From contig NZ_VCEK01000002.1 of the NCBI RefSeq assembly GCF_005862235.1, positions 1 through 64,000 of the forward strand: a DNA stretch of 64,000 nucleotides. Direction: 5' to 3'. Below are positions 1-64,000 of the stretch, piece after piece (position 1 is the stretch's first letter; each line of letters begins with the position of its first letter). Origin of the DNA: Saccharomonospora piscinae. GTDB lineage: Bacteria > Actinomycetota > Actinomycetes > Mycobacteriales > Pseudonocardiaceae. The position numbers and the translations under genes were made by a program. The notes beneath the pieces were generated by a model, which made no database searches, had not been told where the DNA came from, and was given only the letters and a program-made list of their open reading frames with translations.

Positions 1-182
1 CCGTGTCCGCAGCCTGCGTAGCCGTGTCCGCAGCCTGCGTAGCCGTGTCCGCAGCCTGCGTAGCCGTGTCCGCATCGTGCGGTGCCGTGTCCGCAGCCTG
101 CGTAGCCGTGTCCGCATCGTGCGGTGCAAACACGGCTACCTAACCTGCGGACACGGCTACCTGACCTGCGGACACGGTTACG
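1..182. repeat. Family A 21-bp-period repeat array, locus 1 (nine units)
   Basis: The core CCGTGTCCGCA starts at positions 1, 22, 43, 64, 85 and 106, exactly 21 bp apart. The reverse complement (TGCGGACACGG, first copy TGCAAACACGG) then starts at 125, 146 and 167, again 21 bp apart. The roughly 10 nt after each core vary between a few types, such as GCCTGCGTAG and TCGTGCGGTG. The array abuts the stop codon of the neighbouring minus-strand gene and may extend beyond the window edge. The orientation switch makes it a large inverted repeat. Confidence 0.95.
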
Positions 183-849
183 GGGCCACGGCCTGCCAGA
201 AGTTCGCTCCGAACTGGCTGATTCGCAGGGTGCGGCGCACGTACGTGGGCCTTCGGGCCAGCCGCGCCGCCTCGACCACCGCGTCGTCAGCGACGAGTAC
301 CTCGTACTGGGTGTCCAGCGCGGAGTCCGCCTTGGTGAGGTCGGCCAACCCAGCCCCGACCAGCCGTGTCACGTACACGGGCACACCCTCGGTGAGCACG
401 ACTCCCGCCGTGGCGCCGACGGTGGAGGCGTTGCGAAGCACCGTCCGGCCCACGCCACCGAGTGCGGTGCGCTCGGCGACATCGACGGCGGGATGTGGCG
501 CGCCGTCGGCCAGCGTCGCGAGGATACGGACCTCGTCGGGCACCAGATCCGACAGCACCTGCTCGTACAGACGCTGTCGCGCGTCGTCGCGGCCCAGCTC
601 GGCCGACTCCGCGAGCAGGGCGGCGGCCCGCACTCGCAGCGGATCGCCGTCGGCGCTCGGCTCGGGCCTCGGACCGGTGGCTTGCAGTTCGCGGCGGGAC
701 GTCGCCGGGTCCCCCGCCGGTGCCCCGTCGTCGACCCCGGGCAGGTAGCGGCTCAGTTCGTAGCCCGTACGCGCCGCCCACCCGGCCATCCGGCCCACAC
801 CGCGCACCAGGTTCCGCGTCATCACGGACCCGATGCTACTGCCGATCAC
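178..849 (-). CDS. Abi-alpha (DUF4393)-like protein
   Basis: A 223-residue soluble protein. The C-terminal two thirds resemble the Abi-alpha/DUF4393 family: a 'LVPDEVRILATLADG' segment near residue 100, a 'VGRTVLRNASTVGATAGV' segment, a 'LDTQYEVLVAD' segment near 185, and a closing 'RTLRISQFGANFWQA'. The family is named after a phage abortive-infection protein, but a defence role in actinobacteria is not established, so I claim only family resemblance. Its TAA stop touches the first unit of the family A array. It overlaps the end of the upstream zinc-ribbon gene by 4 bp, so the two are probably co-transcribed. The start is an ATG; a second in-frame ATG lies nine codons in. Confidence 0.6.
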   Translation of the reverse strand: MIGSSIGSVMTRNLVRGVGRMAGWAARTGYELSRYLPGVDDGAPAGDPATSRRELQATGPRPEPSADGDPLRVRAAALLAESAELGRDDARQRLYEQVLSDLVPDEVRILATLADGAPHPAVDVAERTALGGVGRTVLRNASTVGATAGVVLTEGVPVYVTRLVGAGLADLTKADSALDTQYEVLVADDAVVEAARLARRPTYVRRTLRISQFGANFWQAVAP

Positions 850-1160
850 GACCCTTTCGGGTGATCCCCATTCGGGTAATAGCCCCAGTGTTCGAGCGCG
901 CTGCGGATGAAGTCGGCCCCGATGCGGTTGGCCGCGGCCACGTTGCCTTCCGGGCAGGCCGGTGCGTCGTCTGGCTCCTGCACCACCCGGTCACCCTCCT
1001 GCGCGGGATGGGTCCAGTACTCACCGCACCCCGCGGGGCACGGCATCTCGATGGTGCGCAGGACGCCCCACTGCGGCTGCTGCCACGACAGCACCCCGGA
1101 CCCGGCACACAGCCGGCAGTCGTCACTTGGGGACCTGGCCGAGTCCTCCACAGTTGCCAC
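846..1160 (-). CDS. Small zinc-ribbon protein (DnaJ-type CxxCxGSG)
   Basis: About 104 residues. A 'CRLCAGSG' knuckle is followed some 20 residues later by 'CPAGCG', a four-cysteine arrangement like the DnaJ zinc-binding repeat. The rest is a short acidic region ending in an aromatic-rich helix ('IRSALEHWGYYP'). Function is unknown; nucleic-acid or protein binding through zinc would be typical. I chose the GTG at 1160 because GGAAGGA lies 5 nt upstream. A later GTG at 1151 and an earlier TTG at 1196 are possible. Its start overlaps the end of the tiny zinc-ribbon gene upstream and its end overlaps the Abi-alpha start, so the three look translationally coupled. Confidence 0.6.
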   Translation of the reverse strand: MATVEDSARSPSDDCRLCAGSGVLSWQQPQWGVLRTIEMPCPAGCGEYWTHPAQEGDRVVQEPDDAPACPEGNVAAANRIGADFIRSALEHWGYYPNGDHPKGS

Positions 1161-1233
1161 AGGCGTCCTTCCGGTTGGGGGCCAGCCCGGAACCAAGGCA
1201 GCGCGGGCAGTTCACCATGTCACCGAAGCTCAT
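1123..1233 (-). CDS. 36-residue zinc-knuckle miniprotein
   Basis: This is a very short reading frame of 36 residues. It contains 'CPRCLGSGLAP' and, about 10 residues later, 'CGNCGGLGQVPK', which is two CxxCxGxG knuckles and essentially a free-standing DnaJ zinc domain. ATG at 1233 is preceded by AAGGACG at good spacing. It overlaps the next gene of the same type by 38 bp. The knuckle pattern and overlap argue that it is real; function is unknown. Confidence 0.55.
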   Translation of the reverse strand: MSFGDMVNCPRCLGSGLAPNRKDACGNCGGLGQVPK

Positions 1234-1388
1234 CGTGCATCGTCCTTCGCGATTTCCGGAAGTGACGACGACTATATTCGCGACATCGGAGCACATCGGC
1301 GACTCGCGACGCCATCACCCGATCGCCGCAGCCCGGGCCTCGCCGGGTTTCGTGCAGTGAAGGCCACCCCAGCGCGGGCCGCCGGGCG

Positions 1389-2000
1389 TCAGCGCCCCAG
1401 CCACGCCTTGGCCTCCGCGAGGCCGTCGACGGTGATCTGGTGGCCCCCGCTGTGCCAGTGCTCGGTGACGTCGGCGCCACGCTCGCGCAGCACCGCGGCG
1501 AGTTCCTGGGCTGGCGCGAGCGGCGCCATCGGGTCGCGCCTGCCGTTCACCATGAGCACCCGACTGGCGGAGAGATCGTGGTGCGGCGGGTCGGGCACCG
1601 GCAGCATGGCCGCGAACAGCACCGCCTCGGCCAGCACGTCGGGTCGCAGCAGTACCGCGGCGGCCGCGATGTTGGCTCCGTTCGAGAACCCGGTGGCCAC
1701 GAGCCTGCGACCCCCGAGCCCGTAGTGCTCCCGGGCCTCGACCACGAAGTCGGCGAGCTGCCCGGCCCGGTAGATGACGTCTTCGGTGTCGAACACGCCC
1801 TCGGCATGACGGCGGAACCAGCGAGCCGCGCCCCGCTCGGTCACCGGACCCGCGGGGGCCAGCATCGGCGAGGACGGGCACAGCTCCTTGCCGAGCGACA
1901 CGATGTCGGCGGGGCTGCCACCCGTCCCGTGCAGGAGGAGCAGCACCGGGGCCGACGCACTGCCCTCGACGTACTCGTGGTCGAACGTCAGCTCGCTCAT
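1389..2000 (-). CDS. Phospholipase/carboxylesterase-family alpha/beta hydrolase
   Basis: A 203-residue cytosolic alpha/beta hydrolase. 'LLLLHGTGGSPADIV' gives the oxyanion loop, 'ATGFSNGANIAA' carries the nucleophilic serine (G-F-S-N-G), 'NGRRDPMAP' the acidic residue, and 'HSGGHQI' the histidine. Length and motifs fit the small carboxylesterase/phospholipase family. ATG at 2000 overlaps the TGA of the upstream dioxygenase (ATGA), so translation is probably coupled. The pairing with a ring-cleaving dioxygenase and a MarR regulator matches MhqD/MhqO-type quinone detoxification loci of Firmicutes; the physiological substrate here is inferred. Confidence 0.8.
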   Translation of the reverse strand: MSELTFDHEYVEGSASAPVLLLLHGTGGSPADIVSLGKELCPSSPMLAPAGPVTERGAARWFRRHAEGVFDTEDVIYRAGQLADFVVEAREHYGLGGRRLVATGFSNGANIAAAAVLLRPDVLAEAVLFAAMLPVPDPPHHDLSASRVLMVNGRRDPMAPLAPAQELAAVLRERGADVTEHWHSGGHQITVDGLAEAKAWLGR

Positions 2001-2959
2001 GTCCGCACCGGGTTGTTCTCGGCGGGCAGGTCCAGCGCGGGCAACGCCGCCTCGATCTGCTCGCGGTCCGGCTCCAGCCACGGCGGCAGTTTGAGTGCTC
2101 TGCCGAGTTCCAGCAACGGCTCGTCGATGCCGAAGCCGGGCTGGTCCGTGGCGATCTCCAGCAGGGTGCCGCCGGGTTCGCGGAAGTAGATGGAGCGGAA
2201 GTACTGCCGGTCCAGGATGGACGTGACACCGACCCCGCGGTCGAGCAGTTCGTCGCGCCAGGCCGACTGGGTGTCCTCGTCGGGAGCCCGCCACGCGACG
2301 TGGTGCACCGTGCCCGCCGCGACCAGCCCGCGCGGGGCGTCGGGTGTCACCAGGACGTCGACCGTGGCGCCGGGGCCGCCCTCTCCCGCCGCGAACCGGA
2401 AACGATCGCGCTCCTCGGCTTCGAACGAGAGGCCGAGGCCCTCCGTCAGCATGCCCGCGGTGGCGTCCTCCCGGCTCACCGACAGCGTCACCGAGTGCAG
2501 GCCCCGGATGGCGTGTTCGGCCGGCACCGCCGGGGTGTCCCACGGATCACGCGGGTCGCCCTGCGGGTGCGCCACCAGCGCCAGCGTCAGGCCGTCCGGG
2601 TCGCGGAAGTTCAGCGCGTCCTCGCCGTCTCGGTGGACCAGCTCGCTCTCGACTCCGGCCTCGCCGAGGTGCCGCCGCCACCAGCCCAGTGATCGCTCAG
2701 GCACGGAGAACGACGTGGTGGTCGCCTGCCCGGTGCCGACTCGGCCTCGGGGCGCGTCCCGCCACGGAAAGAAGGTCAGCAGCGTGCCGGGCCGACCGGA
2801 CTCGTCACCGTAGTACAGGTGATAGGTGCCCGGGTCGTCGAAGTTCACCGTGGTCTTCACCAGGCGAAGCCCCAGCGTGCGGAGATAGAAGTCGGCGTTG
2901 CGCCTGGGGTCACCCCCGATGGCGGTGACGTGGTGCAGTCCGCTCGTCCGAAACGGCAT
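1997..2959 (-). CDS. VOC-family ring-cleaving dioxygenase (MhqO-like)
   Basis: A 320-residue protein made of two glyoxalase/VOC modules. The first starts 'GLHHVTAIGGDPRRNADFY' (residues 7-25) and the second 'GLHSVTLSVS' near 155. Metal ligands are expected from His in 'LHHVTA' and 'TVHHVAW' and Glu in 'REPGGTLLEI'. The family cleaves quinols and related aromatics with Fe(II) and oxygen. AAGGAGGAGCC precedes the ATG. It is divergent from the MarR gene with 91 bp between, and the following esterase overlaps it by 4 bp. A two-gene operon under MarR control is the simplest reading. Confidence 0.85.
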   Translation of the reverse strand: MPFRTSGLHHVTAIGGDPRRNADFYLRTLGLRLVKTTVNFDDPGTYHLYYGDESGRPGTLLTFFPWRDAPRGRVGTGQATTTSFSVPERSLGWWRRHLGEAGVESELVHRDGEDALNFRDPDGLTLALVAHPQGDPRDPWDTPAVPAEHAIRGLHSVTLSVSREDATAGMLTEGLGLSFEAEERDRFRFAAGEGGPGATVDVLVTPDAPRGLVAAGTVHHVAWRAPDEDTQSAWRDELLDRGVGVTSILDRQYFRSIYFREPGGTLLEIATDQPGFGIDEPLLELGRALKLPPWLEPDREQIEAALPALDLPAENNPVRT

Positions 2960-3004
2960 GGCTCCTCCTTGGCGAGTGAGTACCTCCTACGTTAGAGCAT
3001 AAAC

Positions 3005-3018
3005 TCTTGCGGGCAAGA
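3005..3018. promoter_or_regulatory. Candidate MarR operator
   Basis: TCTTGC-GG-GCAAGA is a perfect 6-bp inverted repeat with a 2-bp centre. It lies in the 91-bp space between the dioxygenase and the divergent MarR gene, where a local dimeric regulator would bind. Binding is inferred. Confidence 0.45.
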
Positions 3019-3050
3019 TATATTCCCAGAAGAGAGTCCGGTATCCTGTC

Positions 3051-3548
3051 GTGGTGCCGATCCAACCCGACGACGATGAGATCGTGACCTGGTGGGGCCT
3101 CGTGATCGAGGGCTACCTCGCCACCCAGGACCGCCTGATGGGCGAGATCGCCGAACGTTTCGGACTCGCTCCCGCGTCCTTCGACGTTCTGCTGCGCCTG
3201 GTCCGTTCCCCTGATCACCGAATGCCGATGACCCGGCTCGCCCGCGAGGCCGCGCTGTCCAGCGGCGGGTTCACCAAGGTGGCCGACCGGCTCTGCGGCG
3301 CGGGCCTGATGCGCCGGGTCGCCAGCACTCACGACCGCCGGGTCACCTACGCCTGCCTGACCGAGCACGGACTGGACGTCGCCCGGCAGGCGCGTACCGC
3401 GTGCGCGGAGATCCTCCGCCGCACCGTGCTCGGCCCTCTCGGGCCCGAGGCGTCGGAGGAACTGGCGCGATCCATGCGGCTGCTGCGCGACACCCACAGC
3501 GGCGAGCCCGCGCCGGGCCCGGTGAGCGCCAGAAACGGCCGGGTCTAG
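3051..3548 (+). CDS. MarR-family transcriptional regulator
   Basis: A 165-residue winged-helix regulator. 'RFGLAPASFDVLLRL' is the first HTH helix pair (about residues 39-53), 'MPMTRLAREAALSSGGFTKVADRL' region the recognition helix (about 65-90), and 'RRVASTHDRRVTYACLTEHG' the wing. The C-terminal helix mediates dimerisation in this family. The start is one of two consecutive GTG codons at 3051/3054. It faces the dioxygenase-esterase pair and probably represses it in response to quinones or related electrophiles. No conserved sensing cysteine near the N-terminus is visible, so ligand binding rather than MhqR-like thiol chemistry may trigger it. Confidence 0.85.
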   Translation: MVPIQPDDDEIVTWWGLVIEGYLATQDRLMGEIAERFGLAPASFDVLLRLVRSPDHRMPMTRLAREAALSSGGFTKVADRLCGAGLMRRVASTHDRRVTYACLTEHGLDVARQARTACAEILRRTVLGPLGPEASEELARSMRLLRDTHSGEPAPGPVSARNGRV

Positions 3549-3590
3549 CAGCGGGCGGTCCGGACGTCGCCGCCCGGACCGCCGTCGCCG

Positions 3591-4208
3591 TCAGCGGATC
3601 ACACGGTACGTGAGATGTGCCGCGCTCTCGCCTTCGACGACACGGACTTGCTCCAACGACGGCATGTCGGAGCCGATGCCGTCGAACAGCGGCACCCCGT
3701 CGCCCAGCAGGATCGGCACCACGTGCAGCTGGAGTTCGTCGATCAGGCCGGCTCGCAGGTACTGCCGCACCGTCTGTGCCCCGCCCGCGATGTCGACGTT
3801 CCGGTCGCCCGCGGCCTCCCGGGCCTGTTTGAGCGCGCTCTCGATGCCGTCGGAGACGAAGGTGAAGCTCGTGCCGCCTGCCTTCTCGAGTACCGGGCGC
3901 GGCCGGTTGGTGAGCACGAACACCGGCGCCCGGAACGGCGGATTCTCGCCCCACGGCAGTTCACCGGTGTCGAACATGGTCCGGCCCATCACGACCGCAC
4001 CGGTGCCGTCGAACCACGCACCGAGAATGCGCGAATCGGTGTTGTCGACGCCGCCGGAGAGGTTCTGCCGCTCGCGCCAGCTGGCGAGACCGGCGAACCA
4101 CTCGTGCAGTTCGATCCCCCGATCTCCCACCGGATTGTCCGCGGTGATGTTGGGCCCCGCGATGAATCCGTCGAGGGAGATCGCCAGGTCGGCGGTGACA
4201 ATGGACAT
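3591..4208 (-). CDS. DHFR/RibD C-terminal-like reductase
   Basis: A 205-residue protein of the bacterial RibD C-terminal/dihydrofolate-reductase-like family. Visible: 'ADLAISLDGFIAGPN' (residues 5-19), 'GAVVMGRTMFDTGE' (near 70), 'PVFVLTNRPRP', and 'DIAGGAQTVRQYL' (near 145), where the glycine-rich turn binds NADPH. These proteins are often found next to ECF41/42 sigma factors and YCII proteins, as here. The substrate is unknown. ATG at 4208 follows GAAAGGAAACG. It lies downstream of the YCII gene on the same strand with a 92-nt gap, so it may belong to the same transcription unit. Confidence 0.8.
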   Translation of the reverse strand: MSIVTADLAISLDGFIAGPNITADNPVGDRGIELHEWFAGLASWRERQNLSGGVDNTDSRILGAWFDGTGAVVMGRTMFDTGELPWGENPPFRAPVFVLTNRPRPVLEKAGGTSFTFVSDGIESALKQAREAAGDRNVDIAGGAQTVRQYLRAGLIDELQLHVVPILLGDGVPLFDGIGSDMPSLEQVRVVEGESAAHLTYRVIR

Positions 4209-4300
4209 GAGTCGTTTCCTTTCTCCGGATGCGGGCGCTGCCGAGCACCAGTGGTGTGCCCTTGAGTCTTGCCCGCGGGTGTGACAGTCCCGGCCGGTCT

Positions 4301-4669
4301 TCAGTTCGCGGCGTCCGAGTAGACGATCGGCCGGACCTCGATCCCGACACCGTCGAGCCGGGCGTCCGGAATCATCGCGGCGACGGCGTGCGCCCGATCC
4401 CTGTCCGCACAGTCGACGATGTAGTACCCACCCATCGACACCTCGGACGGGTGGAACGGGCCACGCCGCACGGCCGTGTCGCCGTCGCTGACGCTCACCA
4501 CTGTGCTGTCGTCGGTGTCGGCCAGCGCGTGGGTCGACACGAACTCGCCCGTGCGTTTCATCGCCTCGGTGAAGCGGCCGTGTCCCGCGACGATGTCGTC
4601 GCGCTGCTGCGTCGACAGGGCCTCGACCAGCTCCGAGATCCCCCGCATGATGAGCATGTAGTGCGGCAC
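4301..4669 (-). CDS. YCII/DGPF-family protein
   Basis: A 122-residue YCII-domain protein ('HYMLIMRGISELVEAL', 'GRFTEAMKRTGEFVSTHAL', 'GGYYIVDCADRDRAHAVAAM'). The family signature DGPF is degenerate here ('RRGPFHPSEV'), unlike the intact DGPF in the paralogue at 6005-6373. GTG at 4669 is preceded by AAGGGACAG. Proteins of this family are conserved partners of ECF42 sigma factors, one of which lies just upstream. The ferredoxin-like fold suggests a small-molecule or enzyme-like function, which remains unknown. Confidence 0.8.
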   Translation of the reverse strand: MPHYMLIMRGISELVEALSTQQRDDIVAGHGRFTEAMKRTGEFVSTHALADTDDSTVVSVSDGDTAVRRGPFHPSEVSMGGYYIVDCADRDRAHAVAAMIPDARLDGVGIEVRPIVYSDAAN

Positions 4670-4749
4670 AACTGTCCCTTCCTGTCCCGGCACCCGGACG
4701 GTGCCTCTCACAGGGAGTCGGAGCGGGACCGCCGATCTCGACACTTCTG

Positions 4750-5997
4750 TCACCCGGCTCGCGTGAGCCGACCGCACCGGGCTTCGAGGTAGCGCCGCTC
4801 CGGCGAGCTGCTCGCGCGGTCACGGGCGGTGCGGTACCACCGCAGCGCCGCGTCGACCTCGCCCGCCATCTCCAGCAGGTGCGCTCGGACGGCCGCGAGC
4901 CGGTGGCCGCCCGCCACGCGCTCATCCCGGTCGAGCTCGGCCAGCAATTCCAGGCCGGCGCGGGGACCTCGCACCATCGCGAGCGCCACCGCGTGATTCA
5001 GCGTGACCACCGGGCCGGGTGCGATGGCGTCGAGCAGCGTGTACAGGTGCAGGATCTGCGGCCAGTCGGTCTCCTGCGCGTCCGCCGCCTCGTCGTGGAT
5101 CGCCGCGATCGCGGCCTGTAGCTGGTAAGGACCCGGCCTGCCGCGGCCGAGGACCCCGGTCAGCAGCTCGACGCCCTCCTTGACGGCCGCCGCGTCCCAC
5201 AGTCGACGGTCCTGCTCGGCCAGCGGGACGAGGTCCCCCTCGGCGGTCGTCCGCGCGGGACGGCGCGCGTCGGTGAGCAGCATGAGCGCGAGCAGTCCGG
5301 TCACCTCGCCGTCGTCCGGCGCCAGCGCGTGGACCAGGCGCGTCAACCGCACGGCCTCGTCGGTCAGCTCCTCGCGGTGCAGGTCCGGGCCCGACGTCGC
5401 CGTGTAGCCCTCGTTGAACAGCAGGTACAGCACGTGCAGCACCGCACCCAGCCGGTCGGCGAGTTCCGATTCGCCGGGCATGCCGAACACCGCGCCACTC
5501 GACCGGATGCGGGCCTTCGCCCTGCTGATGCGCTGTGCCATCGTCGACTCGGAAACCAGAAACGCTCCGGCGATCTGCGCGGTGGTCAGGCCGCACACGG
5601 CACGCAACGTCAGCGCGAGGCGAGCGTTGTCGGGCAGCACCGGGTGGCAGCACAGGAACAACAGGAGCAGCGTGTCGTCCCGGCTCGGCCGCACGGTGTC
5701 GGCCTCCCCCGGCCCGGGGGCCACCCGGTCGGCGGGCGGCACCAGGGCCGCGACGGCGTCCTCCCTGCGCCGGCGCGCCAGGTCACTGCGGTACTCGTCG
5801 GTCAACCGGCGCGACGCGACCGTGAGCAGCCAGCCACGGGGACTCGCCGGGACGCCGTCCTCGCGCCACCGGAGCGAGGCGCTCAGCAGCGCCTCCTGGA
5901 CGGCGTCCTCACAGGCGTCGAAGCGGCCCTCCCTGCGGACCAGCATCCCCAGGATCTGCGGAGCCATCTCGCGGAGCAGGCCGTCGATGTCCGGCAC
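4750..5997 (-). CDS. ECF RNA polymerase sigma factor, ECF42 type
   Basis: A 415-residue sigma factor, about twice the usual ECF size. Sigma2 spans roughly residues 1-80 ('DACEDAVQEALLSA', 'PRGWLLTVASRRLTDEYR'). Sigma4 follows near 125-185 ('LTLRAVCGLTTAQIAGAFLV', 'MAQRISRAKARIR'). A long alpha-helical C-terminal extension contains 'LYLLFNEGYTATSGP', typical of the DUF6596/TPR-like extension of ECF42 factors. ECF42 genes are known to sit beside DGPF/YCII genes, and this one lies between two. The factor likely drives its own locus, with the extension replacing an anti-sigma factor. GTG at 5997 begins 7 nt beyond the upstream YCII stop. Confidence 0.88.
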   Translation of the reverse strand: MPDIDGLLREMAPQILGMLVRREGRFDACEDAVQEALLSASLRWREDGVPASPRGWLLTVASRRLTDEYRSDLARRRREDAVAALVPPADRVAPGPGEADTVRPSRDDTLLLLFLCCHPVLPDNARLALTLRAVCGLTTAQIAGAFLVSESTMAQRISRAKARIRSSGAVFGMPGESELADRLGAVLHVLYLLFNEGYTATSGPDLHREELTDEAVRLTRLVHALAPDDGEVTGLLALMLLTDARRPARTTAEGDLVPLAEQDRRLWDAAAVKEGVELLTGVLGRGRPGPYQLQAAIAAIHDEAADAQETDWPQILHLYTLLDAIAPGPVVTLNHAVALAMVRGPRAGLELLAELDRDERVAGGHRLAAVRAHLLEMAGEVDAALRWYRTARDRASSSPERRYLEARCGRLTRAG

Positions 5998-6004
5998 GAG
6001 ACGC

Positions 6005-6373
6005 TCAGCCGGTGCGGCTGTCCGAGAAGACGATCGGGCGCACCTCGATGGCGAGCCCCTCGACACCGGCGTCCGGGATCAGCGCGGCCACCGCGCGCGC
6101 ACGCTCGGCGCTCTCGCACTCCACCACGTAGAAGCCCGCGAGAAACTCCTTCGACTCGGCGAAGGGCCCGTCCGTCACAGTCGTGACCCCGTCCCGAACC
6201 GCCACGACGGCACTGGACGACGGGGCGTCCAGCGCGTCGGTACTGACGAACTCGCCCGTCTGACTGATGGCCGCGATGAATTCGCCATGGCCCTGCTGGA
6301 TCTCCGTGCGCACCTGCTCGGGCAGGGAGTCCCAGACCTCGCGGTTCGAGTAGATCGACAGTAGGTACTTCAC
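6005..6373 (-). CDS. YCII/DGPF-family protein
   Basis: A 122-residue paralogue of the YCII protein at 4301-4669, here with an intact 'VTDGPFAESKEFLAGFYVVE' motif around residues 68-87. N-terminal 'KYLLSIYSN' and C-terminal 'RARAVAALIPDAGVEGLAI' match the family. The start is GTG at 6373. It is immediately upstream of the ECF42 sigma gene, with 7 nt between, so the two are almost certainly co-transcribed. ECF42-dependent promoters usually precede such DGPF genes; I cannot assign -35/-10 elements with confidence. Confidence 0.85.
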   Translation of the reverse strand: MKYLLSIYSNREVWDSLPEQVRTEIQQGHGEFIAAISQTGEFVSTDALDAPSSSAVVAVRDGVTTVTDGPFAESKEFLAGFYVVECESAERARAVAALIPDAGVEGLAIEVRPIVFSDSRTG

Positions 6374-6673
6374 CGGCCACTCACTCCGTTCTCGACTGCG
6401 CAGGCATCCGCACGGAGGGTACACGCTCGGTCACGGATTTCCCGTACATTCGCGGGAGCGACCACTGCGGATGCAACGGTCTTCCCACCGTCCGAATCAG
6501 ACCCGAACGCGCCGGGCCGGCGGCTCGCCGCGGACCGGCCGGTCCGCGAGTCGTGGCGGAGACGGGCGAAAACGGTGCCAAGAAGTTCTCTTGTCGATCT
6601 CGACCTTCACCGGGTCGGCCTGCTTCACTGTGTTGCCCACTGTGACGAGTGCGACTCAAGGAGGCACCGCCAA
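6374..6673. other. 300-bp divergent intergenic region
   Basis: This gap separates the YCII-sigma unit (minus strand) from the Tat-exported hydrolase (plus strand) and must hold both promoters. The only strong structure I see is a perfect palindrome at 6529-6548, annotated separately. AAGGAGG at 6658-6664 is the ribosome binding site of the hydrolase. I find no convincing gene. Confidence 0.5.
6529..6548. promoter_or_regulatory. Perfect 20-bp palindrome, candidate operator
   Basis: CGCGGACCGG is followed directly by its reverse complement CCGGTCCGCG. A gapless 20-bp palindrome in the middle of a divergent intergenic region suggests a dimeric regulator site. High GC makes chance palindromes somewhat more likely, so this stays a candidate. 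Confidence 0.4.
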
Positions 6674-7648
6674 GTGAACGTGACACGACGAGGGCTTCTC
6701 GTGATGGGAGCGGGGACGGCCGTGGCCGCCGCTGCCGGAACCACCGCAGCGGCCGCCGGCACCGGTCCCGGAACCATATCGAATCACCACCTGGCTCGGT
6801 CCCTGCACGGCGGCTTCAGCAGCCACTACGCCACGGTCAACGGCGTCAGGTTGCACTACGTCGCCGGAGGCCACGGCGAGCCGCTGATCCTGCTGCACGG
6901 GTGGCCCCAGACGTGGTGGGAGTTCAGCAAGGTCATGCCCGCACTCGCGCGGCACTACCGGGTCATCGCGGTCGACCTGCGCGGCGGCGGTGCGTCGGAC
7001 AAGCCCGAGGGCGGCTACGACAAGAAGACCATGGCGCGCGACATCGCCGAGCTGATCCGTGCCCTGGGCTACGACAGCGCCCACGTCGCGGGCCACGACA
7101 TCGGTTCGATCGTCGGCTACAGCCTCGCCGCCAACCACCCCGAGCGGTTGCGCAAGCTGGCGATGCTGGCGGTGACCCATCCGGACGAGAGCTACTACGA
7201 GTTCCGCATGTTGCCGAAGCCCGAGGACCCGTTCCACCTGTGGTGGTTCGCTTTCACCCAGGTACGCGAGCTGCCCGAGCAGCTCGTCGAGGGGCGCTCC
7301 CGGTTCCTGATCGACTGGATGCTCGACAACGCCATGCAGAACCCGGCCGCGGTGACCGATTTCGACCGGCGGGTCTACGCGCAGGCTTACGACTCGCGCG
7401 ACACCATCCGCGGCACCAACGGCTGGTACCAGGCGTTCGGCCAGGACATCGCCGACATGGCGACCTACGCTCCCGTGTCGACCCCCATCCTGGGGATGGC
7501 CGACGGGTTCTTCTACACGAGCATGAGCCAGACCCTGCCCCAGGTCGCGAAGGACGTGACGCTCAAGGAGGTCACCGGGGCCGGGCACTACTTCATCGAG
7601 GAGAAGCCGGACATGGTCGCCGACGAGCTGATCGGCTTCTTCGGCTGA
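6674..7648 (+). CDS. Tat-exported alpha/beta hydrolase, epoxide-hydrolase-like
   Basis: A 324-residue protein. The N-terminus has a twin-arginine signal ('TRRGLLVMGAGTAVAAAAG', residues 3-21), so it should be exported folded. The mature part is an alpha/beta hydrolase: 'LLHGWPQTWWEF' (HGxP oxyanion motif), 'HVAGHDIGSIVGYSLA' (nucleophile Asp in G-H-D-I-G), and near the C-terminus 'GAGHYFIEEKP' with the catalytic His. An aspartate nucleophile plus HGWP points to the epoxide hydrolase/haloalkane dehalogenase branch. GTG at 6674 follows AAGGAGG by 9 nt. It is monocistronic, and a hairpin separates it from the convergent paaE gene. The substrate is unknown. Confidence 0.82.
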   Translation: MNVTRRGLLVMGAGTAVAAAAGTTAAAAGTGPGTISNHHLARSLHGGFSSHYATVNGVRLHYVAGGHGEPLILLHGWPQTWWEFSKVMPALARHYRVIAVDLRGGGASDKPEGGYDKKTMARDIAELIRALGYDSAHVAGHDIGSIVGYSLAANHPERLRKLAMLAVTHPDESYYEFRMLPKPEDPFHLWWFAFTQVRELPEQLVEGRSRFLIDWMLDNAMQNPAAVTDFDRRVYAQAYDSRDTIRGTNGWYQAFGQDIADMATYAPVSTPILGMADGFFYTSMSQTLPQVAKDVTLKEVTGAGHYFIEEKPDMVADELIGFFG

Positions 7649-7665
7649 GACGGCTGCGACCCCGC

Positions 7666-7697
7666 GAGCGCGCCCGAGGGTGACCCCGGGCGCGCTC
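7666..7697. terminator. Bidirectional hairpin terminator
   Basis: GAGCGCGCCCG (7666-7676) and CGGGCGCGCTC (7687-7697) form a perfect 11-bp stem with a 10-nt loop. It lies between the convergent hydrolase and paaE genes and touches the paaE stop codon. No clear T-tract follows. Confidence 0.6.
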
Positions 7698-8775
7698 AGG
7701 CGTCGTAGTCCAGCCGCACGACGTCCGAGACCGGCCGAGCCTGGCAGGTCAGCACGAACCCCTGCGCCACCTCGGCGTCCTCCAGCGCGAAGTTGCGCCG
7801 CATCCGCACCTCGCCGTCGACCACCCTGGCCCGGCAGGTCCCGCACACACCGCCCTTGCAGGCGAACGGCAGATCGGGTCGCACGCGCTGCACTCCGTCC
7901 AGGATCGCCGACGTCCGCTCCACCGCGACCGTGCTGGCGCGGCCGTCGAGGGTCACGGTGACCTCGCTGGCCTCGCCGGTGATCTCCTCGTCGGGGTGGC
8001 GTACCGGTTCGGGCGGCACATCGTCCACAAAGAACAGTTCCTGGCGGATGCGGGAGTCGTCGACGCCGTGGGCGCGCAGCAGTTCCCGCGCGCCGGTCAC
8101 CATGCCGTACGGCCCGCACAGCCACCAGCACTCAACCGAGGCGACGTCCGGTACCAGGCGGAGCAACTCGGCGAGCTTGGCCCTGTCGAGCCTGCCGGTG
8201 AACAGCTCCGCCTCTCTCGGCTCCCGGGACAGCACGTGTACCAGCTGCAGCCGGTCGGGACAGCGGTCCTTGAGCTCCGCCAGCTCGTCGGCGAACATCA
8301 CGGTGTCCGAACGGCGGTTGCCGTAGAGCAGCATCGCGTCCACCTCGGGATCGCGCAGCACCGAGGCGAGGATCGACAACACCGGCGTGATGCCCGAACC
8401 CGCCGCGACGAAGACGTGCTGAGCCGGGCCGGGCTCGGGGACGAAGGTGCCGGTGGGGGTTCCGACGTCGAGGCGGTCGCCGGGCCGCACGTCGTGGACC
8501 AGCCAAGACGAGAACATGCCGCCGGGGATCTCGCGCACCCCGATCCTCGGCCGCTCGCCCTCGGCGGCGCACACGGAGTATGAGCGTCGTTCCTCCCGAC
8601 CGTCCACCGTGCGCCGCAGCGTCAGAGACTGGCCGGGCCGGAAGTCGTAGTCGCGCGCGAGTGCGTCGGGCACCTCGAAGGTCACCGCGACCGCGTCGTC
8701 ACACAACCGCGTGACGTCGGCGACGGTGAGTGGGTGGAAGACCGTCCGAAGCCGGGACGGAGCGGAGGCGGTCAC
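7696..8775 (-). CDS. paaE: Phenylacetyl-CoA epoxidase reductase subunit PaaE
   Basis: A 359-residue flavin/iron-sulfur reductase that passes electrons from NAD(P)H to the PaaA di-iron site. The FAD-binding domain has 'RSYSVCAAEG' (near residue 65), the NAD-binding domain 'FVAAGSGITPVLSI' (near 125), and the C-terminal 2Fe-2S domain the ligands 'CKGGVCGTCRARV' with a distant 'LTCQARP'. GTG at 8775 has GGGAGG 4 nt upstream. It is the last gene of the minus-strand paa operon but is separated from paaD by 128 nt holding a family A repeat array, which is unusual for a tightly packed operon. Confidence 0.93.
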   Translation of the reverse strand: MTASAPSRLRTVFHPLTVADVTRLCDDAVAVTFEVPDALARDYDFRPGQSLTLRRTVDGREERRSYSVCAAEGERPRIGVREIPGGMFSSWLVHDVRPGDRLDVGTPTGTFVPEPGPAQHVFVAAGSGITPVLSILASVLRDPEVDAMLLYGNRRSDTVMFADELAELKDRCPDRLQLVHVLSREPREAELFTGRLDRAKLAELLRLVPDVASVECWWLCGPYGMVTGARELLRAHGVDDSRIRQELFFVDDVPPEPVRHPDEEITGEASEVTVTLDGRASTVAVERTSAILDGVQRVRPDLPFACKGGVCGTCRARVVDGEVRMRRNFALEDAEVAQGFVLTCQARPVSDVVRLDYDA

Positions 8776-8817
8776 TGGTCCTCCCTGAGGCCGGACTCCG
8801 ACGGCCGGCGCGTGAAG

Positions 8818-8893
8818 TGCGGACACGACTGCACAAAGTGCGGACACGGCTGCATGGGCTGCGGACACGGCTGCATGGGCTGCGGACACGGTG
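8818..8893. repeat. Family A repeat array, locus 2 (four units, inside the paa operon)
   Basis: TGCGGACACG[A/G] starts at 8818, 8839, 8860 and 8881, exactly 21 bp apart; the conserved core reads CCGTGTCCGCA on the minus strand, the sense strand of paaD. The array begins about 10 nt after the paaD stop. All units share one orientation, with linkers such as GCCCATGCAG. Confidence 0.93.
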
Positions 8894-8903
8894 TCAGGGG
8901 CAC

Positions 8904-9398
8904 TCAGAACTCCTTCACGTGCTCGAACGGTTCCTCGCAGGCACGGCAGCGCCGCAGCGAGCGGCAGGCCGTCGAGCCGAAGGCGGACAGCGACACGGTG
9001 TCGCGCGAGCCGCAACGCGGGCACGGGACCACGCGGCGCGGTGGTTCCAGCGTCAGCGGCACCGCGGTCCCCGCTCCGCCGGACACCACGTGCTGCGGCG
9101 GCGCGATTCCCGCCTCGGTGAGCCTGTTCCGGCCCCGCTCGCTGATCCAGTCGCTGGTCCACGGCGGATGCAGCACCGTGCGGACCTCGACCTCGGCGAA
9201 CCCGGCACGGTGCAGGGCCCGCACCACGTCCGCCCGCATCTCGTCCATCGCGGGGCAGCCGCTGTAGGTCGGGGTCAGCGACACCACGACCCGGCCGTCC
9301 GATTCGGACACATCGCGGAGCACGCCGAGATCGGCCAGCGTCAGCATCGGCAGCTCGGGATCGCGGACCTGTTCCGCCACGGAGCGCGCGGTCACCAT
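8904..9398 (-). CDS. paaD: Phenylacetate degradation protein PaaD
   Basis: A 164-residue protein. The N-terminal MIP18/DUF59 domain contains 'TPTYSGCPAMDEMRADV' (residues 46-62), with the Cys expected in Fe-S or metal handling. The C-terminal part is a zinc ribbon ('CPRCGSRDTVSLS' then 'CRSLRRCRACEEP'). PaaD is needed for active phenylacetyl-CoA epoxidase, probably in metal-centre maturation. ATG at 9398 overlaps the end of paaC by 7 bp. Confidence 0.92.
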   Translation of the reverse strand: MVTARSVAEQVRDPELPMLTLADLGVLRDVSESDGRVVVSLTPTYSGCPAMDEMRADVVRALHRAGFAEVEVRTVLHPPWTSDWISERGRNRLTEAGIAPPQHVVSGGAGTAVPLTLEPPRRVVPCPRCGSRDTVSLSAFGSTACRSLRRCRACEEPFEHVKEF

Positions 9399-10261
9399 GT
9401 CGCCTCCGGGTGTGCGCGTGCGACGCTCTGCAACTCGGCCAGCAGGTACCCCATCGCCTCGGTGTGGACGCCGTCGCGGCCCGCCCGGCCGGACACGCCG
9501 GGTGCCGGGGCGACGTCGGGCACGGTCAGCGTCGCGGCGGAGAGCACGCGCTCGACGACGTCGTCGAACTCGGGCCGCACGAGCGAAGGGTCCACCGCAA
9601 CGCCCTGCTCGGCCAGCGTCCGCTCGACCGGGTGGGGCTCGAACAGTTCGGCCACGTAGGGCCATACCGTGGTGAGTCCCGCCCGCATCCGCTCGCGGGA
9701 GAAGTCGGTGCCGTCACCGAGCCGGACGGTCCACTGTGCTGCGTGGTCGCGATGATAGGTGAGTTCCTTCACGGCCTTGGCCGCGACGGCCGCGAGCACC
9801 GGGTCACGGGAGTCCACCAGCCGCCGCAGCACGGCCAGCCGCCAGGTGGACAGCACGAGCAGCCTGGCGACGAGCTCGCCGAAGTCGCCGCAGGGCAACT
9901 CCGCCAGCCGGACGTTGCGGAACTCGTGCTCGTCGCGCAGGAAGGCGTAGTCGTCCTCGCTCCGCTCACCCGGGCGGGACAGCAGCAGCCTGGCCTGGCC
10001 CAGCAGGTCGAGCCCGATGTTGGCCAGCGCCACCTCCTCCTCCAGTTCGGGGGCGCGCGTACACCACTGCTGCAACCGGTGCGACGTCACGAGCGCGTCG
10101 TCACCGAGCATCAGGCAGTACGCGGTGAGGGCGTCACGATCCACACCCGGCGGGACGGTGGTGTCCACGCCGGTCAGCGGATCGGCGAACCCGGTGCCGA
10201 AGGCCCAGTGAGCGGAGTCCTCGGCATCGGTGATGGCCTCGTAGACGTTGTCGAATGCCAT
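9392..10261 (-). CDS. paaC: Phenylacetyl-CoA epoxidase structural subunit PaaC
   Basis: A 289-residue ferritin-like protein, the non-catalytic partner of PaaA in the epoxidase core. Helices typical of PaaC include 'LGDDALVTSHRLQQW', 'NIGLDLLGQARLLL' and 'AAKAVKELTYHRDHAAQW'. Length matches the family (about 250-290). It sits between paaB (11 nt upstream) and paaD (7-bp overlap). Confidence 0.93.
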   Translation of the reverse strand: MAFDNVYEAITDAEDSAHWAFGTGFADPLTGVDTTVPPGVDRDALTAYCLMLGDDALVTSHRLQQWCTRAPELEEEVALANIGLDLLGQARLLLSRPGERSEDDYAFLRDEHEFRNVRLAELPCGDFGELVARLLVLSTWRLAVLRRLVDSRDPVLAAVAAKAVKELTYHRDHAAQWTVRLGDGTDFSRERMRAGLTTVWPYVAELFEPHPVERTLAEQGVAVDPSLVRPEFDDVVERVLSAATLTVPDVAPAPGVSGRAGRDGVHTEAMGYLLAELQSVARAHPEATW

Positions 10262-10272
10262 GATGGTCCGCC

Positions 10273-10557
10273 TCACATGTGCGGGACGTCGTCGGGAATG
10301 TCGTAGAACGTCGGGTGGCGGTACACCTTGTCGCCACTGGGCTCGAAGAACGGGTCCTTCTCGTCCGGGCTCGACGCGGTGATGTCGCGCGACCGCACGA
10401 CCCAGATGCTCACGCCCTCGTTGCGCCGCGTGTAGAGATCGCGGGCGTTGTGCAGCGCCACCTCGTCGTCGGGCGCGCGCAGCGACCCGACGTGAACGTG
10501 GTTGAGCCCGCGCTTGCCGCGCACGAACACCTCGTAGAGAGGCCACTGACCACTCAT
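10273..10557 (-). CDS. paaB: Phenylacetyl-CoA epoxidase subunit PaaB
   Basis: A 94-residue protein with the PaaB hallmarks '[20 protein letters not shown]' at residues 5-24 and '[16 protein letters not shown]' near 47. PaaB bridges the PaaA/PaaC heterodimers in the epoxidase complex. ATG at 10557 overlaps the paaA TGA (ATGA), indicating translational coupling. Confidence 0.95.
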
Positions 10558-11507
10558 GCCGCACCGTCCCGTTCCGCCCGCCTTGCCGCGTGCGCCGCGG
10601 CGGCCTCCCTGACCCACGCGCCGTCGTCGTGGGCGGCACGCCGGTGCGCCACGCGCTCGGCGTTGCACGGCCCGTTGCCCGCCACGACGCGCTTGAACTC
10701 CGCCCAGTCGATGGCCCCGAAGTCGTAGTGCTCGCGTTCGGCGTTCCACCTCAGGTCGGGATCGGGCAGTGTCACGCCCAGCGCATCGGCCTGCGGCACC
10801 GTCATGTCCACGAACCGCTGCCGGAGCTCGTCGTTGGTGTGGCGCTTGATCTTCCACGCCATCGAGCGTTCGGTGTGCGGCGAGTCGGCGTCGGGCGGGC
10901 CGAACATCATCAGCGACGGCCACCACCAGCGATCGGTGGCGTCCTGCACCATGCGGCGCTGCGAGTCGCTTCCGCGCATCATCGTCATCAGCAGCTCGTA
11001 GCCCTGCCGCTGGTGGAAGGACTCCTCCTTGCAGATGCGGATCATGGCGCGGGCGTAGGGACCGTACGAGCTGCGGCACAGCGGGACCTGGTTGCAAATC
11101 GCCGCGCCGTCGACCAACCAGCCGATCACGCCGACGTCGGCGAAGCTCAGCGTCGGGTAGTTGAAGATCGACGAGTACTTCTGCCTGCCCTCGATCAGCT
11201 TGCGGGTCAGCTCGTCCCGGTCGGCGCCCAGGGTTTCGGCCGCCGAGTACAGATACAGCCCGTGCCCCGCCTCGTCCTGCACCTTCGCGAGCAGGATGGC
11301 CTTGCGCCGCAGCGACGGAGCCCTGGTGATCCAGTTGCCTTCCGGCTGCATGCCGATGATCTCGGAGTGCGCGTGCTGCGCGATCATCCGGATCATCGTG
11401 GCGCGGTAGTCGTCCGGTACCCAGTCCCTCGGCTCGACGCGCTCCTCGCGCGCGATCACTTCCTCGAACCGGCGTTCCAGCTCAGCGGGCTCCGCGGTCG
11501 CGGTCAT
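10554..11507 (-). CDS. paaA: Phenylacetyl-CoA epoxidase catalytic subunit PaaA
   Basis: A 317-residue di-iron monooxygenase subunit that epoxidises the ring of phenylacetyl-CoA. The iron ligands lie in '[11 protein letters not shown]', '[13 protein letters not shown]', and '[11 protein letters not shown]' (ExxH patterns). '[14 protein letters not shown]' is a conserved PaaA segment. ATG at 11507 starts 2 nt after the paaZ stop. Confidence 0.95.
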
Positions 11508-11509
11508 GG

Positions 11510-13549
11510 TCAGCCCTCCTTGGCGACGAGGGTCAGCACGTCGTACTTGGCCACCGACTCGCCCTCGGCGTTGGTGACGTCGGCGTCCCAGCGGACCTCG
11601 CCGTAGTCGGCGCCCGTGCGTGGGGTGATGCGCTTGGCGGTGAGAGTCACGGTCAGCGAGTCGCCGGGCTTCACCGGAGTGAGGAACCGCAGGTTCTCCA
11701 GTCCGTAGTTGGCGAGCACCGGACCGGGCTCCGGCGAGACGAACAGCCCGGCCGCGAGCGACACCACCAGGTAGCCGTGGGCGACGATGCCGCCGAAGAG
11801 CGGGTTCTCGACCGCCGCCTGCTCGTCGGTGTGGGCGTAGAAGGTGTCGCCGGTGAACTCGGCGAAGTGCGCGATGTCCTCGCTCGTCACGGTCCTCGGC
11901 CCAGCGACGACCGCGTCGCCGACCCGCAGCCGCGACAGCGGCTTGCGGAACGGGTGCTCCCCCTCGCGGCGCGGCGCGCCCGCCACCCACTCGCCGGTGA
12001 CGGCGCTGAGCACGGCCGGGCTCGCCTGCACCGAGGTCCGCTGCATGTGGTGGGCCACGCCGTGCAGCCCGGCGAGCTCCTGACCACCGCCTGCCCGGCC
12101 GGGACCACCGTGGACGAGCTGCGGCAGCGGCGAGCCGTGCCCGGTGGACTCCCCGGCGTCGTCCGCGTCGAGCACCAGCAGGCGCCCGTGCCAGGGTGCC
12201 GCCCCGAGCACGACGGCGCGGGCGAAGTCGGCGTCGGCGGTCACCACCGAGCCCGCGAGGCTGCCCTGCCCGCGCGCGGCGAGGTCGACGAGCTGCTCCA
12301 CCGACCGGTACGGCATCAGGGTGCTCACCGGACCGAACGCCTCGACCTCGTGGGGTTCGGCCCGGTCGGGGTCGTCGGCGCGCAGCAGGACCGGGGAACA
12401 GAACGCGCCGCGTTCGGGGTCGGCGTCCACCACGTCGACGTGGTCCGGGTCGCCGAACACGACGCGGCCCGCGTCGCGCAGCGCCTTGAGGCTGCGGCGC
12501 AACTCCTCGCGCTGTTCGAGGCTGGCCAGCGCACCCATGCGCACGTCGGGGTGCGCCGGGTTGCCGACCGGGACGGCGGCCAGTCGTTCGGCCACGGCCT
12601 GTTCCACGTCGTCGATCAGCTCCGCCGGCACGAAGGCCCTGCGGATCGCGGTGCACTTCTGCCCGGCCTTCACGGTCATCTCGGTGACGAGCGAGTCGAC
12701 GTAGAGGTCGAACTCGACGGTGCCCGGGGTGGCGTCCGGCCCGAGCGCCGAGAGGTTGAGCGAGTCCGCCTCGGCGTTGAACCGCACGCTGTGCCGCACC
12801 ACGGTGGGGTGGGCGCGCAGGCGCCGCGCGGTGTCGGCCGAGCCGGTGAACGACACGAGGTCCTGCGGCGTGAGGTGGTCGAGCAGATCGCCGGCACCAC
12901 CGCACACCAGCTGGAGCGCGCCCTCGGGCAGCAGCCCCGACTCGACGATCAGCTCCACCAGCCGGTGGGTGAGGTAGGCGGTCTGGCTCGCGGGCTTGAC
13001 CAGGGTCGGCACCCCGGCCACGAACGCGGGCGCGAACTTCTCCAGCGGCCCCCACACGGGGAAGTTGAACGCGTTGATCTGGACGGCCACGCCGTGCAGC
13101 GGGGTGAGCAGGTGCCTGCCGAGGAACGTGCCGCCCTTACCGAGCGGGAGCACCGGGCCGTCGGCGCACACGGTGTCGTCGGGCAGCTCACGCCGCGCGA
13201 GGCTGGAGTAGGCGAACAGCGTGCCGATCCCGCCGTCGACGTCGAACTTCGCGTCACCACGTGTGGCACCGGTGTGCGCCGAGAGGGCGTACAGCTCGTC
13301 GCGGTGCTCGCGCAGGTGGGAGGCGAGTGCCTTGAGCAGGGCACCCCGCTGGTGGAACGTCAGCTCCCGCAGCGCGGGCCCGCCGGTCCGGCGGCCGTGC
13401 TCCAGCGCGGCACCCAGATCGAGGCCGCTGGCGGAGATCCGGGCGACGTCATGGCCGGTCACCGCGTCGCGGACGGGTGTGCCGTCGTCCGAGGGCCTGC
13501 GCCATCCCCCGGAGACGTAGCTGGGCAACACCGTCGGTACCCCTGTCAC
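11510..13549 (-). CDS. paaZ: Bifunctional ring-opening enzyme PaaZ
   Basis: A 679-residue fusion. The N-terminal aldehyde dehydrogenase (about residues 1-520) has '[15 protein letters not shown]', '[13 protein letters not shown]' and the catalytic region '[13 protein letters not shown]'. The C-terminal MaoC-like hydratase (about 540-679) has '[20 protein letters not shown]'-type residues and '[19 protein letters not shown]'. PaaZ hydrolyses the oxepin-CoA ring and oxidises the resulting semialdehyde. I chose GTG at 13549 because AGGAGG lies 7 nt upstream; an upstream ATG at 13564 is its own Shine-Dalgarno region. It is first gene of the operon and faces paaK. Confidence 0.93.
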
Positions 13550-13568
13550 CACGAACCTCCTCATTGAT

Positions 13569-13590
13569 TTACCAAACGTTCGGCCAGTAA
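13569..13590. promoter_or_regulatory. Candidate TetR (PaaR) operator between paaZ and paaK
   Basis: TTAC-N4-CG-N2-CG-N4-GTAA is an imperfect 22-bp palindrome in the 119-bp divergent region. It overlaps the start of the paaZ leader, where a repressor could control both directions. The linked TetR gene at 14968 is the likely binder (inference). Confidence 0.5.
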
Positions 13591-13668
13591 TTTTAGGGGG
13601 CACAAGTCACGCCGGACAACGCCCGCACGGACCCGATCTCGCGCCGGGAAGAAGGAGTGTTCGACACC

Positions 13669-14949
13669 GTGCCGAAACCAGCCCTCGACCCCGAGGAACA
13701 CCTCGATCCCGACGGCCTGCGTGACCTGCGGCTTCGCCGCCTGCGGCAGACGCTGCGCCACGCCTACGACAACGTCAGGCTGTACCGCCGCAGGATCGAC
13801 GAGGCGGGGCTGGACCCCGACCGGGCCGAGCCGGCCGACCTCGCGCGACTGCCGTTCACCACGAAGCAGGACCTGCGCGAGCACTACCCGACCGGCCTGT
13901 TCGCGGTCCCGCGCGAACGGCTTGCCCGCATCCACGCCTCCAGCGGCACCACCGGCTCACCGACCGTCGTCGGCTACACCGCCGAGGACATCCGCACCTG
14001 GTCGGCGCTCATGGCGCGCTCGATCAGGGCCGCCGGTGGCGGGCCGGGCGACACCGTCCACGTGGCCTACGGCTACGGCCTGTTCACCGGCGGGCTGGGC
14101 GCGCACTACGGCGCCGAGGCGCTCGGCTGCACCGTGATCCCGGCCTCCGGCGGCATGACGGCCCGCCAGGTGCGCCTCATCGCCGACCTCCGGCCCGAGG
14201 TCATCATGGTCACCCCGACGTACCTGCTGACCCTGCTCGACGAGTTCGCACGGCAGGGCCTCGACCCCGCGGAGTCGTCACTGCGGGTCGGCATCCTGGG
14301 CGCCGAGCCGTGGACCGAGGGAATGCGGGAGGAGATCGAGCAGCGCGCCGGGTTGCGGGCACTGGACATCTACGGCTTGTCGGAGATCATGGGCCCCGGT
14401 GTGGCACAGGAGTGCGCGGACACGAAGGACGGCCTGCACATCTGGGAGGACCACTTCTACCCCGAGATCGTCGATCCGGTCACCGGCGAGGTGCTCGGCG
14501 ACGGTGAGCACGGCGAGCTGGTCATCACCACGCTCACCAGGCAGGCGATGCCGCTGCTGCGCTACCGCACGCGGGACCTGACGACCCTGCGGCCCGGCAC
14601 GGCCCGTCCCGCGCACCGCAGGATGGACCGCATCACGGGCCGCTCGGACGACATGATCATCCTGCGGGGCGTGAACATGTTCCCCACCCAGTTCGAGCGG
14701 ATCATCCTCGGCACCGAGGGGCTGTCCCCGCACTTCCAGCTCGTGCTGTCCTCGCGCGACCGGCTGGACCAGCTCACCGTGCGGGTGGAGGCCGCACCGG
14801 GCGCCTCGGGGCTCGACCCGGTGCCCGCGCTGGTCGCCGAGCGGGTCCGTTCGGAGATCGGAGTCACCGTGGCCGTCGACGTGGTGGAGCCCGAGACGCT
14901 GGAGCGCTCGGTCGGCAAGCTGCGCCGGGTGATCGACCAGCGAGGATGA
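13669..14949 (+). CDS. paaK: Phenylacetate-CoA ligase PaaK
   Basis: A 426-residue adenylate-forming enzyme that activates phenylacetate to phenylacetyl-CoA, the first step of the pathway. Visible: the P-loop 'ASSGTTGSPTVVGYT' (residues 91-105), 'GYGLFTGGLGAHYGAEALG', the adenylate-binding 'DIYGLSEIMGPGVAQEC' (near 230), 'YRTRDLT' and 'RITGRSDDMIILRGVNMFP' (near 320). Length is normal. GTG at 13669 is preceded by GAAGGAG at about 11 nt; a GTG at 13657 overlaps that site and is less likely. Divergent from paaZ. Confidence 0.93.
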   Translation: MPKPALDPEEHLDPDGLRDLRLRRLRQTLRHAYDNVRLYRRRIDEAGLDPDRAEPADLARLPFTTKQDLREHYPTGLFAVPRERLARIHASSGTTGSPTVVGYTAEDIRTWSALMARSIRAAGGGPGDTVHVAYGYGLFTGGLGAHYGAEALGCTVIPASGGMTARQVRLIADLRPEVIMVTPTYLLTLLDEFARQGLDPAESSLRVGILGAEPWTEGMREEIEQRAGLRALDIYGLSEIMGPGVAQECADTKDGLHIWEDHFYPEIVDPVTGEVLGDGEHGELVITTLTRQAMPLLRYRTRDLTTLRPGTARPAHRRMDRITGRSDDMIILRGVNMFPTQFERIILGTEGLSPHFQLVLSSRDRLDQLTVRVEAAPGASGLDPVPALVAERVRSEIGVTVAVDVVEPETLERSVGKLRRVIDQRG

Positions 14950-14967
14950 TCGGGGATACTGACACCC

Positions 14968-15579
14968 ATGACCACAACGCAGCGCACGGGGTCCGGGCGC
15001 CGGGGACGGCCCGGGTACGACCTGGAGTCGCTGCTGCGCATCGCCGTCGACCTGTTCAACGAACGCGGTTACGACGGGACCAGCATGGAGGACCTCGCGC
15101 GCAGGCTCGGCATCACCAAGTCCGCGATCTACCACCACGTGAGCGGTAAGCAGGAACTGCTGCGGCTCGGTGTCGATCGGGCACTGGACGGCCTGCTCGG
15201 TGTCGCGGACGAGGCCGCGGCGCTCCAGGGGCGCGCCATCGACCGGCTCGACCACCTCGTGCGGGGCAGCGTGGCCGTGCTCGTCGATCGGCTTCCGTTC
15301 GTCACCCTGCTGCTGCGGGTGCGGGGCAACACCGACGTCGAGCGCGACGCTCTGGCCCGGCGGCGCCGGTTCGACCGGACCGTCGCCGATCTCGTGGCAC
15401 AGGCCGAACGCGACGGCGACGTGCGCCCCGACGTCGATCCGGCCCTCACCGCACGCCTGTTGTTCGGAATGGTCAATTCCCTGGTGGAGTGGTATCGCCC
15501 CCGCGGGGATGACACCCACATTATCGATGCCGTGGCCAGCGTCGCTTTTCACGGCATTCGCGATACCACCAACCGGTGA
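14968..15579 (+). CDS. paaR: TetR-family regulator of the paa cluster
   Basis: A 203-residue TetR-type repressor. The HTH lies at about residues 19-65: 'LLRIAVDLFNERGYDGTSME' then 'LARRLGITKSAIYHHVSGKQ'. The C-terminal half is the ligand/dimer domain. It starts 18 nt after paaK and is probably co-transcribed. In related actinobacteria and Thermus, TetR proteins at this position respond to phenylacetyl-CoA; by position I infer the same here. The palindrome at 13569-13590 is its likely operator. Confidence 0.85.
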   Translation: MTTTQRTGSGRRGRPGYDLESLLRIAVDLFNERGYDGTSMEDLARRLGITKSAIYHHVSGKQELLRLGVDRALDGLLGVADEAAALQGRAIDRLDHLVRGSVAVLVDRLPFVTLLLRVRGNTDVERDALARRRRFDRTVADLVAQAERDGDVRPDVDPALTARLLFGMVNSLVEWYRPRGDDTHIIDAVASVAFHGIRDTTNR

Positions 15580-15695
15580 AGTGATCTGCCACACTCTTCG
15601 ATTCCCGCTTAGTTCTCGTGTGGCGCGGGTAGCAAAAACGGCGAGGCTTTCTGCCTCGGCTACACACCCTGTGTAACACGAGAAAGGATCAGCTC

Positions 15696-16118
15696 ATGCG
15701 CAGTGTTCGTCGCGGTATGGTGGCGGCCGCCCTGGCCTTCCCGCTTGCGTTCGGCTTCGCCGGTGTCGCGGGCGCGGCCGAGAAGGACGAGGCTCAGCTG
15801 AACTGGGCTTCCTACGAGGCAAACTACGCCCTCGCGGGTCCGGAAGGCGCCGTCGCCGGCGACGTGTCCACGGAGGCCGTTCAGGCCTCGATCGAGGGCA
15901 AGCACGGCAAGAAGAAGGACGCCAAGGAGGACGGCGACAAGCGCTCCGACAACGGCGACGCCCGCCACGGCGACAAGGGCAAGGACAAGGACAAGAAGAA
16001 GGACAAGGACAAGAAGTTCGGCTACTCGGAGTACGAGGAGTCGGGCGCCGCGGCCGGTGTCAAGGGTGCCGCCGCGTGGGACGTGGAGTCCGAGGCGTTC
16101 TACGCCGAGAAGGGCTGA
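15696..16118 (+). CDS. Secreted Lys/Asp-rich protein with a duplicated motif
   Basis: A 140-residue protein with a Sec signal peptide (residues 1-29, 'VAAALAFPLAFGFAGVAGA' before cleavage). Two short related segments flank a highly charged linker of Lys, Asp and Gly (about residues 70-108). Both segments fit Y-E-x3-A-x-A-G-x2-G-A-x-A-x-D-V-x2-E-A-x2-A: first near 39 ('YEANYALAGPEGAVAGDV'), then near 111 ('YEESGAAAGVKGAAAWDV'). I do not recognise the family. GAAAGGATC precedes the ATG, and a strong hairpin follows, so it is monocistronic. The polycationic/polyanionic linker would bind wall polymers or divalent ions, but this is speculation. Confidence 0.75.
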   Translation: MRSVRRGMVAAALAFPLAFGFAGVAGAAEKDEAQLNWASYEANYALAGPEGAVAGDVSTEAVQASIEGKHGKKKDAKEDGDKRSDNGDARHGDKGKDKDKKKDKDKKFGYSEYEESGAAAGVKGAAAWDVESEAFYAEKG

Positions 16119-16141
16119 CGTTCTCGCCTGTTCTTCATTCA

Positions 16142-16171
16142 GCCGCCCCGGGGTCGTTTCCCCGGGGCGGC
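16142..16171. terminator. Strong hairpin terminator, bidirectional position
   Basis: GCCGCCCCGGGG (16142-16153) pairs perfectly with CCCCGGGGCGGC (16160-16171) around a 6-nt loop (TCGTTT). It lies between the convergent secreted-protein and YdjM-like genes. Confidence 0.8.
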
Positions 16172-16172
16172 T

Positions 16173-16946
16173 TCATGTTGTCGAACTGCTAAATACGTCG
16201 TTCACGAAACCGACCAGCGCGGGCCACACCCCCGGAATGAGCAACACGCCAAGAACGGCGAAAACCGGGAAGAGGAAGGTTGTCTCGACCTTTTTTCCCG
16301 TGCGGAACCGCAGGGCCTTCGGGGGCCGCAACTCATACCACGTCTCCCCCGCGATGGGAACAGGGAACAGGAACGGGCAACCGGATTCGGTGAGAGCATC
16401 ACCGAGACAGTGGGTGAAACACCCCAGCGCCACCGCGACGCCGAGCTGACCCGCCACCGAGTCGAGCTCGGCCAGCGCGTTCGGACTGTTCTCGGCGACC
16501 CACCAGACGACCGCACCACCCGCCACCGGCAACAGCCAGTCGCCCAGCCCGTCCTCGGCCAGCAGCAGGCCGAAGACCACCACCCCGACGACGACCCACG
16601 GCCCACCCTCCGCGGTACCCCACGCGGTCGCGCCGCCGAGCAGCAGCGCGAACAGCAGCGTGTGAGTGAGATGTCGGTGCGTGCCCTTCTTCCGCTCGTC
16701 CCTCGGCCCCTTCGTGACGGAGTACAACCCGGCCGACGCCTTCCGCAGCAGCCAGGAGAGCCCCCCGGTGACCGGTCCCAGCAGCCGCGACGCGCGCGCA
16801 CCCGGATGGTCGAGGTCGGGCAGCAGGGCGTAGCCCGCCGTCGTGGCGGCGAAGACCACAGCCTGGGACAGCGTGGTGACGCCCACCGCGGGTGCGACGG
16901 CGAGGCCCGCACACCAACCGGTCAGTGCGTGGGTGCGACCCATCAT
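16173..16946 (-). CDS. YdjM-like (DUF457) membrane protein
   Basis: A 257-residue integral membrane protein of the YdjM/metal-dependent membrane hydrolase-like family. 'MGRTHALTGW' at the N-terminus and 'LLPDLDHPGARASR' near residue 43 carry the conserved His/Asp residues, with 'HRHLTHTLLFALLLGG' near 92 and 'FTHCLGDALTESGCPFLFP' near 185. Several hydrophobic helices separate these. The conserved His/Asp set suggests metal-dependent chemistry at the membrane; the biological role is unclear. Two ATG codons at 16946/16943 are possible starts. Divergent from the subtilase gene. Confidence 0.8.
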   Translation of the reverse strand: MMGRTHALTGWCAGLAVAPAVGVTTLSQAVVFAATTAGYALLPDLDHPGARASRLLGPVTGGLSWLLRKASAGLYSVTKGPRDERKKGTHRHLTHTLLFALLLGGATAWGTAEGGPWVVVGVVVFGLLLAEDGLGDWLLPVAGGAVVWWVAENSPNALAELDSVAGQLGVAVALGCFTHCLGDALTESGCPFLFPVPIAGETWYELRPPKALRFRTGKKVETTFLFPVFAVLGVLLIPGVWPALVGFVNDVFSSSTT

Positions 16947-17165
16947 GGGTGTCAGGGACCTCCAGCTTCTCCTTCGTCGAACACGGGTGCGAACAGTCTC
17001 CCCGACCGACCACGCGCAGTGATCAAGACCCCCGCCCCGCGCCGCCGTGCACCCTCGTGGACCCCTACGAAAGTCGGGACTTCACCGCCGAAGCGTCCGC
17101 GTGTGAAACGTCTGTGAGTCAACTGGAGATGATCGAGCAAAATTCCGCGCGTGGGAGGTCACCCA

Positions 17166-20100
17166 GTGACAGCACAACCCTGGTTCAGACGAATGGGGGT
17201 CGCGGCGACCGTCGGTGCCGTCGCGTTCCTCGGTGTCGGCGTACCGCAGGCATCCGGCCAGCAGCACCAACCGCCCCCGTCAGAACCCGGTGACGAACAA
17301 CTCGACCGCGAGGACCGCGTTTTGCTCGACCAGGCCGCGAAGGCGGGCAAGTCGTCGGTGACGCTCCTGGTCGCCGCGGAACGCGGTCGCGCGGGCGCCG
17401 CCGCCGGCGAGCTGTCCGCGCTCGGGGGCACGGTGCGCGACACCGACGAGGAACTGGACTACCTCAAGGTCAGCGTGCCGCTCGAGTCGGCCGAGCAGGC
17501 GCAGAAGCTGCGCTCGGTCAAGGCCGTCGACGTCGACGGGCTCATCGCCAGGGACGAGCCGGAACCCGTGGGCTCGACCGACCCGATCCCGCAGCCCGCT
17601 CCCGACGCCGACACGCCGAAGCGCAACCCGTACCTGCCCACGCAGGACACCAAGGCCGCGCAGTTCACCGACTGGTTCCCCTGGTGGGACGGGCGCGGCA
17701 CCACGATCGCCGTGCTCGACACCGGCGTCGACCTCGACCATCCCGCGCTCGCGAAGACGAGCACCGGCGAGCGCAAGATCGTCGACTGGTACACGGCCAA
17801 CTCGCCCACCTCGGGCGACGGCACCTGGGTGACGATGTCGGAGCAGGTCCACTCCGGCACCTTCACCGCCGAGGGCCGCGAGTGGAGTGCCCCGGAGGGC
17901 GAGCACACGTTCGGCGTGTTCTCCGAGACCGCGGACGACCTGGGTTCCGGGTCGAGCGAACTCGGCGGTGACGTCAACCGCGACGGAGACCGGCAGGACA
18001 GCTGGGGCGTGCTCCTGGACGCGGACACCAAGCAGGTCCGCGTGGACCTCGACGGCGACGGCGACTTCACCGACGAGGAACCGATGCGCGACTACGCGAT
18101 CGACCACGACGTCGCCCACTTCGGCAAAGACGACCCCGACACCGGGGTGGTCGAACGCATGTCCTTCGTCGTCCAGACCGACCAGCCCGGCTACGTCAAC
18201 ATCGGGCTCTCCGGCGGCGCGCACGGCTCCCACGTCGCGGGCATCGCGGCGGGCAACGACCTGTTCGGCGGCGAGATGGACGGCGCGGCGCCCGGAGCCA
18301 AGCTCATGTCGATCAAGGCGTGCCTGTCCACGCCGTCGTGTACGTCGAGCGGGCTCGTGGACGGCGTTGTCTACGCGGCGACCCACGGCGCCGACGTCGT
18401 CAACATCTCCATCGGCGGCCTGCCCGCGCTGAACGACGGCAACAACGCCCGCGCCGAGCTGTACAACCGCATCATCGACACCTACAACGTGCAGTTGTTC
18501 ATCTCCGCGGGCAACAGCGGCGCGGGCGCCAACTCCGTGGGTGACCCGTCCGTGGCCACCGACGCGGTCAGCGTCGGCTCGTACATCACCGACGACACCT
18601 GGCTCGCCAACTACGGCTCCGAGTCCGCTACCGACGAGAGCCTGCACCCGTTCTCGTCGCGGGGTCCGGCCGAGGACGGCGGCTTCAAGCCCAACCTGAT
18701 CGCCCCAGGCTCCGCCGTGTCGCCGATCCCCCGTTGGCAGGAGGGCAGCCCGGTGCCGGGCACCTACGAGCTGCCGCCGGGCTACGGCATGTTCAACGGC
18801 ACGTCAATGGCCGCACCGCAGGCGACCGGCTCGGCCGCGCTGCTGGTAGGGGCGTACAAGTCGCTGCACCGGGGCGAGGGCCCCGACGTCGCCGTGCTGC
18901 GCTCGGCGATGAGCTCGACCGCCCGCTTCGTCGACGGCATCCCCGCCTACGCGCAGGGCGCCGGCCTGATCGACACCGTGAAGGCGCTGCGCGTGCTGCG
19001 CGGTACCGAGCACGCGGACGTCAGCACCTCCGTGGAGGTCGACACGGTGCTGTCGCACCAGCTGGCCACCCCGGACACCGGCGTCGGCATCCACGACCGC
19101 GAGGGCGTGACGGTCGGCGAGAGCTACACGCGGACCTACACGCTGACCAGGACGACCGGACCGGACCGGCCGGTGAACTACAAGGCCAGCTGGGTCGGCA
19201 ACGACGGCACCTTCTCCTCGAAGCGCACCGTCAGGCTGCCGCTCGACCGGCCGGTGGAGTTCGACGTGCGGATCGAGCCCGAGACGGCGGGCGCCCACTC
19301 CGCGCTCCTGCGTCTGGACGACCGCAGGACCGTCGGCTACGACGTGCAGACCATGAACGTCGTGTTCGCACCGCTGGAGTTCGCCGAGAGCGACGGCTTC
19401 ACGGCGGAGGCGTCCGGCGAGGTCGGGCGTAACCAGGTGTCGAAGGTGTTCGTCAGGGTTCCCGAGAACACCAGCTCGCTGAAGGTCGACATGGCGGCGG
19501 GCGGCGACGACGGCGCGGGCCAGGTGCGCTTCGTCCGCTACGACCCGACCGGCATTCCCGTCGACTCCACGTCGTCGATCCACTGCTTCAACCCGGACGC
19601 GGGCGGCGGCTGCCCCGGCGGCACCGCGGCGAGCCGGACGAGCGTGGATCCCATGCCGGGCGTGTGGGAGATCGTGGTGGAGTCGCGGCGAACCTCCGAC
19701 GTCGAGACCGCGCCGTGGTCACTGTCGATGTCGGTGCAGGGCGCGACCGTGGAACCCGACCCCGACGTGCTGACCGAAGCGACGCTGAACGAGCCGGTGG
19801 CGCGGGAGTACACCGTCTCCAACGCCCTCGGCACCTTCACGGGCGGGCTGACGGGCGCCGCGCTCGACAGCGCGCGGCAGGAGCGGCCCACCATCGGTGA
19901 CGGCGAGGCGCAGACCTACGACCTCACCGTGCCCGACGGTGCCTCGTCGCTGACCGCGACCATCGGTTCCACCTCCGACGGCGGAGCGGACCTCGACCTG
20001 TTCGTCTACGACTGCACCTCTGGGTCGTGCGTGCTGGCCGACTACACCGCCGACGGCGACTCCGAGGAGTCGGTGACCGTGGCCGACCCGGCGGCGGGCA

Positions 20101-20375
20101 CCTGGCGAGTCGAGGTCGACGCCTACGCGGTGCCGTCCGGCGCGACCGAGTACGACTACCTCGACGTGTACTCGGTCGACGGCCTTGGCGCGATCGAGGT
20201 CGACGACCCGGCCACCGAACGCGCCACCGGCGACACCTGGACCGTGCCGGCCACCGTGACCGCCTCGGGCGAGCCCGGTGAGGGCCGGGTGCTGCGCGGC
20301 GTGCTCACCGTGCGCACGGAGGACGACCTGCGCGTCGCCAGCGCCGAGGTCATCGTCGAGTCCGTCACCGGCTGA
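17166..20375 (+). CDS. Large secreted subtilisin-like (S8) serine protease
   Basis: A 1069-residue exported protease. Signal peptide at residues 1-33; an I9-like propeptide follows ('VTLLVAAERGRAG' and 'LDYLKVSVPLESAEQAQKL'). Catalytic triad: Asp185 ('AVLDTGVDLDH'), His353 ('GAHGSHVAGIAAG') and Ser547 ('FNGTSMAAPQATG'). The Asp-to-His distance of 168 residues is far above the roughly 30 in subtilisin; the insert holds calcium-loop-like 'DVNRDGDRQD' and 'DLDGDGDFTDEE'. The C-terminal half carries beta domains, one resembling pre-peptidase C-terminal (PPC) modules ('ADLDLFVYDC', 'GTWRVEVDAY'). GTG at 17166 follows GGGAGG. A strong terminator hairpin follows the gene. Confidence 0.9.
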   Translation: MTAQPWFRRMGVAATVGAVAFLGVGVPQASGQQHQPPPSEPGDEQLDREDRVLLDQAAKAGKSSVTLLVAAERGRAGAAAGELSALGGTVRDTDEELDYLKVSVPLESAEQAQKLRSVKAVDVDGLIARDEPEPVGSTDPIPQPAPDADTPKRNPYLPTQDTKAAQFTDWFPWWDGRGTTIAVLDTGVDLDHPALAKTSTGERKIVDWYTANSPTSGDGTWVTMSEQVHSGTFTAEGREWSAPEGEHTFGVFSETADDLGSGSSELGGDVNRDGDRQDSWGVLLDADTKQVRVDLDGDGDFTDEEPMRDYAIDHDVAHFGKDDPDTGVVERMSFVVQTDQPGYVNIGLSGGAHGSHVAGIAAGNDLFGGEMDGAAPGAKLMSIKACLSTPSCTSSGLVDGVVYAATHGADVVNISIGGLPALNDGNNARAELYNRIIDTYNVQLFISAGNSGAGANSVGDPSVATDAVSVGSYITDDTWLANYGSESATDESLHPFSSRGPAEDGGFKPNLIAPGSAVSPIPRWQEGSPVPGTYELPPGYGMFNGTSMAAPQATGSAALLVGAYKSLHRGEGPDVAVLRSAMSSTARFVDGIPAYAQGAGLIDTVKALRVLRGTEHADVSTSVEVDTVLSHQLATPDTGVGIHDREGVTVGESYTRTYTLTRTTGPDRPVNYKASWVGNDGTFSSKRTVRLPLDRPVEFDVRIEPETAGAHSALLRLDDRRTVGYDVQTMNVVFAPLEFAESDGFTAEASGEVGRNQVSKVFVRVPENTSSLKVDMAAGGDDGAGQVRFVRYDPTGIPVDSTSSIHCFNPDAGGGCPGGTAASRTSVDPMPGVWEIVVESRRTSDVETAPWSLSMSVQGATVEPDPDVLTEATLNEPVAREYTVSNALGTFTGGLTGAALDSARQERPTIGDGEAQTYDLTVPDGASSLTATIGSTSDGGADLDLFVYDCTSGSCVLADYTADGDSEESVTVADPAAGTWRVEVDAYAVPSGATEYDYLDVYSVDGLGAIEVDDPATERATGDTWTVPATVTASGEPGEGRVLRGVLTVRTEDDLRVASAEVIVESVTG

Positions 20376-20391
20376 GCCCGGCGACACTCTG

Positions 20392-20428
20392 GAACGGCCG
20401 GGCGCGATCTCACCGCGCCCGGCCGTTC
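20392..20428 (+). terminator. Strong hairpin terminator after the subtilase
   Basis: GAACGGCCGGGCGCG (20392-20406) and CGCGCCCGGCCGTTC (20414-20428) form a perfect 15-bp stem with a 7-nt loop, 16 nt after the stop codon. Confidence 0.85.
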
Positions 20429-20471
20429 TCGTCGCGGCGTTCACCACCGCACCTCCGGGTACCCCCGCCGT

Positions 20472-21896
20472 ATGGCATCGCGACTCGACCCGTACCGGGG
20501 CAGGCGGCGGGAGGGCCGCACGCCCGAGCCGCTGCCCGGTGAGGTGGCCACGACCGGCGAGGGTGACCGGTTCGTCGTCCACGAGCACCACGCCCGCAGG
20601 CTGCACTGGGACGTGCGGCTCGAACGCGACGGCGTCCTCGTGTCGTTCGCCGTGCCGAAGGGGCTGCCCGACGAGCCGGGCACCGTGCGCCTCGCCGTGC
20701 ACACCGAGGACCACCCGCTCGACTACGCCACCTTCTCGGGCGAGATCCCACCGGGCGAGTACGGCGCGGGGCGCATGTCGATCTGGGACCACGGCCACTA
20801 CGAAACCCTCAAGTGGACCGAGCGCGAGGTGGCGGTGCTGCTGCACGGGCAGCGGCTGGAGGGCACCTACGTGTTCTTCCGTTCCGGCGATCGCGGCTGG
20901 AACGTCATCCGCTCCGATCCCCCCGACGACCCCGGCTGGAGCCCGCCGCCACCACTGCTGCGGCCGATGCTCGCCGTGGCGGGGACGCTGCCCGAGCCTG
21001 CCGAGGACGCGCGCTGGGGCTACGAGTTCAAGTGGGACGGGGTGCGCGCCCTCGCCAGGGTGGACGGGGGCCGAGCCACACTGTTCTCCCGCAACGGCGA
21101 CGACATCAGCGGCACCTACCCGGAACTACGGGCACTCGGCGAGCGGCTCGGCAGCACGCGGGTGTGGCTCGACGGGGAGATCGTGGCCCTGCGCGACGGC
21201 AGGCCGAGCTTCGCCGCACTCCAGCGCCGGATCAACGCCGGTGAGCAGCGAGCGCGCAGCCTGGCCCGGCGGCACCCCGTGACCTACCTCGTGTTCGACC
21301 TGCTGCACCTCGACGGCCGTTCCTGCCTGGACCTGCCGTATCGGCAGCGCAGGTGGCTGCTGACCGAGCTCGACCTCGCCGGGGAGCACTGGCAGGTCCC
21401 GCCCGCCTTCGAGGGCGGTGGCCCCGCCGTGGTGGCCGCTGCCGCCGAACAGCAACTGGAAGGCGTGATCGCGAAACGGCTCGACTCGCCGTACCGGCCC
21501 GGTGACCGCAGCGGTGCCTGGCTCAAACTCACCGACGTGCGCACGGCCGAGGTGGTGATCGGCGGCTGGCGGCGGGGCGAGGGAAGGCGAGCGGAGACGT
21601 TCGGATCGCTGATGCTGGGGCTGCCCGGCGAGCACGGCCTGCGCTACCTCGGCCAGGTCGGCACCGGTTTCGACGACGCGGCGCTGCGCGCGCTCTCGGC
21701 CCGGTTACGCCGGCTGGAACGCCGCACCTCGCCGTTCGCCGAGACACTGCCCCGCGACCGGGCCGAGGGCGCCCACTGGGTGCGCCCGGCACTCGTCGGC
21801 GAGGTGGCATTCAAGAGCTGGACCGACGACGGCAGACTGCGCGCACCCGTCTGGCGTGGGCTGCGAACGGACCGCGACCCGGAGGAGCTGCGATGA
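20472..21896 (+). CDS. LigD-like 3'-phosphoesterase / ATP-dependent DNA ligase
   Basis: A 474-residue two-domain protein of bacterial non-homologous end joining. The N-terminal phosphoesterase domain has 'FVVHEHHARRLHWDVRLE' (residues 35-52) and 'PPGEYGAG' (near 93), with the metal-binding His and Asp. The ligase domain has the nucleotidyl-accepting Lys187 in 'EFKWDGVRALA', 'VWLDGEIVAL', 'YLVFDLLHLDG', 'LEGVIAKRLDSPY' and 'GAWLKLTD'. In mycobacterial LigD these are fused to a polymerase domain; here that domain is a separate gene overlapping the stop by 4 bp (ATGA). No Ku gene is in the window. Confidence 0.88.
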   Translation: MASRLDPYRGRRREGRTPEPLPGEVATTGEGDRFVVHEHHARRLHWDVRLERDGVLVSFAVPKGLPDEPGTVRLAVHTEDHPLDYATFSGEIPPGEYGAGRMSIWDHGHYETLKWTEREVAVLLHGQRLEGTYVFFRSGDRGWNVIRSDPPDDPGWSPPPPLLRPMLAVAGTLPEPAEDARWGYEFKWDGVRALARVDGGRATLFSRNGDDISGTYPELRALGERLGSTRVWLDGEIVALRDGRPSFAALQRRINAGEQRARSLARRHPVTYLVFDLLHLDGRSCLDLPYRQRRWLLTELDLAGEHWQVPPAFEGGGPAVVAAAAEQQLEGVIAKRLDSPYRPGDRSGAWLKLTDVRTAEVVIGGWRRGEGRRAETFGSLMLGLPGEHGLRYLGQVGTGFDDAALRALSARLRRLERRTSPFAETLPRDRAEGAHWVRPALVGEVAFKSWTDDGRLRAPVWRGLRTDRDPEELR

Positions 21897-22801
21897 CCGC
21901 CGGACAAGTCGTCGACATCGAGGGACGCCGGTTTCGGCTGTCCAATCTGGACAAGGTCTTCTACCCGGACAGCGGGTTCACGAAGGGCGACGTGATCGAT
22001 TACTACGTGCGCGTGGCTCCGGTGCTGCTGCCGCACGTCCGCGACCGGCCACTCACGCTGAAGCGGTATCCCGACGGGGTCGCGGCCTCGTCGTTCTTCG
22101 AGAAGAACGTCTCCCGCCACGCACCGGACTGGGTCCGCACCGTGCGCATCGACACCCCCGGCAGCACCCGGGGTTCGGAGAGCGCCGACTTCGCACTGGT
22201 CCAGGACCTGCCCACCCTCGTGTGGGCGGCCCACCTCGCGAGCATCGAACTGCATATTCCACAGTGGACTGTCGGGCCGAGGGGCGGGCTCCGCGACCCG
22301 GACCTGCTCGTCTTCGACCTCGACCCCGGCGAACCGGCGACGATCGTGGAGTGCTGCACAGTGGCCCGGTGGCTGCGCGACGAACTCGACGCCGACGGGC
22401 TGAGCGCACACCCGAAGACGAGCGGCTCCAAGGGACTGCAACTCTACGCGCCCGTGCGCGCGCGCTCGGGCGAGCGCACCAGCGCCTACGCCAAACGGCT
22501 CGCCGAGCGGCTCGAACAGGCGCACCCCGAGCTCGTCGTGTCCCGGATGGCCAAGAACCTGCGCGGCGGCAAGGTGCTCATCGACTGGAGCCAGAACAAC
22601 CCGAAGAAGACGACCGTGGCGCCGTACTCCCTGCGCGCCCGGCCGTCGCCCACCGTGTCCACTCCGGTGACCTGGAGCGAGGTCGAGACGTGTGAGACAC
22701 CGGAGGACCTCACCTTCGTCGCCGCCGAGGTCCTCGACCGGATCGCGGAGTCCGGAGACCTGTTCGAACCACTCCTCGCGGCGAACCGCCCACCCCTGTA
22801 A
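21893..22801 (+). CDS. LigD polymerase (primase-polymerase) domain protein
   Basis: A 302-residue archaeo-eukaryotic primase-type polymerase used in end joining for gap filling. Visible: 'NLDKVFYPDSGFTKGDVIDYY' region near residue 17, 'RDRPLTLKRYPDGV' (near 52), the metal-binding 'LLVFDLDPGEP' (D-x-D, near 140), 'SGSKGLQLYAPV' (near 177) and 'GGKVLIDWSQNNPKKTTVAPYS' region (near 223). GGAGGAGCTGCG precedes the ATG, which overlaps the ligase stop. Its TAA stop runs directly into a family A array. Confidence 0.9.
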   Translation: MTAGQVVDIEGRRFRLSNLDKVFYPDSGFTKGDVIDYYVRVAPVLLPHVRDRPLTLKRYPDGVAASSFFEKNVSRHAPDWVRTVRIDTPGSTRGSESADFALVQDLPTLVWAAHLASIELHIPQWTVGPRGGLRDPDLLVFDLDPGEPATIVECCTVARWLRDELDADGLSAHPKTSGSKGLQLYAPVRARSGERTSAYAKRLAERLEQAHPELVVSRMAKNLRGGKVLIDWSQNNPKKTTVAPYSLRARPSPTVSTPVTWSEVETCETPEDLTFVAAEVLDRIAESGDLFEPLLAANRPPL

Positions 22802-22925
22802 CCGTGTCCGCAGATCAGGTAGCCGTGTCCGCAGCCCACGCAGCGGAGTTCGCACCGCACGATGCGGACACGGCGACGCAAACTGCGGACACGGCTACGC
22901 AGTCTGCGTAGGATTCGGACACGAT
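22799..22925. repeat. Family A repeat array, locus 3 (two forward, two inverted units plus junction)
   Basis: CCGTGTCCGCA starts at 22802 and 22823; the inverted core TGCGGACACGG starts at 22863 and 22884, with degenerate copies after. The junction between orientations contains TTCGCACCGCACGATG, which is nearly identical to the junction in locus 1 (TTTGCACCGCACGATG on the minus strand). The first core begins at the stop codon of the LigD polymerase gene. Confidence 0.92.
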
Positions 22926-22988
22926 GTCGGCGGCCGGACGAGCCGAGTATCACGTCGACATGGACTGCCGGGGCGGTAGGTGGAGACT

Positions 22989-24617
22989 ATGCTCGCGGCT
23001 ATGCCACGGGCGGTCGACACGACGGACAGCGCCGAGGACCGCCTGCGTCGGATCGAAGCGATCACCGATTCGACTCTGGCGCACCTGGGCGTGGAGGACG
23101 CGCTTCAGGAGCTGCTGGACCGGATCCGCGACAACCTCGAGGTGGACACCGCAACGGCACTGCTGCTGGACAGCGCCAAACAACACCTGGTCGCCACCGC
23201 CTCCTCCGGTATCGAGGAAGAGGTCCACCAGGGCGTGCGGGTGCGCGTGGGCGAGGGATTCGCGGGCCGCATCGCGGCGGAGTGCGAACCGTACGTCATC
23301 AACGAGGTCAGCTCCAGCACGGTCGTCAACCCGCTGTTGTGGCGCAAGGGTCTCCGCACGCTCGTCGGTGTTCCCCTGCTCGCGGAGGGTGAGCTGCTCG
23401 GCATCCTGCACGTCGGCACGTTCCGCGAACGCGAGTTCAACGACGCCGAGATCGACTGGCTTCGCCTCGCGGCCGACCGGATCTCGGTGAGTGTACGCAG
23501 CCAGCTGACCACCACCGAGCGCAACGCCGCGACCACGTTGCAGCGTTCGCTGCTGCCGACGGAGTTGCCGCGCGTGCCCGGGCTCGACTTCGGGTCGCGC
23601 TACGTTCCCGGGGAACGACTCGACATCAGTGGGGACTGGTACGACGTGTTCACACTGCCCTCGGGGCGGTTGTGCATGGCGATCGGCGACGTCGTGGGCC
23701 GGGGACTGCCCGCCGCGATGATCATGAGCCGGATCCGGACGGCGGTCCGGGCCTACGCGCTCGACTGCGACGGCCCCGCCGAGGTCCTCACCAAGATCGA
23801 CCGCCACCTCCGGCACTTCGAACCCGAGTCCATGGCCACCATCGCCTTCGCGATGTGGGAACCGTCACTGGACCAGGTCCACCTCTCGCTGGCCGGGCAT
23901 CTGGCTCCGGTGCTCGCCACCGGGCACGGCGACAGCCGCCTGCTCACCGACCTCCCCGTCGACGCACCCATCGGGGTCAGCTCGTCGACGCGGCCCCGGC
24001 GGACGGCCACACTCGACATCGGCCACGGCACCGCGTTGTTCTTCTACACCGACGGCCTGGTGGAACGTCGAGGACGACCGATCGAGGACGGGCTTCGCCT
24101 GCTGCGCGAGACCGTGCGGCCCGGACCGGCGGAGGTGGTCTGCGCCGAGGTCATGAGCGCCCTGGTCGGGTCGGAGGCGGCACGCGACGATATCGCCGTG
24201 CTCGCCGTGTGCCGACAGGAACCGGAATCCAACTCGTCGTTGGAGCTGGAGATCGACGCCGTTCCCGAGTCGCTGGCCGAGGTGCGCTCCGAGCTGCGTC
24301 GCTGGTTGCCGAGCGTCGGGGCGTCCGAGGATGATGTGGCCGATCTGCTGATCGCCGTGGGCGAGGCGGTGGCGAACTCGGTGGAGCACGCCTACGGGCC
24401 GCAGGGTGGCACGGTCACGCTGCGGCTGGAGGCGGGCGACGGCGCCGTGGAGGTCACCGTCCGCGACACGGGTACCTGGCGGGAAGCCAGGGGAAAGCAC
24501 CGAGGAAGGGGAACACAGCTCATGCGGCAGCTCTGCGATGAGCTCACGGTCGACCACGGGGAGCAGGGCACCCGGGTGTGGCTGCGCAAGCTCCTTTCGA
24601 AGAGCGAGACCGCGTGA
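22989..24617 (+). CDS. GAF / PP2C (SpoIIE-type) phosphatase fused to an anti-sigma kinase domain
   Basis: A 542-residue signalling protein. A GAF sensor lies at about residues 30-180 ('VGEGFAGRIAAECEPYVINE', 'VGVPLLAEGELLGILHVG'). The PP2C/RsbU phosphatase lies at about 190-405 ('LDISGDWYDVF', 'AIGDVVGRGLPAAMIMSR', 'LFFYTDGLVERRG', 'RDDIAVLAV'). The C-terminal HATPase domain at about 415-540 is RsbW-like ('AVGEAVANSVEHAYG' N-box and 'RGRGTQLMRQL'). So it can in principle both phosphorylate and dephosphorylate a STAS partner. The partner is probably the STAS gene overlapping its stop by 4 bp. Start ATG 22989 with GGAG upstream; ATG 23001 is possible. Confidence 0.88.
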   Translation: MLAAMPRAVDTTDSAEDRLRRIEAITDSTLAHLGVEDALQELLDRIRDNLEVDTATALLLDSAKQHLVATASSGIEEEVHQGVRVRVGEGFAGRIAAECEPYVINEVSSSTVVNPLLWRKGLRTLVGVPLLAEGELLGILHVGTFREREFNDAEIDWLRLAADRISVSVRSQLTTTERNAATTLQRSLLPTELPRVPGLDFGSRYVPGERLDISGDWYDVFTLPSGRLCMAIGDVVGRGLPAAMIMSRIRTAVRAYALDCDGPAEVLTKIDRHLRHFEPESMATIAFAMWEPSLDQVHLSLAGHLAPVLATGHGDSRLLTDLPVDAPIGVSSSTRPRRTATLDIGHGTALFFYTDGLVERRGRPIEDGLRLLRETVRPGPAEVVCAEVMSALVGSEAARDDIAVLAVCRQEPESNSSLELEIDAVPESLAEVRSELRRWLPSVGASEDDVADLLIAVGEAVANSVEHAYGPQGGTVTLRLEAGDGAVEVTVRDTGTWREARGKHRGRGTQLMRQLCDELTVDHGEQGTRVWLRKLLSKSETA

Positions 24618-24931
24618 CGGCGGCCGATGTCGACGTCCGCCCCCACGGCAGCACCATCGAGATCGTGCTCACCGGCGAGATCGATCTGTCCAACAGCGAC
24701 GACGTGAAGGACCGGGTCTTCGCCTCGATCGACAACCACCTCGTCGGGGTGACGATCGACCTCGGCGGGCTCCGCTACATCGACAGCGCCGGTCTGCGCA
24801 TCATCTTCGCACTGGCCGAACGGCTGCGGCTGTTGCAGACGGACTGCCGGGTGGTCGCTCCCGAGGGTTCCGCGACGCGGCGCGTCCTGGAGATGTCGGG
24901 CATGGCCGCCGTCGTGCGGCTCGACCCCTGA
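24614..24931 (+). CDS. STAS anti-sigma factor antagonist
   Basis: A 105-residue RsbV/SpoIIAA-type protein. 'GEIDLSNSDDVKDRV' and the phosphorylation loop 'DLGGLRYIDSAGLRIIF' (Ser in D-S-A-G near residue 58) are intact. The GTG start overlaps the TGA of the phosphatase/kinase gene (GTGA), so the two are coupled. In its unphosphorylated form it would release a sigma factor from an anti-sigma kinase; no cognate sigma factor is adjacent. It ends 4 nt from the convergent SIS gene. Confidence 0.92.
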   Translation: MTAADVDVRPHGSTIEIVLTGEIDLSNSDDVKDRVFASIDNHLVGVTIDLGGLRYIDSAGLRIIFALAERLRLLQTDCRVVAPEGSATRRVLEMSGMAAVVRLDP

Positions 24932-24935
24932 GCTC

Positions 24936-25646
24936 TCAGTTCGACAGCTCGGGAATCCGGTCGCTGTAGCGGGCGACGAGTTCCGCGTTGCGCTCGTCGC
25001 CGCCCGGCACGTTGGCACTGGTCCACACCGGCAGTGTCTCTCCCCGCTCCTCCGCGAGGTCGTGGAGTTCCGCGAGCAGCGCGGACCACAGGTAGGCACC
25101 AGCGATCGTGGACACCGCCGACGTTCGCGGTTCGCCGGCGGGATGCACGACGTCGCCCGGCGGCACCGCCGTGTCGAGCACCAGCGTGGCGTGCTCGGCC
25201 AGGCGGGTGCCGCTGCGGTCGGTGGCCGCCGCCGAGGCGGCCACCGACGTCACCGCGATCACGTCGACGCCGCGTTCCAGCGCGGTCCGCGCGATCTCGA
25301 CGGGGTAGGGATTGCGCCCGCTGGTGGAGAACACCACAACGACGTCGCCGGGTCGGAGATCGGCCCGCTCAACGAGAGCACGGCCCCGCCCGGGCGCGCG
25401 TTCGGCCGCGGAGCTGCGCAACGCGCCGGACAGGGGCAGCACCTCGCCGTCCCACAGCGGGCGTACCGCCGCGAGCCCGCCCGCGCGGTAGAAGGTCTCG
25501 CACACCATCGCCAGCGAATGGCCCGCACCGGCGGCGTGAATCACACCATCGCCGTCGAGGACGTCGAGCAGCAGACCGGCGGCCTCGCGCAGCGCCGCCC
25601 GCCCGGTGTCGAGGCTGTCGAGCAGGCTCCGAACCTCGTCCCGCAT
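24936..25646 (-). CDS. SIS-domain (phosphosugar-binding) protein, UPF0309-like
   Basis: A 236-residue protein with a sugar-isomerase fold. 'GVIHAAGAGHSLAMVCE' (residues 34-50) and 'DVVVVFSTSGRNPYPVEIARTA' region (near 100) are the phosphosugar-binding loops. It resembles the UPF0309 family, thought to act on or sense phosphorylated sugars; the exact activity is unknown. Between it and the upstream amidohydrolase gene lies a family A repeat array. Confidence 0.8.
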   Translation of the reverse strand: MRDEVRSLLDSLDTGRAALREAAGLLLDVLDGDGVIHAAGAGHSLAMVCETFYRAGGLAAVRPLWDGEVLPLSGALRSSAAERAPGRGRALVERADLRPGDVVVVFSTSGRNPYPVEIARTALERGVDVIAVTSVAASAAATDRSGTRLAEHATLVLDTAVPPGDVVHPAGEPRTSAVSTIAGAYLWSALLAELHDLAEERGETLPVWTSANVPGGDERNAELVARYSDRIPELSN

Positions 25647-25669
25647 CGTCGCACTCCAACCCTGTGTCG

Positions 25670-25732
25670 CCGTGTCCGCAGCCCACGTAGCCGTGTCCGC
25701 AGGCTGCGTAGCCGTGTCCGCGGTTCCCGTAG
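25670..25732. repeat. Family A repeat array, locus 4 (three units)
   Basis: CCGTGTCCGC[A/G] starts at 25670, 25691 and 25712, exactly 21 bp apart, each followed by a variable linker ending GTAG. It lies 4 nt beyond the stop of the amidohydrolase. Unlike the other loci, the core is in antisense orientation to that gene. Confidence 0.93.
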
Positions 25733-25736
25733 GGAC

Positions 25737-27374
25737 TCAGCCCGCCCCGCCCCGGGCATAGGTCAGCTTCTCGCCGCCGTACACCGCCTCACCGCCGACG
25801 AACGTCGCCAGCACGCCGATCCCGTCGATGGCCGACGACGGCACGGTCGTGGGGTCGTCGTCGAGCAGCACGAGGTCGGCGTCCATCCCGGCCTCGATGT
25901 GGCCTCGCCGGTGCTCCAACCCGCCCGCGTACGCCGCGTGCGTGGTGAACGCCCGCAACGCCTCGGTGGCGTCCACGCGCTCGTCCTGCGCCAGCACCAC
26001 ACCACCGCTCGTGGTGCGCTCGACCATGTTCCGCATGCCCGCCAGCGGCGCGCCCGTGCCCACGCAGGGCCGGTCGGAGCTGGCCGGGACCCGCAGTCCC
26101 GCGTCGAGGAACGACCGGTGCCGGTACACCCACGGCACGCGGGCGTCGCCGAGCGCGGCGCGGATGGTGTCGCCGATCTCGTACAGGAAGCGCGCCTGCG
26201 GCACCGGGACGACGTCGAGTGCCGCCAGTCGCGGCAACTGGTCGGGCCGCACCATGGCCGCGTGCTCGATCCGGTGCCGCACACCGGGCCGGGGGAACTC
26301 CCGCTGCGCCTGCTCGAACGCGTCGAGCGTGAGGTCGATGGCCCGGTCGCCGATCGCGTGCGCGGCCACCCGCCAGCCGCTGCGGTGCGCGGCGAGGATG
26401 CGTGCCCGCAGCACCTCAGGGTCGTCGCCCAGCACGCCGAGTCCCCCACCGCCCTCGAACGGCTCCGTCACCGCCGCCGTGCGACTGCTCAACGCGCCGT
26501 CGGTGAAGATCTTCATCGGGCCGATGCGCAGCCTGTCGTCGCCGAACCCGCTGCGCAGGCCGAGATCGAGCCCCACGAGTTCCTCGGCGAGCGGGTGCAG
26601 TACGTCCGCGGCGGGCATCAGCTCGACCCGCGCCGTCAACTCACCACGCTGCCGGGCGAGCTGGTAGGCCGCCGCCTCGGCCGGGCTGTGGCCGATCCAG
26701 CCGCCCCCGATGCCCGCCTCCGTGACGTGGGTGAGGCCCTCCGCGGCGTACACCTTCGCCGCCCTGGCGATGGCCTCGGCCAGCTCGTCGACCGGGTACG
26801 GCTTGACGAGCGCGTCCACGAGCTGCTGGGCCTGCTCGGCGAGCAGGCCCGTGGCCTCGCCCGCCGCGTCGCGCTCGACGACGCCGCCCTCCGGCACCGG
26901 CGCGCTGCCGTCGAGAATCCCCGCCTTGTCGAGGATCGCGCTGCTGGCCACGCACATGTGCGCGGAGCGGTGCTTGAGCCACACGGGACGGCCACCACCG
27001 GCGCGGTCCAGCGCCGCCCGCTCGGGGTGGCGGCCCAGCACGAAGTCGTCGTACTGCGACCCGACGACCCAGGCATCCGACGGGAGCTGCGCGGCGCGGG
27101 CGGCCACCGTGTCGTACAGCTCGTCGAGCGTGCGGCATCCGGACAGGTCCAGCTCCGCGAGCGACAGCCCGTACCAGACCATGTGGTTGTGCGCGTCGGT
27201 GAATCCGGGCGTGAGCACGGCACCGCCGCCGTCCACGACCGTGCGCGCGGAGAGGCCGGCGACCTCGTCGTCGACGCCGACGATGCGACCGCCGAGCACG
27301 CCCACGGTATGGGCCCGGGGCGCCTCGTCCCGCATGGTCAGGGCACGCACGTTTCGCAGAAGCAGGTCCAGCAC
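25737..27374 (-). CDS. YtcJ-type amidohydrolase
   Basis: A 545-residue metal-dependent amidohydrolase. 'VLTPGFTDAHNHMVWYG' (near residue 55) holds the HxH metal ligands, 'IGPMKIFTDGAL' (near 290) the expected lysine, 'VAAHAIGDRAIDL' (near 340) and 'RIEHAAMVRPDQL' (near 370) further His ligands, and 'SDRPCVG' the Asp. YtcJ/AF-type family members hydrolyse formamides or related amides; substrate unknown. GTG at 27374 follows AGGGAGGAAA. A lipoprotein gene is divergent. Confidence 0.85.
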   Translation of the reverse strand: MLDLLLRNVRALTMRDEAPRAHTVGVLGGRIVGVDDEVAGLSARTVVDGGGAVLTPGFTDAHNHMVWYGLSLAELDLSGCRTLDELYDTVAARAAQLPSDAWVVGSQYDDFVLGRHPERAALDRAGGGRPVWLKHRSAHMCVASSAILDKAGILDGSAPVPEGGVVERDAAGEATGLLAEQAQQLVDALVKPYPVDELAEAIARAAKVYAAEGLTHVTEAGIGGGWIGHSPAEAAAYQLARQRGELTARVELMPAADVLHPLAEELVGLDLGLRSGFGDDRLRIGPMKIFTDGALSSRTAAVTEPFEGGGGLGVLGDDPEVLRARILAAHRSGWRVAAHAIGDRAIDLTLDAFEQAQREFPRPGVRHRIEHAAMVRPDQLPRLAALDVVPVPQARFLYEIGDTIRAALGDARVPWVYRHRSFLDAGLRVPASSDRPCVGTGAPLAGMRNMVERTTSGGVVLAQDERVDATEALRAFTTHAAYAGGLEHRRGHIEAGMDADLVLLDDDPTTVPSSAIDGIGVLATFVGGEAVYGGEKLTYARGGAG

Positions 27375-27471
27375 CGCGGTTTCCTCCCTAGAATTCGGGT
27401 CACGAAGTCGGCCGATTACCCTCGGAGCACGCTCGACGGTACCCGGACGCGGGAGAAAGGGGCAGCGGTCT

Positions 27472-28140
27472 GTGCGCCAGAAACTCAGGCGGCCGGCGAT
27501 CGCGGTGATGGCGTGCCTTGCCGTGGCCGCGGCACTGGCCACCGGCTGCACGACCTCGCCCGCGGCCACGGCGGAACCGGTGCAACGCACCCACACGGTC
27601 GTGTTCGACCCCTACGGCGAGCACGGCGATCCCGCCGCGGGCCTCCGGGTCACCGACGAGGTGTCGGCGCGGTGCGAGAACTCCCTGCTCAGCCCGGAGA
27701 ATCCGCTCGCCCGGCGTTGCTTCACCAACGAGACGACAGTGGCCCTGGACCCGTGTTTCGTGCCGGCGGGGCCGGTACTCGTCCGCGCTCCCGGGGACGG
27801 GGACGCGCAACTCACCAGCGTCGACACCGTGGCACTCTGCCTCGCCGACCCGGCACAGTCCGAGCTCACCAGGGTGTACGTGCTGCACGACAACGGTGAG
27901 CAGCCGCGCGATTCGGCGGCGTTCGACCCGCACTGGTTCCTCGAACTCGCCGACGGCACGCGCTGCGCCAAGATCTTCGGGGTGCGCGAGACGGTCGAGG
28001 GCCACCACCTCAGCTACCGCTGCGACGAGGGCCAGCTCTACGGGATGCTGGACGAGGCAGGAACCGTCTGGACCATTCACCACCGTGCCGAGGGGGAGGA
28101 CGAGCTGGACGTCGCGGAGGTGCGCACAGTCTGGAAGTGA
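27472..28140 (+). CDS. Putative lipoprotein
   Basis: A 222-residue exported protein. A signal peptide (residues 1-27) ends with the lipobox 'LATGC', so Cys27 or so should be lipidated. The mature part has several paired cysteines ('CENSLL', 'RRCFTN', 'DPCFVP', 'LCLADP', 'RCAKIF', 'YRCDEG'), suggesting disulfides. I do not recognise the family. GTG at 27472 is the most upstream start consistent with the signal peptide. A hairpin terminator follows. Confidence 0.75.
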   Translation: MRQKLRRPAIAVMACLAVAAALATGCTTSPAATAEPVQRTHTVVFDPYGEHGDPAAGLRVTDEVSARCENSLLSPENPLARRCFTNETTVALDPCFVPAGPVLVRAPGDGDAQLTSVDTVALCLADPAQSELTRVYVLHDNGEQPRDSAAFDPHWFLELADGTRCAKIFGVRETVEGHHLSYRCDEGQLYGMLDEAGTVWTIHHRAEGEDELDVAEVRTVWK

Positions 28141-28173
28141 GGCCGTGGCGGACGGCGGTGGCCCGCCACGGTC
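28141..28173. terminator. Hairpin terminator between convergent genes
   Basis: CCGTGGCGG (28143-28151) pairs with CCGCCACGG (28163-28171) around an 11-nt loop, between the lipoprotein gene and the convergent amphi-Trp gene. Confidence 0.6.
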
Positions 28174-28188
28174 TCCGGGACAGGCCGG

Positions 28189-28464
28189 TCAGACCACCGG
28201 CTTGTCGTCGGCTTCGGTCGCCTCGTCGGCGTCCTCGCCCGCATCGGCCAGCGTCCACTTCAGCTGGAACTCGATCTCCTCCTCGCCGTCGCCCCGCTCG
28301 TGCTCGATGGAGAACTGGGCGCGAGCGGGAACGCGGACGCGCTCACCGGCGATCTGGATGCGGAACGGCTGGTCGGTCTCCAGTGCGTCGGCGAGACGGC
28401 GCAGCTTGGCGACCACCTCCGCGGTCGAGTAGAACTGCTCCACATCACGGGGTGCGGCGGTCAC
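28189..28464 (-). CDS. Amphi-Trp domain protein
   Basis: A 91-residue acidic protein. 'EVVAKLRRLADALETDQPFRI' region (about residues 16-36), 'VRVPARAQFSIEHER' and 'EEIEFQLKWTLAD' match the amphi-Trp domain, a small widespread domain of unknown function. AAGGAGGAGTC gives a good ribosome binding site for GTG at 28464. It follows the B12-binding gene by 46 nt on the same strand, so it is likely the third gene of a PP2C / B12-binding / amphi-Trp operon. Confidence 0.8.
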   Translation of the reverse strand: MTAAPRDVEQFYSTAEVVAKLRRLADALETDQPFRIQIAGERVRVPARAQFSIEHERGDGEEEIEFQLKWTLADAGEDADEATEADDKPVV

Positions 28465-28510
28465 GACTCCTCCTTCACGGCTCGGGTTGTCGAGTCGATC
28501 ATGGCACGGG

Positions 28511-29554
28511 TCACGCGGGCGCGGTGCCGGGCCAGCGGTCCTCCACCAGCCTCCGCGCCAACGGGTACTCCCCCAGCGCGGCCACGAGCTCCCCGCGCAG
28601 GTCGACGACCGCCGACGGCGGCACCGAGCGCGCCCGCAACACGGCGGCCGTCCAGTCGGCGACCTCACTCACGAGCCTGCCGTCGCCCGTCAGCAGCGCG
28701 CCCTGCAGGCAACGCAGCGGCTGCTCGATACAGTCGCGCGCCACCAGCGTGAGGTCGGTGTCGGCCACGATGTCGTCGGCGGGCGCGAGCCCGGCCGGTT
28801 TCCAGTGCCGCGCCACCAGCTCCACCAGACGGTGATGATCGGCGTCGAGACCGCGCTGCTCCGACACCACGGCCACGGGCAGCGGCTCCACCGGTTCGAC
28901 GGTGGCGGGCAGCTCCTCGACGAGATCGAGCCCCTCGGGCAGGGTCGGCGCCCACGCCGTCGCCCCGAGCGCGCGGGCACGCAGCGCATCGGGACCGAAC
29001 GCCGCACCGCCCGCCAGTACCGGGATGCCTGCGGTCGTGGCCGCCTCGATGGCCCGGCGGGTGCTGGGCAGCCCACCGGCCACCGACGTACTCACCGCCA
29101 CGGCGTCGGGCGCCATCTGCTGCAGGTAGGAGTAGAGCCGCTCGGCCGGAGTGGCGGCCCCGAGAAACGTGACCTGCCAGCCACGGGTTCGCAGGCTGGT
29201 GCCGACGACCATCGCCGCCAGCGCGTGCCACTCCCGTTCGGCGCACCCGACGACGACGCGGCCCTTGGTGGCGGGAACCTCGCGGACCCGCCTGGCCACG
29301 GCCTCGGTCGCGGCCAGCGAGATACCGGTGGCGATGTGTTCCTGCGCGACCGACCACTGCCCGTCCTGCCACCGCTGCCCGATCGCGCGCTGTGCCGGGG
29401 TGATCACCTCGCACAGCACCGACAGTGGCGCGTGGCCGTCGTCGAGCGCGCTGTCCACGACGCCCACCGCGGCCGACGTGTTTCCCGACAACAGCGCGTA
29501 CTCGAAGTCGTCGAGGACGGCCACATTGTCGGAACGGGGAGGGCCGGTGCTCAT
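28511..29554 (-). CDS. Cobalamin (B12)-binding domain protein
   Basis: A 347-residue cytosolic protein. A four-helix cap (about residues 10-85, including 'VITPAQRAIGQRWQDGQWSV' and 'EHIATGISLAA') precedes a Rossmann-like B12 domain (about 95-215: 'GRVVVGCAEREWHALAAMVV', 'GWQVTFLGAATPAERL', 'VAVSTSVAGGLPSTRRAI'). The usual DxHxxG Co ligand is replaced by 'EREWHALA', which keeps the His (E-x-x-H). The C-terminal 130 residues are helical and unrecognised. It lies 3 nt after the PP2C gene, so it may be the sensor for that phosphatase. CarH-like light sensing through B12 is an attractive but unproven idea. Confidence 0.82.
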   Translation of the reverse strand: MSTGPPRSDNVAVLDDFEYALLSGNTSAAVGVVDSALDDGHAPLSVLCEVITPAQRAIGQRWQDGQWSVAQEHIATGISLAATEAVARRVREVPATKGRVVVGCAEREWHALAAMVVGTSLRTRGWQVTFLGAATPAERLYSYLQQMAPDAVAVSTSVAGGLPSTRRAIEAATTAGIPVLAGGAAFGPDALRARALGATAWAPTLPEGLDLVEELPATVEPVEPLPVAVVSEQRGLDADHHRLVELVARHWKPAGLAPADDIVADTDLTLVARDCIEQPLRCLQGALLTGDGRLVSEVADWTAAVLRARSVPPSAVVDLRGELVAALGEYPLARRLVEDRWPGTAPA

Positions 29555-29557
29555 GGA

Positions 29558-30844
29558 TCACGCTCCGTTTCGCACGGCGAGCAGGGCGATGTCGTCGTGG
29601 CCGCCCCCGTCGAGATGTTCGAGGACGCGCTGCTCGACAGCCTCGCACAGGGTGGCCGGTCCCGCTCCCGCGTACTCGGGCAGCAGCAGGCGCAGCCGTT
29701 CGTGGCCGTAGAAGTCGTCGGGCCCGCGCGCCTCGTCCACCCCGTCGGTGTAGAGCAGCATGGTGTCGCCCTCACCGAGCCGCACCCCGGCCTCGGCGAA
29801 GGTCAGGCCGGGGATCATGCCGGCGACGGTGCCCGCGATCGTGACCTCGTCGACGGTGCCGTCGGCCCGCAACACCAGCGGTGGAGGGTGCCCGGCCACC
29901 CCCACGGTCGCCGCCAGTTCCGCCGACTCCGGCTCCCGCTGGAACCGCACGCACGCAGCGGTGACGAACCGGTCGGCGAGCTGGCCGCGCAGGACCTCGT
30001 TCAACGCACCGAGCACGCGCGCGGGCGAGCGGTCGAAGAACGCCGCCGCTCTGATCGTCTGCCGCGCGAGGCCGGTGTAGACGGCCGCGTCGATGCCCTT
30101 GCCGCACACGTCGCCGACCACGACGGTGAAGTCCTCGGGCGTGCCGTGGACGTCGTAGAAGTCGCCGCCGATGCTGAGCCGCTGGGCGCCGGGCCGGTAC
30201 CGCGCGGCCAGCCGCACCCCGCCCAGTTCCGGCAGTTCCGGCGGGCGCAGCGACGCCTGCAACGCCTCCGCCATCTGCCCGCGCTCCTCGTAGAGCCGCG
30301 CCGACTCCAGGGTGGCGGCGACCCGGTAGACGAACTCCTCGGCCACCAGTACGTCACCGGAGGTCTCCTGGTCGTCGGCGCGCGCGAGCAGGAGCACCCC
30401 GTTGGTGGCACCGCCGATGTTCAGCGGTACGGCGAGCATCTCGGCGGGGCGGCGACTCGCCACCACGGCCCTCAGCGCTTCCGAGGGAACCAGCGCGTCC
30501 AGGATCTCCGGACGGTCACCTGCTGGGAGTGCGTACCGGGCCGTGGTTCCGCGCCGCCGGAGGCGGGACAGCTCGTGGTCGGGTGCCAGCCTGCCGAGCG
30601 GAGTGGGGCCGGTCGCCCGCCCGCTGCTGTCGTGGGAGTACACCGAGACCTGATCGGAGTCGAAGAAGGCCAGCATGGCCCAGTGCCCCAGAGCGGGGAC
30701 GGCGAAGCCGAGTGCGCGCAGCGCCGTGCGCCGGACGTTGAGCGAACCGGCGAGCTGCCGCGAGACCTGTTGCAGAAAGCGCATCTGCTCCCGGTCACCG
30801 CCGACCGCGGCCGGACCGGGCCGATGGTCGGCTGACGTACTCAC
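29558..30844 (-). CDS. GAF / PP2C (SpoIIE-type) serine phosphatase
   Basis: A 428-residue phosphatase. An N-terminal GAF-like sensor (about residues 20-180, 'MLAVPLNIGGATNGVLLLA') is joined by a helix ('FVYRVAATLESARLYEERGQ') to a PP2C/RsbU domain (about 205-425): 'LSIGGDFYDVHG', 'VVVGDVCGKGIDAAVYTGLA', 'MLLYTDGVDEARG', 'GGHDDIALLAV'. The metal-binding Asp residues are present. Unlike the protein at 22989-24617 it has no kinase domain. It is the first gene of a three-gene operon with a B12-binding and an amphi-Trp protein. The start is GTG at 30844. Confidence 0.9.
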   Translation of the reverse strand: MSTSADHRPGPAAVGGDREQMRFLQQVSRQLAGSLNVRRTALRALGFAVPALGHWAMLAFFDSDQVSVYSHDSSGRATGPTPLGRLAPDHELSRLRRRGTTARYALPAGDRPEILDALVPSEALRAVVASRRPAEMLAVPLNIGGATNGVLLLARADDQETSGDVLVAEEFVYRVAATLESARLYEERGQMAEALQASLRPPELPELGGVRLAARYRPGAQRLSIGGDFYDVHGTPEDFTVVVGDVCGKGIDAAVYTGLARQTIRAAAFFDRSPARVLGALNEVLRGQLADRFVTAACVRFQREPESAELAATVGVAGHPPPLVLRADGTVDEVTIAGTVAGMIPGLTFAEAGVRLGEGDTMLLYTDGVDEARGPDDFYGHERLRLLLPEYAGAGPATLCEAVEQRVLEHLDGGGHDDIALLAVRNGA

Positions 30845-31008
30845 AACGGGACTCCTCGGCGAACATGGCGTCGGTATCCGACCTTACGGGACGGAGACGG
30901 CTCCGAGCCCCGTCGCGACCTTCTCGTGGCCCCACCGTGGCACGAGATCGTCGGAGGGTCACCGTATGGTCGCCCACGGCACGACGCAGACGAGTCCGGG
31001 ACGGTGAA

Positions 31009-31635
31009 ATGGTGATCGAGCCCGTGGACGGCACCGAGCAGCAGCGCGCCGACTCGCTCATCGCGTCCTACCGATGGGCGTCCGGGTGGAGCGACTTCCA
31101 GCTGGAGGTCGCCGTCGTCGCCGGGATCGGTGAGGACGACGCGATCAGGCGGCTGGGAGCCGAGCCGGCCGCGTGCCCCCGCGTTCGCAGCCCGTACGCG
31201 GCGGTGCGATACGCCCTCGGCGACGAGGATCCCCTCTACGAGCACGACGAGTGGGTGCTCGGGCCGGAGCGCGCCGACGCCTACCTGGGTGCGTGCGACG
31301 GCGGTGTGGCCGTGCTCGGCCCCACCGCCTCCGAGGGGCGGGCCTGCCGGAACCTGTCCAGCGGCACGCGGCTGGCGAGCGTGTTCTTCAACCCCAAGGG
31401 CAGCCTCTACGCCTCGTGCTGGCGGGACGCGACGCTGCTGTACCGGACAGAGCCCGGCACGCCCCCACCGCACGAGCGCCCCGAGGAACGGCTCCACCAC
31501 TTCGGCGACCCGGAGCACTCCTCACCGGACGAGGCGAAGGTGCTGGCGCTGCTGACTCACCACACGGGCGTGAGCATCACACAGCGGTGGCTCACGCACG
31601 GCCGGGTGCGGGCGGTGACCCTGCCCGGCGACTGA
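31009..31635 (+). CDS. Hypothetical protein
   Basis: A 208-residue soluble acidic protein. 'QQRADSLIASYRWASGWSDFQ' region at the N-terminus, 'DDAIRRLGAEPAACPRV' near residue 40, and 'LSSGTRLASVFFNPKGSLYAS' region near 120. The pattern of a 'RLGA' helix followed by Trp-rich beta strands is reminiscent of DUF6461-type proteins, but I am not confident. ATG at 31009, GTG at 31012. It is divergent from the PP2C operon. Confidence 0.55.
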   Translation: MVIEPVDGTEQQRADSLIASYRWASGWSDFQLEVAVVAGIGEDDAIRRLGAEPAACPRVRSPYAAVRYALGDEDPLYEHDEWVLGPERADAYLGACDGGVAVLGPTASEGRACRNLSSGTRLASVFFNPKGSLYASCWRDATLLYRTEPGTPPPHERPEERLHHFGDPEHSSPDEAKVLALLTHHTGVSITQRWLTHGRVRAVTLPGD

Positions 31636-31674
31636 GCACCGGGCATCGCGCGCGAGCCCGGCTAGTTTGGTCGG

Positions 31675-32235
31675 ATGGCGATCATCTACCAGGCGAACAT
31701 CGTTCCCACGAAGGCAGAACTCGTCGCGGCGTGGCTGCCGAAGCAGCCCTGGTTCGACGGGCAGGCAACCCAGCTCAACCCGATCGGCTCCTACCGCTTC
31801 GACGACCCGGTCGGCGAGGTCGGCATGGAAGCGCATCTGTTCGCGGCAGGACAGCGGCTCGTCCACGTCCCACTGACCTACCGCGCCGCGCCACTGGACG
31901 GCGCCGAGGAGTGGCTCGTCGGCACCATGGAACACTCGGTGCTCGGCACCCGCTGGGTCTACGACGGCCCCGGCGACCCGGTCTTCCGAACCGAGCTGAC
32001 CCGCGTCATCCTCGACGCGGACACCCAGGTCGAGCAGATCGTCCACACACCGGAAGGCCCGGTGACCCGCGAGCCGACGATGTGGGTCCGCGGCAGCGGC
32101 GCGAGCCGGAATCCCGCCGAGGGAATCGTCGTGGTCCGTGATCCCCGCCGAGCACCGGCCCGGCCTGCCGGCCCGGCCCTCACCGGAACCTGGGGCGACC
32201 GGGACGAGCCCGCGGTGCTGGCCTACCTCGCCTGA
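31675..32235 (+). CDS. Maltokinase N-terminal cap-like protein (Cg0192-like)
   Basis: A 186-residue protein. 'MAIIYQANIVPTKAELVAAW' at the start, 'IGSYRFDDPVGEVGMEAHL' near 41 and 'LVHVPLTYRAAPLDGAEEWL' near 64 match the maltokinase N-terminal cap-like family found as stand-alone proteins in actinobacteria. Its role is unknown. Proximity to otsA/otsB is suggestive, since maltokinase connects trehalose to glucan synthesis, but it lacks the kinase part itself. Confidence 0.75.
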   Translation: MAIIYQANIVPTKAELVAAWLPKQPWFDGQATQLNPIGSYRFDDPVGEVGMEAHLFAAGQRLVHVPLTYRAAPLDGAEEWLVGTMEHSVLGTRWVYDGPGDPVFRTELTRVILDADTQVEQIVHTPEGPVTREPTMWVRGSGASRNPAEGIVVVRDPRRAPARPAGPALTGTWGDRDEPAVLAYLA

Positions 32236-32254
32236 GGCGTCGATCGCCTCACGG

Positions 32255-32327
32255 AGCCGGCAAGGGGACTCGAACCCCTGACCTTCTGTTTACAAGACAG
32301 ATGCTCTACCAACTGAGCTATACCGGC
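32255..32327 (-). tRNA. tRNA-Thr (anticodon TGT)
   Basis: A 73-nt cloverleaf on the minus strand. The acceptor stem GCCGGTA/TGCCGGC, D-stem GCTC/GAGC, anticodon stem TCTGT/ACAGA with loop CTTGTAA (anticodon at 32294-32292), and T-stem AGGGG/CCCCT with loop TTCGAAC are all intact. The anticodon TGT reads ACA (Thr). CCA is not encoded. Confidence 0.97.
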
Positions 32328-32578
32328 CGGATTTCCGTGCGCCGGGGGGCGCGCGGCTCCACCCTCACTATATCCAGCGCGATGTGCGCCACAGCGACCG
32401 CCCGGGAAGCCTCGTCGTGCCTGTTGAGCGGGCCAGCAGCGATTACCGTGGACCGAGGTCACAGTCGAACAACAATGTGGTATACGCCACGGCCCTTGGG
32501 GTGCAACGACCAGCGTCACCCGGCCGATGGTCTGGCGGGGGATTCGCTGGAACTCCCTCGCTTGTCGAGGAGGTGGAG

Positions 32579-34102
32579 ATGAAACTGAAGCCGCGCGCTC
32601 GTGCGGCCGCACCCAAGCGCCGTCACGCGTGGCAGATCCTGGAAGCACCAGCCGACGATCAGGCAGACAAGCGCGCACAGCGGCAGCAGCGCAGCCACCG
32701 CACCCGGCAGCGCGCGTGGCACGTCCTGGAGCCGCCGACGGGTGAGTTGCCCGCGGTGGAACCGTTCCAGGACCACGCCATCGGGCCCGAGCTGCCCGAC
32801 GAGACCACCGTTCACCTGGTCCTGGACCTGGTGACGCGGATCGGCGAGGTCCAGATGGCCAACGGCGCTGGCGCGTCGGACGTCACCGCGACCATCCTCG
32901 CGCTGACCCGCGCGCTGGGTGTGCCGCGCTGCGAGGTGGACGTGATCTTCACGTCCATCACCGTGAGTTGCCTCCGGGGCAGTGACCTTCCCCCGGTCAC
33001 GGCGCTTCGCGTCGTCCGCTCGCGCAGCCTCGACTACACCCGGTTGTCCGAAACCGAACGCCTCGTGCAGCGGCTGCTCCGCAACCGGATCAGCGCGGCC
33101 GACGCGTACACGGAACTGGTCAGCATCACCAACGCCAAGCACCCCTACCCGCGCTGGGTCTCGACCCTGGCCTGGGGCGGCATGGCGGGTTTCATCACCC
33201 TCCTGCTCGGCGGGACCGGCTGGCTGCCGGTGATCTCGTTCGTGATCAGTGCCGTGGTCGACCGGGTGGGCCGGCTGCTCAACAAGGGCGCCCTGCCCTT
33301 TTTCTTTCAACAGGTGGTCGGCGGGTTCATCGCGACGCTCGCCGCGACCGCCATCGTCAACATCGAATCCCTCGATCTCGAAAGACCCACCCTGGTGGTC
33401 GCCGCGGCCCTGACCGTGTTGCTGTCGGGACTGTCCACGGTGTCCGCGGTGCAGGACGCCATCACCGGTTACTACGTCACGGCGTCGGGCCGGACCCTCG
33501 AAGTGGCGATCATGAGTGCGGGACTCATCACGGGCGTGGGTGCCGCGCTCAGCCTCGCGACCGAGCTGGGTGCCACGCACACGCCCCTGCCCACCACGCC
33601 CGCGTACACCCCGCTGTCGCTGCCGGTGATGATGGTGGCCGGGACGGGCGCGGCGGCGTGCTTCGCACTGGCGTCGTACTCGAAGGTGCGACCGCTGGCC
33701 GTGGCGGCCGTCGCGGGTGCCGTGGGCGCGAGCGCGTACGGCGCACTCGGTCTCGCCGGCTACAACCAGATCTTCGCCGCGTCCATCGCGGCGACGCTCG
33801 TGGGGCTCGGCGGGGGCGTGCTCGCCCGCAGGCTCAAGGTCACCCCGCTGGTGGTGGCCGTGTCCGGCATCACCCCGCTCCTTCCGGGGTTCTCCACCTA
33901 CCGGGGAATGTCCGAACTCGTCGACGGCGGCAACATCACCACGCTCATGTCCGCCGTGGCCATCGGCCTGGCACTGGCCGCGGGCGTAGTGCTCGGTGAG
34001 TTCCTGGCGCAGCCGGTCAGGACGGGTCTCGGCAGGCTCGAACGCAAGCTGTCAGGGCCCCGGATGGCCGGGCCCCTGAACGCTGGCCGCCCCCTCGAAT
34101 AG
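32579..34102 (+). CDS. Threonine/serine exporter family protein (ThrE-like)
   Basis: A 507-residue membrane protein. A basic N-terminal extension of about 80 residues precedes the ThrE soluble domain ('[20 protein letters not shown]', residues 79-98; '[15 protein letters not shown]'). About ten transmembrane helices follow, e.g. '[20 protein letters not shown]' near 198 and '[12 protein letters not shown]' near 252, ending with '[14 protein letters not shown]', a hallmark of the C-terminal ThrE half. AGGAGGTGGAG precedes the ATG. The family exports threonine and serine in Corynebacterium. The adjacent tRNA-Thr is probably coincidence. Confidence 0.88.
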
Positions 34103-34125
34103 CTCCACCGCGATACTGTTTGAGC

Positions 34126-35595
34126 ATGCCTTTCCCGGAGCTTGCCGAACCGTCGGAGATTCCCCGGTCGAACGCGAGAGCCGAGTTCGTGGTCGTCGCC
34201 AACCGGTTGCCGGTGGACCTCGAACGCTCCTCGGACGGCACCCAGCGCTGGACACAGAGCCCCGGCGGGCTCGTGTCCGCGCTGGAGCCGTTCCTGCGCT
34301 CCCGCAAGGGCGCATGGGTGGGCTGGCCCGGTGTTCCGGACGTGGACGTCGAGGAGTTCAGCGACGACGGCCTGGTGCTGCACCCGGTGTCGCTGACCTC
34401 CGCGGAGGTGGCCGACTACTACGAAGGCTTCTCGAACGCGACGCTGTGGCCGCTCTACCACGACGTGGTGGCCCGGCCGGTGTTCGACCGCGGCTGGTGG
34501 GAAAGCTACGTGCGGGTCAACCGCCGCTTCGCCGAGGCCAGCGCCGCCGTGGCGGGTGAGGGCGCCACCGTGTGGGTGCAGGACTACCAGCTGCAACTCG
34601 TGCCCACGATGCTGCGCGACCTGCGCCCCGACCTGCGTATCGGGTTCTTCCTGCACATCCCCTTCCCGCCCGTGGAGCTGTTCATGCAGCTGCCGTGGCG
34701 GGCCGAGATCGTCCGCGGGCTGATCGGAGCCGACCTGGTGGGCTTCCACCGGCCCGGTGGGGCGCAGAACTTCCTCTGGCTGGCCCGGCAGCTCATCGGG
34801 CTGGAACCCAGCCGGGGCTCGGTGGGTGTGCGATCCCGTCCGGGCATGGTGCAGGTCGGCGACCGCACCGTCCGGGTCGGCGCGTTCCCCATCTCCATCG
34901 ACGCGGCGGGGCTCGACACCCTGTCGCGCAGCAAGGAGGTCCAGGAGCGTGCCGCGCAGGTGCGGCACGAGCTGGGCGACCCGAAGACGGTGTTGCTCGG
35001 GGTCGACCGGCTCGACTACACGAAGGGCATCGACCTGCGGTTGCAGGCGTTCCACGAACTGCTCCAGGAGGGCAGGGTCAAGCCCGACGACGTCACGTTC
35101 ATCCAGCTGGCCACTCCCAGCAGGGAGCGGGTCGAGCACTACCAGCAGATGCGCAGTGAGATCGAGCAGATGGTGGGGCGCATCAACGGCGAGTTCGCCC
35201 GCGTCGGGCACCCCGCCGTGCACTACCTGCACCAGTCCGTGAACCGCTCCGAGCTGGCCGCGTTCTTCTCCGCCGCCGACGTCATGGTCGTCACGCCGCT
35301 GCGGGACGGCATGAACCTCGTCTGCAAGGAGTACGTCGCGTGCAGACACGATCTTGGTGGCGCACTCCTGCTGTCGGAGTTCGCGGGAGCGGCGGCCGAG
35401 CTGAGCAGCGCTTTTCTCGTCAATCCGCACGACCTGGACGGGGTGAAGAACGCACTCGAACAGGCCATTACGCTCGACCCCGCGGAAGGTCGGCGTAGGA
35501 TGCGCGCCTTGCGTCGTCAGGTGCTGACACACGACGTCGACAGGTGGGCGCGCTCGTTCCTCGAAGCCCTCGGGACCGAAGCGGCCACCGCCTGA
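34126..35595 (+). CDS. otsA: Trehalose-6-phosphate synthase OtsA
   Basis: A 489-residue GT20 glycosyltransferase making trehalose-6-phosphate from a nucleotide-glucose and glucose-6-phosphate. Visible: '[13 protein letters not shown]' and '[13 protein letters not shown]' (near residue 45), '[16 protein letters not shown]' (near 150), '[20 protein letters not shown]' (near 172), '[19 protein letters not shown]' (near 290) and '[17 protein letters not shown]' (near 388). ATG at 34126; a TTG at 34120 is in frame. The OtsB-GH15 fusion lies 40 nt downstream. Confidence 0.95.
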
Positions 35596-35635
35596 CTGCT
35601 TCTCCATATGCTGCTGAACTCCTGAAGGAGGAGTG

Positions 35636-38167
35636 TTGACCGCCGAGGCCCTGCCCGCCGAGCTGCGGCGCGCGATCGTGCAGATCGCCAGGACGCCGCG
35701 TCTGCTGGTCGCCTGCGACTACGACGGAACGCTGGCGCCCATCACGACGAATCCCGACGAGGCCAGAGCCAGGCCGGAGTCGGTCGGCGCGCTGCGGTCC
35801 CTGGCGTCCCTGCACGAGACCACGTCCGCGGTGATCTCCGGCCGCGCACTGCGTGACCTGGCCATTCTGTCCCGCCTGCCCGCCGAGGTGCATCTCGTCG
35901 GCAGCCACGGCTCCGAGTTCGACATCGGATTCGTTCACGCGCTCGAATCGGACGCCCGCGACCTGCACCGAAAGCTGGAGAGCGAGCTGACCCGCCTCAT
36001 CGACGGTGTCGACGGCGCCACGCTGGAGGTGAAGCCGGCCAGCGTGGCGGTACACGTGCGGCGAGCCGACCGGGACGCCGCACAGCGCGTGGTGAGCGCC
36101 GTACACGACGGCCCCGCCACGTGGGACGGCGTCTCGACCACGGACGGCAAGGAGGTCGTCGAACTCGCGGTCGTGAAGACCGACAAGGGCAGCGCGCTGG
36201 ACACGCTGCGCCACCAGGCCGGCGCCACCGCAGCCGTGTTCGTCGGCGACGACGTCACCGACGAGAAGGCGTTCGCCCGCCTGCACGGCCCCGACCTGGG
36301 CGTGAAGGTCGGCGACGGCGACTCACTCGCCCAGTACCGCATCGACGACACCGAGGACGTCGCGACGGTGCTCGCGTTCCTGCTGGAGGAGCGCCGCGCC
36401 TGGCTCTACGGGGAGCAGTCGCCGCCCATCGAGCGGCTGTCGATGCTCGCCAGCGAGCGGTCGGTCGCCCTGCTCACCCCGGACGCCAAGCTCACGTGGC
36501 TGTGCCACCCCGGCCCCGACGCGCCCGCCGTGTTCGCCGACCTGCTCGGCGGTGAGGGCGCGGGCCACTTCTCGATCAAGCCGCACCGCAACGGGCTTCC
36601 GCTCGGGCAGCGCTACCTGCCCAACACGATGACGGTGGAGACCCGCTGGTCGCGGCTGCTCGTCACCGACTACTTGGAACCGGAGAGCGCGCCCCATCGC
36701 ACCGACCTCGTGCGGGTCATCAGCGGCGAGGCCACCGCGTCGATCGTGTTCGCGCCCCGGCCCGAGTTCGGCGGCGTCCCCGTGCGGCTGCTGCGGGAGG
36801 AGGACGGCCTCCGGGTGCTGGGGACCTCCGAGCCGTTCGTGCTGCGCTCCCCCGGCGTGCAGTGGGAGATCACGAGCGACGGGCTGCACGACACCGCCAG
36901 CGCGCTGGTGGAGCCCGACCAGGGCAGGCCGGTGGTGCTCGAACTGCGGTGCGGCACCACCGACCTCGGCAGCCACGAGCTGAGCGAACTCGACCGGCGG
37001 TCCAGGGCAGGACGGTACTGGAGCGACTGGGCCACCACGCTGAAACTGCCGCAGGTGGAGCCCGAACTGGTCGCCCGGTCGGCGCTGACCCTGCGCGGGC
37101 TCGCCGACTCCGACACCGGGGGCGTGATGGCCGCCGCCACCACCTCCCTGCCCGAGGAGATCGGCGGGGTCCGCAACTGGGACTACCGCTACTGCTGGAT
37201 CCGCGACGGCGCCATGACGGTGCGCGAACTGGTCTCGCTCGGATCACTCGACGAGGCCGAAGGCTTCCTGCGCTGGCTGCACGGCGTGCTGTCCACGCTC
37301 GCGGGCCCGGAACGGCTGCACCCGCTGTACACGCTGGCCGGAACCCAGCTCGGCGCCGAAGCCGTGATCGACTCGCTGCCCGGCTACAAGGGTTCGCGGC
37401 CGGTGCGCGTCGGCAACCTCGCCAACCACCAGGTGCAGCTCGACGTCTTCGGTCCCGTGGTGGAGCTCGTCATGACGCTCGCCGAGGCGCGGGGCGAGCT
37501 GCGGGACGAGGACTGGCAGATGGTGCGCGCCATGGCCGAGGCCGTGACCCGGCGCTGGTCGGAGCCCGACCACGGCATCTGGGAGGAACGGCACGTCCCG
37601 CGGCACCGCGTGTACTCGCGCGTCATGTGCTGGCTGACGATCGACCGCGCCATCAAGCTCGCCGAGATCTACCAGCGTCCGGTGCCGACCGGCTGGCACG
37701 AACTGCGCGACACGATCGCCACGGACGTGCTCGACCAGGGCTGGAACGACGAGGTGCGCGCCTACACCACCGCCTACGACGGCACGGACCTCGACGCGGC
37801 GTCGCTGTTCGTGGGGCTGTCCGGCCTGCTCGACCCCAACGACGAGCGGTTCCAGTCGACGGTGACCGCCATCGAGGCCGAGCTGCGCAGCGGCTCCACG
37901 GTCTACCGCTACCACAGGGAGGACGGCCTGCCCGGCAACGAGGGCGGCTTCCACCTGTGCGCGGCCTGGATGATCGAGGCGTACCTGCTGACCGGCAGGC
38001 GCACCGAGGCGGAGGAACTGTTCGAACAGCTCGTGGACGCCGCGGGACCGACCGGCCTGCTGCCGGAACAGTACGACCCGGTTGCCGAGCGCTCGCTGGG
38101 CAACCACCCGCAGGCGTACTCGCACATCGGTCTCATCCGCTGCGCACGCCTGCTCTCGGAAGCCTGA
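35636..38167 (+). CDS. otsB: Trehalose-6-phosphate phosphatase fused to a GH15 trehalase-like domain
   Basis: An 843-residue fusion. The N-terminal HAD phosphatase (about residues 1-245) has 'LLVACDYDGTLAPI' (nucleophile Asp in D-x-D-G-T), 'TSAVISGRALRDLA', 'TDKGSALDTLRHQ' and 'VFVGDDVTDEKAF'. The C-terminal part (about 255-843) is a GH15 enzyme with 'VRNWDYRYCWIRDGAMT', the acid 'GIWEERHVPRHRVYSRVMCW' and the base 'GLLPEQYDP'. One half makes trehalose, the other would hydrolyse it or a related alpha-glucoside. AAGGAGG lies 4 nt before TTG 35636; GTG 35633 is too close. It follows otsA by 40 nt on the same strand. Confidence 0.88.
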   Translation: MTAEALPAELRRAIVQIARTPRLLVACDYDGTLAPITTNPDEARARPESVGALRSLASLHETTSAVISGRALRDLAILSRLPAEVHLVGSHGSEFDIGFVHALESDARDLHRKLESELTRLIDGVDGATLEVKPASVAVHVRRADRDAAQRVVSAVHDGPATWDGVSTTDGKEVVELAVVKTDKGSALDTLRHQAGATAAVFVGDDVTDEKAFARLHGPDLGVKVGDGDSLAQYRIDDTEDVATVLAFLLEERRAWLYGEQSPPIERLSMLASERSVALLTPDAKLTWLCHPGPDAPAVFADLLGGEGAGHFSIKPHRNGLPLGQRYLPNTMTVETRWSRLLVTDYLEPESAPHRTDLVRVISGEATASIVFAPRPEFGGVPVRLLREEDGLRVLGTSEPFVLRSPGVQWEITSDGLHDTASALVEPDQGRPVVLELRCGTTDLGSHELSELDRRSRAGRYWSDWATTLKLPQVEPELVARSALTLRGLADSDTGGVMAAATTSLPEEIGGVRNWDYRYCWIRDGAMTVRELVSLGSLDEAEGFLRWLHGVLSTLAGPERLHPLYTLAGTQLGAEAVIDSLPGYKGSRPVRVGNLANHQVQLDVFGPVVELVMTLAEARGELRDEDWQMVRAMAEAVTRRWSEPDHGIWEERHVPRHRVYSRVMCWLTIDRAIKLAEIYQRPVPTGWHELRDTIATDVLDQGWNDEVRAYTTAYDGTDLDAASLFVGLSGLLDPNDERFQSTVTAIEAELRSGSTVYRYHREDGLPGNEGGFHLCAAWMIEAYLLTGRRTEAEELFEQLVDAAGPTGLLPEQYDPVAERSLGNHPQAYSHIGLIRCARLLSEA

Positions 38168-38190
38168 GGGTCACCGCGCCCTGTGCCGGG

Positions 38191-38277
38191 GTGCCGCGAA
38201 GGCCACCCTCGCTGCACAGGGCGCAGTGAAGGCCACCCTCGCTGCGTCTGACGCAGTGAAGGTGGCCTTCGCGGCAC
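38191..38277. repeat. Family B palindromic repeat, copy 1 (convergent gene ends)
   Basis: GTGCCGCGAAGGCCACC (38191-38207) and GGTGGCCTTCGCGGCAC (38261-38277) are perfect 17-bp inverted arms. Between them lies a second GAAGGCCACCCTCGCTGC copy and CTGCGTCTGACGCAG, a further inverted repeat. It separates the convergent otsB and nuclease-like genes, so it may act as a bidirectional terminator. Confidence 0.9.
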
Positions 38278-38292
38278 CAATCCCACGCGCGG

Positions 38293-39249
38293 TCACGGCT
38301 CGGCGGCGATGGTCACCGGCGGCCGGGGCCGGGTCGCCGCCATGCGATACGCCGCATCGAGTTCGTCGATCACCGCCGCCCGGTCCGCCAGTAGCCGTGA
38401 CGGCAGCGTCTGGACCACGACCACGCCGTTCCGCGCGTAGCGGCTGTTCCTGGCGAGCGTCTTCGCATAGTCTGCGCGGTCGAAGTGGAACTCCACGGAA
38501 TCGATCTCCCAAGCGAGGCCGACGTCGTCCCACCACGCATCCGGGCGTCCGACGTACTGGGAGTCGCTGCCGAGCAGCCGGGCGTTCCAGTGGCTCGGCG
38601 CGACCCCGAGGTGTCGCGACAACCGGCGACCATGCACTTCGGCGACCGACCGGAGGCCGTCGACCTGGGCGAGCACCCGACGCGGCAGGGCACTCCCGCG
38701 CTGGGAACCCTTCGCCAGTTCGTCTCGAAGTTCCGCGACCGAGCATTTGCCCCGCTGCATCGCCTCGACCAGGCATGCGGCGACGACGTCCCGTTCGCGA
38801 AGGCGCCGCACCGCGTCGAGCACCGCGCGCTGCGGCGGCGCCAGCGGGAGCCCCTGCCGTGACAGTGGCCGTGGCAGACGATGCGTCCGCTCGACCACGA
38901 CGAACCCGCAGCTGGTCATCTCGCGTGCGTGCGGGACCAACACATGCACCGAGTGGTCGTCCACCTCAAGCCGCATACCCAGTCGCCGGCACGCCTCGAC
39001 CCCCGTCACCACAGCGTTCGGCCCCGCGTGCAACAGCGCGGCCGTCACCTTCTGCAGCTGATCGGGTGGAGCGTTCTGCAGCACGACGATGCCGGGCAGG
39101 AGACGTCGCCACGGCCCTCCCGGTTGGCAACGGCGGTACACCGTCGCGCTGTCCATTCCCCCGGCCACGAGCGTCGCCACCCTCACGACGCCGCGGCGGC
39201 TCCGCTGCCGAAGAAGCTCCGAGTGATCGTCCCACCGTCCTCTGGTCAT
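38293..39249 (-). CDS. AbiEi-like HTH protein with a PD-(D/E)xK-like C-terminus
   Basis: A 318-residue protein. The N-terminal part resembles the AbiEi-antitoxin-type winged helix ('VRVATLVAGGMDSATVYRRC', residues 22-41, then 'WRRLLPGIVVLQNAP'). The C-terminal part has 'GRPDAWWDDVGLAWEIDSVEFH' segments (near 250-270), a P-D-x9-E-x-D arrangement like DUF559/Vsr-type nucleases, followed by 'VVVVQTLPSRLLAD'. Such stand-alone proteins are common in actinobacteria; function unproven. No AbiEii toxin gene is adjacent. A family B element lies on each side of the gene. Confidence 0.7.
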   Translation of the reverse strand: MTRGRWDDHSELLRQRSRRGVVRVATLVAGGMDSATVYRRCQPGGPWRRLLPGIVVLQNAPPDQLQKVTAALLHAGPNAVVTGVEACRRLGMRLEVDDHSVHVLVPHAREMTSCGFVVVERTHRLPRPLSRQGLPLAPPQRAVLDAVRRLRERDVVAACLVEAMQRGKCSVAELRDELAKGSQRGSALPRRVLAQVDGLRSVAEVHGRRLSRHLGVAPSHWNARLLGSDSQYVGRPDAWWDDVGLAWEIDSVEFHFDRADYAKTLARNSRYARNGVVVVQTLPSRLLADRAAVIDELDAAYRMAATRPRPPVTIAAEP

Positions 39250-39335
39250 GCGGCAAGCTTCGCCGTGGTCGCAGGACGAGGGAATCCCGAACTGCGCAGC
39301 CTGTGGACAACTCTGCCCCTGTGGACAACTGGGAT

Positions 39336-39420
39336 GCAGTGAAGGCCACCCTCGCTGCGTCTGGCGCAATCAGGGTGGCCTTCACTGCGTCTCGCGCAGC
39401 GAAGGTGGCCTTCGCGGCAC
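39336..39420. repeat. Family B palindromic repeat, copy 2
   Basis: GCAGTGAAGGCCACCCT (39336-39352) and AGGGTGGCCTTCACTGC (39372-39388) are perfect 17-bp inverted arms, followed by a further GAAGGTGGCCTTCGCGGCAC (39401-39420) identical to the end of copy 1. It lies between the nuclease-like gene and the 3' end of radA. Confidence 0.9.
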
Positions 39421-39430
39421 CGCCCGCGGC

Positions 39431-40798
39431 TCAGCGGTACTTCGCCGCCAGGACTTCCAAGGCTTCGGCGAGGCTGGCGACCTCCATCGTCTTGATGCCG
39501 TCGGGCAGCGGCCCGGCATCGGGCGGCACGAACGCGTGCGTGAAACCCAGCCTCGCCGCCTCGGCCAGCCGCCTGCCGACCCCGGTCACCCGGCGTACCT
39601 CACCGGCCAGGCCCACCTCGCCGATCGCCACCAGCCTCGGCGACAGCGCCGTCTCGTACGCGGCCGACCACACCGCCAGCGCGACGGCCAGGTCCACGGC
39701 CGGTTCGGTGACCTTCATTCCCCCGACCGTGGCGGTGTACACGTCCTTGCCGCCGAGCGGGTTGCGGGTGCGTTTCTCCAGCACCGCCAGCACCATGCTC
39801 ACCCGCGCCGAGTCGAGGCCGCTCACCGCCCGTCGCGGCTGCGGCAGCGCCGAGTCGGCCACCAGCGCCTGGACCTCACACAGCAGCGGCCGCTTGCCCT
39901 CCACGGTCACCGCGACCGCCGTGCCCGGCACGGCCTCGGCATGCCGGTTCAGAAACAGCCCCGACGGGTCGGGCACACCCTCGATCCCGTCGTCGCGCAG
40001 TTCGAAGCAGCCGATCTCGTCGGCCGCGCCGAACCGGTTCTTGACACCCCGCACCATGCGCAGCGTGGAGTGCTTGTCGCCCTCGAAGTGCAGGACGACG
40101 TCCACGAGGTGTTCCAGCACCCTCGGGCCCGCGACCGAGCCCTCCTTGGTGACGTGCCCGACCAGTACCACGGGCAGCCCCCGGTCCTTGGCGAGCGCGA
40201 CCAGCGCCGCCGCCACCGCTCGCACCTGCGTCACGCCCCCCGGCGCTCCCTCGGCCTGGGGCGACGACATCGTCTGCACGGAGTCCACGATCAGCAGGCC
40301 GGGTTTGACGTCGTCGACATGCCCGAACACGGCGGACAGGTCGCTCTCGGCGGCGAGGTACATCGCCTCGTGGACGTTGCCGGTCCGTTCGGCCCGCAGC
40401 CGCACCTGCCCCGCGGACTCCTCGCCGGTCACGTACAGCGCCGCCCCCGAGGCACCACGGCCCTCCGCCCACTGGTAGGCGACCTCCAGCAACAGCGTGG
40501 ACTTGCCGACCCCGGGTTCGCCCGCGAGCAACACCACGACCCCGGGAACGAGGCCGCCACCGAGCACCCGGTCGAGCTCGGAAACGCCCGTGGCGCGGGC
40601 GCGGGAGGTCTCGATGTCGACGTCGGCGATGGGACGGGCCGGCGAGCTGGGCGCCCCCGCGGCGACCTTCGCGATCGGAGCGCGCGAGTCGGCGCGCTCC
40701 TCCATCGTTCCCCACGCCTGGCACTCGGGGCAGCGGCCGCGCCACTTCGCGACTTCACAGCCGCACTCGGCACAGCGATAGGTCGAACCTTTGGCCAC
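39431..40798 (-). CDS. radA: DNA repair protein RadA (Sms)
   Basis: A 455-residue RecA-like branch-migration protein. It has the N-terminal zinc finger 'CAECGCEVAKWRGRCPECQAW' (four Cys), Walker A 'GEPGVGKSTLLL' (near residue 92), the RadA motif 'KNRFGAADEIG' (near 250), and a Lon-like C-terminal domain ('YTATVGGMKVTEPAVDLAVA', near 355). The start is GTG at 40798. It is downstream of an lpqE-like gene, as in mycobacteria. In M. tuberculosis disA follows radA; here that position is taken by a repeat and the nuclease-like gene. Confidence 0.96.
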   Translation of the reverse strand: MAKGSTYRCAECGCEVAKWRGRCPECQAWGTMEERADSRAPIAKVAAGAPSSPARPIADVDIETSRARATGVSELDRVLGGGLVPGVVVLLAGEPGVGKSTLLLEVAYQWAEGRGASGAALYVTGEESAGQVRLRAERTGNVHEAMYLAAESDLSAVFGHVDDVKPGLLIVDSVQTMSSPQAEGAPGGVTQVRAVAAALVALAKDRGLPVVLVGHVTKEGSVAGPRVLEHLVDVVLHFEGDKHSTLRMVRGVKNRFGAADEIGCFELRDDGIEGVPDPSGLFLNRHAEAVPGTAVAVTVEGKRPLLCEVQALVADSALPQPRRAVSGLDSARVSMVLAVLEKRTRNPLGGKDVYTATVGGMKVTEPAVDLAVALAVWSAAYETALSPRLVAIGEVGLAGEVRRVTGVGRRLAEAARLGFTHAFVPPDAGPLPDGIKTMEVASLAEALEVLAAKYR

Positions 40799-40848
40799 CC
40801 GCCGACGCTAACGCCGGCCACCGACAGTCCGCGCGCCGCCCGGCGGCG

Positions 40849-41481
40849 TCAGTGACCGCCGCCGTGCCCCTCGGGCTCGTTCGGGTTCGACCTCGGGTCG
40901 TCGGGTGCGGTCACCGGCACATCGAACGTCACGGAACCGGCGTCGCGGAACGTGAGAGTGAGCTGCACCATCTGCCCGGGACGGAGCTGCCGCTTGAGGC
41001 CCTCCAGGGTGAGCTGGCCCCGCGTGGGGTCGTCGGTGCTCAGCTCTCCGGAGGCGGGGTTGAGCACGAGGGTGCGCTGCGCGGGCACCGAACGGGACCC
41101 CTCGATCGCCACGTTGGAGGCGAGATCGGAGCGGGCGGAAACGAGTTCGTCGCCCTCGTAGCCTTCGTTGACGATCCACATGCTGATCTCGGCGTCACTG
41201 TTGACGGGGTACACGGCGGGGGCCAGTCCCTCCGCCTCCTCGGCCTCGTGCTCCTGCTGAGCCTGCTGTGACTGGCCCTGCGAAGCTTCCGGATAGTCGA
41301 TCTCGGCATTGCGGATCGCGATCGTCCCGACACCGACCGAAGTGCCGTTGATGGTCGCCACCTGGGTGTCCGTCTGCGTGATCTGGCCAGCCCCGCAGCC
41401 CGCGACGAGCAACGCGGCGCCGACAGCGACCACGGCCGGACCGGCCGAGCCGACCATCGAGCCCACCATGCGACGTTTCAC
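40849..41481 (-). CDS. LpqE-like lipoprotein
   Basis: A 210-residue exported protein. Signal peptide (residues 1-29) ends at the lipobox 'LLVAGC'. The mature part has 'ATINGTSVGVGTIAIRNAEI' (near 42), 'AEISMWIVNEGYEGDELVSA' (near 96) and 'LTLTFRDAGSVTFDVPV' (near 175), the beta-rich pattern of the LpqE/PCu(A)C-like family, and a Gly/His-rich tail ('EGHGGGH'). Position between radA and carD matches mycobacterial LpqE. The His-rich tail may bind metal (inference). Confidence 0.8.
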   Translation of the reverse strand: MKRRMVGSMVGSAGPAVVAVGAALLVAGCGAGQITQTDTQVATINGTSVGVGTIAIRNAEIDYPEASQGQSQQAQQEHEAEEAEGLAPAVYPVNSDAEISMWIVNEGYEGDELVSARSDLASNVAIEGSRSVPAQRTLVLNPASGELSTDDPTRGQLTLEGLKRQLRPGQMVQLTLTFRDAGSVTFDVPVTAPDDPRSNPNEPEGHGGGH

Positions 41482-41801
41482 TTCCGGTCCCTCCTACTCA
41501 GGGCTGCCCTGGGCATCGACACTATCCCGACCCGCACGCTGGGAATTCACCCGGTGCCCCACGAGTGTGGCGCAGGCGGCACCGGACCACCGAGATCAAC
41601 TAGCGGAATCGTGTCCACAATGGATTACCGGAAACGGCGGGAAAGACCCCGCCGTCACCTGCGTGAGTATGCGAATTACACATTTGTCAACCCCCTCGAC
41701 TCCCCGAATCAGGCCACTGACCTGCGAAGACGAGTCCGGGTGCCTGGTTCGGCACCGAGCGCGCGTGCTAAGCTGGACGCAGCGAAAGGGGCAGAGGACA
41801 C
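41482..41801. promoter_or_regulatory. Divergent lpqE-carD promoter region
   Basis: A 320-bp space between the divergent lpqE-like and carD genes. TAAGCT at 41769-41774 fits a housekeeping -10 element 28 bp before the carD ATG; I see no clear -35 element. GAGGA (41793-41797) serves as the carD ribosome binding site. No convincing gene is present. Confidence 0.35.
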
Positions 41802-42293
41802 ATGGTTTTCAAGGTCGGAGAGACCGTCGTCTACCCGCACCACGGTGCCGCACTCATCGAAGCGATCGAAACCCGCGTGATCAAGGGCGAGGAGAAGCAG
41901 TACCTCGTCCTGAAAGTCGCGCAGGGTGACCTCACGGTTCGCGTCCCCGCTGACAACGCCGAGGTCGTCGGCGTGCGCGACGTCGTCGGCCAGGACGGCT
42001 TGAACCGCGTTTTCGACGTGCTGCGCGCACCCCACACCGACGAGCCGACCAACTGGTCTCGCCGGTACAAGGCCAACCTGGAAAAGCTCGCCTCCGGCGA
42101 CGTCAACAAGGTGGCCGAAGTGGTGCGCGATCTGTGGCGACGGGAGAAAGACCGTGGCCTTTCCGCTGGTGAGAAGCGGATGCTGGCCAAGGCGCGGCAG
42201 ATTCTGGTCAGCGAACTCGCACTCGCCGAGGGCACCGACGAGGGCAAGGCCGAGGTCCTGCTCGACGAGGTGCTGGAAACCGCGGTGGTTTAG
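41802..42293 (+). CDS. carD: CarD-family RNA polymerase-binding regulator
   Basis: A 163-residue essential-type transcription regulator. The N-terminal Tudor-like RNA-polymerase interaction domain is residues 1-55 ('[20 protein letters not shown]'), the C-terminal helical domain has the DNA-contacting Trp ('[17 protein letters not shown]', residues 84-100) and '[16 protein letters not shown]'. CarD stabilises open complexes and tunes rRNA transcription. The stop is TAG at 42291, after which the same reading frame continues straight into ispD. Confidence 0.96.
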
Positions 42294-42296
42294 TCG

Positions 42297-43010
42297 CTGC
42301 GCCAGGTCATAGCACTGGTCCCCCTCGGGGACGACGACGTTCCGGACACGGCGGGCGCGCTGGCGCGCGTCAACGGTGTGACACTGCTCGCTCACGCCGT
42401 GCGTCGACTGGTGGACTCGGGTTGCGTCGACCGGATCGTGATAGCCGGTCCACACGCGACACCGTCCGGGCCCGACCTCGGGCTCGACCCGGATTCCGCC
42501 GTGTCCGTACTCGTCACGTCAGGCAATGCGGACCGGATCGAGTCGGCGCGCTGCGCACTGCGTCGCGCCGACCCTCGCCCGTCCGACGTCGTCCTGATAC
42601 ACGATCCGGTACGCCCGTTCACTCCGCCGGAGACGATCCGTGCGGTCGTCGCTGCTGTGCGTGACGGCGCGCCCGTGGCCGTGCCGGTGGAGCCCGTCAC
42701 CGACACCGTCAAGGTGCTCGACGCCAGCGGTGACGTACTCCACACGCTGGACCGCGACCGGCTGCGCCGGGCGCAGTCGCCGCGCGGGTTCTCCGCCGCG
42801 CTGCTGGACCACGCGGACCTGAGCGAGGTGTTCTTACTCACCGGCGCCGCGGCGAGCGCGTGCCCGGTACCGGGACATCCGCACGGGATGCGCGTGAGCA
42901 CCCCCTACGAACGCACGGTCGCCGAGGCCGTGTTCGCGCAAGCCGGGGAGAGGGACGGCGATGAGAATCGGTCAGGGAGTCGACGTTCACCCCATCGAGC
43001 CGGGGCGTGA
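42297..43010 (+). CDS. ispD: 2-C-methyl-D-erythritol 4-phosphate cytidylyltransferase IspD (start unclear)
   Basis: IspD transfers CMP to methylerythritol phosphate in the MEP isoprenoid pathway. '[20 protein letters not shown]', '[20 protein letters not shown]', '[12 protein letters not shown]' and '[13 protein letters not shown]' are typical. Homologues begin with a strand like 'VIALVP', and '[16 protein letters not shown]' is encoded here from 42303, but no ATG, GTG or TTG occurs between the carD stop and GTG 42378. I set the start at CTG 42297 on homology; GTG 42378 would remove the first strand. The usual glycine-rich AAGxGxR loop is absent, and Asp-rich 'GDDDVPD' takes its place. The 3' end overlaps ispF by 50 bp. 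Confidence 0.75.
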
Positions 43011-43425
43011 GTGCTGGCTCGCCGGCTTGGAATGGCCCGGCGCCGATGGCTGCTCCGGACACTCGGACGGTGACGTCGCGGCACACGCCCTGTGTGACGC
43101 CCTGCTGTCGGCCGCCGGGCTCGGCGACCTCGGCGCCGTCTTCGGCACGGGAGACAGCCGATGGGCGGGCGCCCACGGCGCCGAACTGCTCACCGAGGTC
43201 CGCCGCCGCATCACCGCGGCCGGGTACCGCGTGAACAACGCGGTGGTCCAGGTCGTCGGCAACCGGCCCAAGATCGGCACACGGCGCGACGAGGCACAGC
43301 GCGTGCTCTCCGAGGCGGCGGGCGGCCCCGTTTCGGTCTCGGCGACCACCACCGACGGACTCGGTCTGACCGGGCGTGGTGAGGGTGTGGCGGCCATCGC
43401 GACGGCACTGCTCCTGCCCCGGTGA
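42961..43425 (+). CDS. ispF: 2-C-methyl-D-erythritol 2,4-cyclodiphosphate synthase IspF
   Basis: A 154-residue MEP-pathway enzyme, next step after IspD/IspE. '[12 protein letters not shown]' (Asp and His zinc ligands, residues 5-14), '[21 protein letters not shown]' (near 34-55), 'DLGAVFG' and '[20 protein letters not shown]' (near 125) are diagnostic. It overlaps the end of ispD. Confidence 0.95.
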
Positions 43426-43441
43426 CCGGTAGCGTGGCCCC

Positions 43442-44128
43442 GTGACGATCAAGGCGGTGCTCTTCGACTTCTCCGGCACACTGTTCCGGCTCGAACACGA
43501 TCCGAGCTGGCTGGCCGATCTCACCGATCACCGGGGCGAGACCTTCGACGTCGAGGCCAGGGCCGAGTTGATGCGGCGCATGACGGCGCCGGTGACGCTG
43601 AGCGTGGATCTGGACGACGAGCACCTCCACGCATGGCACCACCGCGACCTCGATCCCGCCCTGCACCGCACCGTGTACCTGGAGGTGTTGCGGCAGTCGG
43701 GCATCCCGCACCGACAGCAGGCGGAGTCCCTGTATGGCAGGCTCGTCGATCCGGCGTCGTGGACGCCGTATCCCGACACCGCCGAGGTACTGCGACGGGT
43801 CTCGGGCGCGGGACTCGCTGTGGGCGTGCTGAGCAACATCGCGTTCGACATCCGGCCCGCCTTCACCAGGCTCGGCCTCGACCGGCACGTGGACGACTTC
43901 GTCCTCTCCTACGAGGTCGGCGCCATCAAGCCCGACCCGGCGATGTTCCGGCTCGCGCTCGACCGCCTCGGTGTGGCCCCCGGCAACGCACTCATGGTCG
44001 GCGACAGCGAGGAGGCCGACGGTGGGGCCCGCGCGCTGGGGTGCGCGTTCGCGCTGGTGGAGCCGTCACCGACGGCGACGCGCACGGACGGGCTGCTGAC
44101 CGCCCTGCGCGAGCATTCCGTGCTCTGA
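43442..44128 (+). CDS. HAD-superfamily hydrolase
   Basis: A 228-residue HAD-like enzyme. '[14 protein letters not shown]' (residues 5-18) has the nucleophile Asp, but the usual second Asp (DxD) is Ser (D-F-S-G-T). Other motifs: '[12 protein letters not shown]' (motif II, near 125), '[14 protein letters not shown]' (motif III Lys, near 160) and '[16 protein letters not shown]' (motif IV, near 183). A DxSGT first motif occurs in some HAD hydrolases, but the substrate cannot be predicted. It sits between ispF and cysS. Confidence 0.82.
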
Positions 44129-44145
44129 CCCGTACCATTTGCGAC

Positions 44146-45525
44146 GTGGCCCTTCACCTGTTCGACACGGCGACCCGGCAGGTGCGCGAGTTCCGACCCG
44201 CGCGCGGTGGAACGGCGTCGCTGTACGTCTGTGGCGCCACCGTGCAGGGAATCCCGCACATCGGGCACGTGCGGGGCGCGCTCAACTACGACGTGCTGCG
44301 GCGGTGGCTGGTCCACTCCGGACTCGACGTGCTCTTCGTCCGCAACGTCACCGACATCGACGACAAGATCCTCACCAAGGCCGCCGACGCGGGCAGGCCG
44401 TGGTGGGAGTGGGCGGCCACCCACGAGCGCGCGTTCGAGGACGCCTACACCGCACTCGGCTGCCTGCCGCCGTCGGCGGCGCCGAGGGCCACCGGGCACA
44501 TCACGCAGATGATCGAGCTGATCCAGCGGCTGATCGACTCGGGGCACGCCTACGCGGCGGGCGGAGACGTGTACTTCTCGGTGGCGACGTTCGGCGACTA
44601 CGGCGCGTTGTCGGGCCAGCGGACCGAGGACGTGCAGCAGGGCGAGACCCAGGCCGAGGGCAAGCGCGACCACCGCGACTTCACGTTGTGGAAGGCGAGC
44701 AAGGCCGGCGAGCCCTCGTGGCCGACTCCGTGGGGCCCCGGCAGGCCGGGCTGGCACCTGGAGTGCTCCGCGATGGCGACGGCCTACCTCGGCTCGGAGT
44801 TCGACATCCACGGCGGCGGCGTCGACCTGGTGTTTCCCCACCACGAGAACGAGCGCGCCCAGTCGCTGGCCGCCGGTGACGGGTTCGCGCGGTACTGGCT
44901 GCACAACGCCTGGGTGACCATGTCGGGCGAGAAGATGTCGAAGTCGCTCGGCAACGTCGTCTCGATCCCGCAGATGCTGCGCCGCTACCGGCCCGTCGAG
45001 TTGCGCGCCTACCTCATCCAGCCGCACTACCGGTCCACCATCGAGTACTCCGACGAGGCGTTGTCGGAGTCGGCGCAGGGCTACCGGCGCATCGAGCAGT
45101 TCCTGCGTCGCATGCGGGGCACCGTCGGCGAGATCGGCATCGGCACCGTCCCGGCCGAGTTCGGCGCGGCCCTCGACGACGACCTCGGCACGCCGCAGGC
45201 GTTCGCGGTACTGCACAACACGGTGCGCGACGGCAACGCCGCACTGGACGCCGCGGACCGGGACAAGGCGCGGGAGCTGGCCGAGGCGGTCCGCGCGATG
45301 GTGGCGGTGCTGGGCATCGACCCGCTCTCGGCGCAGTGGGCCGAGCACGCGGGAGGCGGGACCGAGGCGTTGACCGCACTGGTGGATGCCCTGCTCGCCG
45401 AGCGCAGGAAAGCCCGTGCCGACCGCGACTTCGCCGCAGCCGATGCGATCAGGGACCGGCTCACCGAGGCCGGCATCGCCGTGGAAGACACCCCCGATGG
45501 TCCGATGTGGACAGTGAGAGACTGA
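44146..45525 (+). CDS. cysS: Cysteinyl-tRNA synthetase
   Basis: A 459-residue class I synthetase. Zinc-binding '[18 protein letters not shown]' (residues 25-42, includes the HIGH motif), '[14 protein letters not shown]' (near 204), '[13 protein letters not shown]' (near 228) and the KMSKS loop '[12 protein letters not shown]' (near 264). Length is normal for bacterial CysRS. GTG at 44146. Its stop lies 3 nt before rlmB. Confidence 0.96.
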
Positions 45526-45528
45526 CGA

Positions 45529-46497
45529 ATGGCTGGCAATTCCCGTCGCCGCGGCGCGATACGTAAGCAGGGCACGAAGAAGGGGTCCGTCGTCGGTTCC
45601 GGCGGCCAGCGCCGCAAGGGCCTCGAAGGCAAGGGGCCGACACCCAAGGCGGAGCACCGCCCCGGGCACCCGGCCCAGCGCAAGGCCGCCGCCGCGGCGG
45701 CACGGACCGAGCGCAAGCGCACGGCGTCCAAGAAGGCGGCCGACACCCCCGAGATCATCGCGGGCCGCAACCCCGTCGTGGAGGCGCTGCGGGCCGGAGT
45801 GCCCGCCACGGCCCTGTACGTGGCGCTGAACATCGACGCCGACGACCGCGTCACCGAGGCCGTGCGCGTCGCCTCCGACAAGGGCATCTCGCTGCTGGAG
45901 GTGCCGCGCGAGGAACTCGACCGCAAGACCGGCGGCGCGGTACACCAGGGCCTCGGCCTCCAGGTGCCGCCCTTCGACTACGCGCACCCCGACGACCTGC
46001 TGCGGGCCGCGCGGGAGTCCGGTGAGCCGCCGCTGCTCGTGGCGCTCGACGGCGTCACCGACCCGCGCAACCTCGGGGCGGTGATCCGCTCGGCCGCCGC
46101 CTTCGGCGCCCACGGCGTGCTGCTGCCGAGCAGGCGCAGCGCCGGCATGACGGCCGTGGCCTGGCGCACGAGCGCGGGCGCGGCCGCCCGCCTGCCCATC
46201 GGTGTGGCCACCAACCTCACCCGCCAGCTGCGGGAGTGGGCCGCCGACGGGCTGATGATCGCCGGGCTCGACGCCGACGGCGCCACGGACATCGACACGA
46301 TGAACCTCGACGTGGACCCGCTGGTGGTCGTCGTGGGCTCGGAGGGCCGTGGCCTGTCCCGGCTGGTGCGGGAGACGTGCGACTTCACGGTGTCCATCCC
46401 GATGGCCGCGGGTGTCGAGTCGCTCAACGCGTCCGTCGCGGGCGCGGTACTGCTGGCGGAGGTCGCCCGCCGCCGCCGAGCCGCGGGCCGGGTCTGA
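45529..46497 (+). CDS. rlmB: 23S rRNA (guanosine-2'-O)-methyltransferase RlmB
   Basis: A 322-residue SPOUT methyltransferase. A Lys/Arg-rich N-terminal extension (residues 1-72) precedes the SpoU substrate-binding domain ('[18 protein letters not shown]', near 77) and the knotted catalytic domain ('[20 protein letters not shown]', near 170; '[20 protein letters not shown]' near 265; '[20 protein letters not shown]' near 287). It follows cysS by 3 nt, so they are co-transcribed. A family A array starts just after its stop. Confidence 0.93.
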
Positions 46498-46499
46498 AG

Positions 46500-46562
46500 C
46501 CGTGTCCGCAGGCTAGGTAGCCGTGTCCGCAGCTCCCGTAGCCGTGTCCGCACCTCTCGCAT
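46500..46562. repeat. Family A repeat array, locus 5 (three units)
   Basis: CCGTGTCCGCA starts at 46500, 46521 and 46542, exactly 21 bp apart, with linkers GGCTAGGTAG, GCTCCCGTAG and CCTCTCGCAT. The array begins 3 nt after the rlmB stop, in sense orientation. Confidence 0.93.
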
Positions 46563-46657
46563 GTCATGGCGCGGGCCACTCGGTCACCATGTTCGCCTCA
46601 TCGGGGGACGGCCTCGGCTAAGGTCACGGTGCGCAATCGTGACCAGGGGGCCGCTCG

Positions 46658-48094
46658 ATGTCGTTCGTTTCGCCACTGTTCCTGTGGTATTTCCTGCCCG
46701 CGATCCTCATCGCGGTGCTCGTGCTGCCCCGGAGCTGGCGCAACGGCATCGTCGCGGTCGGCAGCCTCCTGTTCTACGCCACCGGCGCGGGCGCGTTCAC
46801 GCTGCTGCTGCTGGCTTGCATGGTGGTGAACTTCGCGGCGGGACCGCACCTGGAGCCCGACCCGTGGGGGATGCGCTCGCAAGCCCAACGGCGGTGGCTG
46901 TTGATCGGCGTGGTGGCATTCGACCTGTCGATCCTGCTGGTGTGGAAGTACGCGGGGTTCGCCACGGAACAGATCGCGTGGTTCGCCCAGCTGTTCGGCG
47001 GCGACGTTCCGATCGCGGAGCTGGCACTGCCCATCGGCATCTCGTTCTTCACGTTCCACCACATCTCCTACGTGGTCGACATCTATCGTGGTGAGCGCCC
47101 GGCGCTGCGTAATCCGGTGGCGTTCGGCACCTACATCTCGATGTTCCCGCAGCTCGCGGCAGGGCCGATCGTGCGCTATCACGAGATCGCCGACCAGCTC
47201 CCGCAACACCGCTCGCACCGCCTCGACGACATCGCCGCGGGCTTCCCGCGTTTCGCGCTCGGACTGTGCAAGAAGGCGGTGATCGCCGACTCGCTCGCGC
47301 CGATGGTGGACGCCTGCTTCTCCACCCCCGCCGACGAGATGACCTTCGCGATCGCGTGGCTCGGCGCGATCGGGTACACGTTGCAGCTGTACTTCGACTT
47401 CTCCGGCTACTCGGACATGGCCATCGGCCTCGGCCGGATGCTCGGCTTCCGGCTGCCGGAGAACTTCGCGCGGCCGTACTCGTCGGTGACGGTGACGGAG
47501 TTCTGGCGGCGCTGGCACATGTCGCTGTCCCGCTGGTTCCGCGACTACGTGTACATCCCGCTCGGCGGCAACCGTGGCAGTGCGGCGAAGACGTACCGCA
47601 ACCTGTGGATCGTCTTCCTGCTGACCGGTTTCTGGCACGGGGCGGCGTGGACCTACGTGGTGTGGGGGCTCTACCACGGAGTTCTGCTGGTCGTCGAGCG
47701 TGCCACCGGCAGGGACACCTCGCCCGCGACCACGGGCGCGCGGGTCGGCAGGCGCGCCCTCACGCTGGTGCTCGTCGTGTTCGGCTGGGTGTTCTTCCGC
47801 TCCCCCGACCTCGGCTACGCGTTCACCGTGGTCGGCACCATGCTGGTCCCCGACTTCAGCGGGCTGAGCGACGTCGTGGCGACCGCGCTCACCAACCAGC
47901 GTCTCGTGCTGCTGCTGGCCGCGCTCGCGGTGTTCTTCCTGCCCGCCCGCCCGGTGACAGGGCCGATGCTCGAATCGGCGCGCACCACGCCAGCCACGGT
48001 GCTGCGCATCGGCGTCATGACAGTCGGCGCGATCTACGCCGCCATCCTCGTGGCCACCGGCACGTTCAGCCCGTTCTTGTACTACCAGTTCTGA
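46658..48094 (+). CDS. MBOAT-family O-acyltransferase (AlgI-like)
   Basis: A 478-residue polytopic membrane protein with about ten helices. 'LPIGISFFTFHHISYVVDIY' (near 126), 'FGTYISMFPQLAAGPIVRY' (near 153), 'YFDFSGYSDMAIGLGRMLGF' (near 246) and 'WRRWHMSLSRWFRDYVYIPL' (near 282) are MBOAT/AlgI signatures; the catalytic His is in 'LTGFWHGAAWTYVVWG' (near 326). It transfers acetyl or other acyl groups to extracellular polysaccharide. The usual AlgJ/AlgX-type SGNH partner is not encoded beside it, so the acceptor is unclear. Confidence 0.92.
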   Translation: MSFVSPLFLWYFLPAILIAVLVLPRSWRNGIVAVGSLLFYATGAGAFTLLLLACMVVNFAAGPHLEPDPWGMRSQAQRRWLLIGVVAFDLSILLVWKYAGFATEQIAWFAQLFGGDVPIAELALPIGISFFTFHHISYVVDIYRGERPALRNPVAFGTYISMFPQLAAGPIVRYHEIADQLPQHRSHRLDDIAAGFPRFALGLCKKAVIADSLAPMVDACFSTPADEMTFAIAWLGAIGYTLQLYFDFSGYSDMAIGLGRMLGFRLPENFARPYSSVTVTEFWRRWHMSLSRWFRDYVYIPLGGNRGSAAKTYRNLWIVFLLTGFWHGAAWTYVVWGLYHGVLLVVERATGRDTSPATTGARVGRRALTLVLVVFGWVFFRSPDLGYAFTVVGTMLVPDFSGLSDVVATALTNQRLVLLLAALAVFFLPARPVTGPMLESARTTPATVLRIGVMTVGAIYAAILVATGTFSPFLYYQF

Positions 48095-48222
48095 TCGCGG
48101 CGAATGACTTCGGCTGCACCGAGTACGTGTCCGTCCAGCGACCTCGGACGGCAACCGGGGGCCGTTCCGGGTCTCTAGACGCGTTCTTCCCGCTACCCTG
48201 TCTGTACCTTTTCGCAGTGAGG

Positions 48223-48244
48223 GCCCCGGTATGACAACCGGGGC
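48223..48244 (+). promoter_or_regulatory. Leader hairpin upstream of the XRE regulator
   Basis: GCCCCGGT (48223-48230) and ACCGGGGC (48237-48244) form a perfect 8-bp stem with a 6-nt loop, 38 bp before the regulator's ATG. It could be an operator or an RNA structure. Confidence 0.4.
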
Positions 48245-48282
48245 ATGCGAAAGGGTCGATCTCTGCGGAGGGTGTGGGTGCG

Positions 48283-49509
48283 ATGACGCCGCAGCCAGAT
48301 GCCGACCTGCTCATCGGTCGACGTATCCAGCGCTATCGCGAACGCGCGGGCATGTCTCGCCCGGTGCTGGCCGGGCTTGTCGGCCGCTCGGCCGAGTGGG
48401 TCAAGGCCGTCGAGACCGGCCGTTTGCAGGTGCCGAAGCTGCCGATGCTGCTCAAGCTCGCGCAGGCCCTCGGCCTCGAGGACCTCGCGGATCTCACTGG
48501 GAACGGTCACGCCGTGTCGGTCGAGCGGTTCGGAGGCTCACGGCATGTCGCGTTGTCGGCGGTGCAGAAGGCGCTGACGGAGTACCGCGTGACGCCTGCC
48601 GGTGCTCCGCCGTCCGTGCCGCACCTCGCACACCGGCTCGACCAGGCATGGGGGGTACGGCACAGCTCACCGGATCACCGCACACAACTCGGTGTCCTGC
48701 TGCCCGACCTGATCCGTGATGCACAGACCGCCGTGCGTCTGCTGCGTGGTGACGAGCGCCGGGACGCGCGGCGCGTGCTCAGCGGGGTGTACCAGCTCGC
48801 CGACTTCTACGTCGCGTACCAGCCCGCACCCGAACTGGTGTGGATGGTCGCCGACCGGGCCGTGACCGAGGGCCAGGAGGCCGACGACCCCTACATCGCC
48901 GCGGGTGGCGCATGGGCGATGGTGCAGGCGTTGCGCGACGCGGGTAGGTGGGACGAAGCGCTCGCCGTCGCGAACGACGCGATACGGCAGCTACAACCGC
49001 ACCTTGACTCCGCACCCGTCGACTGGCGAGGCATGGTCGGCGCCCTCGAGGCCGAGATCTCCTACGTCCACGCTCGCCGAGGACGGCACGGCGAGGCGTG
49101 GGCGCACTGGGAAACCGCCGACCGGATCGCGCACACGCTCGGCCCCGGATACCGGCACGTCCAATCCAGTTTCTCCCCGTCGGTGATGGGCGCTCACGCG
49201 GTCACACTCGGCGTCGAGCTGCGGCGACCAGCTGAGGCGCTGCGCGCGGCAGACCAACTGGATCCAACGTCGATCGCGTCGGTGCCGAGGCGGAGCCGCC
49301 ACCTGATCGAAGTCTCACGTGCCTACCAGCAGCGCGGTGAGCGGCACGCGGTGTGGGCGTTGCTCGCGGCCGCGGAACGGACCGCCGTGGAGACGATCCG
49401 CTACAACGGGTTCGCCCGGGAAATGCTGGTCGACCTCCGCCAGCACCCACCTACCGGCCTCAGCGACGATGTTCAGGCCCTCTGCGAGCGCGTAGGGGTA
49501 CCCGCCTAG
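48283..49509 (+). CDS. XRE-family HTH regulator with TPR-like C-terminus
   Basis: A 408-residue protein. An XRE DNA-binding domain occupies about residues 8-65 ('IGRRIQRYRERAGMSRPVLA', 'LVGRSAEWVKAVETGRLQVP'). The remaining 340 residues are alpha-helical repeats ('AQTAVRLLRGDERRDARRVL', 'AQALRDAGRWDEALAVAND'-like segments), a layout common in actinobacterial pheromone/TPR-type regulators. I chose ATG 48283 because GGAGGG lies 10 nt upstream; GTG 48274 overlaps that site. Small genes of a probable linked cassette follow downstream. Confidence 0.85.
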   Translation: MTPQPDADLLIGRRIQRYRERAGMSRPVLAGLVGRSAEWVKAVETGRLQVPKLPMLLKLAQALGLEDLADLTGNGHAVSVERFGGSRHVALSAVQKALTEYRVTPAGAPPSVPHLAHRLDQAWGVRHSSPDHRTQLGVLLPDLIRDAQTAVRLLRGDERRDARRVLSGVYQLADFYVAYQPAPELVWMVADRAVTEGQEADDPYIAAGGAWAMVQALRDAGRWDEALAVANDAIRQLQPHLDSAPVDWRGMVGALEAEISYVHARRGRHGEAWAHWETADRIAHTLGPGYRHVQSSFSPSVMGAHAVTLGVELRRPAEALRAADQLDPTSIASVPRRSRHLIEVSRAYQQRGERHAVWALLAAAERTAVETIRYNGFAREMLVDLRQHPPTGLSDDVQALCERVGVPA

Positions 49510-49573
49510 ACCGAACAGGTGAGGGTACGAACCGTACCCCCTGACCGATGCGTCGGCTCGTAGCTTCCCGGCC

Positions 49574-49702
49574 ATGAGGAACAGCCGAGCATGCCTGGCC
49601 GGTCGGCACACGGCGCCGCGCGCGAGCGAGAACGACTGCCACGATCAGGCGTCCGCCGATGCGCCCGAGCTGTACGCATATGACGAGGACGGTCAGCGGT
49701 GA
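49574..49702 (+). CDS. 42-residue small protein
   Basis: A short frame starting ATG at 49574 and ending 'APELYAYDEDGQR'. Its TGA overlaps the GTG start of the next gene (GTGA), which favours real translation. It has two cysteines ('RACLAG', 'ENDCHD'). No family recognised. The XRE regulator ends 64 nt upstream. Confidence 0.4.
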   Translation: MRNSRACLAGRHTAPRASENDCHDQASADAPELYAYDEDGQR

Positions 49703-50001
49703 TCGCGCGGGACCGCGAGTTGCTGGCCCGCCTGGCGCGAGTGAACCGCGACCTCGGGCAGGTCGCGCTGCGGCTGATGGCCGCGCAGGACGGCGGCGAA
49801 CTGCCTGCCGGTGGGCTGCGCGAGGTCGGTGAAGCGCTGAGCGTCCTCGGAGGCGACATGCTCGCCCGTGCGAACGAGCTGGACGGCCACACATTCCCGG
49901 CAGTACAATGTTCCGTGCTATGTGCGCTGTGTTGCGCTGAGCCGGTCACGCGGCCCGACCAGCCACGCACCACCGTCGACGGCCGGTTCTGCGGCGGCTG
50001 A
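49699..50001 (+). pseudogene. Small Cys-rich protein interrupted by an in-frame TGA
   Basis: The frame opens with a helical segment ('RELLARLARVNRDLGQVALR', residues 5-24) and then a zinc-type 'CSVLCALCCAEP'. It reaches 'DGRFCGG' and stops at TGA 49999-50001. The same frame continues for 36 more codons to TGA 50110-50112 with sensible content: 'IARCLDDTHHRHWC' adds more Cys and His in a zinc-binding pattern. So this looks like a roughly 137-residue zinc-ribbon gene broken by one nonsense codon (TGC or TGG changed to TGA), or one read through. It overlaps the 42-residue gene upstream. Confidence 0.5.
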
Positions 50002-50143
50002 ATCGCCCGATGCCTCGACGACACCCACCACCGGCACTGGTGCGCCGTCGACACACTCGGCCAGGCCAACCAGCTCGACGGCCGCACTATCGCGGAGGCG
50101 CCGAGTGCATGACTCGCCACGACCGTCCTCGCACCCGTGGTGG

Positions 50144-50308
50144 ATGACCGCCCAACCATGCAGCTCTACCGCCTCGACCCCATCCCCCCGGCCTGGCCCA
50201 CCGTCGACGAACTCCGGGCCGCCCAAGCGCGCCGCGCTGCGGGAGACCACGCGGCCGTCGGTGAGCGTCCTGCGCGACGTGCTGGACGGACTCCGGCGCC
50301 TGCGGTAG
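50144..50308 (+). pseudogene. Frameshifted small gene
   Basis: Frame 1 encodes 'MQLYRLDPIPPAWPTVDELR' from ATG 50158. Further on, frame 2 encodes 'ALRETTRPSVSVLRDVLDGL' and ends at TAG 50308. Both parts look like coherent protein, and the switch falls near 50230-50245 in a GC-rich tract. The simplest explanation is a single-base insertion (or sequencing error) in a gene of about 50 residues. Together with the nonsense codon just upstream it suggests a decaying cassette. Function unknown. Confidence 0.4.
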
Positions 50309-50419
50309 GCGCAGTGCCTCGGGCATACCCGGGGCGTTCCGGAGAGAAATCACCCGTCAGCGTGGTTTCACCGAAACCCTCCCGCGATCGTGGTTCGGAC
50401 CGGCCTCCGGTGCTAACGC

Positions 50420-50456
50420 CCCGATAGCGGGCGGCGACCTGTCGTCCGCTATCGGG
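50420..50456 (+). promoter_or_regulatory. Hairpin covering the excalibur gene ribosome binding site
   Basis: CCCGATAGCGG (50420-50430) and CCGCTATCGGG (50446-50456) form a perfect 11-bp stem with a 15-nt loop. The 3' arm includes GGG of the Shine-Dalgarno GGGAG (50454-50458) for ATG 50465. Folding would hide the ribosome binding site. It may also serve as a terminator for upstream transcripts. Confidence 0.5.
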
Positions 50457-50464
50457 AGATGCTG

Positions 50465-50893
50465 ATGGGAGTCCTCATCATGCTGCTTCGCCAAGCCACA
50501 CTCACGTTCCTGTTCGCCGCCGCAACGATGCTTCCGGCGGCCGGGCTCGCGAACGCTCAGGATCTCGACTGCGCGAACTTCTCCACACAGGCAGAGGCGC
50601 AGGCGGAGTTCGACCGTGATCCGAGCGATCCGCACCGGCTCGACGCCGATGACGACGGCATCGCGTGCGAGGTGCTGAACGGCACGACAGCGCCACCGCC
50701 GCCCGCCACAACCACCCCCGATGCGACGGACAGCAACGGCCAGGTGCGCCGGACTCCCGACGGTGGTGTTGCCACCGGAGACGGCTCACTAGCCGACGGC
50801 GATTCGGTGGCCGTGCCCGCCGTCATCGGCTTGCTGGGACTCGGTACTGCGGCTACCGCAACCGTCGTCGCAGCTCGCCGTCGAAACGTCTGA
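50465..50893 (+). CDS. Secreted excalibur calcium-binding domain protein
   Basis: A 142-residue exported protein. A signal peptide (residues 1-29) precedes an excalibur domain (about 31-67) with 'DLDCANFSTQAEAQAEF' and the calcium loop 'RLDADDDGIACEVL', two conserved Cys flanking it. A Thr/Pro-rich linker follows, then a hydrophobic helix ('AVPAVIGLLGLGTAATATVV') and 'AARRRNV', which looks like a membrane-retention tail without an LPxTG motif. ATG 50465 has GGGAG 6 nt upstream, though ATG 50480 also has a good site. A hairpin overlaps the ribosome binding site. Confidence 0.85.
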   Translation: MGVLIMLLRQATLTFLFAAATMLPAAGLANAQDLDCANFSTQAEAQAEFDRDPSDPHRLDADDDGIACEVLNGTTAPPPPATTTPDATDSNGQVRRTPDGGVATGDGSLADGDSVAVPAVIGLLGLGTAATATVVAARRRNV

Positions 50894-50903
50894 GCCCCAC
50901 CGC

Positions 50904-50952
50904 CGCGAAGGCCACCCTCGCTGCACCACACGCAGTGAAGGTGGCCTTCGCG
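50904..50952. repeat. Family B palindromic repeat, copy 3 (convergent gene ends)
   Basis: CGCGAAGGCCACC (50904-50916) and GGTGGCCTTCGCG (50940-50952) are perfect 13-bp inverted arms, with CTCGCTGC directly after the first as in copies 1 and 2. It fills the space between the convergent excalibur and metE genes, so a bidirectional-terminator role is plausible. Confidence 0.88.
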
Positions 50953-50959
50953 ACACCCC

Positions 50960-53248
50960 TCAGGCGAGGCTGCCGCGGACTTCGGTCGCTGCGGCCACCA
51001 GGTGGCGCAGCGCCGGTTCGACCTCGGCGTAGCCGCGGGTCTTCAGGCCGCAGTCGGGGTTGACCCACAGCCGGTGTGCCGGGACCGCCTCCAGCGCCGC
51101 GCGGAGCAGGTCGGTCATCTCGGCCCGCTCCGGTACGCGCGGCGAGTGGATGTCGTACACCCCCGGCCCGACGCCCCGCGCGAAGCCGACGGCGCCCAGG
51201 TCGCCGAGCACCTCCATGCGGGAGCGGGCCGCCTCGATGCTGGTGACGTCGGCGTCGAGCGCCACGATGGCGTCGATGACGTCACCGAACTCCGAGTAGC
51301 ACAGGTGTGTGTGGATCTGGGTGTCCGCACGCACGCCCGAGGTCGCGAGCCGGAACGCGGCCACCGCCCAGTCCAGGTAGTCCCGCTGCCGGCCGGCGCG
51401 CAACGGCAGCAGCTCGCGCAGAGCGGGCTCGTCGACCTGGATCACCCGTAGTCCGGCGGACTCCAGGTCCGCGACCTCGTCCCGGATGGCCAGTGCCACC
51501 TGCTTCGCCGTGTCGCCCAGCGGTTGGTCGTCGCGCACGAACGACCACGCGAGGATGGTCACGGGGCCGGTGAGCATGCCCTTGACCGGCTTGTCCGTGA
51601 GGCTCTGCGCGTAGGTGGCCCACTCGACGGTGATGGGTGCCGGGCGCGACACGTCGCCGAACAGGATCGGGGGCCGCACACACCGCGACCCGTACGACTG
51701 CACCCAGCCGTGGTCGGTCTCGGCGAACCCGGCGAGGTGCTCGGCGAAGTACTGCACCATGTCGTTGCGTTCGGGTTCGCCGTGGACGACGACGTCGAGC
51801 CCGAGTTCCTCCTGCAGCCGCACCACGCGCTCGATCTCGGTGCGCATCCGGGCGGTGTAGCCGGCCTTGTCGAGATCACCCCGCCGCAGCGCCGCCCTCG
51901 CCCTGCGGACGTCCGTGGTCTGCGGGAACGATCCGATGGTGGTCGTCGGCAGCGGCGGCAGGCGCAGCGAGTCGTCCTGGGCCACACGGCGGGTCTCGTA
52001 GTCCTCCCGGCGTGTGTCCTCCGGGCGCAGCGCGGCCAGCCGCCGCCGCACCCGCTCGTCGCGCACCCGCTCGGCCCGTGCCCGGTCGGCCACGGTCTCC
52101 CGTGCCGCCGTGAGTTCGTCGGCCACCGGGTCACGGCCCTCGCTCAGGGCACGCCCGAGCACGACGACCTCGTCCACCTTCTGCCGCGCGAACGCCAGCC
52201 ACGACGCGACCTGCGGGTCGAGGCGGGTCTCGGCGGCCACGTCGTAGGGCACGTGGAGCAGCGAGCAGGACGTCCCGACGGCGACCTCCCCCGCCATCCC
52301 GAGCAGGGTGGCGGCCGTGCTCAGGGCGCGATCGAGGTCGGTGCGCCACACGTTGCGCCCGTCGACGAGACCCGCGACCAGGGTCTTGTTCCGCAGGCCC
52401 GGTAGCGCCGCGAGGTCCTCGACCCGCGGGTCACCGGCCCGGAGGTCGAGACCGATCGCCTCGATCGGCGCGCTCGCCAGTACCGGCAGCGCCTCGCCGA
52501 GATCGCCGAAATAGCCGGGCACGAAGATGTTGGGCCGGTCGGTGAGCGAGCCCAGCACCCGGTACGTCTCCTCCAGCGCGGCCAACTCGGCCGGGCCGCG
52601 ATCGGCGACGAACGCGGGTTCGTCGAGCTGAACCCACTCCGCTCCGGCGCGATGCAGCTCGCCCAACAGCTCCGCGTACACCGCGACCAGATCGTCCACA
52701 GTGTCCAGTGGGGTGAACCCCGTCGGCGCCTCGGAGTCTGGTTTGGACAGCAGCAGGAACGTAACCGGCCCGACCAGCACCGGCCTGGTGCGCACACCTT
52801 GCTCCAGCGCCTCCCGGAAGTGCTCGACGGCGGTGCGGTCGGTGAGCGAGAACCGGGTTTCCGGACCGATCTCCGGAACGAGGTAGTGGTAGTTGGTATC
52901 GAACCACTTCGTCATCTCCAGCGGCGGCACCGGGCCGACTCCCCTGGCCATCGCGAAGTAGGTGTCGAGCGACCCGAGGCCGAGCCGGGTGTAGCGGGAT
53001 GGGATCGCACCGAACGTCACCGCCGTGTCCAGCACGTGGTCGTAGAACGAGCCCGTATTGCCCGGCACCGAGCCCAGCCCGGCCTCGTGCAGGGTTCGCA
53101 CGGTGTCGGCCCGCACCGCGCGGGCGACGTCGCGCAGGTGCGCCTCGTCGATCGTCGAGGCCCAGTAGCGCTCCAGGGCGCGCTTGAGTTCCCGGTCCGG
53201 TCCGATCCTGGGGTAGCCGAGTACGGTCGATCCGATTGTGCTGGTCAA
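50960..53248 (-). CDS. metE: Cobalamin-independent methionine synthase MetE
   Basis: A 762-residue enzyme that methylates homocysteine with methyltetrahydropteroyl-glutamate, without B12. N-terminal '[20 protein letters not shown]' (near residue 9), C-terminal catalytic domain with '[17 protein letters not shown]' (near 430), '[19 protein letters not shown]' (near 480), zinc ligands '[13 protein letters not shown]' (H-x-C) and '[12 protein letters not shown]' (second Cys). The start is TTG at 53248 with AGGAGAG upstream. A cobalamin riboswitch in its leader should switch it off when B12 is plentiful. Confidence 0.95.
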
Positions 53249-53378
53249 CGCTCTCTCCTCGCGAGCTCGACGGCGTCGCCGGGAACCGAGCGCGAGCACA
53301 CAGGCGGCCGCGGGGCGGCGTGTTGCCGTCCGTGGCGTTCGTGGCGTCCGCGAGACTTCCCCTCGGAATCCCGGCGTC

Positions 53379-53399
53379 GCGCGCACCGGCGGTGCGCGC
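53379..53399 (-). promoter_or_regulatory. Hairpin after the metE riboswitch aptamer
   Basis: GCGCGCACCG and CGGTGCGCGC around one base form a perfect 10-bp stem immediately downstream (in the RNA) of the cobalamin aptamer. It is placed to act as expression platform. No U-tract follows, so the mechanism is unclear. Confidence 0.45.
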
Positions 53400-53402
53400 A
53401 CC

Positions 53403-53606
53403 GGTGGCAGGTCTTCGGACTCGCGGGCGCGCCGGACACGCTCCGGCTCCTACTCGCCGTCGGCTTCCCAGGCCGGTTGGCCCAGTGCCGGTTCCCGATC
53501 GTGTGACCGGCCACGGCTTTCGTTCCCACTCACCGCTGCGGGGCAGTCCCGGAATCACACCGGGTTCCCTCTTGCCTCACCCACCCGAGCCGGGCAGGTG
53601 AACCAC
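53403..53606 (-). promoter_or_regulatory. Cobalamin riboswitch upstream of metE
   Basis: On the minus strand the leader carries the conserved B12-riboswitch segments in order: GGGAACCCGGTGTGATTCC, then GGACTGCCCCGCAGCGGTGA, then GGCACTGGGCC, GGCCTGGGAAGCCG, and AGTCCGAAGACCTGCC near the 3' end. Spacing and order match the family. It ends about 150 nt before the metE start. It should repress the B12-independent synthase when cobalamin is available, implying that the cell also has B12-dependent MetH. Confidence 0.93.
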
Positions 53607-53656
53607 CAGCGCGCCTCAGGCTAGTGCAGTCCCCCGTGCCGACCAAGGGTCCGCGC

Positions 53657-54361
53657 TCACTGCTCGGGTTCGTCCGGCACGAACGCCAGCTGGTCGGGAT
53701 GGAACGAGTCCCGGCGCGGGGGCGGCAACCACGCCTCGGGCCGGACACTCTTGCGCCTGCCCAGCTCCGCGAAGTCGAGCGGAGCCGCCAGATCGGCTCC
53801 GTACTCCGCTCCGTCGGTCACCGGCGCGAACGCCAGGTCGGCCGGGTCCATCCCGATACCCACCACGACGAGGTACACGTCGTCCAGCGCCGTGCAGAAC
53901 GCCGCCCAGCCGCCCGCGAAGTGCCACACTCTGGCGCGCACCTGCGCACCTTCGAGGCGCCACCACACGATCGGCCAGTCGGCGTAGCGCTGGGCCTCGT
54001 GTTCGGCGTGTTCGACCAGCGCGGGAATGAGGCCGTCGGGCCTCGGCACGGAGCTGTCGGGAAGCGTGACGTTCACGACCCCGAAGGCGCCGCTGAACGC
54101 GACCTCCACCAGCGGGTCCTTGCCGTTCGGGCACATCACCGCCTCGTAGCGGCGTTTCGGCAGCGTTCCCACCCTGACCCCGCTGTCGGCGTCCGGTTCC
54201 CGGTGGCCGAGCCACAACGCCCACGGCGGCCTGCCGGGCAGCCCTTCGAAGAAATCCACCCAGCGCGCACCGGTGAAGGTGTCGTCGAGTCCGTACGCCT
54301 GGAAGTCGACGACCGACGATGTCTGCTCTACGGCGTCCGAGTCCACCTGACGATGGTGCAC
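53657..54361 (-). CDS. Hypothetical protein
   Basis: A 234-residue soluble protein, rich in Trp and Asp. 'FTGARWVDFFEGLPGRPPWA' (near residue 29), 'FSGAFGVVNVTLPDSS', 'WPIVWWRLEGAQVRARVWHF' (near 130) and 'VYLVVVGIGMDPADLAFAPV' (near 160). I do not recognise a family. GTG at 54361 is the longest start; GTG at 54346 is possible and neither has a clear ribosome binding site. It follows the SDR gene by 37 nt on the same strand. Confidence 0.6.
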   Translation of the reverse strand: MHHRQVDSDAVEQTSSVVDFQAYGLDDTFTGARWVDFFEGLPGRPPWALWLGHREPDADSGVRVGTLPKRRYEAVMCPNGKDPLVEVAFSGAFGVVNVTLPDSSVPRPDGLIPALVEHAEHEAQRYADWPIVWWRLEGAQVRARVWHFAGGWAAFCTALDDVYLVVVGIGMDPADLAFAPVTDGAEYGADLAAPLDFAELGRRKSVRPEAWLPPPRRDSFHPDQLAFVPDEPEQ

Positions 54362-54398
54362 CGCCGACGGCGTTTCGGCAGCCCGGCTTCACCCACGT

Positions 54399-55172
54399 TC
54401 ACAGCTGCCACCGGCGGAATCCGGCCTCGGCGTCCACGACGTTGCCGACGATGGTGGCCGCGTCCTCGCTCAACAGCAGGGCCACCACCGAGGCCGCGTC
54501 AGCGGGCGTGTTCCAGCCGCCGCTGGGCAGCTGGCTGGCCACGGCACGGGTCAGTTCGTCGGTGGCCCATCCGGTGTCGGTGGGGCCTGGATTGACGCAG
54601 TTGACCGTGATCCCGTCGGCCACGAGTGCGTCCGACAGAGTGAGCGTGAGCTGGTGCAACGCGCCCTTGGTGGCCGCGTACGGGATCTCCGACGCCATCG
54701 GCGCCCGGTGCTGGCCCGAGGTGAACAACACGACGCGCCCCCCGTGTGCCGACCCGTGTGCGCGGTACCGCTCGGCGAAGGCGCGCACGAGCAGCAGCGT
54801 GGCCCGCACGTTGACCGCCCAGGTGAGGTCGAGTTCCTCGGCCGTCGACGCCGCGAGGTCGTGGGCGGAGCTGCGCGCGTGGTTGACGATCAACGTGTCG
54901 AGTTCACCGAAACGGGCGACGGCCGCGCGGATGACCCGTTCGGGCGCGCCGGGGTCCGCGAAGTCCGCTTCGAGGTGCCCGAGGGAGTCACCGCCGCCGA
55001 GTTCGGCGACGACCCCGTCGATCCCCCGTGGGTCGGCGCCCCACGGCTCGGTGGCGTCGTACGGGGACCACGACTGGGCGAACACCCGGTGCCCGTCGGC
55101 CAGCAGCCGCCGCGCGACCGCGAAGCCGATGCCCTCGGCCCTGCTCACACCCGTGACCAACGCTGTTCGCAT
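54399..55172 (-). CDS. SDR-family oxidoreductase
   Basis: A 257-residue short-chain dehydrogenase. NAD(P)-binding 'ALVTGVSRAEGIGFAVARRL' (residues 4-23), 'DTLIVNHARSS' (near 97), the active-site 'YAATKGALHQLTLTLSDAL' (Y-x3-K near 153) and 'GITVNCVNPGPTDTGW' (near 176). Serine of the catalytic triad is probably in 'LFTSGQH'. It resembles 3-oxoacyl-ACP-reductase-like family members; substrate unknown. ATG at 55172. Confidence 0.85.
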   Translation of the reverse strand: MRTALVTGVSRAEGIGFAVARRLLADGHRVFAQSWSPYDATEPWGADPRGIDGVVAELGGGDSLGHLEADFADPGAPERVIRAAVARFGELDTLIVNHARSSAHDLAASTAEELDLTWAVNVRATLLLVRAFAERYRAHGSAHGGRVVLFTSGQHRAPMASEIPYAATKGALHQLTLTLSDALVADGITVNCVNPGPTDTGWATDELTRAVASQLPSGGWNTPADAASVVALLLSEDAATIVGNVVDAEAGFRRWQL

Positions 55173-55226
55173 GGCGCGCCAGTCTCACCGCGACCCGGCG
55201 ACGCGGCAACCGGTTTTCGGTCCCGC

Positions 55227-56033
55227 TCAGGCGGGCTGTTTCTCCTCACCGGAACGGTCCCCGGACTCGGCGGTGCCCTTCGGCTCGCTTTCGGTGGACT
55301 CGTCCTCCGGGGCCGGATCGTTGCCGAGCCGGTCGACGGCCTGCCGCAGCGCGGACTGGCTGGCAGTCAGGCGGTCCAGCACCGTGGACCGCAGCTCGTA
55401 GGCCTCCCTGCGCAGCGAGCGGGCCTCGGCGAGGCGGCTCTCGGCTTCGGCGATCATCGCGTCGGCCTTCTCCTCGGTGACCCGACGCAGCTCCGCTGCC
55501 TCGTTCTCGGCGCGTTCCCGGTCCGCGGCGAGCTGGTCCTCGGTCGACTTCCGCTGCTCGTCCCGCTGCCGCTGCGCCTCCTCGTCGAGGCGCGTTCGCT
55601 CGGCGGCGGCCTGCTCCGCGAGCTGTTCGGCGTCGGCCTGTGCCTTGTTCCGGGTCTTCTCCGCGTAGGCATCGGCCGCCTCGCGGGTGTCGGCGGCGTC
55701 CTGCTCCGCCTTCGCGCGCAGCTCGGCGATCTCCTCCTCCGCGAGCTGCATCATGGTCTTGACCCGCTCGGTCATGGCTGCGGGGCCCGCGGGATCGTCG
55801 ACCATCCGCGCCAGTGCGGTCTTGGAGTCGGCCAGCTCCTTCTGCGCGTAGCTCAGCGCCTTGGTCAGCTCCGCGACCGACGCCGTGGCGTCGTCGCGGT
55901 GGCGTGCCGCGCTGGCCAGCTCCTCCCGCAGGGTCGAGATGTGCTCGTCCACCTGCGCCTGGTCGTAGCCACGGAAAGCCGTCGCGAACTGCGTGTTTGT
56001 CGCCTGTGTGGGGGATGCCTGCGCTTCAGCCAT
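55227..56033 (-). CDS. DivIVA-like coiled-coil protein
   Basis: A 268-residue protein. 'FATAFRGYDQAQVDEHISTL' (residues 16-35) is a DivIVA-type N-terminal motif ('RGYDxxQVD'). Nearly all the rest is heptad coiled coil rich in Ala, Glu and Arg, with an acidic low-complexity tail. It may organise membrane or cell-pole scaffolds like Wag31 or cell-wall-related paralogues. ATG at 56033. Divergent from the DUF445 membrane protein. Confidence 0.85.
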   Translation of the reverse strand: MAEAQASPTQATNTQFATAFRGYDQAQVDEHISTLREELASAARHRDDATASVAELTKALSYAQKELADSKTALARMVDDPAGPAAMTERVKTMMQLAEEEIAELRAKAEQDAADTREAADAYAEKTRNKAQADAEQLAEQAAAERTRLDEEAQRQRDEQRKSTEDQLAADRERAENEAAELRRVTEEKADAMIAEAESRLAEARSLRREAYELRSTVLDRLTASQSALRQAVDRLGNDPAPEDESTESEPKGTAESGDRSGEEKQPA

Positions 56034-56162
56034 CGGGCCACCATAATGAGTCCGGGTTGCCGATCCCATACCTTTCGCACGCGGATTCCGGCGAACTGCG
56101 TGCCGAGTGCGATGAAAGGTTCCGCACGAACCCGGAAGACGGGCGCCGGCAAGGAGGTCGCA

Positions 56163-57392
56163 GTGGAGGCCGTTCTCGACGACCTCGCCGGGAACTGGCC
56201 GCTCTACGCCGCGATCCCGGTCGTCGCGGCACTGATCGGCTACGTGACCAAGCGGGTCGCGATCGAGATGATGTTCCGGCCGCTGGAGTTCGTCGGCGTG
56301 CGCGGAACGGTCCTCGGCTGGCAGGGTGTCGTGCCCCGGCACGGTGGCCGGATGGCCGCGACGGCGGCCGACCTGCTGACTCGCAACGTCCTCGACGTGT
56401 CCGACGTGATCGCCCGGATCGATCCGGCACGGCTCACCCGCGAAATCGAACAGCCGTTACTGCGGGCGGTCGACGAGATCGCCAGGGAGGTGCTCGCCGA
56501 GCAGCATCCCCGGTTGTGGGAGCGGCTGCCACCGATGGCGCAGGACCTGCTGGTCAAGCACGTGCAGGCCGGTTCGCCCCGGCTGGTCGGCCAGGTGATG
56601 GCCGAACTGCGGGACAACATCGACGATCTCCTCGACGTCCGACAACTGAGCGTGCAGCGTCTGACCCGGGACAAGGCCCTGCTCGTGAAGCTGATCCGCG
56701 AGACGTCCCGCCCGGAATTGGCGTTCATCGCTCGATCGGGTATCTATTTCGGGTTTTTCCTCGGGATCGTTCAGTCGATCGTGTGGGCCTTGACGAAGAA
56801 TCCTCTCGTCATGCCGATCTTCGGCGCCTGCATCGGGCTGTTCACCGACTGGCTCGCCATAAAACTGATCTTCGTTCCCCGCGACCCGATCCGGCTGCCG
56901 GGCGGATTCCTGTGGCAGGGCAAGTTCCAGCGCAGAAGGGCGGAGGTCGCCCGCGAGTACGGCGAGATGATCGCCAACGAACTGCTCACCGTCGACAACC
57001 TGCTGGACGCGATCCTGCGCGGCCCGAAGTCCGACCGCCTCGTGGCGATGGTGCGCAGGCTGGTGGCCGACACCGTCGACGAGCAGGTGAGTTCCGCGCG
57101 TCCGCTGGTACGCGCCACCATCGGGCAGCCCCGGCTCGACGCGATCAAGGACGCGGCTGCGCGCAGGGCGCTCGACCGGCTCCCTGGCACCCTCGCCCCG
57201 GCGCGGGGCTACCTGGCTCGGGCGATGGACGTCGCGACGGTCGTGGAGCAGCGGATGATGCGCATGACCTCCGTGGAGTACGAGGGACTGCTGCGGCCCG
57301 CGTTCCGGCAGGACGAGTGGAAACTCGTCGCCGTCGGCGGCGTCATCGGGTTCGTGGTGGGCGAGCTCCAGGTCCTGCTGATGCTGCACTGA
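56163..57392 (+). CDS. DUF445 family membrane protein
   Basis: A 409-residue protein. An N-terminal transmembrane helix ('YAAIPVVAALIGYVTKRVAI', residues 14-33) leads into the DUF445 signature 'RPLEFVGVRGTVLGWQGVVP' (near 39). A central pair of helices ('GIYFGFFLGIVQSIVWAL', 'LFTDWLAIKLIF') and a C-terminal helix ('AVGGVIGFVVGELQVLLML') complete it. The family is uncharacterised. GTG at 56163 follows AAGGAGG by 5 nt. Its last 50 bp overlap the 3' end of the convergent zinc permease gene. Confidence 0.88.
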   Translation: MEAVLDDLAGNWPLYAAIPVVAALIGYVTKRVAIEMMFRPLEFVGVRGTVLGWQGVVPRHGGRMAATAADLLTRNVLDVSDVIARIDPARLTREIEQPLLRAVDEIAREVLAEQHPRLWERLPPMAQDLLVKHVQAGSPRLVGQVMAELRDNIDDLLDVRQLSVQRLTRDKALLVKLIRETSRPELAFIARSGIYFGFFLGIVQSIVWALTKNPLVMPIFGACIGLFTDWLAIKLIFVPRDPIRLPGGFLWQGKFQRRRAEVAREYGEMIANELLTVDNLLDAILRGPKSDRLVAMVRRLVADTVDEQVSSARPLVRATIGQPRLDAIKDAAARRALDRLPGTLAPARGYLARAMDVATVVEQRMMRMTSVEYEGLLRPAFRQDEWKLVAVGGVIGFVVGELQVLLMLH

Positions 57393-58263
57393 CCGGCTCG
57401 GGCTCCACCGCGCCGCTGTCGGTCACTCCGCTCGCCCTGCCCCGGACCAGCTCCACGAGCCTGCAACCGAGATAGATGGTGAACGAGATGGCGGTGACGA
57501 AGAAACTGACCGGCGCACCGGGCGCCAGCGACAGCACGATGCCGCCCAGCGCGGCGGTTTCGGCGAACATGACGGCGAGCACGGTGGCCCGCAGGGGGCT
57601 CGCCGTCACGCGCGCGGCGGCGGCGGCCGGGGTGACCATCAACGCCACGACGAGCAGGGCGCCCACGATCTGCACACCCAGCGCGGTGGCCACGCCGATC
57701 AGCACCGCGAACAGCGGCGCCAGCAGGCGGACCGGAACCCCCCGCGCGGCGGCCACGGCGGGATCGACGCTGGCGAACAGCAACGGCCGGTAGATCAACG
57801 CGAGCACCAGCAGCACCACGCCCGCGGCCACCAGCAGTGCGGTCAGATCCGTCGGCTCGATCGCCACGATCTGGCCGACCAGGATGCCGAACTTGTTGGA
57901 GGTGCGGCCCGGGTAGTACCAGAGCAGCAACACCCCGAGGCCCAGTCCGAACGCGAGGATCACGCCGATCACCGAGTCGCGGTCCGACTCGCGGCCACCG
58001 AGCAGGCCGAGCAGCAACGCGGCCACCACGGCGCCCACCAGCGCCCCGTAGCTCACACCGATCCCGAGCAGCAGCGCGGCGGCGGCACCGGTGAAGGCCA
58101 GCTCGGCGGTGCCGTGGACGGCGAACGACATGCGCCGCATGACGATCAGCGGCCCCAGCGTTCCCGCCACGAGGCCCAGCACGGCGGCCGCCAGCAGGGC
58201 CGTCTGCACGAAGTCGAAGCCGAGCAGCTCCATCGTGAGGTCGAAGTCGAACAACTGGTCCAT
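57343..58263 (-). CDS. Zinc/manganese ABC transporter permease (ZnuB-like)
   Basis: A 306-residue membrane protein with eight or more helices, ABC-3 family: 'LGPLIVMRRMSFAVHGTAEL' (near residue 37), 'IGVILAFGLGLGVLLLWYYP' (near 99), 'VSFFVTAISFTIYLGCRLVE' (near 255). It is the permease of the metal uptake system encoded with the ATPase and His-rich binding protein upstream. Stop lies inside the convergent DUF445 gene. ATG at 58263 is the likely start; TTG at 58269 is in frame. Confidence 0.9.
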   Translation of the reverse strand: MDQLFDFDLTMELLGFDFVQTALLAAAVLGLVAGTLGPLIVMRRMSFAVHGTAELAFTGAAAALLLGIGVSYGALVGAVVAALLLGLLGGRESDRDSVIGVILAFGLGLGVLLLWYYPGRTSNKFGILVGQIVAIEPTDLTALLVAAGVVLLVLALIYRPLLFASVDPAVAAARGVPVRLLAPLFAVLIGVATALGVQIVGALLVVALMVTPAAAAARVTASPLRATVLAVMFAETAALGGIVLSLAPGAPVSFFVTAISFTIYLGCRLVELVRGRASGVTDSGAVEPEPVSAASAGPGARPPRTR

Positions 58264-58311
58264 GGGCAAGCCTTCGGAATCGGTGGTGGAAGCGTTCGGG
58301 GCCGCGCAAGC

Positions 58312-59133
58312 TCAGTGGTGAACCTCGTCCTCGCACAACGCACTCTGTGCGCCCGCGACGTGGATCTGGCCTCCCACCCGCAGGACCTCCACCCTCGACC
58401 GGTACAGCTCGGACAACGTCTCCGACGTCATCACCTCGTCGGGCGGGCCAATCCGGAACTGGCCATCCACGAGATAGAGCACCCGGTCCACGGCCGACAG
58501 GATCGGGTTGATCTCGTGGGTGACGAACAGGACGGCCGTGTTCGTCGCCCGCCTGCGCTCGTCGATGAGCCCCGCCACGATCCGCTGGTGGGTGAGGTCG
58601 AGCGAGGCGAGCGGTTCGTCGCAGAGCAGTACAGCGGGCTCACCGATGAGGGCCTGCGCCACCCGCAGCCGCTGCTGCTCGCCCCCGGAGAGCCTGCCGA
58701 CGGGCGAATCGGCGTAGTCGGTGGCGCCGACGGCCTCGATCGCCGAGTCGATCAACCGCCCGCGACGCCGCAGGCCCCGCAGGCCGAACCCCCAGCTGTG
58801 CCCGTCGAGCCCGAGGCCCACGAGATCCCGGCCGCGCAGGGTCAGCCCGTCGTCCATCGCGCGCTGCTGCGGCACGTATCCGACCCGGTCATTGCCACGC
58901 CCCGGCGGGCGGCCCGCCACGGTGACCGTGCCCGCGCTCAGCGGCTGGAGTCCCAGCAGCACCCGCAGCAGGCTGGTCTTGCCCGACCCGTTGGGGCCGA
59001 GCACGGCCAGAAACTCACCGGGCGCGACGTCGAGATCGAGCCCCGACCACAGGGTGCGCTCGCCGAACCGCAGGGCCCCGCCCCTGACCTCGACGGCCGC
59101 ACCGCGCGGGTCCGTCATGTCCACTCGGGTCAT
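58312..59133 (-). CDS. Zinc/manganese ABC transporter ATP-binding protein (ZnuC-like)
   Basis: A 273-residue ABC ATPase: Walker A 'LGPNGSGKTSLLR' (near residue 44), Q-loop 'GYVPQQRAMD' (near 85), signature 'LSGGEQQRLRVAQAL' (near 147), Walker B 'VLLCDEPLASLD' (near 167), and H-loop 'FVTHEIN' (near 203). The order binding protein - ATPase - permease with 4-nt and 48-nt gaps indicates one operon. Confidence 0.93.
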   Translation of the reverse strand: MTRVDMTDPRGAAVEVRGGALRFGERTLWSGLDLDVAPGEFLAVLGPNGSGKTSLLRVLLGLQPLSAGTVTVAGRPPGRGNDRVGYVPQQRAMDDGLTLRGRDLVGLGLDGHSWGFGLRGLRRRGRLIDSAIEAVGATDYADSPVGRLSGGEQQRLRVAQALIGEPAVLLCDEPLASLDLTHQRIVAGLIDERRRATNTAVLFVTHEINPILSAVDRVLYLVDGQFRIGPPDEVMTSETLSELYRSRVEVLRVGGQIHVAGAQSALCEDEVHH

Positions 59134-59137
59134 TCGC

Positions 59138-60217
59138 TCACTCGTCCAGGGCCTTCTCCAGCGCGTCGACCTGACGGCTCATCCAGGCAATGTAGTCGGT
59201 CTGTTCGTCGGGCAGTGTCTCGGTGACGTCGACGATCGGAGTGCCTGCCTCCCGTGCCGCGGCGATCACCTTCTCGGTGGCCGGTGTGGCCGTCTGCGTG
59301 TTGCGGACCACCGCGTCGACCTCACCGCCCACCAGCTCCAGCATCCGCTGCTGCGCGGCCACCGGCACGTCGGTCTCGTTCTCAACGGCGGCGGCGAACT
59401 CGCGGGGTGTCGCGTCGTCGACTCCTGCGGCCAGCAGCAGGTAGTGCGCGATGGGCTCGGTCGCGGCGACCCGCGTTCCCTCGTGGTCCGCCGCGAGGCT
59501 CTCGACCCGGTGGTGCAACTCGTCGACGCGCTCGGTGAACGCGGCCGCGTTGTCCTCGAACGTCGCGCGCTGTTCCGGACGCAGTTCGCCGAGATCGGCC
59601 GCCACCTGGTCCGCGACGGCGGCGACCACGGGCAGGTCGTACCAGACGTGCTCGTTGCCGTGGGCGTGGTCGTGGGCATGCCCGTGGCCCTCGTGGCCAC
59701 CGTGGCCATCACCCTCGTGGCCCTCGCCGTGACCGTCGCCCTCGTCGCCGTGACCGTGCTCCCCGTGCTCGTCCGCGGACTCCTCCGCGTGGTCCCCGGC
59801 AGAGCCGCTGTCGGCACCGTCGGCCCCGTCCGCGCTGTCCACCGCCACGACGGCCGGAGCCTCGGCGTTCTCGGCGAGCTGGACGAAGAAGTCGTCGTAA
59901 CCGCCCCCGTTGTAGACGAGCAGGTCGGCCGAGCGCACCTCGGCGGCGTCGACGGCTCCGGCCTGGTAAGAGTGCGGGTCGGCCGACGGGTCGTCGATGA
60001 GCGCGGTCGCCTCCACCTGGTCTCCCCCGACCGCGGACACGACGCCAGCCCACACGTTCGTGGAAGCGACCACCTGCACGCGGCCGTCCGCGTCCGACGA
60101 GTCGCCCGAACCGGCGGAGTCACCACCGCAGGCGGACGCGGTCACGGCCAGCGCGGCCGAGACCGAGACACCGGCCAGCACACGGCCCCGACGGGAGGTT
60201 GTGATCGACGATCGCAC
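59138..60217 (-). CDS. Zinc ABC transporter substrate-binding lipoprotein (ZnuA-like)
   Basis: A 359-residue periplasm-side binding protein. The lipobox 'TASAC' ends the signal (about residue 30). Metal-site segments: 'DDPSADPHSYQAG' (His), 'NGGGYDDFF', 'EHVWYDLPVVAAVADQVAAD' (His), and the acidic 'EKVIAAAREAGTPIVDVTET'. A long Asp/Glu/His-rich loop (about residues 145-195, many repeats of H-x-H and G-H-G) is typical of zinc-specific members. I chose GTG 60217, with GAGGTGG 6 nt upstream; ATG 60235 lacks a ribosome binding site and would overlap the possible Zur box. Confidence 0.9.
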   Translation of the reverse strand: MRSSITTSRRGRVLAGVSVSAALAVTASACGGDSAGSGDSSDADGRVQVVASTNVWAGVVSAVGGDQVEATALIDDPSADPHSYQAGAVDAAEVRSADLLVYNGGGYDDFFVQLAENAEAPAVVAVDSADGADGADSGSAGDHAEESADEHGEHGHGDEGDGHGEGHEGDGHGGHEGHGHAHDHAHGNEHVWYDLPVVAAVADQVAADLGELRPEQRATFEDNAAAFTERVDELHHRVESLAADHEGTRVAATEPIAHYLLLAAGVDDATPREFAAAVENETDVPVAAQQRMLELVGGEVDAVVRNTQTATPATEKVIAAAREAGTPIVDVTETLPDEQTDYIAWMSRQVDALEKALDE

Positions 60218-60237
60218 TCCGAGCCACCTCAGCATTT

Positions 60238-60250
60238 GGAAATGATTGTC
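60238..60250. promoter_or_regulatory. Possible Zur box upstream of the zinc transporter operon
   Basis: GGAAATGATTGTC resembles the AT-rich Fur/Zur-type box with an AAATGATT centre and partial dyad symmetry. It sits 21 bp before the proposed start, a fitting position for zinc-dependent repression. Only a partial match, and no Zur gene is in the window. Confidence 0.4.
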
Positions 60251-60362
60251 GATATCACTGTACCTCATCGAGCGACTGTTAACCCACCGGTCGGGTGATC
60301 AGTGCAGCTACGGACCGCAACCATGTGACGCACGCTGGAGGCTGCTTCTGCTGCGGCTTCTG

Positions 60363-60375
60363 AACCGTTACGGTT
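60363..60375. promoter_or_regulatory. Candidate LacI-family operator
   Basis: AACCGT-T-ACGGTT is a perfect 6-bp inverted repeat around one base, 5 nt before the ATG of the LacI gene. It suits autoregulation. The odd centre is unlike the even CpG-centred operators typical of many LacI proteins. Confidence 0.4.
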
Positions 60376-60380
60376 TGTTC

Positions 60381-61481
60381 ATGAACCGGCCGATGCGAAC
60401 CAGGCGGGGAGCGACACTCGCGTCGCTCGCCGCCGAACTGGGCGTGTCCAGGACGACGGTGTCCAATGCGTACAACCGGCCGGACCAGCTCTCCCCCGAA
60501 CTGCGGCAGCGCGTCCTCGACACCGCGCGCAGGCTCGGCTACCCCGGGCCCGACCCCGTCGCCCGGTCCCTGCGGACCCGCAAGGCGGGCGCGGTCGGGC
60601 TGCTGCTCACCGAGAACCTCTCCTACGCCTTCCGCGACCCCGCGGCCGTGGGCGTACTCGAAGGGCTCGCGCTCGCCTGCGAAGACGAGGGAGTCGGACT
60701 CCATCTCGTGCCCGCCAGCCCGGGCAGCGAGGAGGTCGCCGCCGTCCACCGCGCCGGTGTCGACGGCTTCGTCGTCTACTCGGTGCCCGACGACGACCCG
60801 CACCTCGCGGCCGTGCTGTCCCGCCCCGTTCCCACCGTGGTCGTCGACCAGCCACAACTCGACGGTGTCGATCGGGTCGGCCCCGACGACGAGACCGCCA
60901 TCGTGCAGGTCGCCAACCACGTCGTGGGCCTCGGCCACCGGCAGGTCGGTGTGCTGTGCATGCGGCTGGGACGCGACCGCAACGACGGCTTCGTTCCCCT
61001 CGACCGGCAGCAGGAGGCGCACTACCACGTCCAGCGCACCCGGCTCGCCGCGCTCGCGAGGACCTTCGAGGCCGCGGGTGTCGCCTGGAACACGATTCCC
61101 GTCGTCGAGCGCTTCGATCACACCGTGGACGACGGCGCGACGGCCGCCCGGCAGCTGCTCGACGCCCACCCGCGCGTCACGGCCCTCATCTGCACCTCCG
61201 ACATCCTCGCCCTCGGCGCTCTCGCCGAAGCGGGGCGGCGGGGGCTGCGCGTGCCGGCCGACCTGACGATCACCGGTTTCGACGGTATCGCCGAGGCGTC
61301 CCGCGCCGGGCTGACGACCGTCCACCAGCCCGTCCTGGAGAAGGGCAAGGCCGCGGGCAAACTGTTACTCGGTGCCGCGGACCGGGTCGCCCCGAAGGTG
61401 ATCACGTTGCCCACCGAGCTCCGGGTCGGCACGACGTCGGCTCCGCCGCGCACCGCGGAGGAGCGCTGGTTCGGCCCGTGA
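60381..61481 (+). CDS. LacI-family transcriptional regulator
   Basis: A 366-residue regulator. N-terminal HTH 'TLASLAAELGVSRTTVSNAY' with hinge 'RRLGYPGPDPVARSLRT' (residues 11-68), then a periplasmic-binding-protein-like domain ('AVGLLLTENLSYAFRDPAAV', 'DGFVVYSVPDDDPHL', 'ALICTSDILALGALAEAG', 'LTITGFDGIAEASRAGLTTV'). Ligand unknown; most are sugar or nucleoside responsive. It is divergent from the zinc operon but metal sensing is not expected of this family. ATG at 60381. Confidence 0.9.
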   Translation: MNRPMRTRRGATLASLAAELGVSRTTVSNAYNRPDQLSPELRQRVLDTARRLGYPGPDPVARSLRTRKAGAVGLLLTENLSYAFRDPAAVGVLEGLALACEDEGVGLHLVPASPGSEEVAAVHRAGVDGFVVYSVPDDDPHLAAVLSRPVPTVVVDQPQLDGVDRVGPDDETAIVQVANHVVGLGHRQVGVLCMRLGRDRNDGFVPLDRQQEAHYHVQRTRLAALARTFEAAGVAWNTIPVVERFDHTVDDGATAARQLLDAHPRVTALICTSDILALGALAEAGRRGLRVPADLTITGFDGIAEASRAGLTTVHQPVLEKGKAAGKLLLGAADRVAPKVITLPTELRVGTTSAPPRTAEERWFGP

Positions 61482-61524
61482 CCGTCCCGACGGCCTTCCC
61501 ACCCGGCAGGAACGAAAGGCAGCC

Positions 61525-62016
61525 ATGACCGCGATCGACGAACTGCTCCAGCGCAACGACCAGCTCGGTGCCGTCACACCCGGGGACCGGTCCTCCCCGA
61601 GGCCCTCCCTCCAGGTGGCCATCCTGACCTGCATGGACGCGCGGATCCGGGTGTTCGAGGTCTTCGGGCTGCGCCAGGGCGAGTCGCACGTGCTGCGCAA
61701 CGCGGGCGGCGTCGTGACCGACGACATGATCCGCTCGCTGGCGCTGAGCCAGCGCAAGCTCGGCACCCGTGAGGTGCTGGTCGTGCAGCACACCGACTGC
61801 GGGCTGAACGCGGTCACCGAGGACGGGTTCAAGGACGAGCTGGAGGAGGCCAGCGGGATGCGGCCCCCGTGGGCGGTGGAGGCGTTCCGCGACATCGACG
61901 CCAACGTCCGGCAGTCGGTCAAGCGGGTGCGGACCAACCCCTACCTGCTGCACACCGACGCCGTGCGCGGATTCGTGTACGACGTCCACACCGGGGAGCT
62001 TCGGGAGGTTTCCTGA
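61525..62016 (+). CDS. Beta-class carbonic anhydrase
   Basis: A 163-residue enzyme interconverting CO2 and bicarbonate. Zinc ligands Cys in 'LTCMDARIRVFEV' (with the Asp-Arg dyad), His and Cys in 'VQHTDCGLNAV'. 'LRNAGGVVTDDMIRSLALSQ' is also conserved. Short, as in the mycobacterial CanB-type lineage. AAAGGCAGCC precedes the ATG. It lies next to mutY, as in M. tuberculosis. Confidence 0.93.
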   Translation: MTAIDELLQRNDQLGAVTPGDRSSPRPSLQVAILTCMDARIRVFEVFGLRQGESHVLRNAGGVVTDDMIRSLALSQRKLGTREVLVVQHTDCGLNAVTEDGFKDELEEASGMRPPWAVEAFRDIDANVRQSVKRVRTNPYLLHTDAVRGFVYDVHTGELREVS

Positions 62017-62041
62017 TCGGGACGGGTTAGCCTCTCCGGCG

Positions 62042-62959
62042 ATGCCCCAGAACGCTTCGATGTCCCCGGAAGTCGCGACAGCTCTCGACGCCACCACGCT
62101 GCTCGGCTGGTTCGACCGCCATGCCCGGGACCTGCCGTGGCGCGATCCCGAACGCACCCCGTGGGGGGTGCTGGTCAGCGAGATCATGTTGCAGCAGACC
62201 CCGGTGGCCAGGGTGCTGCCGGTGTGGCGGGAGTGGCTCGACCGCTGGCCCACGCCGCAGGACCTCGCGGCCGAGAGCCAGGGCGAGATCGTGCGCGCCT
62301 GGGGCAAGCTGGGCTACCCCCGGCGTGCGCTGCGGCTGCACGCCGCGGCCCGCGCGATCACGGAGCACCACGGCGGCGAGGTGCCGTCGGACGTCGAGAC
62401 CCTGCTGGCGCTGCCGGGTATCGGCGCCTACACGGCGCGCGCGGTCGCCGCCTTCGCGTACGGCAGGCGCACACCGGTGGTGGACACCAACGTTCGTAGG
62501 GTGGTCGCGAGGGCGGTTCACGGCGCCGGTGACGCCGGTCCGCCGTCCACCCGGCGCGATCTCGACGACGTCGACGCACTGCTTCCGGAGGGCCCCGACG
62601 AGGCCCGCGCGGCACGGTTCTCGGCGGCGCTGATGGAGCTCGGTGCGTTGATCTGCACGGCGCGCTCGCCGCGGTGCGCCGACTGCCCTTTCTCCGCTTC
62701 CTGCGCATGGCAGAAGGCGGGCCGACCTGCGTATTCGGGGCCGGCCAAACCCACACAGCGCTACGGCGGCACCGATCGGCACGTGCGCGGTCTGCTGCTC
62801 GACGTGCTGCGCGCGACGACCGAGCCGGTGACGAAGGAACAGCTCGATGTGGCGTGGCCGAAAGCGGGTCAACGCGACGCCTGTCTGGACTCGCTGCTGA
62901 CCGACGGGCTGGTGGAACAGACGGGAGACGGGCGTTTCGCGCTGCCGGGTGAGCATTGA
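62042..62959 (+). CDS. mutY: A/G-specific adenine glycosylase MutY
   Basis: A 305-residue base-excision repair enzyme that removes adenine opposite 8-oxoguanine. 'WGVLVSEIMLQQTPVARVLP' (near residue 41), 'GEIVRAWGKLGYPRRALRLH' (near 82), the helix-hairpin-helix 'LLALPGIGAYTARAVAAFAY' (near 120, catalytic Asp in 'PVVDTNVRR') and the 4Fe-4S cluster Cys-x6-Cys-x2-Cys-x5-Cys ('CTARSPRCADCPFSASC', near 202). The C-terminal MutT-like domain is short compared with E. coli MutY. Confidence 0.95.
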   Translation: MPQNASMSPEVATALDATTLLGWFDRHARDLPWRDPERTPWGVLVSEIMLQQTPVARVLPVWREWLDRWPTPQDLAAESQGEIVRAWGKLGYPRRALRLHAAARAITEHHGGEVPSDVETLLALPGIGAYTARAVAAFAYGRRTPVVDTNVRRVVARAVHGAGDAGPPSTRRDLDDVDALLPEGPDEARAARFSAALMELGALICTARSPRCADCPFSASCAWQKAGRPAYSGPAKPTQRYGGTDRHVRGLLLDVLRATTEPVTKEQLDVAWPKAGQRDACLDSLLTDGLVEQTGDGRFALPGEH

Positions 62960-63018
62960 CACAAAAGGTGGGTTAGTTGGCAAGATCTTCACCACGTCGT
63001 TGCGAGGGAGAGATCATC

Positions 63019-63951
63019 ATGGCCGACACACCCGCCATCAACCGCCGCACGCTGTTGCTCGGCGGCGGACTCGCCGTCAGTGCCGTCGGGGCCGCGCTCA
63101 CCCTGCCCGCCCAGGCCACGGCAGCACCCCGCCCACAGGCTCCTCCGCTGGTCTACGGCACCGGCTACTGGGGCGCCAGGCCGCCGAGCGCGCCCATCAC
63201 GATGCTGAACCACGCGCCGACCTACATCGTCGTGCACCACACGGTCAACCCGGGCAACACCACCGACTACTCACTCGAACGTGCCTTCGCCATCTCCCGC
63301 AGCATCCAGAACTTCCACATGGACTCCAACGGCTGGATCGACAGCGGCCAGCAGTTCACCATCAGCCGCGGTGGCCACATGACCGAAGGCAGGCACCGCA
63401 GTTACGAGGCGGTCGCCGGTGGCACCCAGCACGTCATGGGAGCCAACGTCGGCAACCACAACAGCGAGGTCATCGGCATCGAGAACGAGGGCCTCTACAC
63501 GGACGTCGACGTCACCCCGGCGCTGTGGGACTCGCTCGTCGAACTCGTCGCCTTCATCGCGTCGCAGTACGGCATCAGCCCTGACCTGATCAGGGGCCAC
63601 CGCGACTTCAACGCCACCGCCTGCCCCGGCGACGTGCTGTACGCGAGGCTGCCCGAGCTGCGGGATGCGGTGGCGGCCAGGCTCGGCGTCGCGACCGCCC
63701 GCCGGACCGAGCCGTCGCTGCTGCTGCGCCCCGGCGACCGGGGCGAGAACGTGCGGATCGCGCAGACCCGGCTGCGGGCACACGGTTACGCGGTGCCCAC
63801 CGACGGCGAGTTCGACGAGCGGACGCGCGACGCCGTGGCGGAGTTCGCGGCGAGCCACGGGCTCGACAAGCCCACGTGCCTGGCAAGCGCCATGGCCGAC
63901 GAACGCGGGTTCATCGGGCCCGACGTATGGAACCTGCTCGCGCCGCAGTGA
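63019..63951 (+). CDS. Tat-exported N-acetylmuramoyl-L-alanine amidase
   Basis: A 310-residue peptidoglycan hydrolase. A twin-arginine signal ('NRRTLLLGGGLAVSAVGAAL', residues 8-27) leads to a PGRP/amidase-2 domain (about residues 50-205) with 'YIVVHHTVNPGNTTDYS' (zinc His), 'SEVIGIENEGLYTDVDV' (near 143) and 'GHRDFNATACPGDVLYARL' (second His and Cys). A C-terminal peptidoglycan-binding domain (about 230-310) has 'LRPGDRGENVRIAQTRLRAH'. GAGGGAG gives a good site for ATG 63019. A hairpin follows. Confidence 0.92.
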   Translation: MADTPAINRRTLLLGGGLAVSAVGAALTLPAQATAAPRPQAPPLVYGTGYWGARPPSAPITMLNHAPTYIVVHHTVNPGNTTDYSLERAFAISRSIQNFHMDSNGWIDSGQQFTISRGGHMTEGRHRSYEAVAGGTQHVMGANVGNHNSEVIGIENEGLYTDVDVTPALWDSLVELVAFIASQYGISPDLIRGHRDFNATACPGDVLYARLPELRDAVAARLGVATARRTEPSLLLRPGDRGENVRIAQTRLRAHGYAVPTDGEFDERTRDAVAEFAASHGLDKPTCLASAMADERGFIGPDVWNLLAPQ

Positions 63952-63958
63952 AGCCGCG

Positions 63959-63997
63959 CCGATGTGCTCGGGCGTGCTCAGCGTCCGAGCACATCGG
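63959..63997 (+). terminator. Hairpin terminator after the amidase
   Basis: CCGATGTGCTCGG (63959-63971) and CCGAGCACATCGG (63985-63997) form a perfect 13-bp stem with a 13-nt loop, 7 nt after the stop codon at the window edge. Confidence 0.75.
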
Positions 63998-64000
63998 ACA

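Follow-up and report, generated by a model that had tools for sequence, protein, structure and literature searches.

Tandem intergenic repeats of Actinobacteria are familiar from the MIRU/VNTR loci of mycobacteria, whose units are longer than those described here and which are not known to have facing halves. REP elements, as described by Di Nocera 2013 (PMC3733652), are palindromes of 20–40 bp that bear a terminal tag, and their described partner is a Y1-type transposase; they are extragenic, occupy mostly convergent or same-strand gene gaps and lie no more than 20 bp from ORF 3' ends.

The arrays described below were noticed in a 64,000-bp window of Saccharomonospora piscinae (contig NZ_VCEK01000002.1, positions 1 to 64,000), in which an initial annotation had reported an 11-bp core repeating every 21 bp at five sites close to stop codons. 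We tentatively read them, at somewhat less than even confidence, as a dispersed REP-like extragenic family whose 21-bp unit is a candidate site for a sequence-specific DNA-binding protein.

Arrays in the window

The period of 21 bp was confirmed at all five sites, in every same-strand run (Table 1). Allowing one mismatch, the window contains 25 copies of CCGTGTCCGCA where 5.5 are expected, and none of 100 shuffles reaches this count; 22 of the 25 matches (20 exact, two with one mismatch) fall inside the five sites, where additional decayed units are visible. Arrays 1 and 3 are not single runs: their last units stand on the opposite strand, with a junction step of 40 = 19 + 21. The distance of about 12 nt or less from a stop codon was nearly right (gaps of 0, 12, 0, 14, and 2 nt), and four of the five arrays do read in sense from the stop, the one at 25670 being antisense.

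Table 1. Arrays and adjoining genes in the window (gap: distance between array and stop codon).
Feature	Position	Strand	Gap (nt)	Details
Array 1, two-sided	1–177	both	0	contig begins inside the array; six + units 1–116; 8 nt between 11-mer cores 117–124; decayed − core 125–135; two − units 146–177
Gene, Pfam Abi_alpha	178–849	−	0	TAA stop adjoins array 1
Array 2	8818–8891	−	12	four units, three exact; sense from gene 8904–9398
Gene, PaaD-type domains	8904–9398	−		upstream of array 2
LigD primase-polymerase-type gene	21893–22801	+	0	TAA stop adjoins array 3
Array 3, two-sided	22802–22894		0	+ units at 22802 and 22823; decayed + unit at 22844; centre of 8 nt 22855–22862; − units at 22863 and 22884
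Array 4	25670–25722	+	14	three units, two exact; antisense to stop
Gene with stop facing array 4	25737–27374	−		
SpoU-type rRNA methyltransferase gene	45529–46497	+		upstream of array 5
Array 5	46500–46552	+	2	three + units; starts past TGA stop

Orthologous ends of the LigD-type gene carry in-register units in genomes G003 and G009 and diverged units in G004, while the intergenic region of array 5 holds arrays in other arrangements in G003 and G005. By eye, the C-terminus of the SpoU-type protein is alike in orthologues with or without a stop-adjacent array. The window has just two Rfam matches at the gathering threshold, a cobalamin riboswitch and a tRNA.

Spacing and composition of the unit

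The genome-wide scan suggested in the initial annotation was run and returned 244 exact 11-mer pairs at 21-bp spacing, against 0 for the reversed-pattern control. Among same-strand core pairs 15–27 bp apart, 255 of 257 are spaced at exactly 21 bp, with none at 20 or 22; in the range of 36–48 bp, a distance of 42 bp accounts for 151 of 156 pairs, with none at 41 or 43. With spacers that vary, this lock lends support to the earlier idea of helical phasing.

The unit consensus, CGTGTCCGC[A/G]-N6-G-N4 with a period of 21 bp, is not self-complementary as a whole. A G at +16 is present in all 172 units from four Saccharomonospora-type genomes (86, 32, 27, and 27), and this position lay outside the seed of the search that scored its conservation. 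Spacers are diverse (145 distinct 12-mers in 222, summed over four genomes) and come from a recurring set, in arrays dispersed over the genome. TAGC, TAGT, or TAGG follows G+16 in 50 of 55 G000 spacers and in 0 of 30 from G003 and G009; similarly, GTAG precedes the core in the majority of G000 units and is missing in G003 and G009. The core is constant between clades and the flanking letters are clade-specific. The actinobacterial DnaA box is TTGTCCACA, with which GTGTCCGCA has 7 of 9 letters in common.

Preservation of core and spacing amid drift in the remaining spacer positions leads us to infer a protein on each unit, on one face of the helix. In this mechanism, the units, which are direct repeats with a period of exactly two helical turns, would each take up one protein molecule or dimer, all on the same helix face. 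Bound arrays behind a stop might then form a transcription barrier or insulator where ribosomes no longer cover the mRNA. Against this reading, arrays that recombine with one another could maintain the register in place of a protein. Such recombination belongs to a broader alternative that we consider possible but rather doubtful: a non-functional REP- or satellite-like family that spreads by copying and ectopic gene conversion, keeps its register solely through in-register recombination of units, and sits behind stops because insertions elsewhere were purged and intervening DNA was deleted. The invariant G+16, the conservation of the core amid varied spacers, and the fact that spacings of 20 or 22 bp are never seen argue against a family of this kind.

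Dyad architecture and folding

The full form of the array is a dyad, composed of sense units, a short near-symmetric centre, and inverted units, one half often being decayed. Among the 113 facing exact cores listed, 95 are at 19 + 21k, 10 at 17 + 21k, and 7 at 18 + 21k, and symmetry is confined to the facing halves. Facing runs that fold in the RNA to end or protect transcripts would make the arrays intrinsic bidirectional terminators or 3'-UTR hairpins, for which both their siting behind stops and the stability of two-sided arrays, which fold far below their shuffled counterparts (mean z −7.9; all 12 under −2), could be cited. However, the strong fold is a consequence of the inverted repeat, folding is weak in one-sided arrays (mean z −1.17; under −2 in 13 of 41), and compensating changes across 39 junctions show no excess (4 observed, 4.2 in shuffles; P 0.65). 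Furthermore, an array at 171.5 kb in G000 stands between a stop and intergenic DNA that is conserved in three other genomes (G003, G005, and G009), and next to an array at one gene end in G005 a GC hairpin belonging to the convergent gene is, by eye, retained. We consider hairpin terminators very unlikely, and hairpin-type forms of the RNA-end processing or termination put forward in the initial annotation have lost ground through both the junctions and the 171.5-kb locus.

Placement at gene ends

The placement at gene 3' ends holds beyond the window and is looser in other species. Arrays lie within 16 nt of a stop in 59 of 80 cases, compared with 36.2 expected under uniform placement. This count rests on our own codon-based gene caller, with exact stops and approximate starts; it drops arrays less than 200 bp from the end of a sequence, including array 1 in the window, sets aside the 4 of 93 arrays inside called genes, and treats two G005 arrays that slightly overlap a gene end as near. 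Convergent regions hold 40 of 89 arrays and divergent regions 9 of 89, and outer array ends often adjoin stop codons. G003 has 4 of 8 gaps within 16 nt against 3.5 expected, a comparison of weak statistics, and 13 of the 80 arrays, seven of them from G005, are antisense or otherwise not sense at the nearest stop. Within the protein-binding mechanism, new arrays would settle behind stops, as we propose, because insertion is least harmful there. The siting also fits a family without function, since published REPs are similarly sited, at most 20 bp from the 3' end of an ORF (PMC3733652).

Distribution among genomes

Arrays were found in 8 of the 12 genomes of the genus (G000, G001, G002, G003, G004, G005, G009, and G010) and in some other Pseudonocardiaceae. 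They are absent from the remaining four (G006, G007, G008, and G011), which form one subclade and of which three are 82–83% complete; the two-gene tree includes 11 of the 12 genomes. Their function, if any, is therefore dispensable, and the absence of arrays from a whole subclade speaks for a non-functional family. With two mismatches tolerated, these four genomes yield 2, 6, 5, and 8 pairs, respectively (controls 1, 1, 0, and 1), and G004 yields 264 against a control of 0. The numbers of array places in array-rich genomes are at-least values from the genome search, and the 20 G005 regions and those from other genera were selected for holding arrays.

Outside the family, a contig scan gave exact 11-mer pairs in at least five records. 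Three of these pairs fall inside genes by our own caller (L032, L043, and L049), the L039 match is an intergenic site of two units, and L044 (Streptomyces antnestii) has five in-register units of decreasing match ahead of a gene start. None of the five listed records has facing units, and we take them, without proof, as unrelated repeats and not as a wider spread of the family. Array 1 matched nothing among plasmids and phages, and viral contigs held no exact 11-mer pair.

Origin and persistence of the arrays

Array sites are common to orthologous gene ends between species: between G000 and G003, arrays are shared at 5 of 9 orthologous ends versus 2 of 296 (Fisher 1.2e-7), with weaker figures for other pairs. 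This retention is a further point against a family without function. Arrays grow through local tandem duplication, and exchange between loci has involved at least one of them. Adjacent spacers are identical in 32 of 86 cases in G005, against 1.4% of random pairs, and in 7 of 29 in G000, against 6.6%; no identical neighbours were seen in G003 (0 of 7) or G009 (0 of 2). Two G005 arrays 2.6 Mb apart and in opposite orientation share 97.3% identity over 220 bp; the identity stops within 2 bp of the array ends, and one of the two sites carries different units in G001, G002, and G009. A mutated core, CGTGTCCTC, has itself been amplified in G005. Local duplication and exchange of content agree with the preferred REP-like reading; together with amplification of a mutated core, they also speak for the non-functional family.

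IS21 and Tn7 elements have ends with multiple binding sites, to which facing runs of repeated sites can be likened. The arrays might accordingly be relics of non-autonomous transposons, that is, facing transposase-binding runs without cargo. A whole array at two distant G005 loci in opposite orientation would agree with such an origin, as would an array at a place where the intergenic region is short in three relatives. The copied pair has, however, no consistent target duplication (by eye), none of 10 proteins beside or between arrays has a transposase domain, and the Y1 transposase was not found in 8 of the 12 genomes, G005 and G010 included. We consider transposon relics very unlikely.

Search for partner proteins

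No reader protein for the arrays was found, and neither the Pfam Y1 transposase nor reverse transcriptase tracks them. PF01797 (Y1 transposase) occurs in 4 of 12 genomes (G000, G003, G004, and G007), of which G007 is without arrays, and it was not found in the array-bearing G001, G002, G005, G009, and G010. Spread driven by a REP/RAYT system was rejected on this distribution and on the missing GTAG in G003 and G009. A reverse-transcriptase drive was likewise rejected, RVT_1 being present only in G002 and G004 among the 12 genomes and not found in G000, G001, G003, G005, G009, and G010. The Mu/Tn7-type transposase profile PF09299 gave no match, its controls being likewise silent. One of the 10 proteins beside or between arrays matched no Pfam family; its gene (L220:7193–7876) is among those between array pairs in G005 and G000. 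No source element was recognized in the low-copy G229 and G173, whose neighbouring genes are ordinary (a GMC oxidoreductase and a Fic/DOC gene).

Two side observations, the first by eye, concern neighbouring frames: the full-length PF01797 copy of G000 adjoins an apparent TnpB frame, and 2.4 kb adjoining the G173 array hold helix-turn-helix frames where our own caller found no gene.

Meaning and comparison with known systems

If a protein does read the arrays, they would represent a protein-based marking of gene ends in GC-rich bacteria. A bolder version, which we think unlikely, makes them a new class of platform at gene ends, specific to the lineage: a putative protein would coat the 21-bp-phased dyad arrays behind stop codons and stop or insulate transcription there, reader and site having co-evolved into clade dialects and the reader having been lost with its sites in one subclade. 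If nothing reads them, the arrays are a REP-like family that departs from the usual palindromic unit with a Y1 transposase, and an example of the copying and homogenisation of repeats with a fixed period from one gene end to another.

The arrays differ from several known classes. CRISPR-type arrays are unlike them, as these are dispersed and draw their spacers from a recurring set. The 39 junctions do not reveal the compensated stem of an intrinsic terminator, no Rfam family of structured RNA matched at the arrays in the window, and neither array 1 nor the 11-mer pair pointed to a phage or plasmid repeat in the sequences searched.

Three published repeat systems come closer. The TAACTGA repeats of Beggiatoaceae (PMC4679880) likewise occupy numerous intergenic regions as short direct repeats, and they too have no known trans-acting factor; their units are of 7 bp and mostly lie just upstream of starts in the main genome studied, whereas the present arrays stand behind stops. 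BIMEs (PMC2817692) are likewise composite, intergenic arrays of short repeats in two orientations, but they alternate orientation, whereas the arrays here consist of direct-unit halves facing once. With REPs (GTAG and CGTC super-families; PMC3733652), the arrays share dispersal, high copy number, extragenic location near 3' ends (no more than 16 nt from a stop in 59 of 80 arrays), possible tandem reiteration, and, in most G000 units, a GTAG ahead of the core. They differ from the GTAG super-family in a unit that is no palindrome and one-sided arrays that fold weakly, in spacers without GTAG (0 of 30 in G003 and G009), in five array-bearing genomes that gave no PF01797 (RAYT), and in a period fixed at 21 bp. 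The earlier statement that no described element has this form thus holds for the form within the literature searched, while the placement behind stops has been published for REPs (PMC3733652).

Form of the Arrays

The five arrays of an 11-bp core repeated every 21 bp that the initial annotation had described in the window are real and exceed chance: 25 core matches with at most one mismatch were found, 22 of them inside the arrays, against 5.5 expected, and none of 100 shuffles reached 25. Across the whole 4.9 Mb genome of Saccharomonospora piscinae (G000), there are 244 occurrences of the 11-mer pair spaced at 21 bp and none of the reversed control. The initial annotation missed that arrays 1 and 3 carry on along the opposite strand. 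The full form comprises a run of direct units, a short centre, and then a run of inverted units. Exact converging cores mostly lie 40, 61, 82, or 103 bp apart (19+21k). Facing cores are separated by a near-symmetric 10-mer built on CG-YR-CG, and TGAC[AG][CT] often precedes the first core at the outer ends. The innermost core of facing halves is the most decayed (38% exact, n=77), while 74% of the outermost cores are exact, a value that is partly a product of construction. A few tail-to-tail arrays, in which the inverted run comes first, were seen at loci of the relatives G003 and G009; in some of them a stem of CCGGCG type separates the halves. Three G000 contigs (C3, C4, and C5) start inside an array or within 90 bases of one; arrays are therefore a probable cause of breaks in the assembly.

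Features of the window discussed in the text
Feature	Position	Strand	Remark
Array 1	1-177		
Abi_alpha (abortive-infection type) gene	178-849		adjoins array 1
Array 2	8818-8891		
LigD gene	21893-22801	+	array 3 behind
Array 3	22802-22894		
Array 4	25670-25722		
Second dispersed family, GAAGGCCACC...GGTGGCCTTC	38198-38262; 39355-39413		30-bp period, hairpin type
SpoU gene	45529-46497	+	array 5 behind
Array 5	46500-46552		
Cobalamin riboswitch (minus strand)	53389-53622		

Units were sampled from 860 kb of G000 and from 400 kb of each of three genomes of the same genus, G003, G005, and G009. In this sample, 9-mers from the unit rank top among 3'-flank 9-mers in all four genomes, and direct repeats in each most often lie 21 bp apart. 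Position counts (86, 32, 27, and 27 units) give the core CGTGTCCGC, usually followed by A or G, with mostly pyrimidines at +12 and +13 of the 21-bp unit. Position +16 is G without exception in all four genomes, although it lay outside the search seed. Positions +17 to +20 vary by genome: TAGC stands in 43/55 spacers of G000 and 6/15 of G005, TACG or CACG in 15/17 of G003 and 12/13 of G009. In the samples examined, no four-letter type is common to the G000/G005 and G003/G009 groups, while some of the spacer types over +10 to +16 occur in both. In a two-gene tree of 11 genomes, G003, G004, G001, G009, and G010 split from the rest, and G000 falls beside the array-less genomes.

Spacing, Pairing, and a Possible Mechanism

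The exact 21-bp period was borne out by a count of every same-strand pair (one core exact, one with at most one mismatch) that would have revealed shifted units, had any existed. Of 257 pairs at 15-27 bp, 255 sit at 21 and none at 20 or 22; among pairs at 36-48 bp, 151/156 sit at 42 and none at 41 or 43. The spacers themselves are varied, with 145 distinct 12-mers among 222, summed over four genomes. Facing distances are looser: 113 listed exact pairs comprise 95 at 19+21k, 10 at 17+21k, 7 at 18+21k, and one elsewhere. We read the lock as a constraint from a putative protein that would bind unit after unit along a single face of the DNA; arrays so bound may block or insulate transcription past the stop codon. 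Alternatively, the lock may be kept by recombination in register.

As RNA, two-sided arrays fold strongly (mean z -7.9, n=12) and one-sided arrays weakly (mean z -1.17, n=41, 13 below -2). Selection for pairing was not seen, since the two innermost cores change independently: across 39 junctions, a few of which may be chance alignments, 4 paired changes match against 4.2 expected on re-pairing (P 0.65).

Placement at Gene Ends

Placement was assessed for 93 arrays from G000, G005, G003, G009, and, outside the genus, three genomes from two genera. Four lie inside called genes; the other 89 fall in convergent (40), same-strand (40), and divergent (9) regions, even though 27-38% of intergenic bases are in divergent regions and 14-20% in convergent ones. 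The proximity to stop codons noted in the window extends to this sample: 59 of the 80 arrays with a neighbouring stop lie within 16 nt of it, against 36.2 expected were they spread evenly over those intergenic regions (G000 20/22 vs 13.2; G005 24/33 vs 14.8; G003 4/8 vs 3.5; G009 4/7 vs 1.9; other genera 7/10 vs 2.8). At the nearest stop, 67/80 read in sense, in part because the dyad form turns the outer ends toward genes. Among the sites listed for contig G005:C1, to 3.19 Mb, arrays appear uneven by eye, with at least 29 in the first 1.39 Mb and at least 5 in 1.39-3.08 Mb.

The second dispersed family of the window also lies at gene ends; its GAAGGCCACC is present in 22 3' flanks in 860 kb of G000. 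In two genomes that lack arrays, hairpins similar in kind by eye were seen where the LigD gene (G011) and the SpoU gene (G006) end.

Distribution and Turnover

The 9-mer pair with G at +16 was found in 18/390 Pseudonocardiaceae genomes, and the control pattern matched once overall. Eight of 12 genomes of the genus hold 87 to 313 pairs; the remaining four stay near the control level even with two mismatches. Elsewhere in the family, G031 has 125 pairs, G020 85, G371 32, and seven more genomes one to five. The exact 11-mer pair was not found in 24 genomes of other families in the same order, and a search of phages, plasmids, and viral contigs gave no match for the repeat; among the contig matches listed, at least five single sites outside Pseudonocardiaceae carry the exact pair. 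In G173, frames with helix-turn-helix domains (L195:9908-12028) adjoin the sole array site listed for that genome. G411 (L197-L199) holds a low-copy sub-type with CGTGTCCGCGCYCCAG units, three of whose arrays lie in divergent regions and not at stops.

Sense arrays were compared at the ends of paired orthologous genes. Ends with arrays in G000 also carry them in G003 in 5/9 cases, against 2/296 other ends (Fisher 1.2e-7). The remaining pairs gave 2/6 vs 1/253 (G003-G009, P 0.0013), 1/2 vs 0/224 (G005-G009, P 0.009), 1/8 vs 2/282 (G003-G005, P 0.08), 1/10 vs 2/276 (G000-G005, P 0.10), and 1/9 vs 1/221 (G000-G009, P 0.08). Arrays also arise anew, as at one gene pair where a G000 array separates the stop from an intergenic region kept, at 65 bp and without the array, in G003, G005, and G009.

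Two G005 arrays 2.6 Mb apart share 97.3% identity over 220 bp, and the match stops no more than 2 bp from where the arrays end. One of the sites, behind an IMP-dehydrogenase-type gene, predates its present content, since G001, G002, and G009 carry differently composed units there, facing both ways; the pair is read as an ectopic exchange between arrays. Local tandem duplication is shown in G005 and G000 because neighbouring spacers are identical above the random-pair rate (32/86 vs 1.4% and 7/29 vs 6.6%); G003 (0/7) and G009 (0/2) gave no such neighbours.

Comparison with Known Repeats

No prior description of the repeat was found in the open-licence papers searched, nor, by title, among the sequence-search matches listed. 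According to PMC3733652, REP elements lie near 3' ends, most of them in the gaps of convergent or same-strand gene pairs, and their GTAG termini often provide TAG stops. The arrays resemble them, as portrayed there, in this near-3'-end placement and in the preference for convergent and same-strand genes. Unlike in REP, the unit is not palindromic, the GTAG tag is not kept across species, and Y1 transposase does not track the arrays; reverse transcriptase, tested as a partner, does not track them either. The family is not classed as REP, but it is REP-like in location and perhaps also in its mode of spread.
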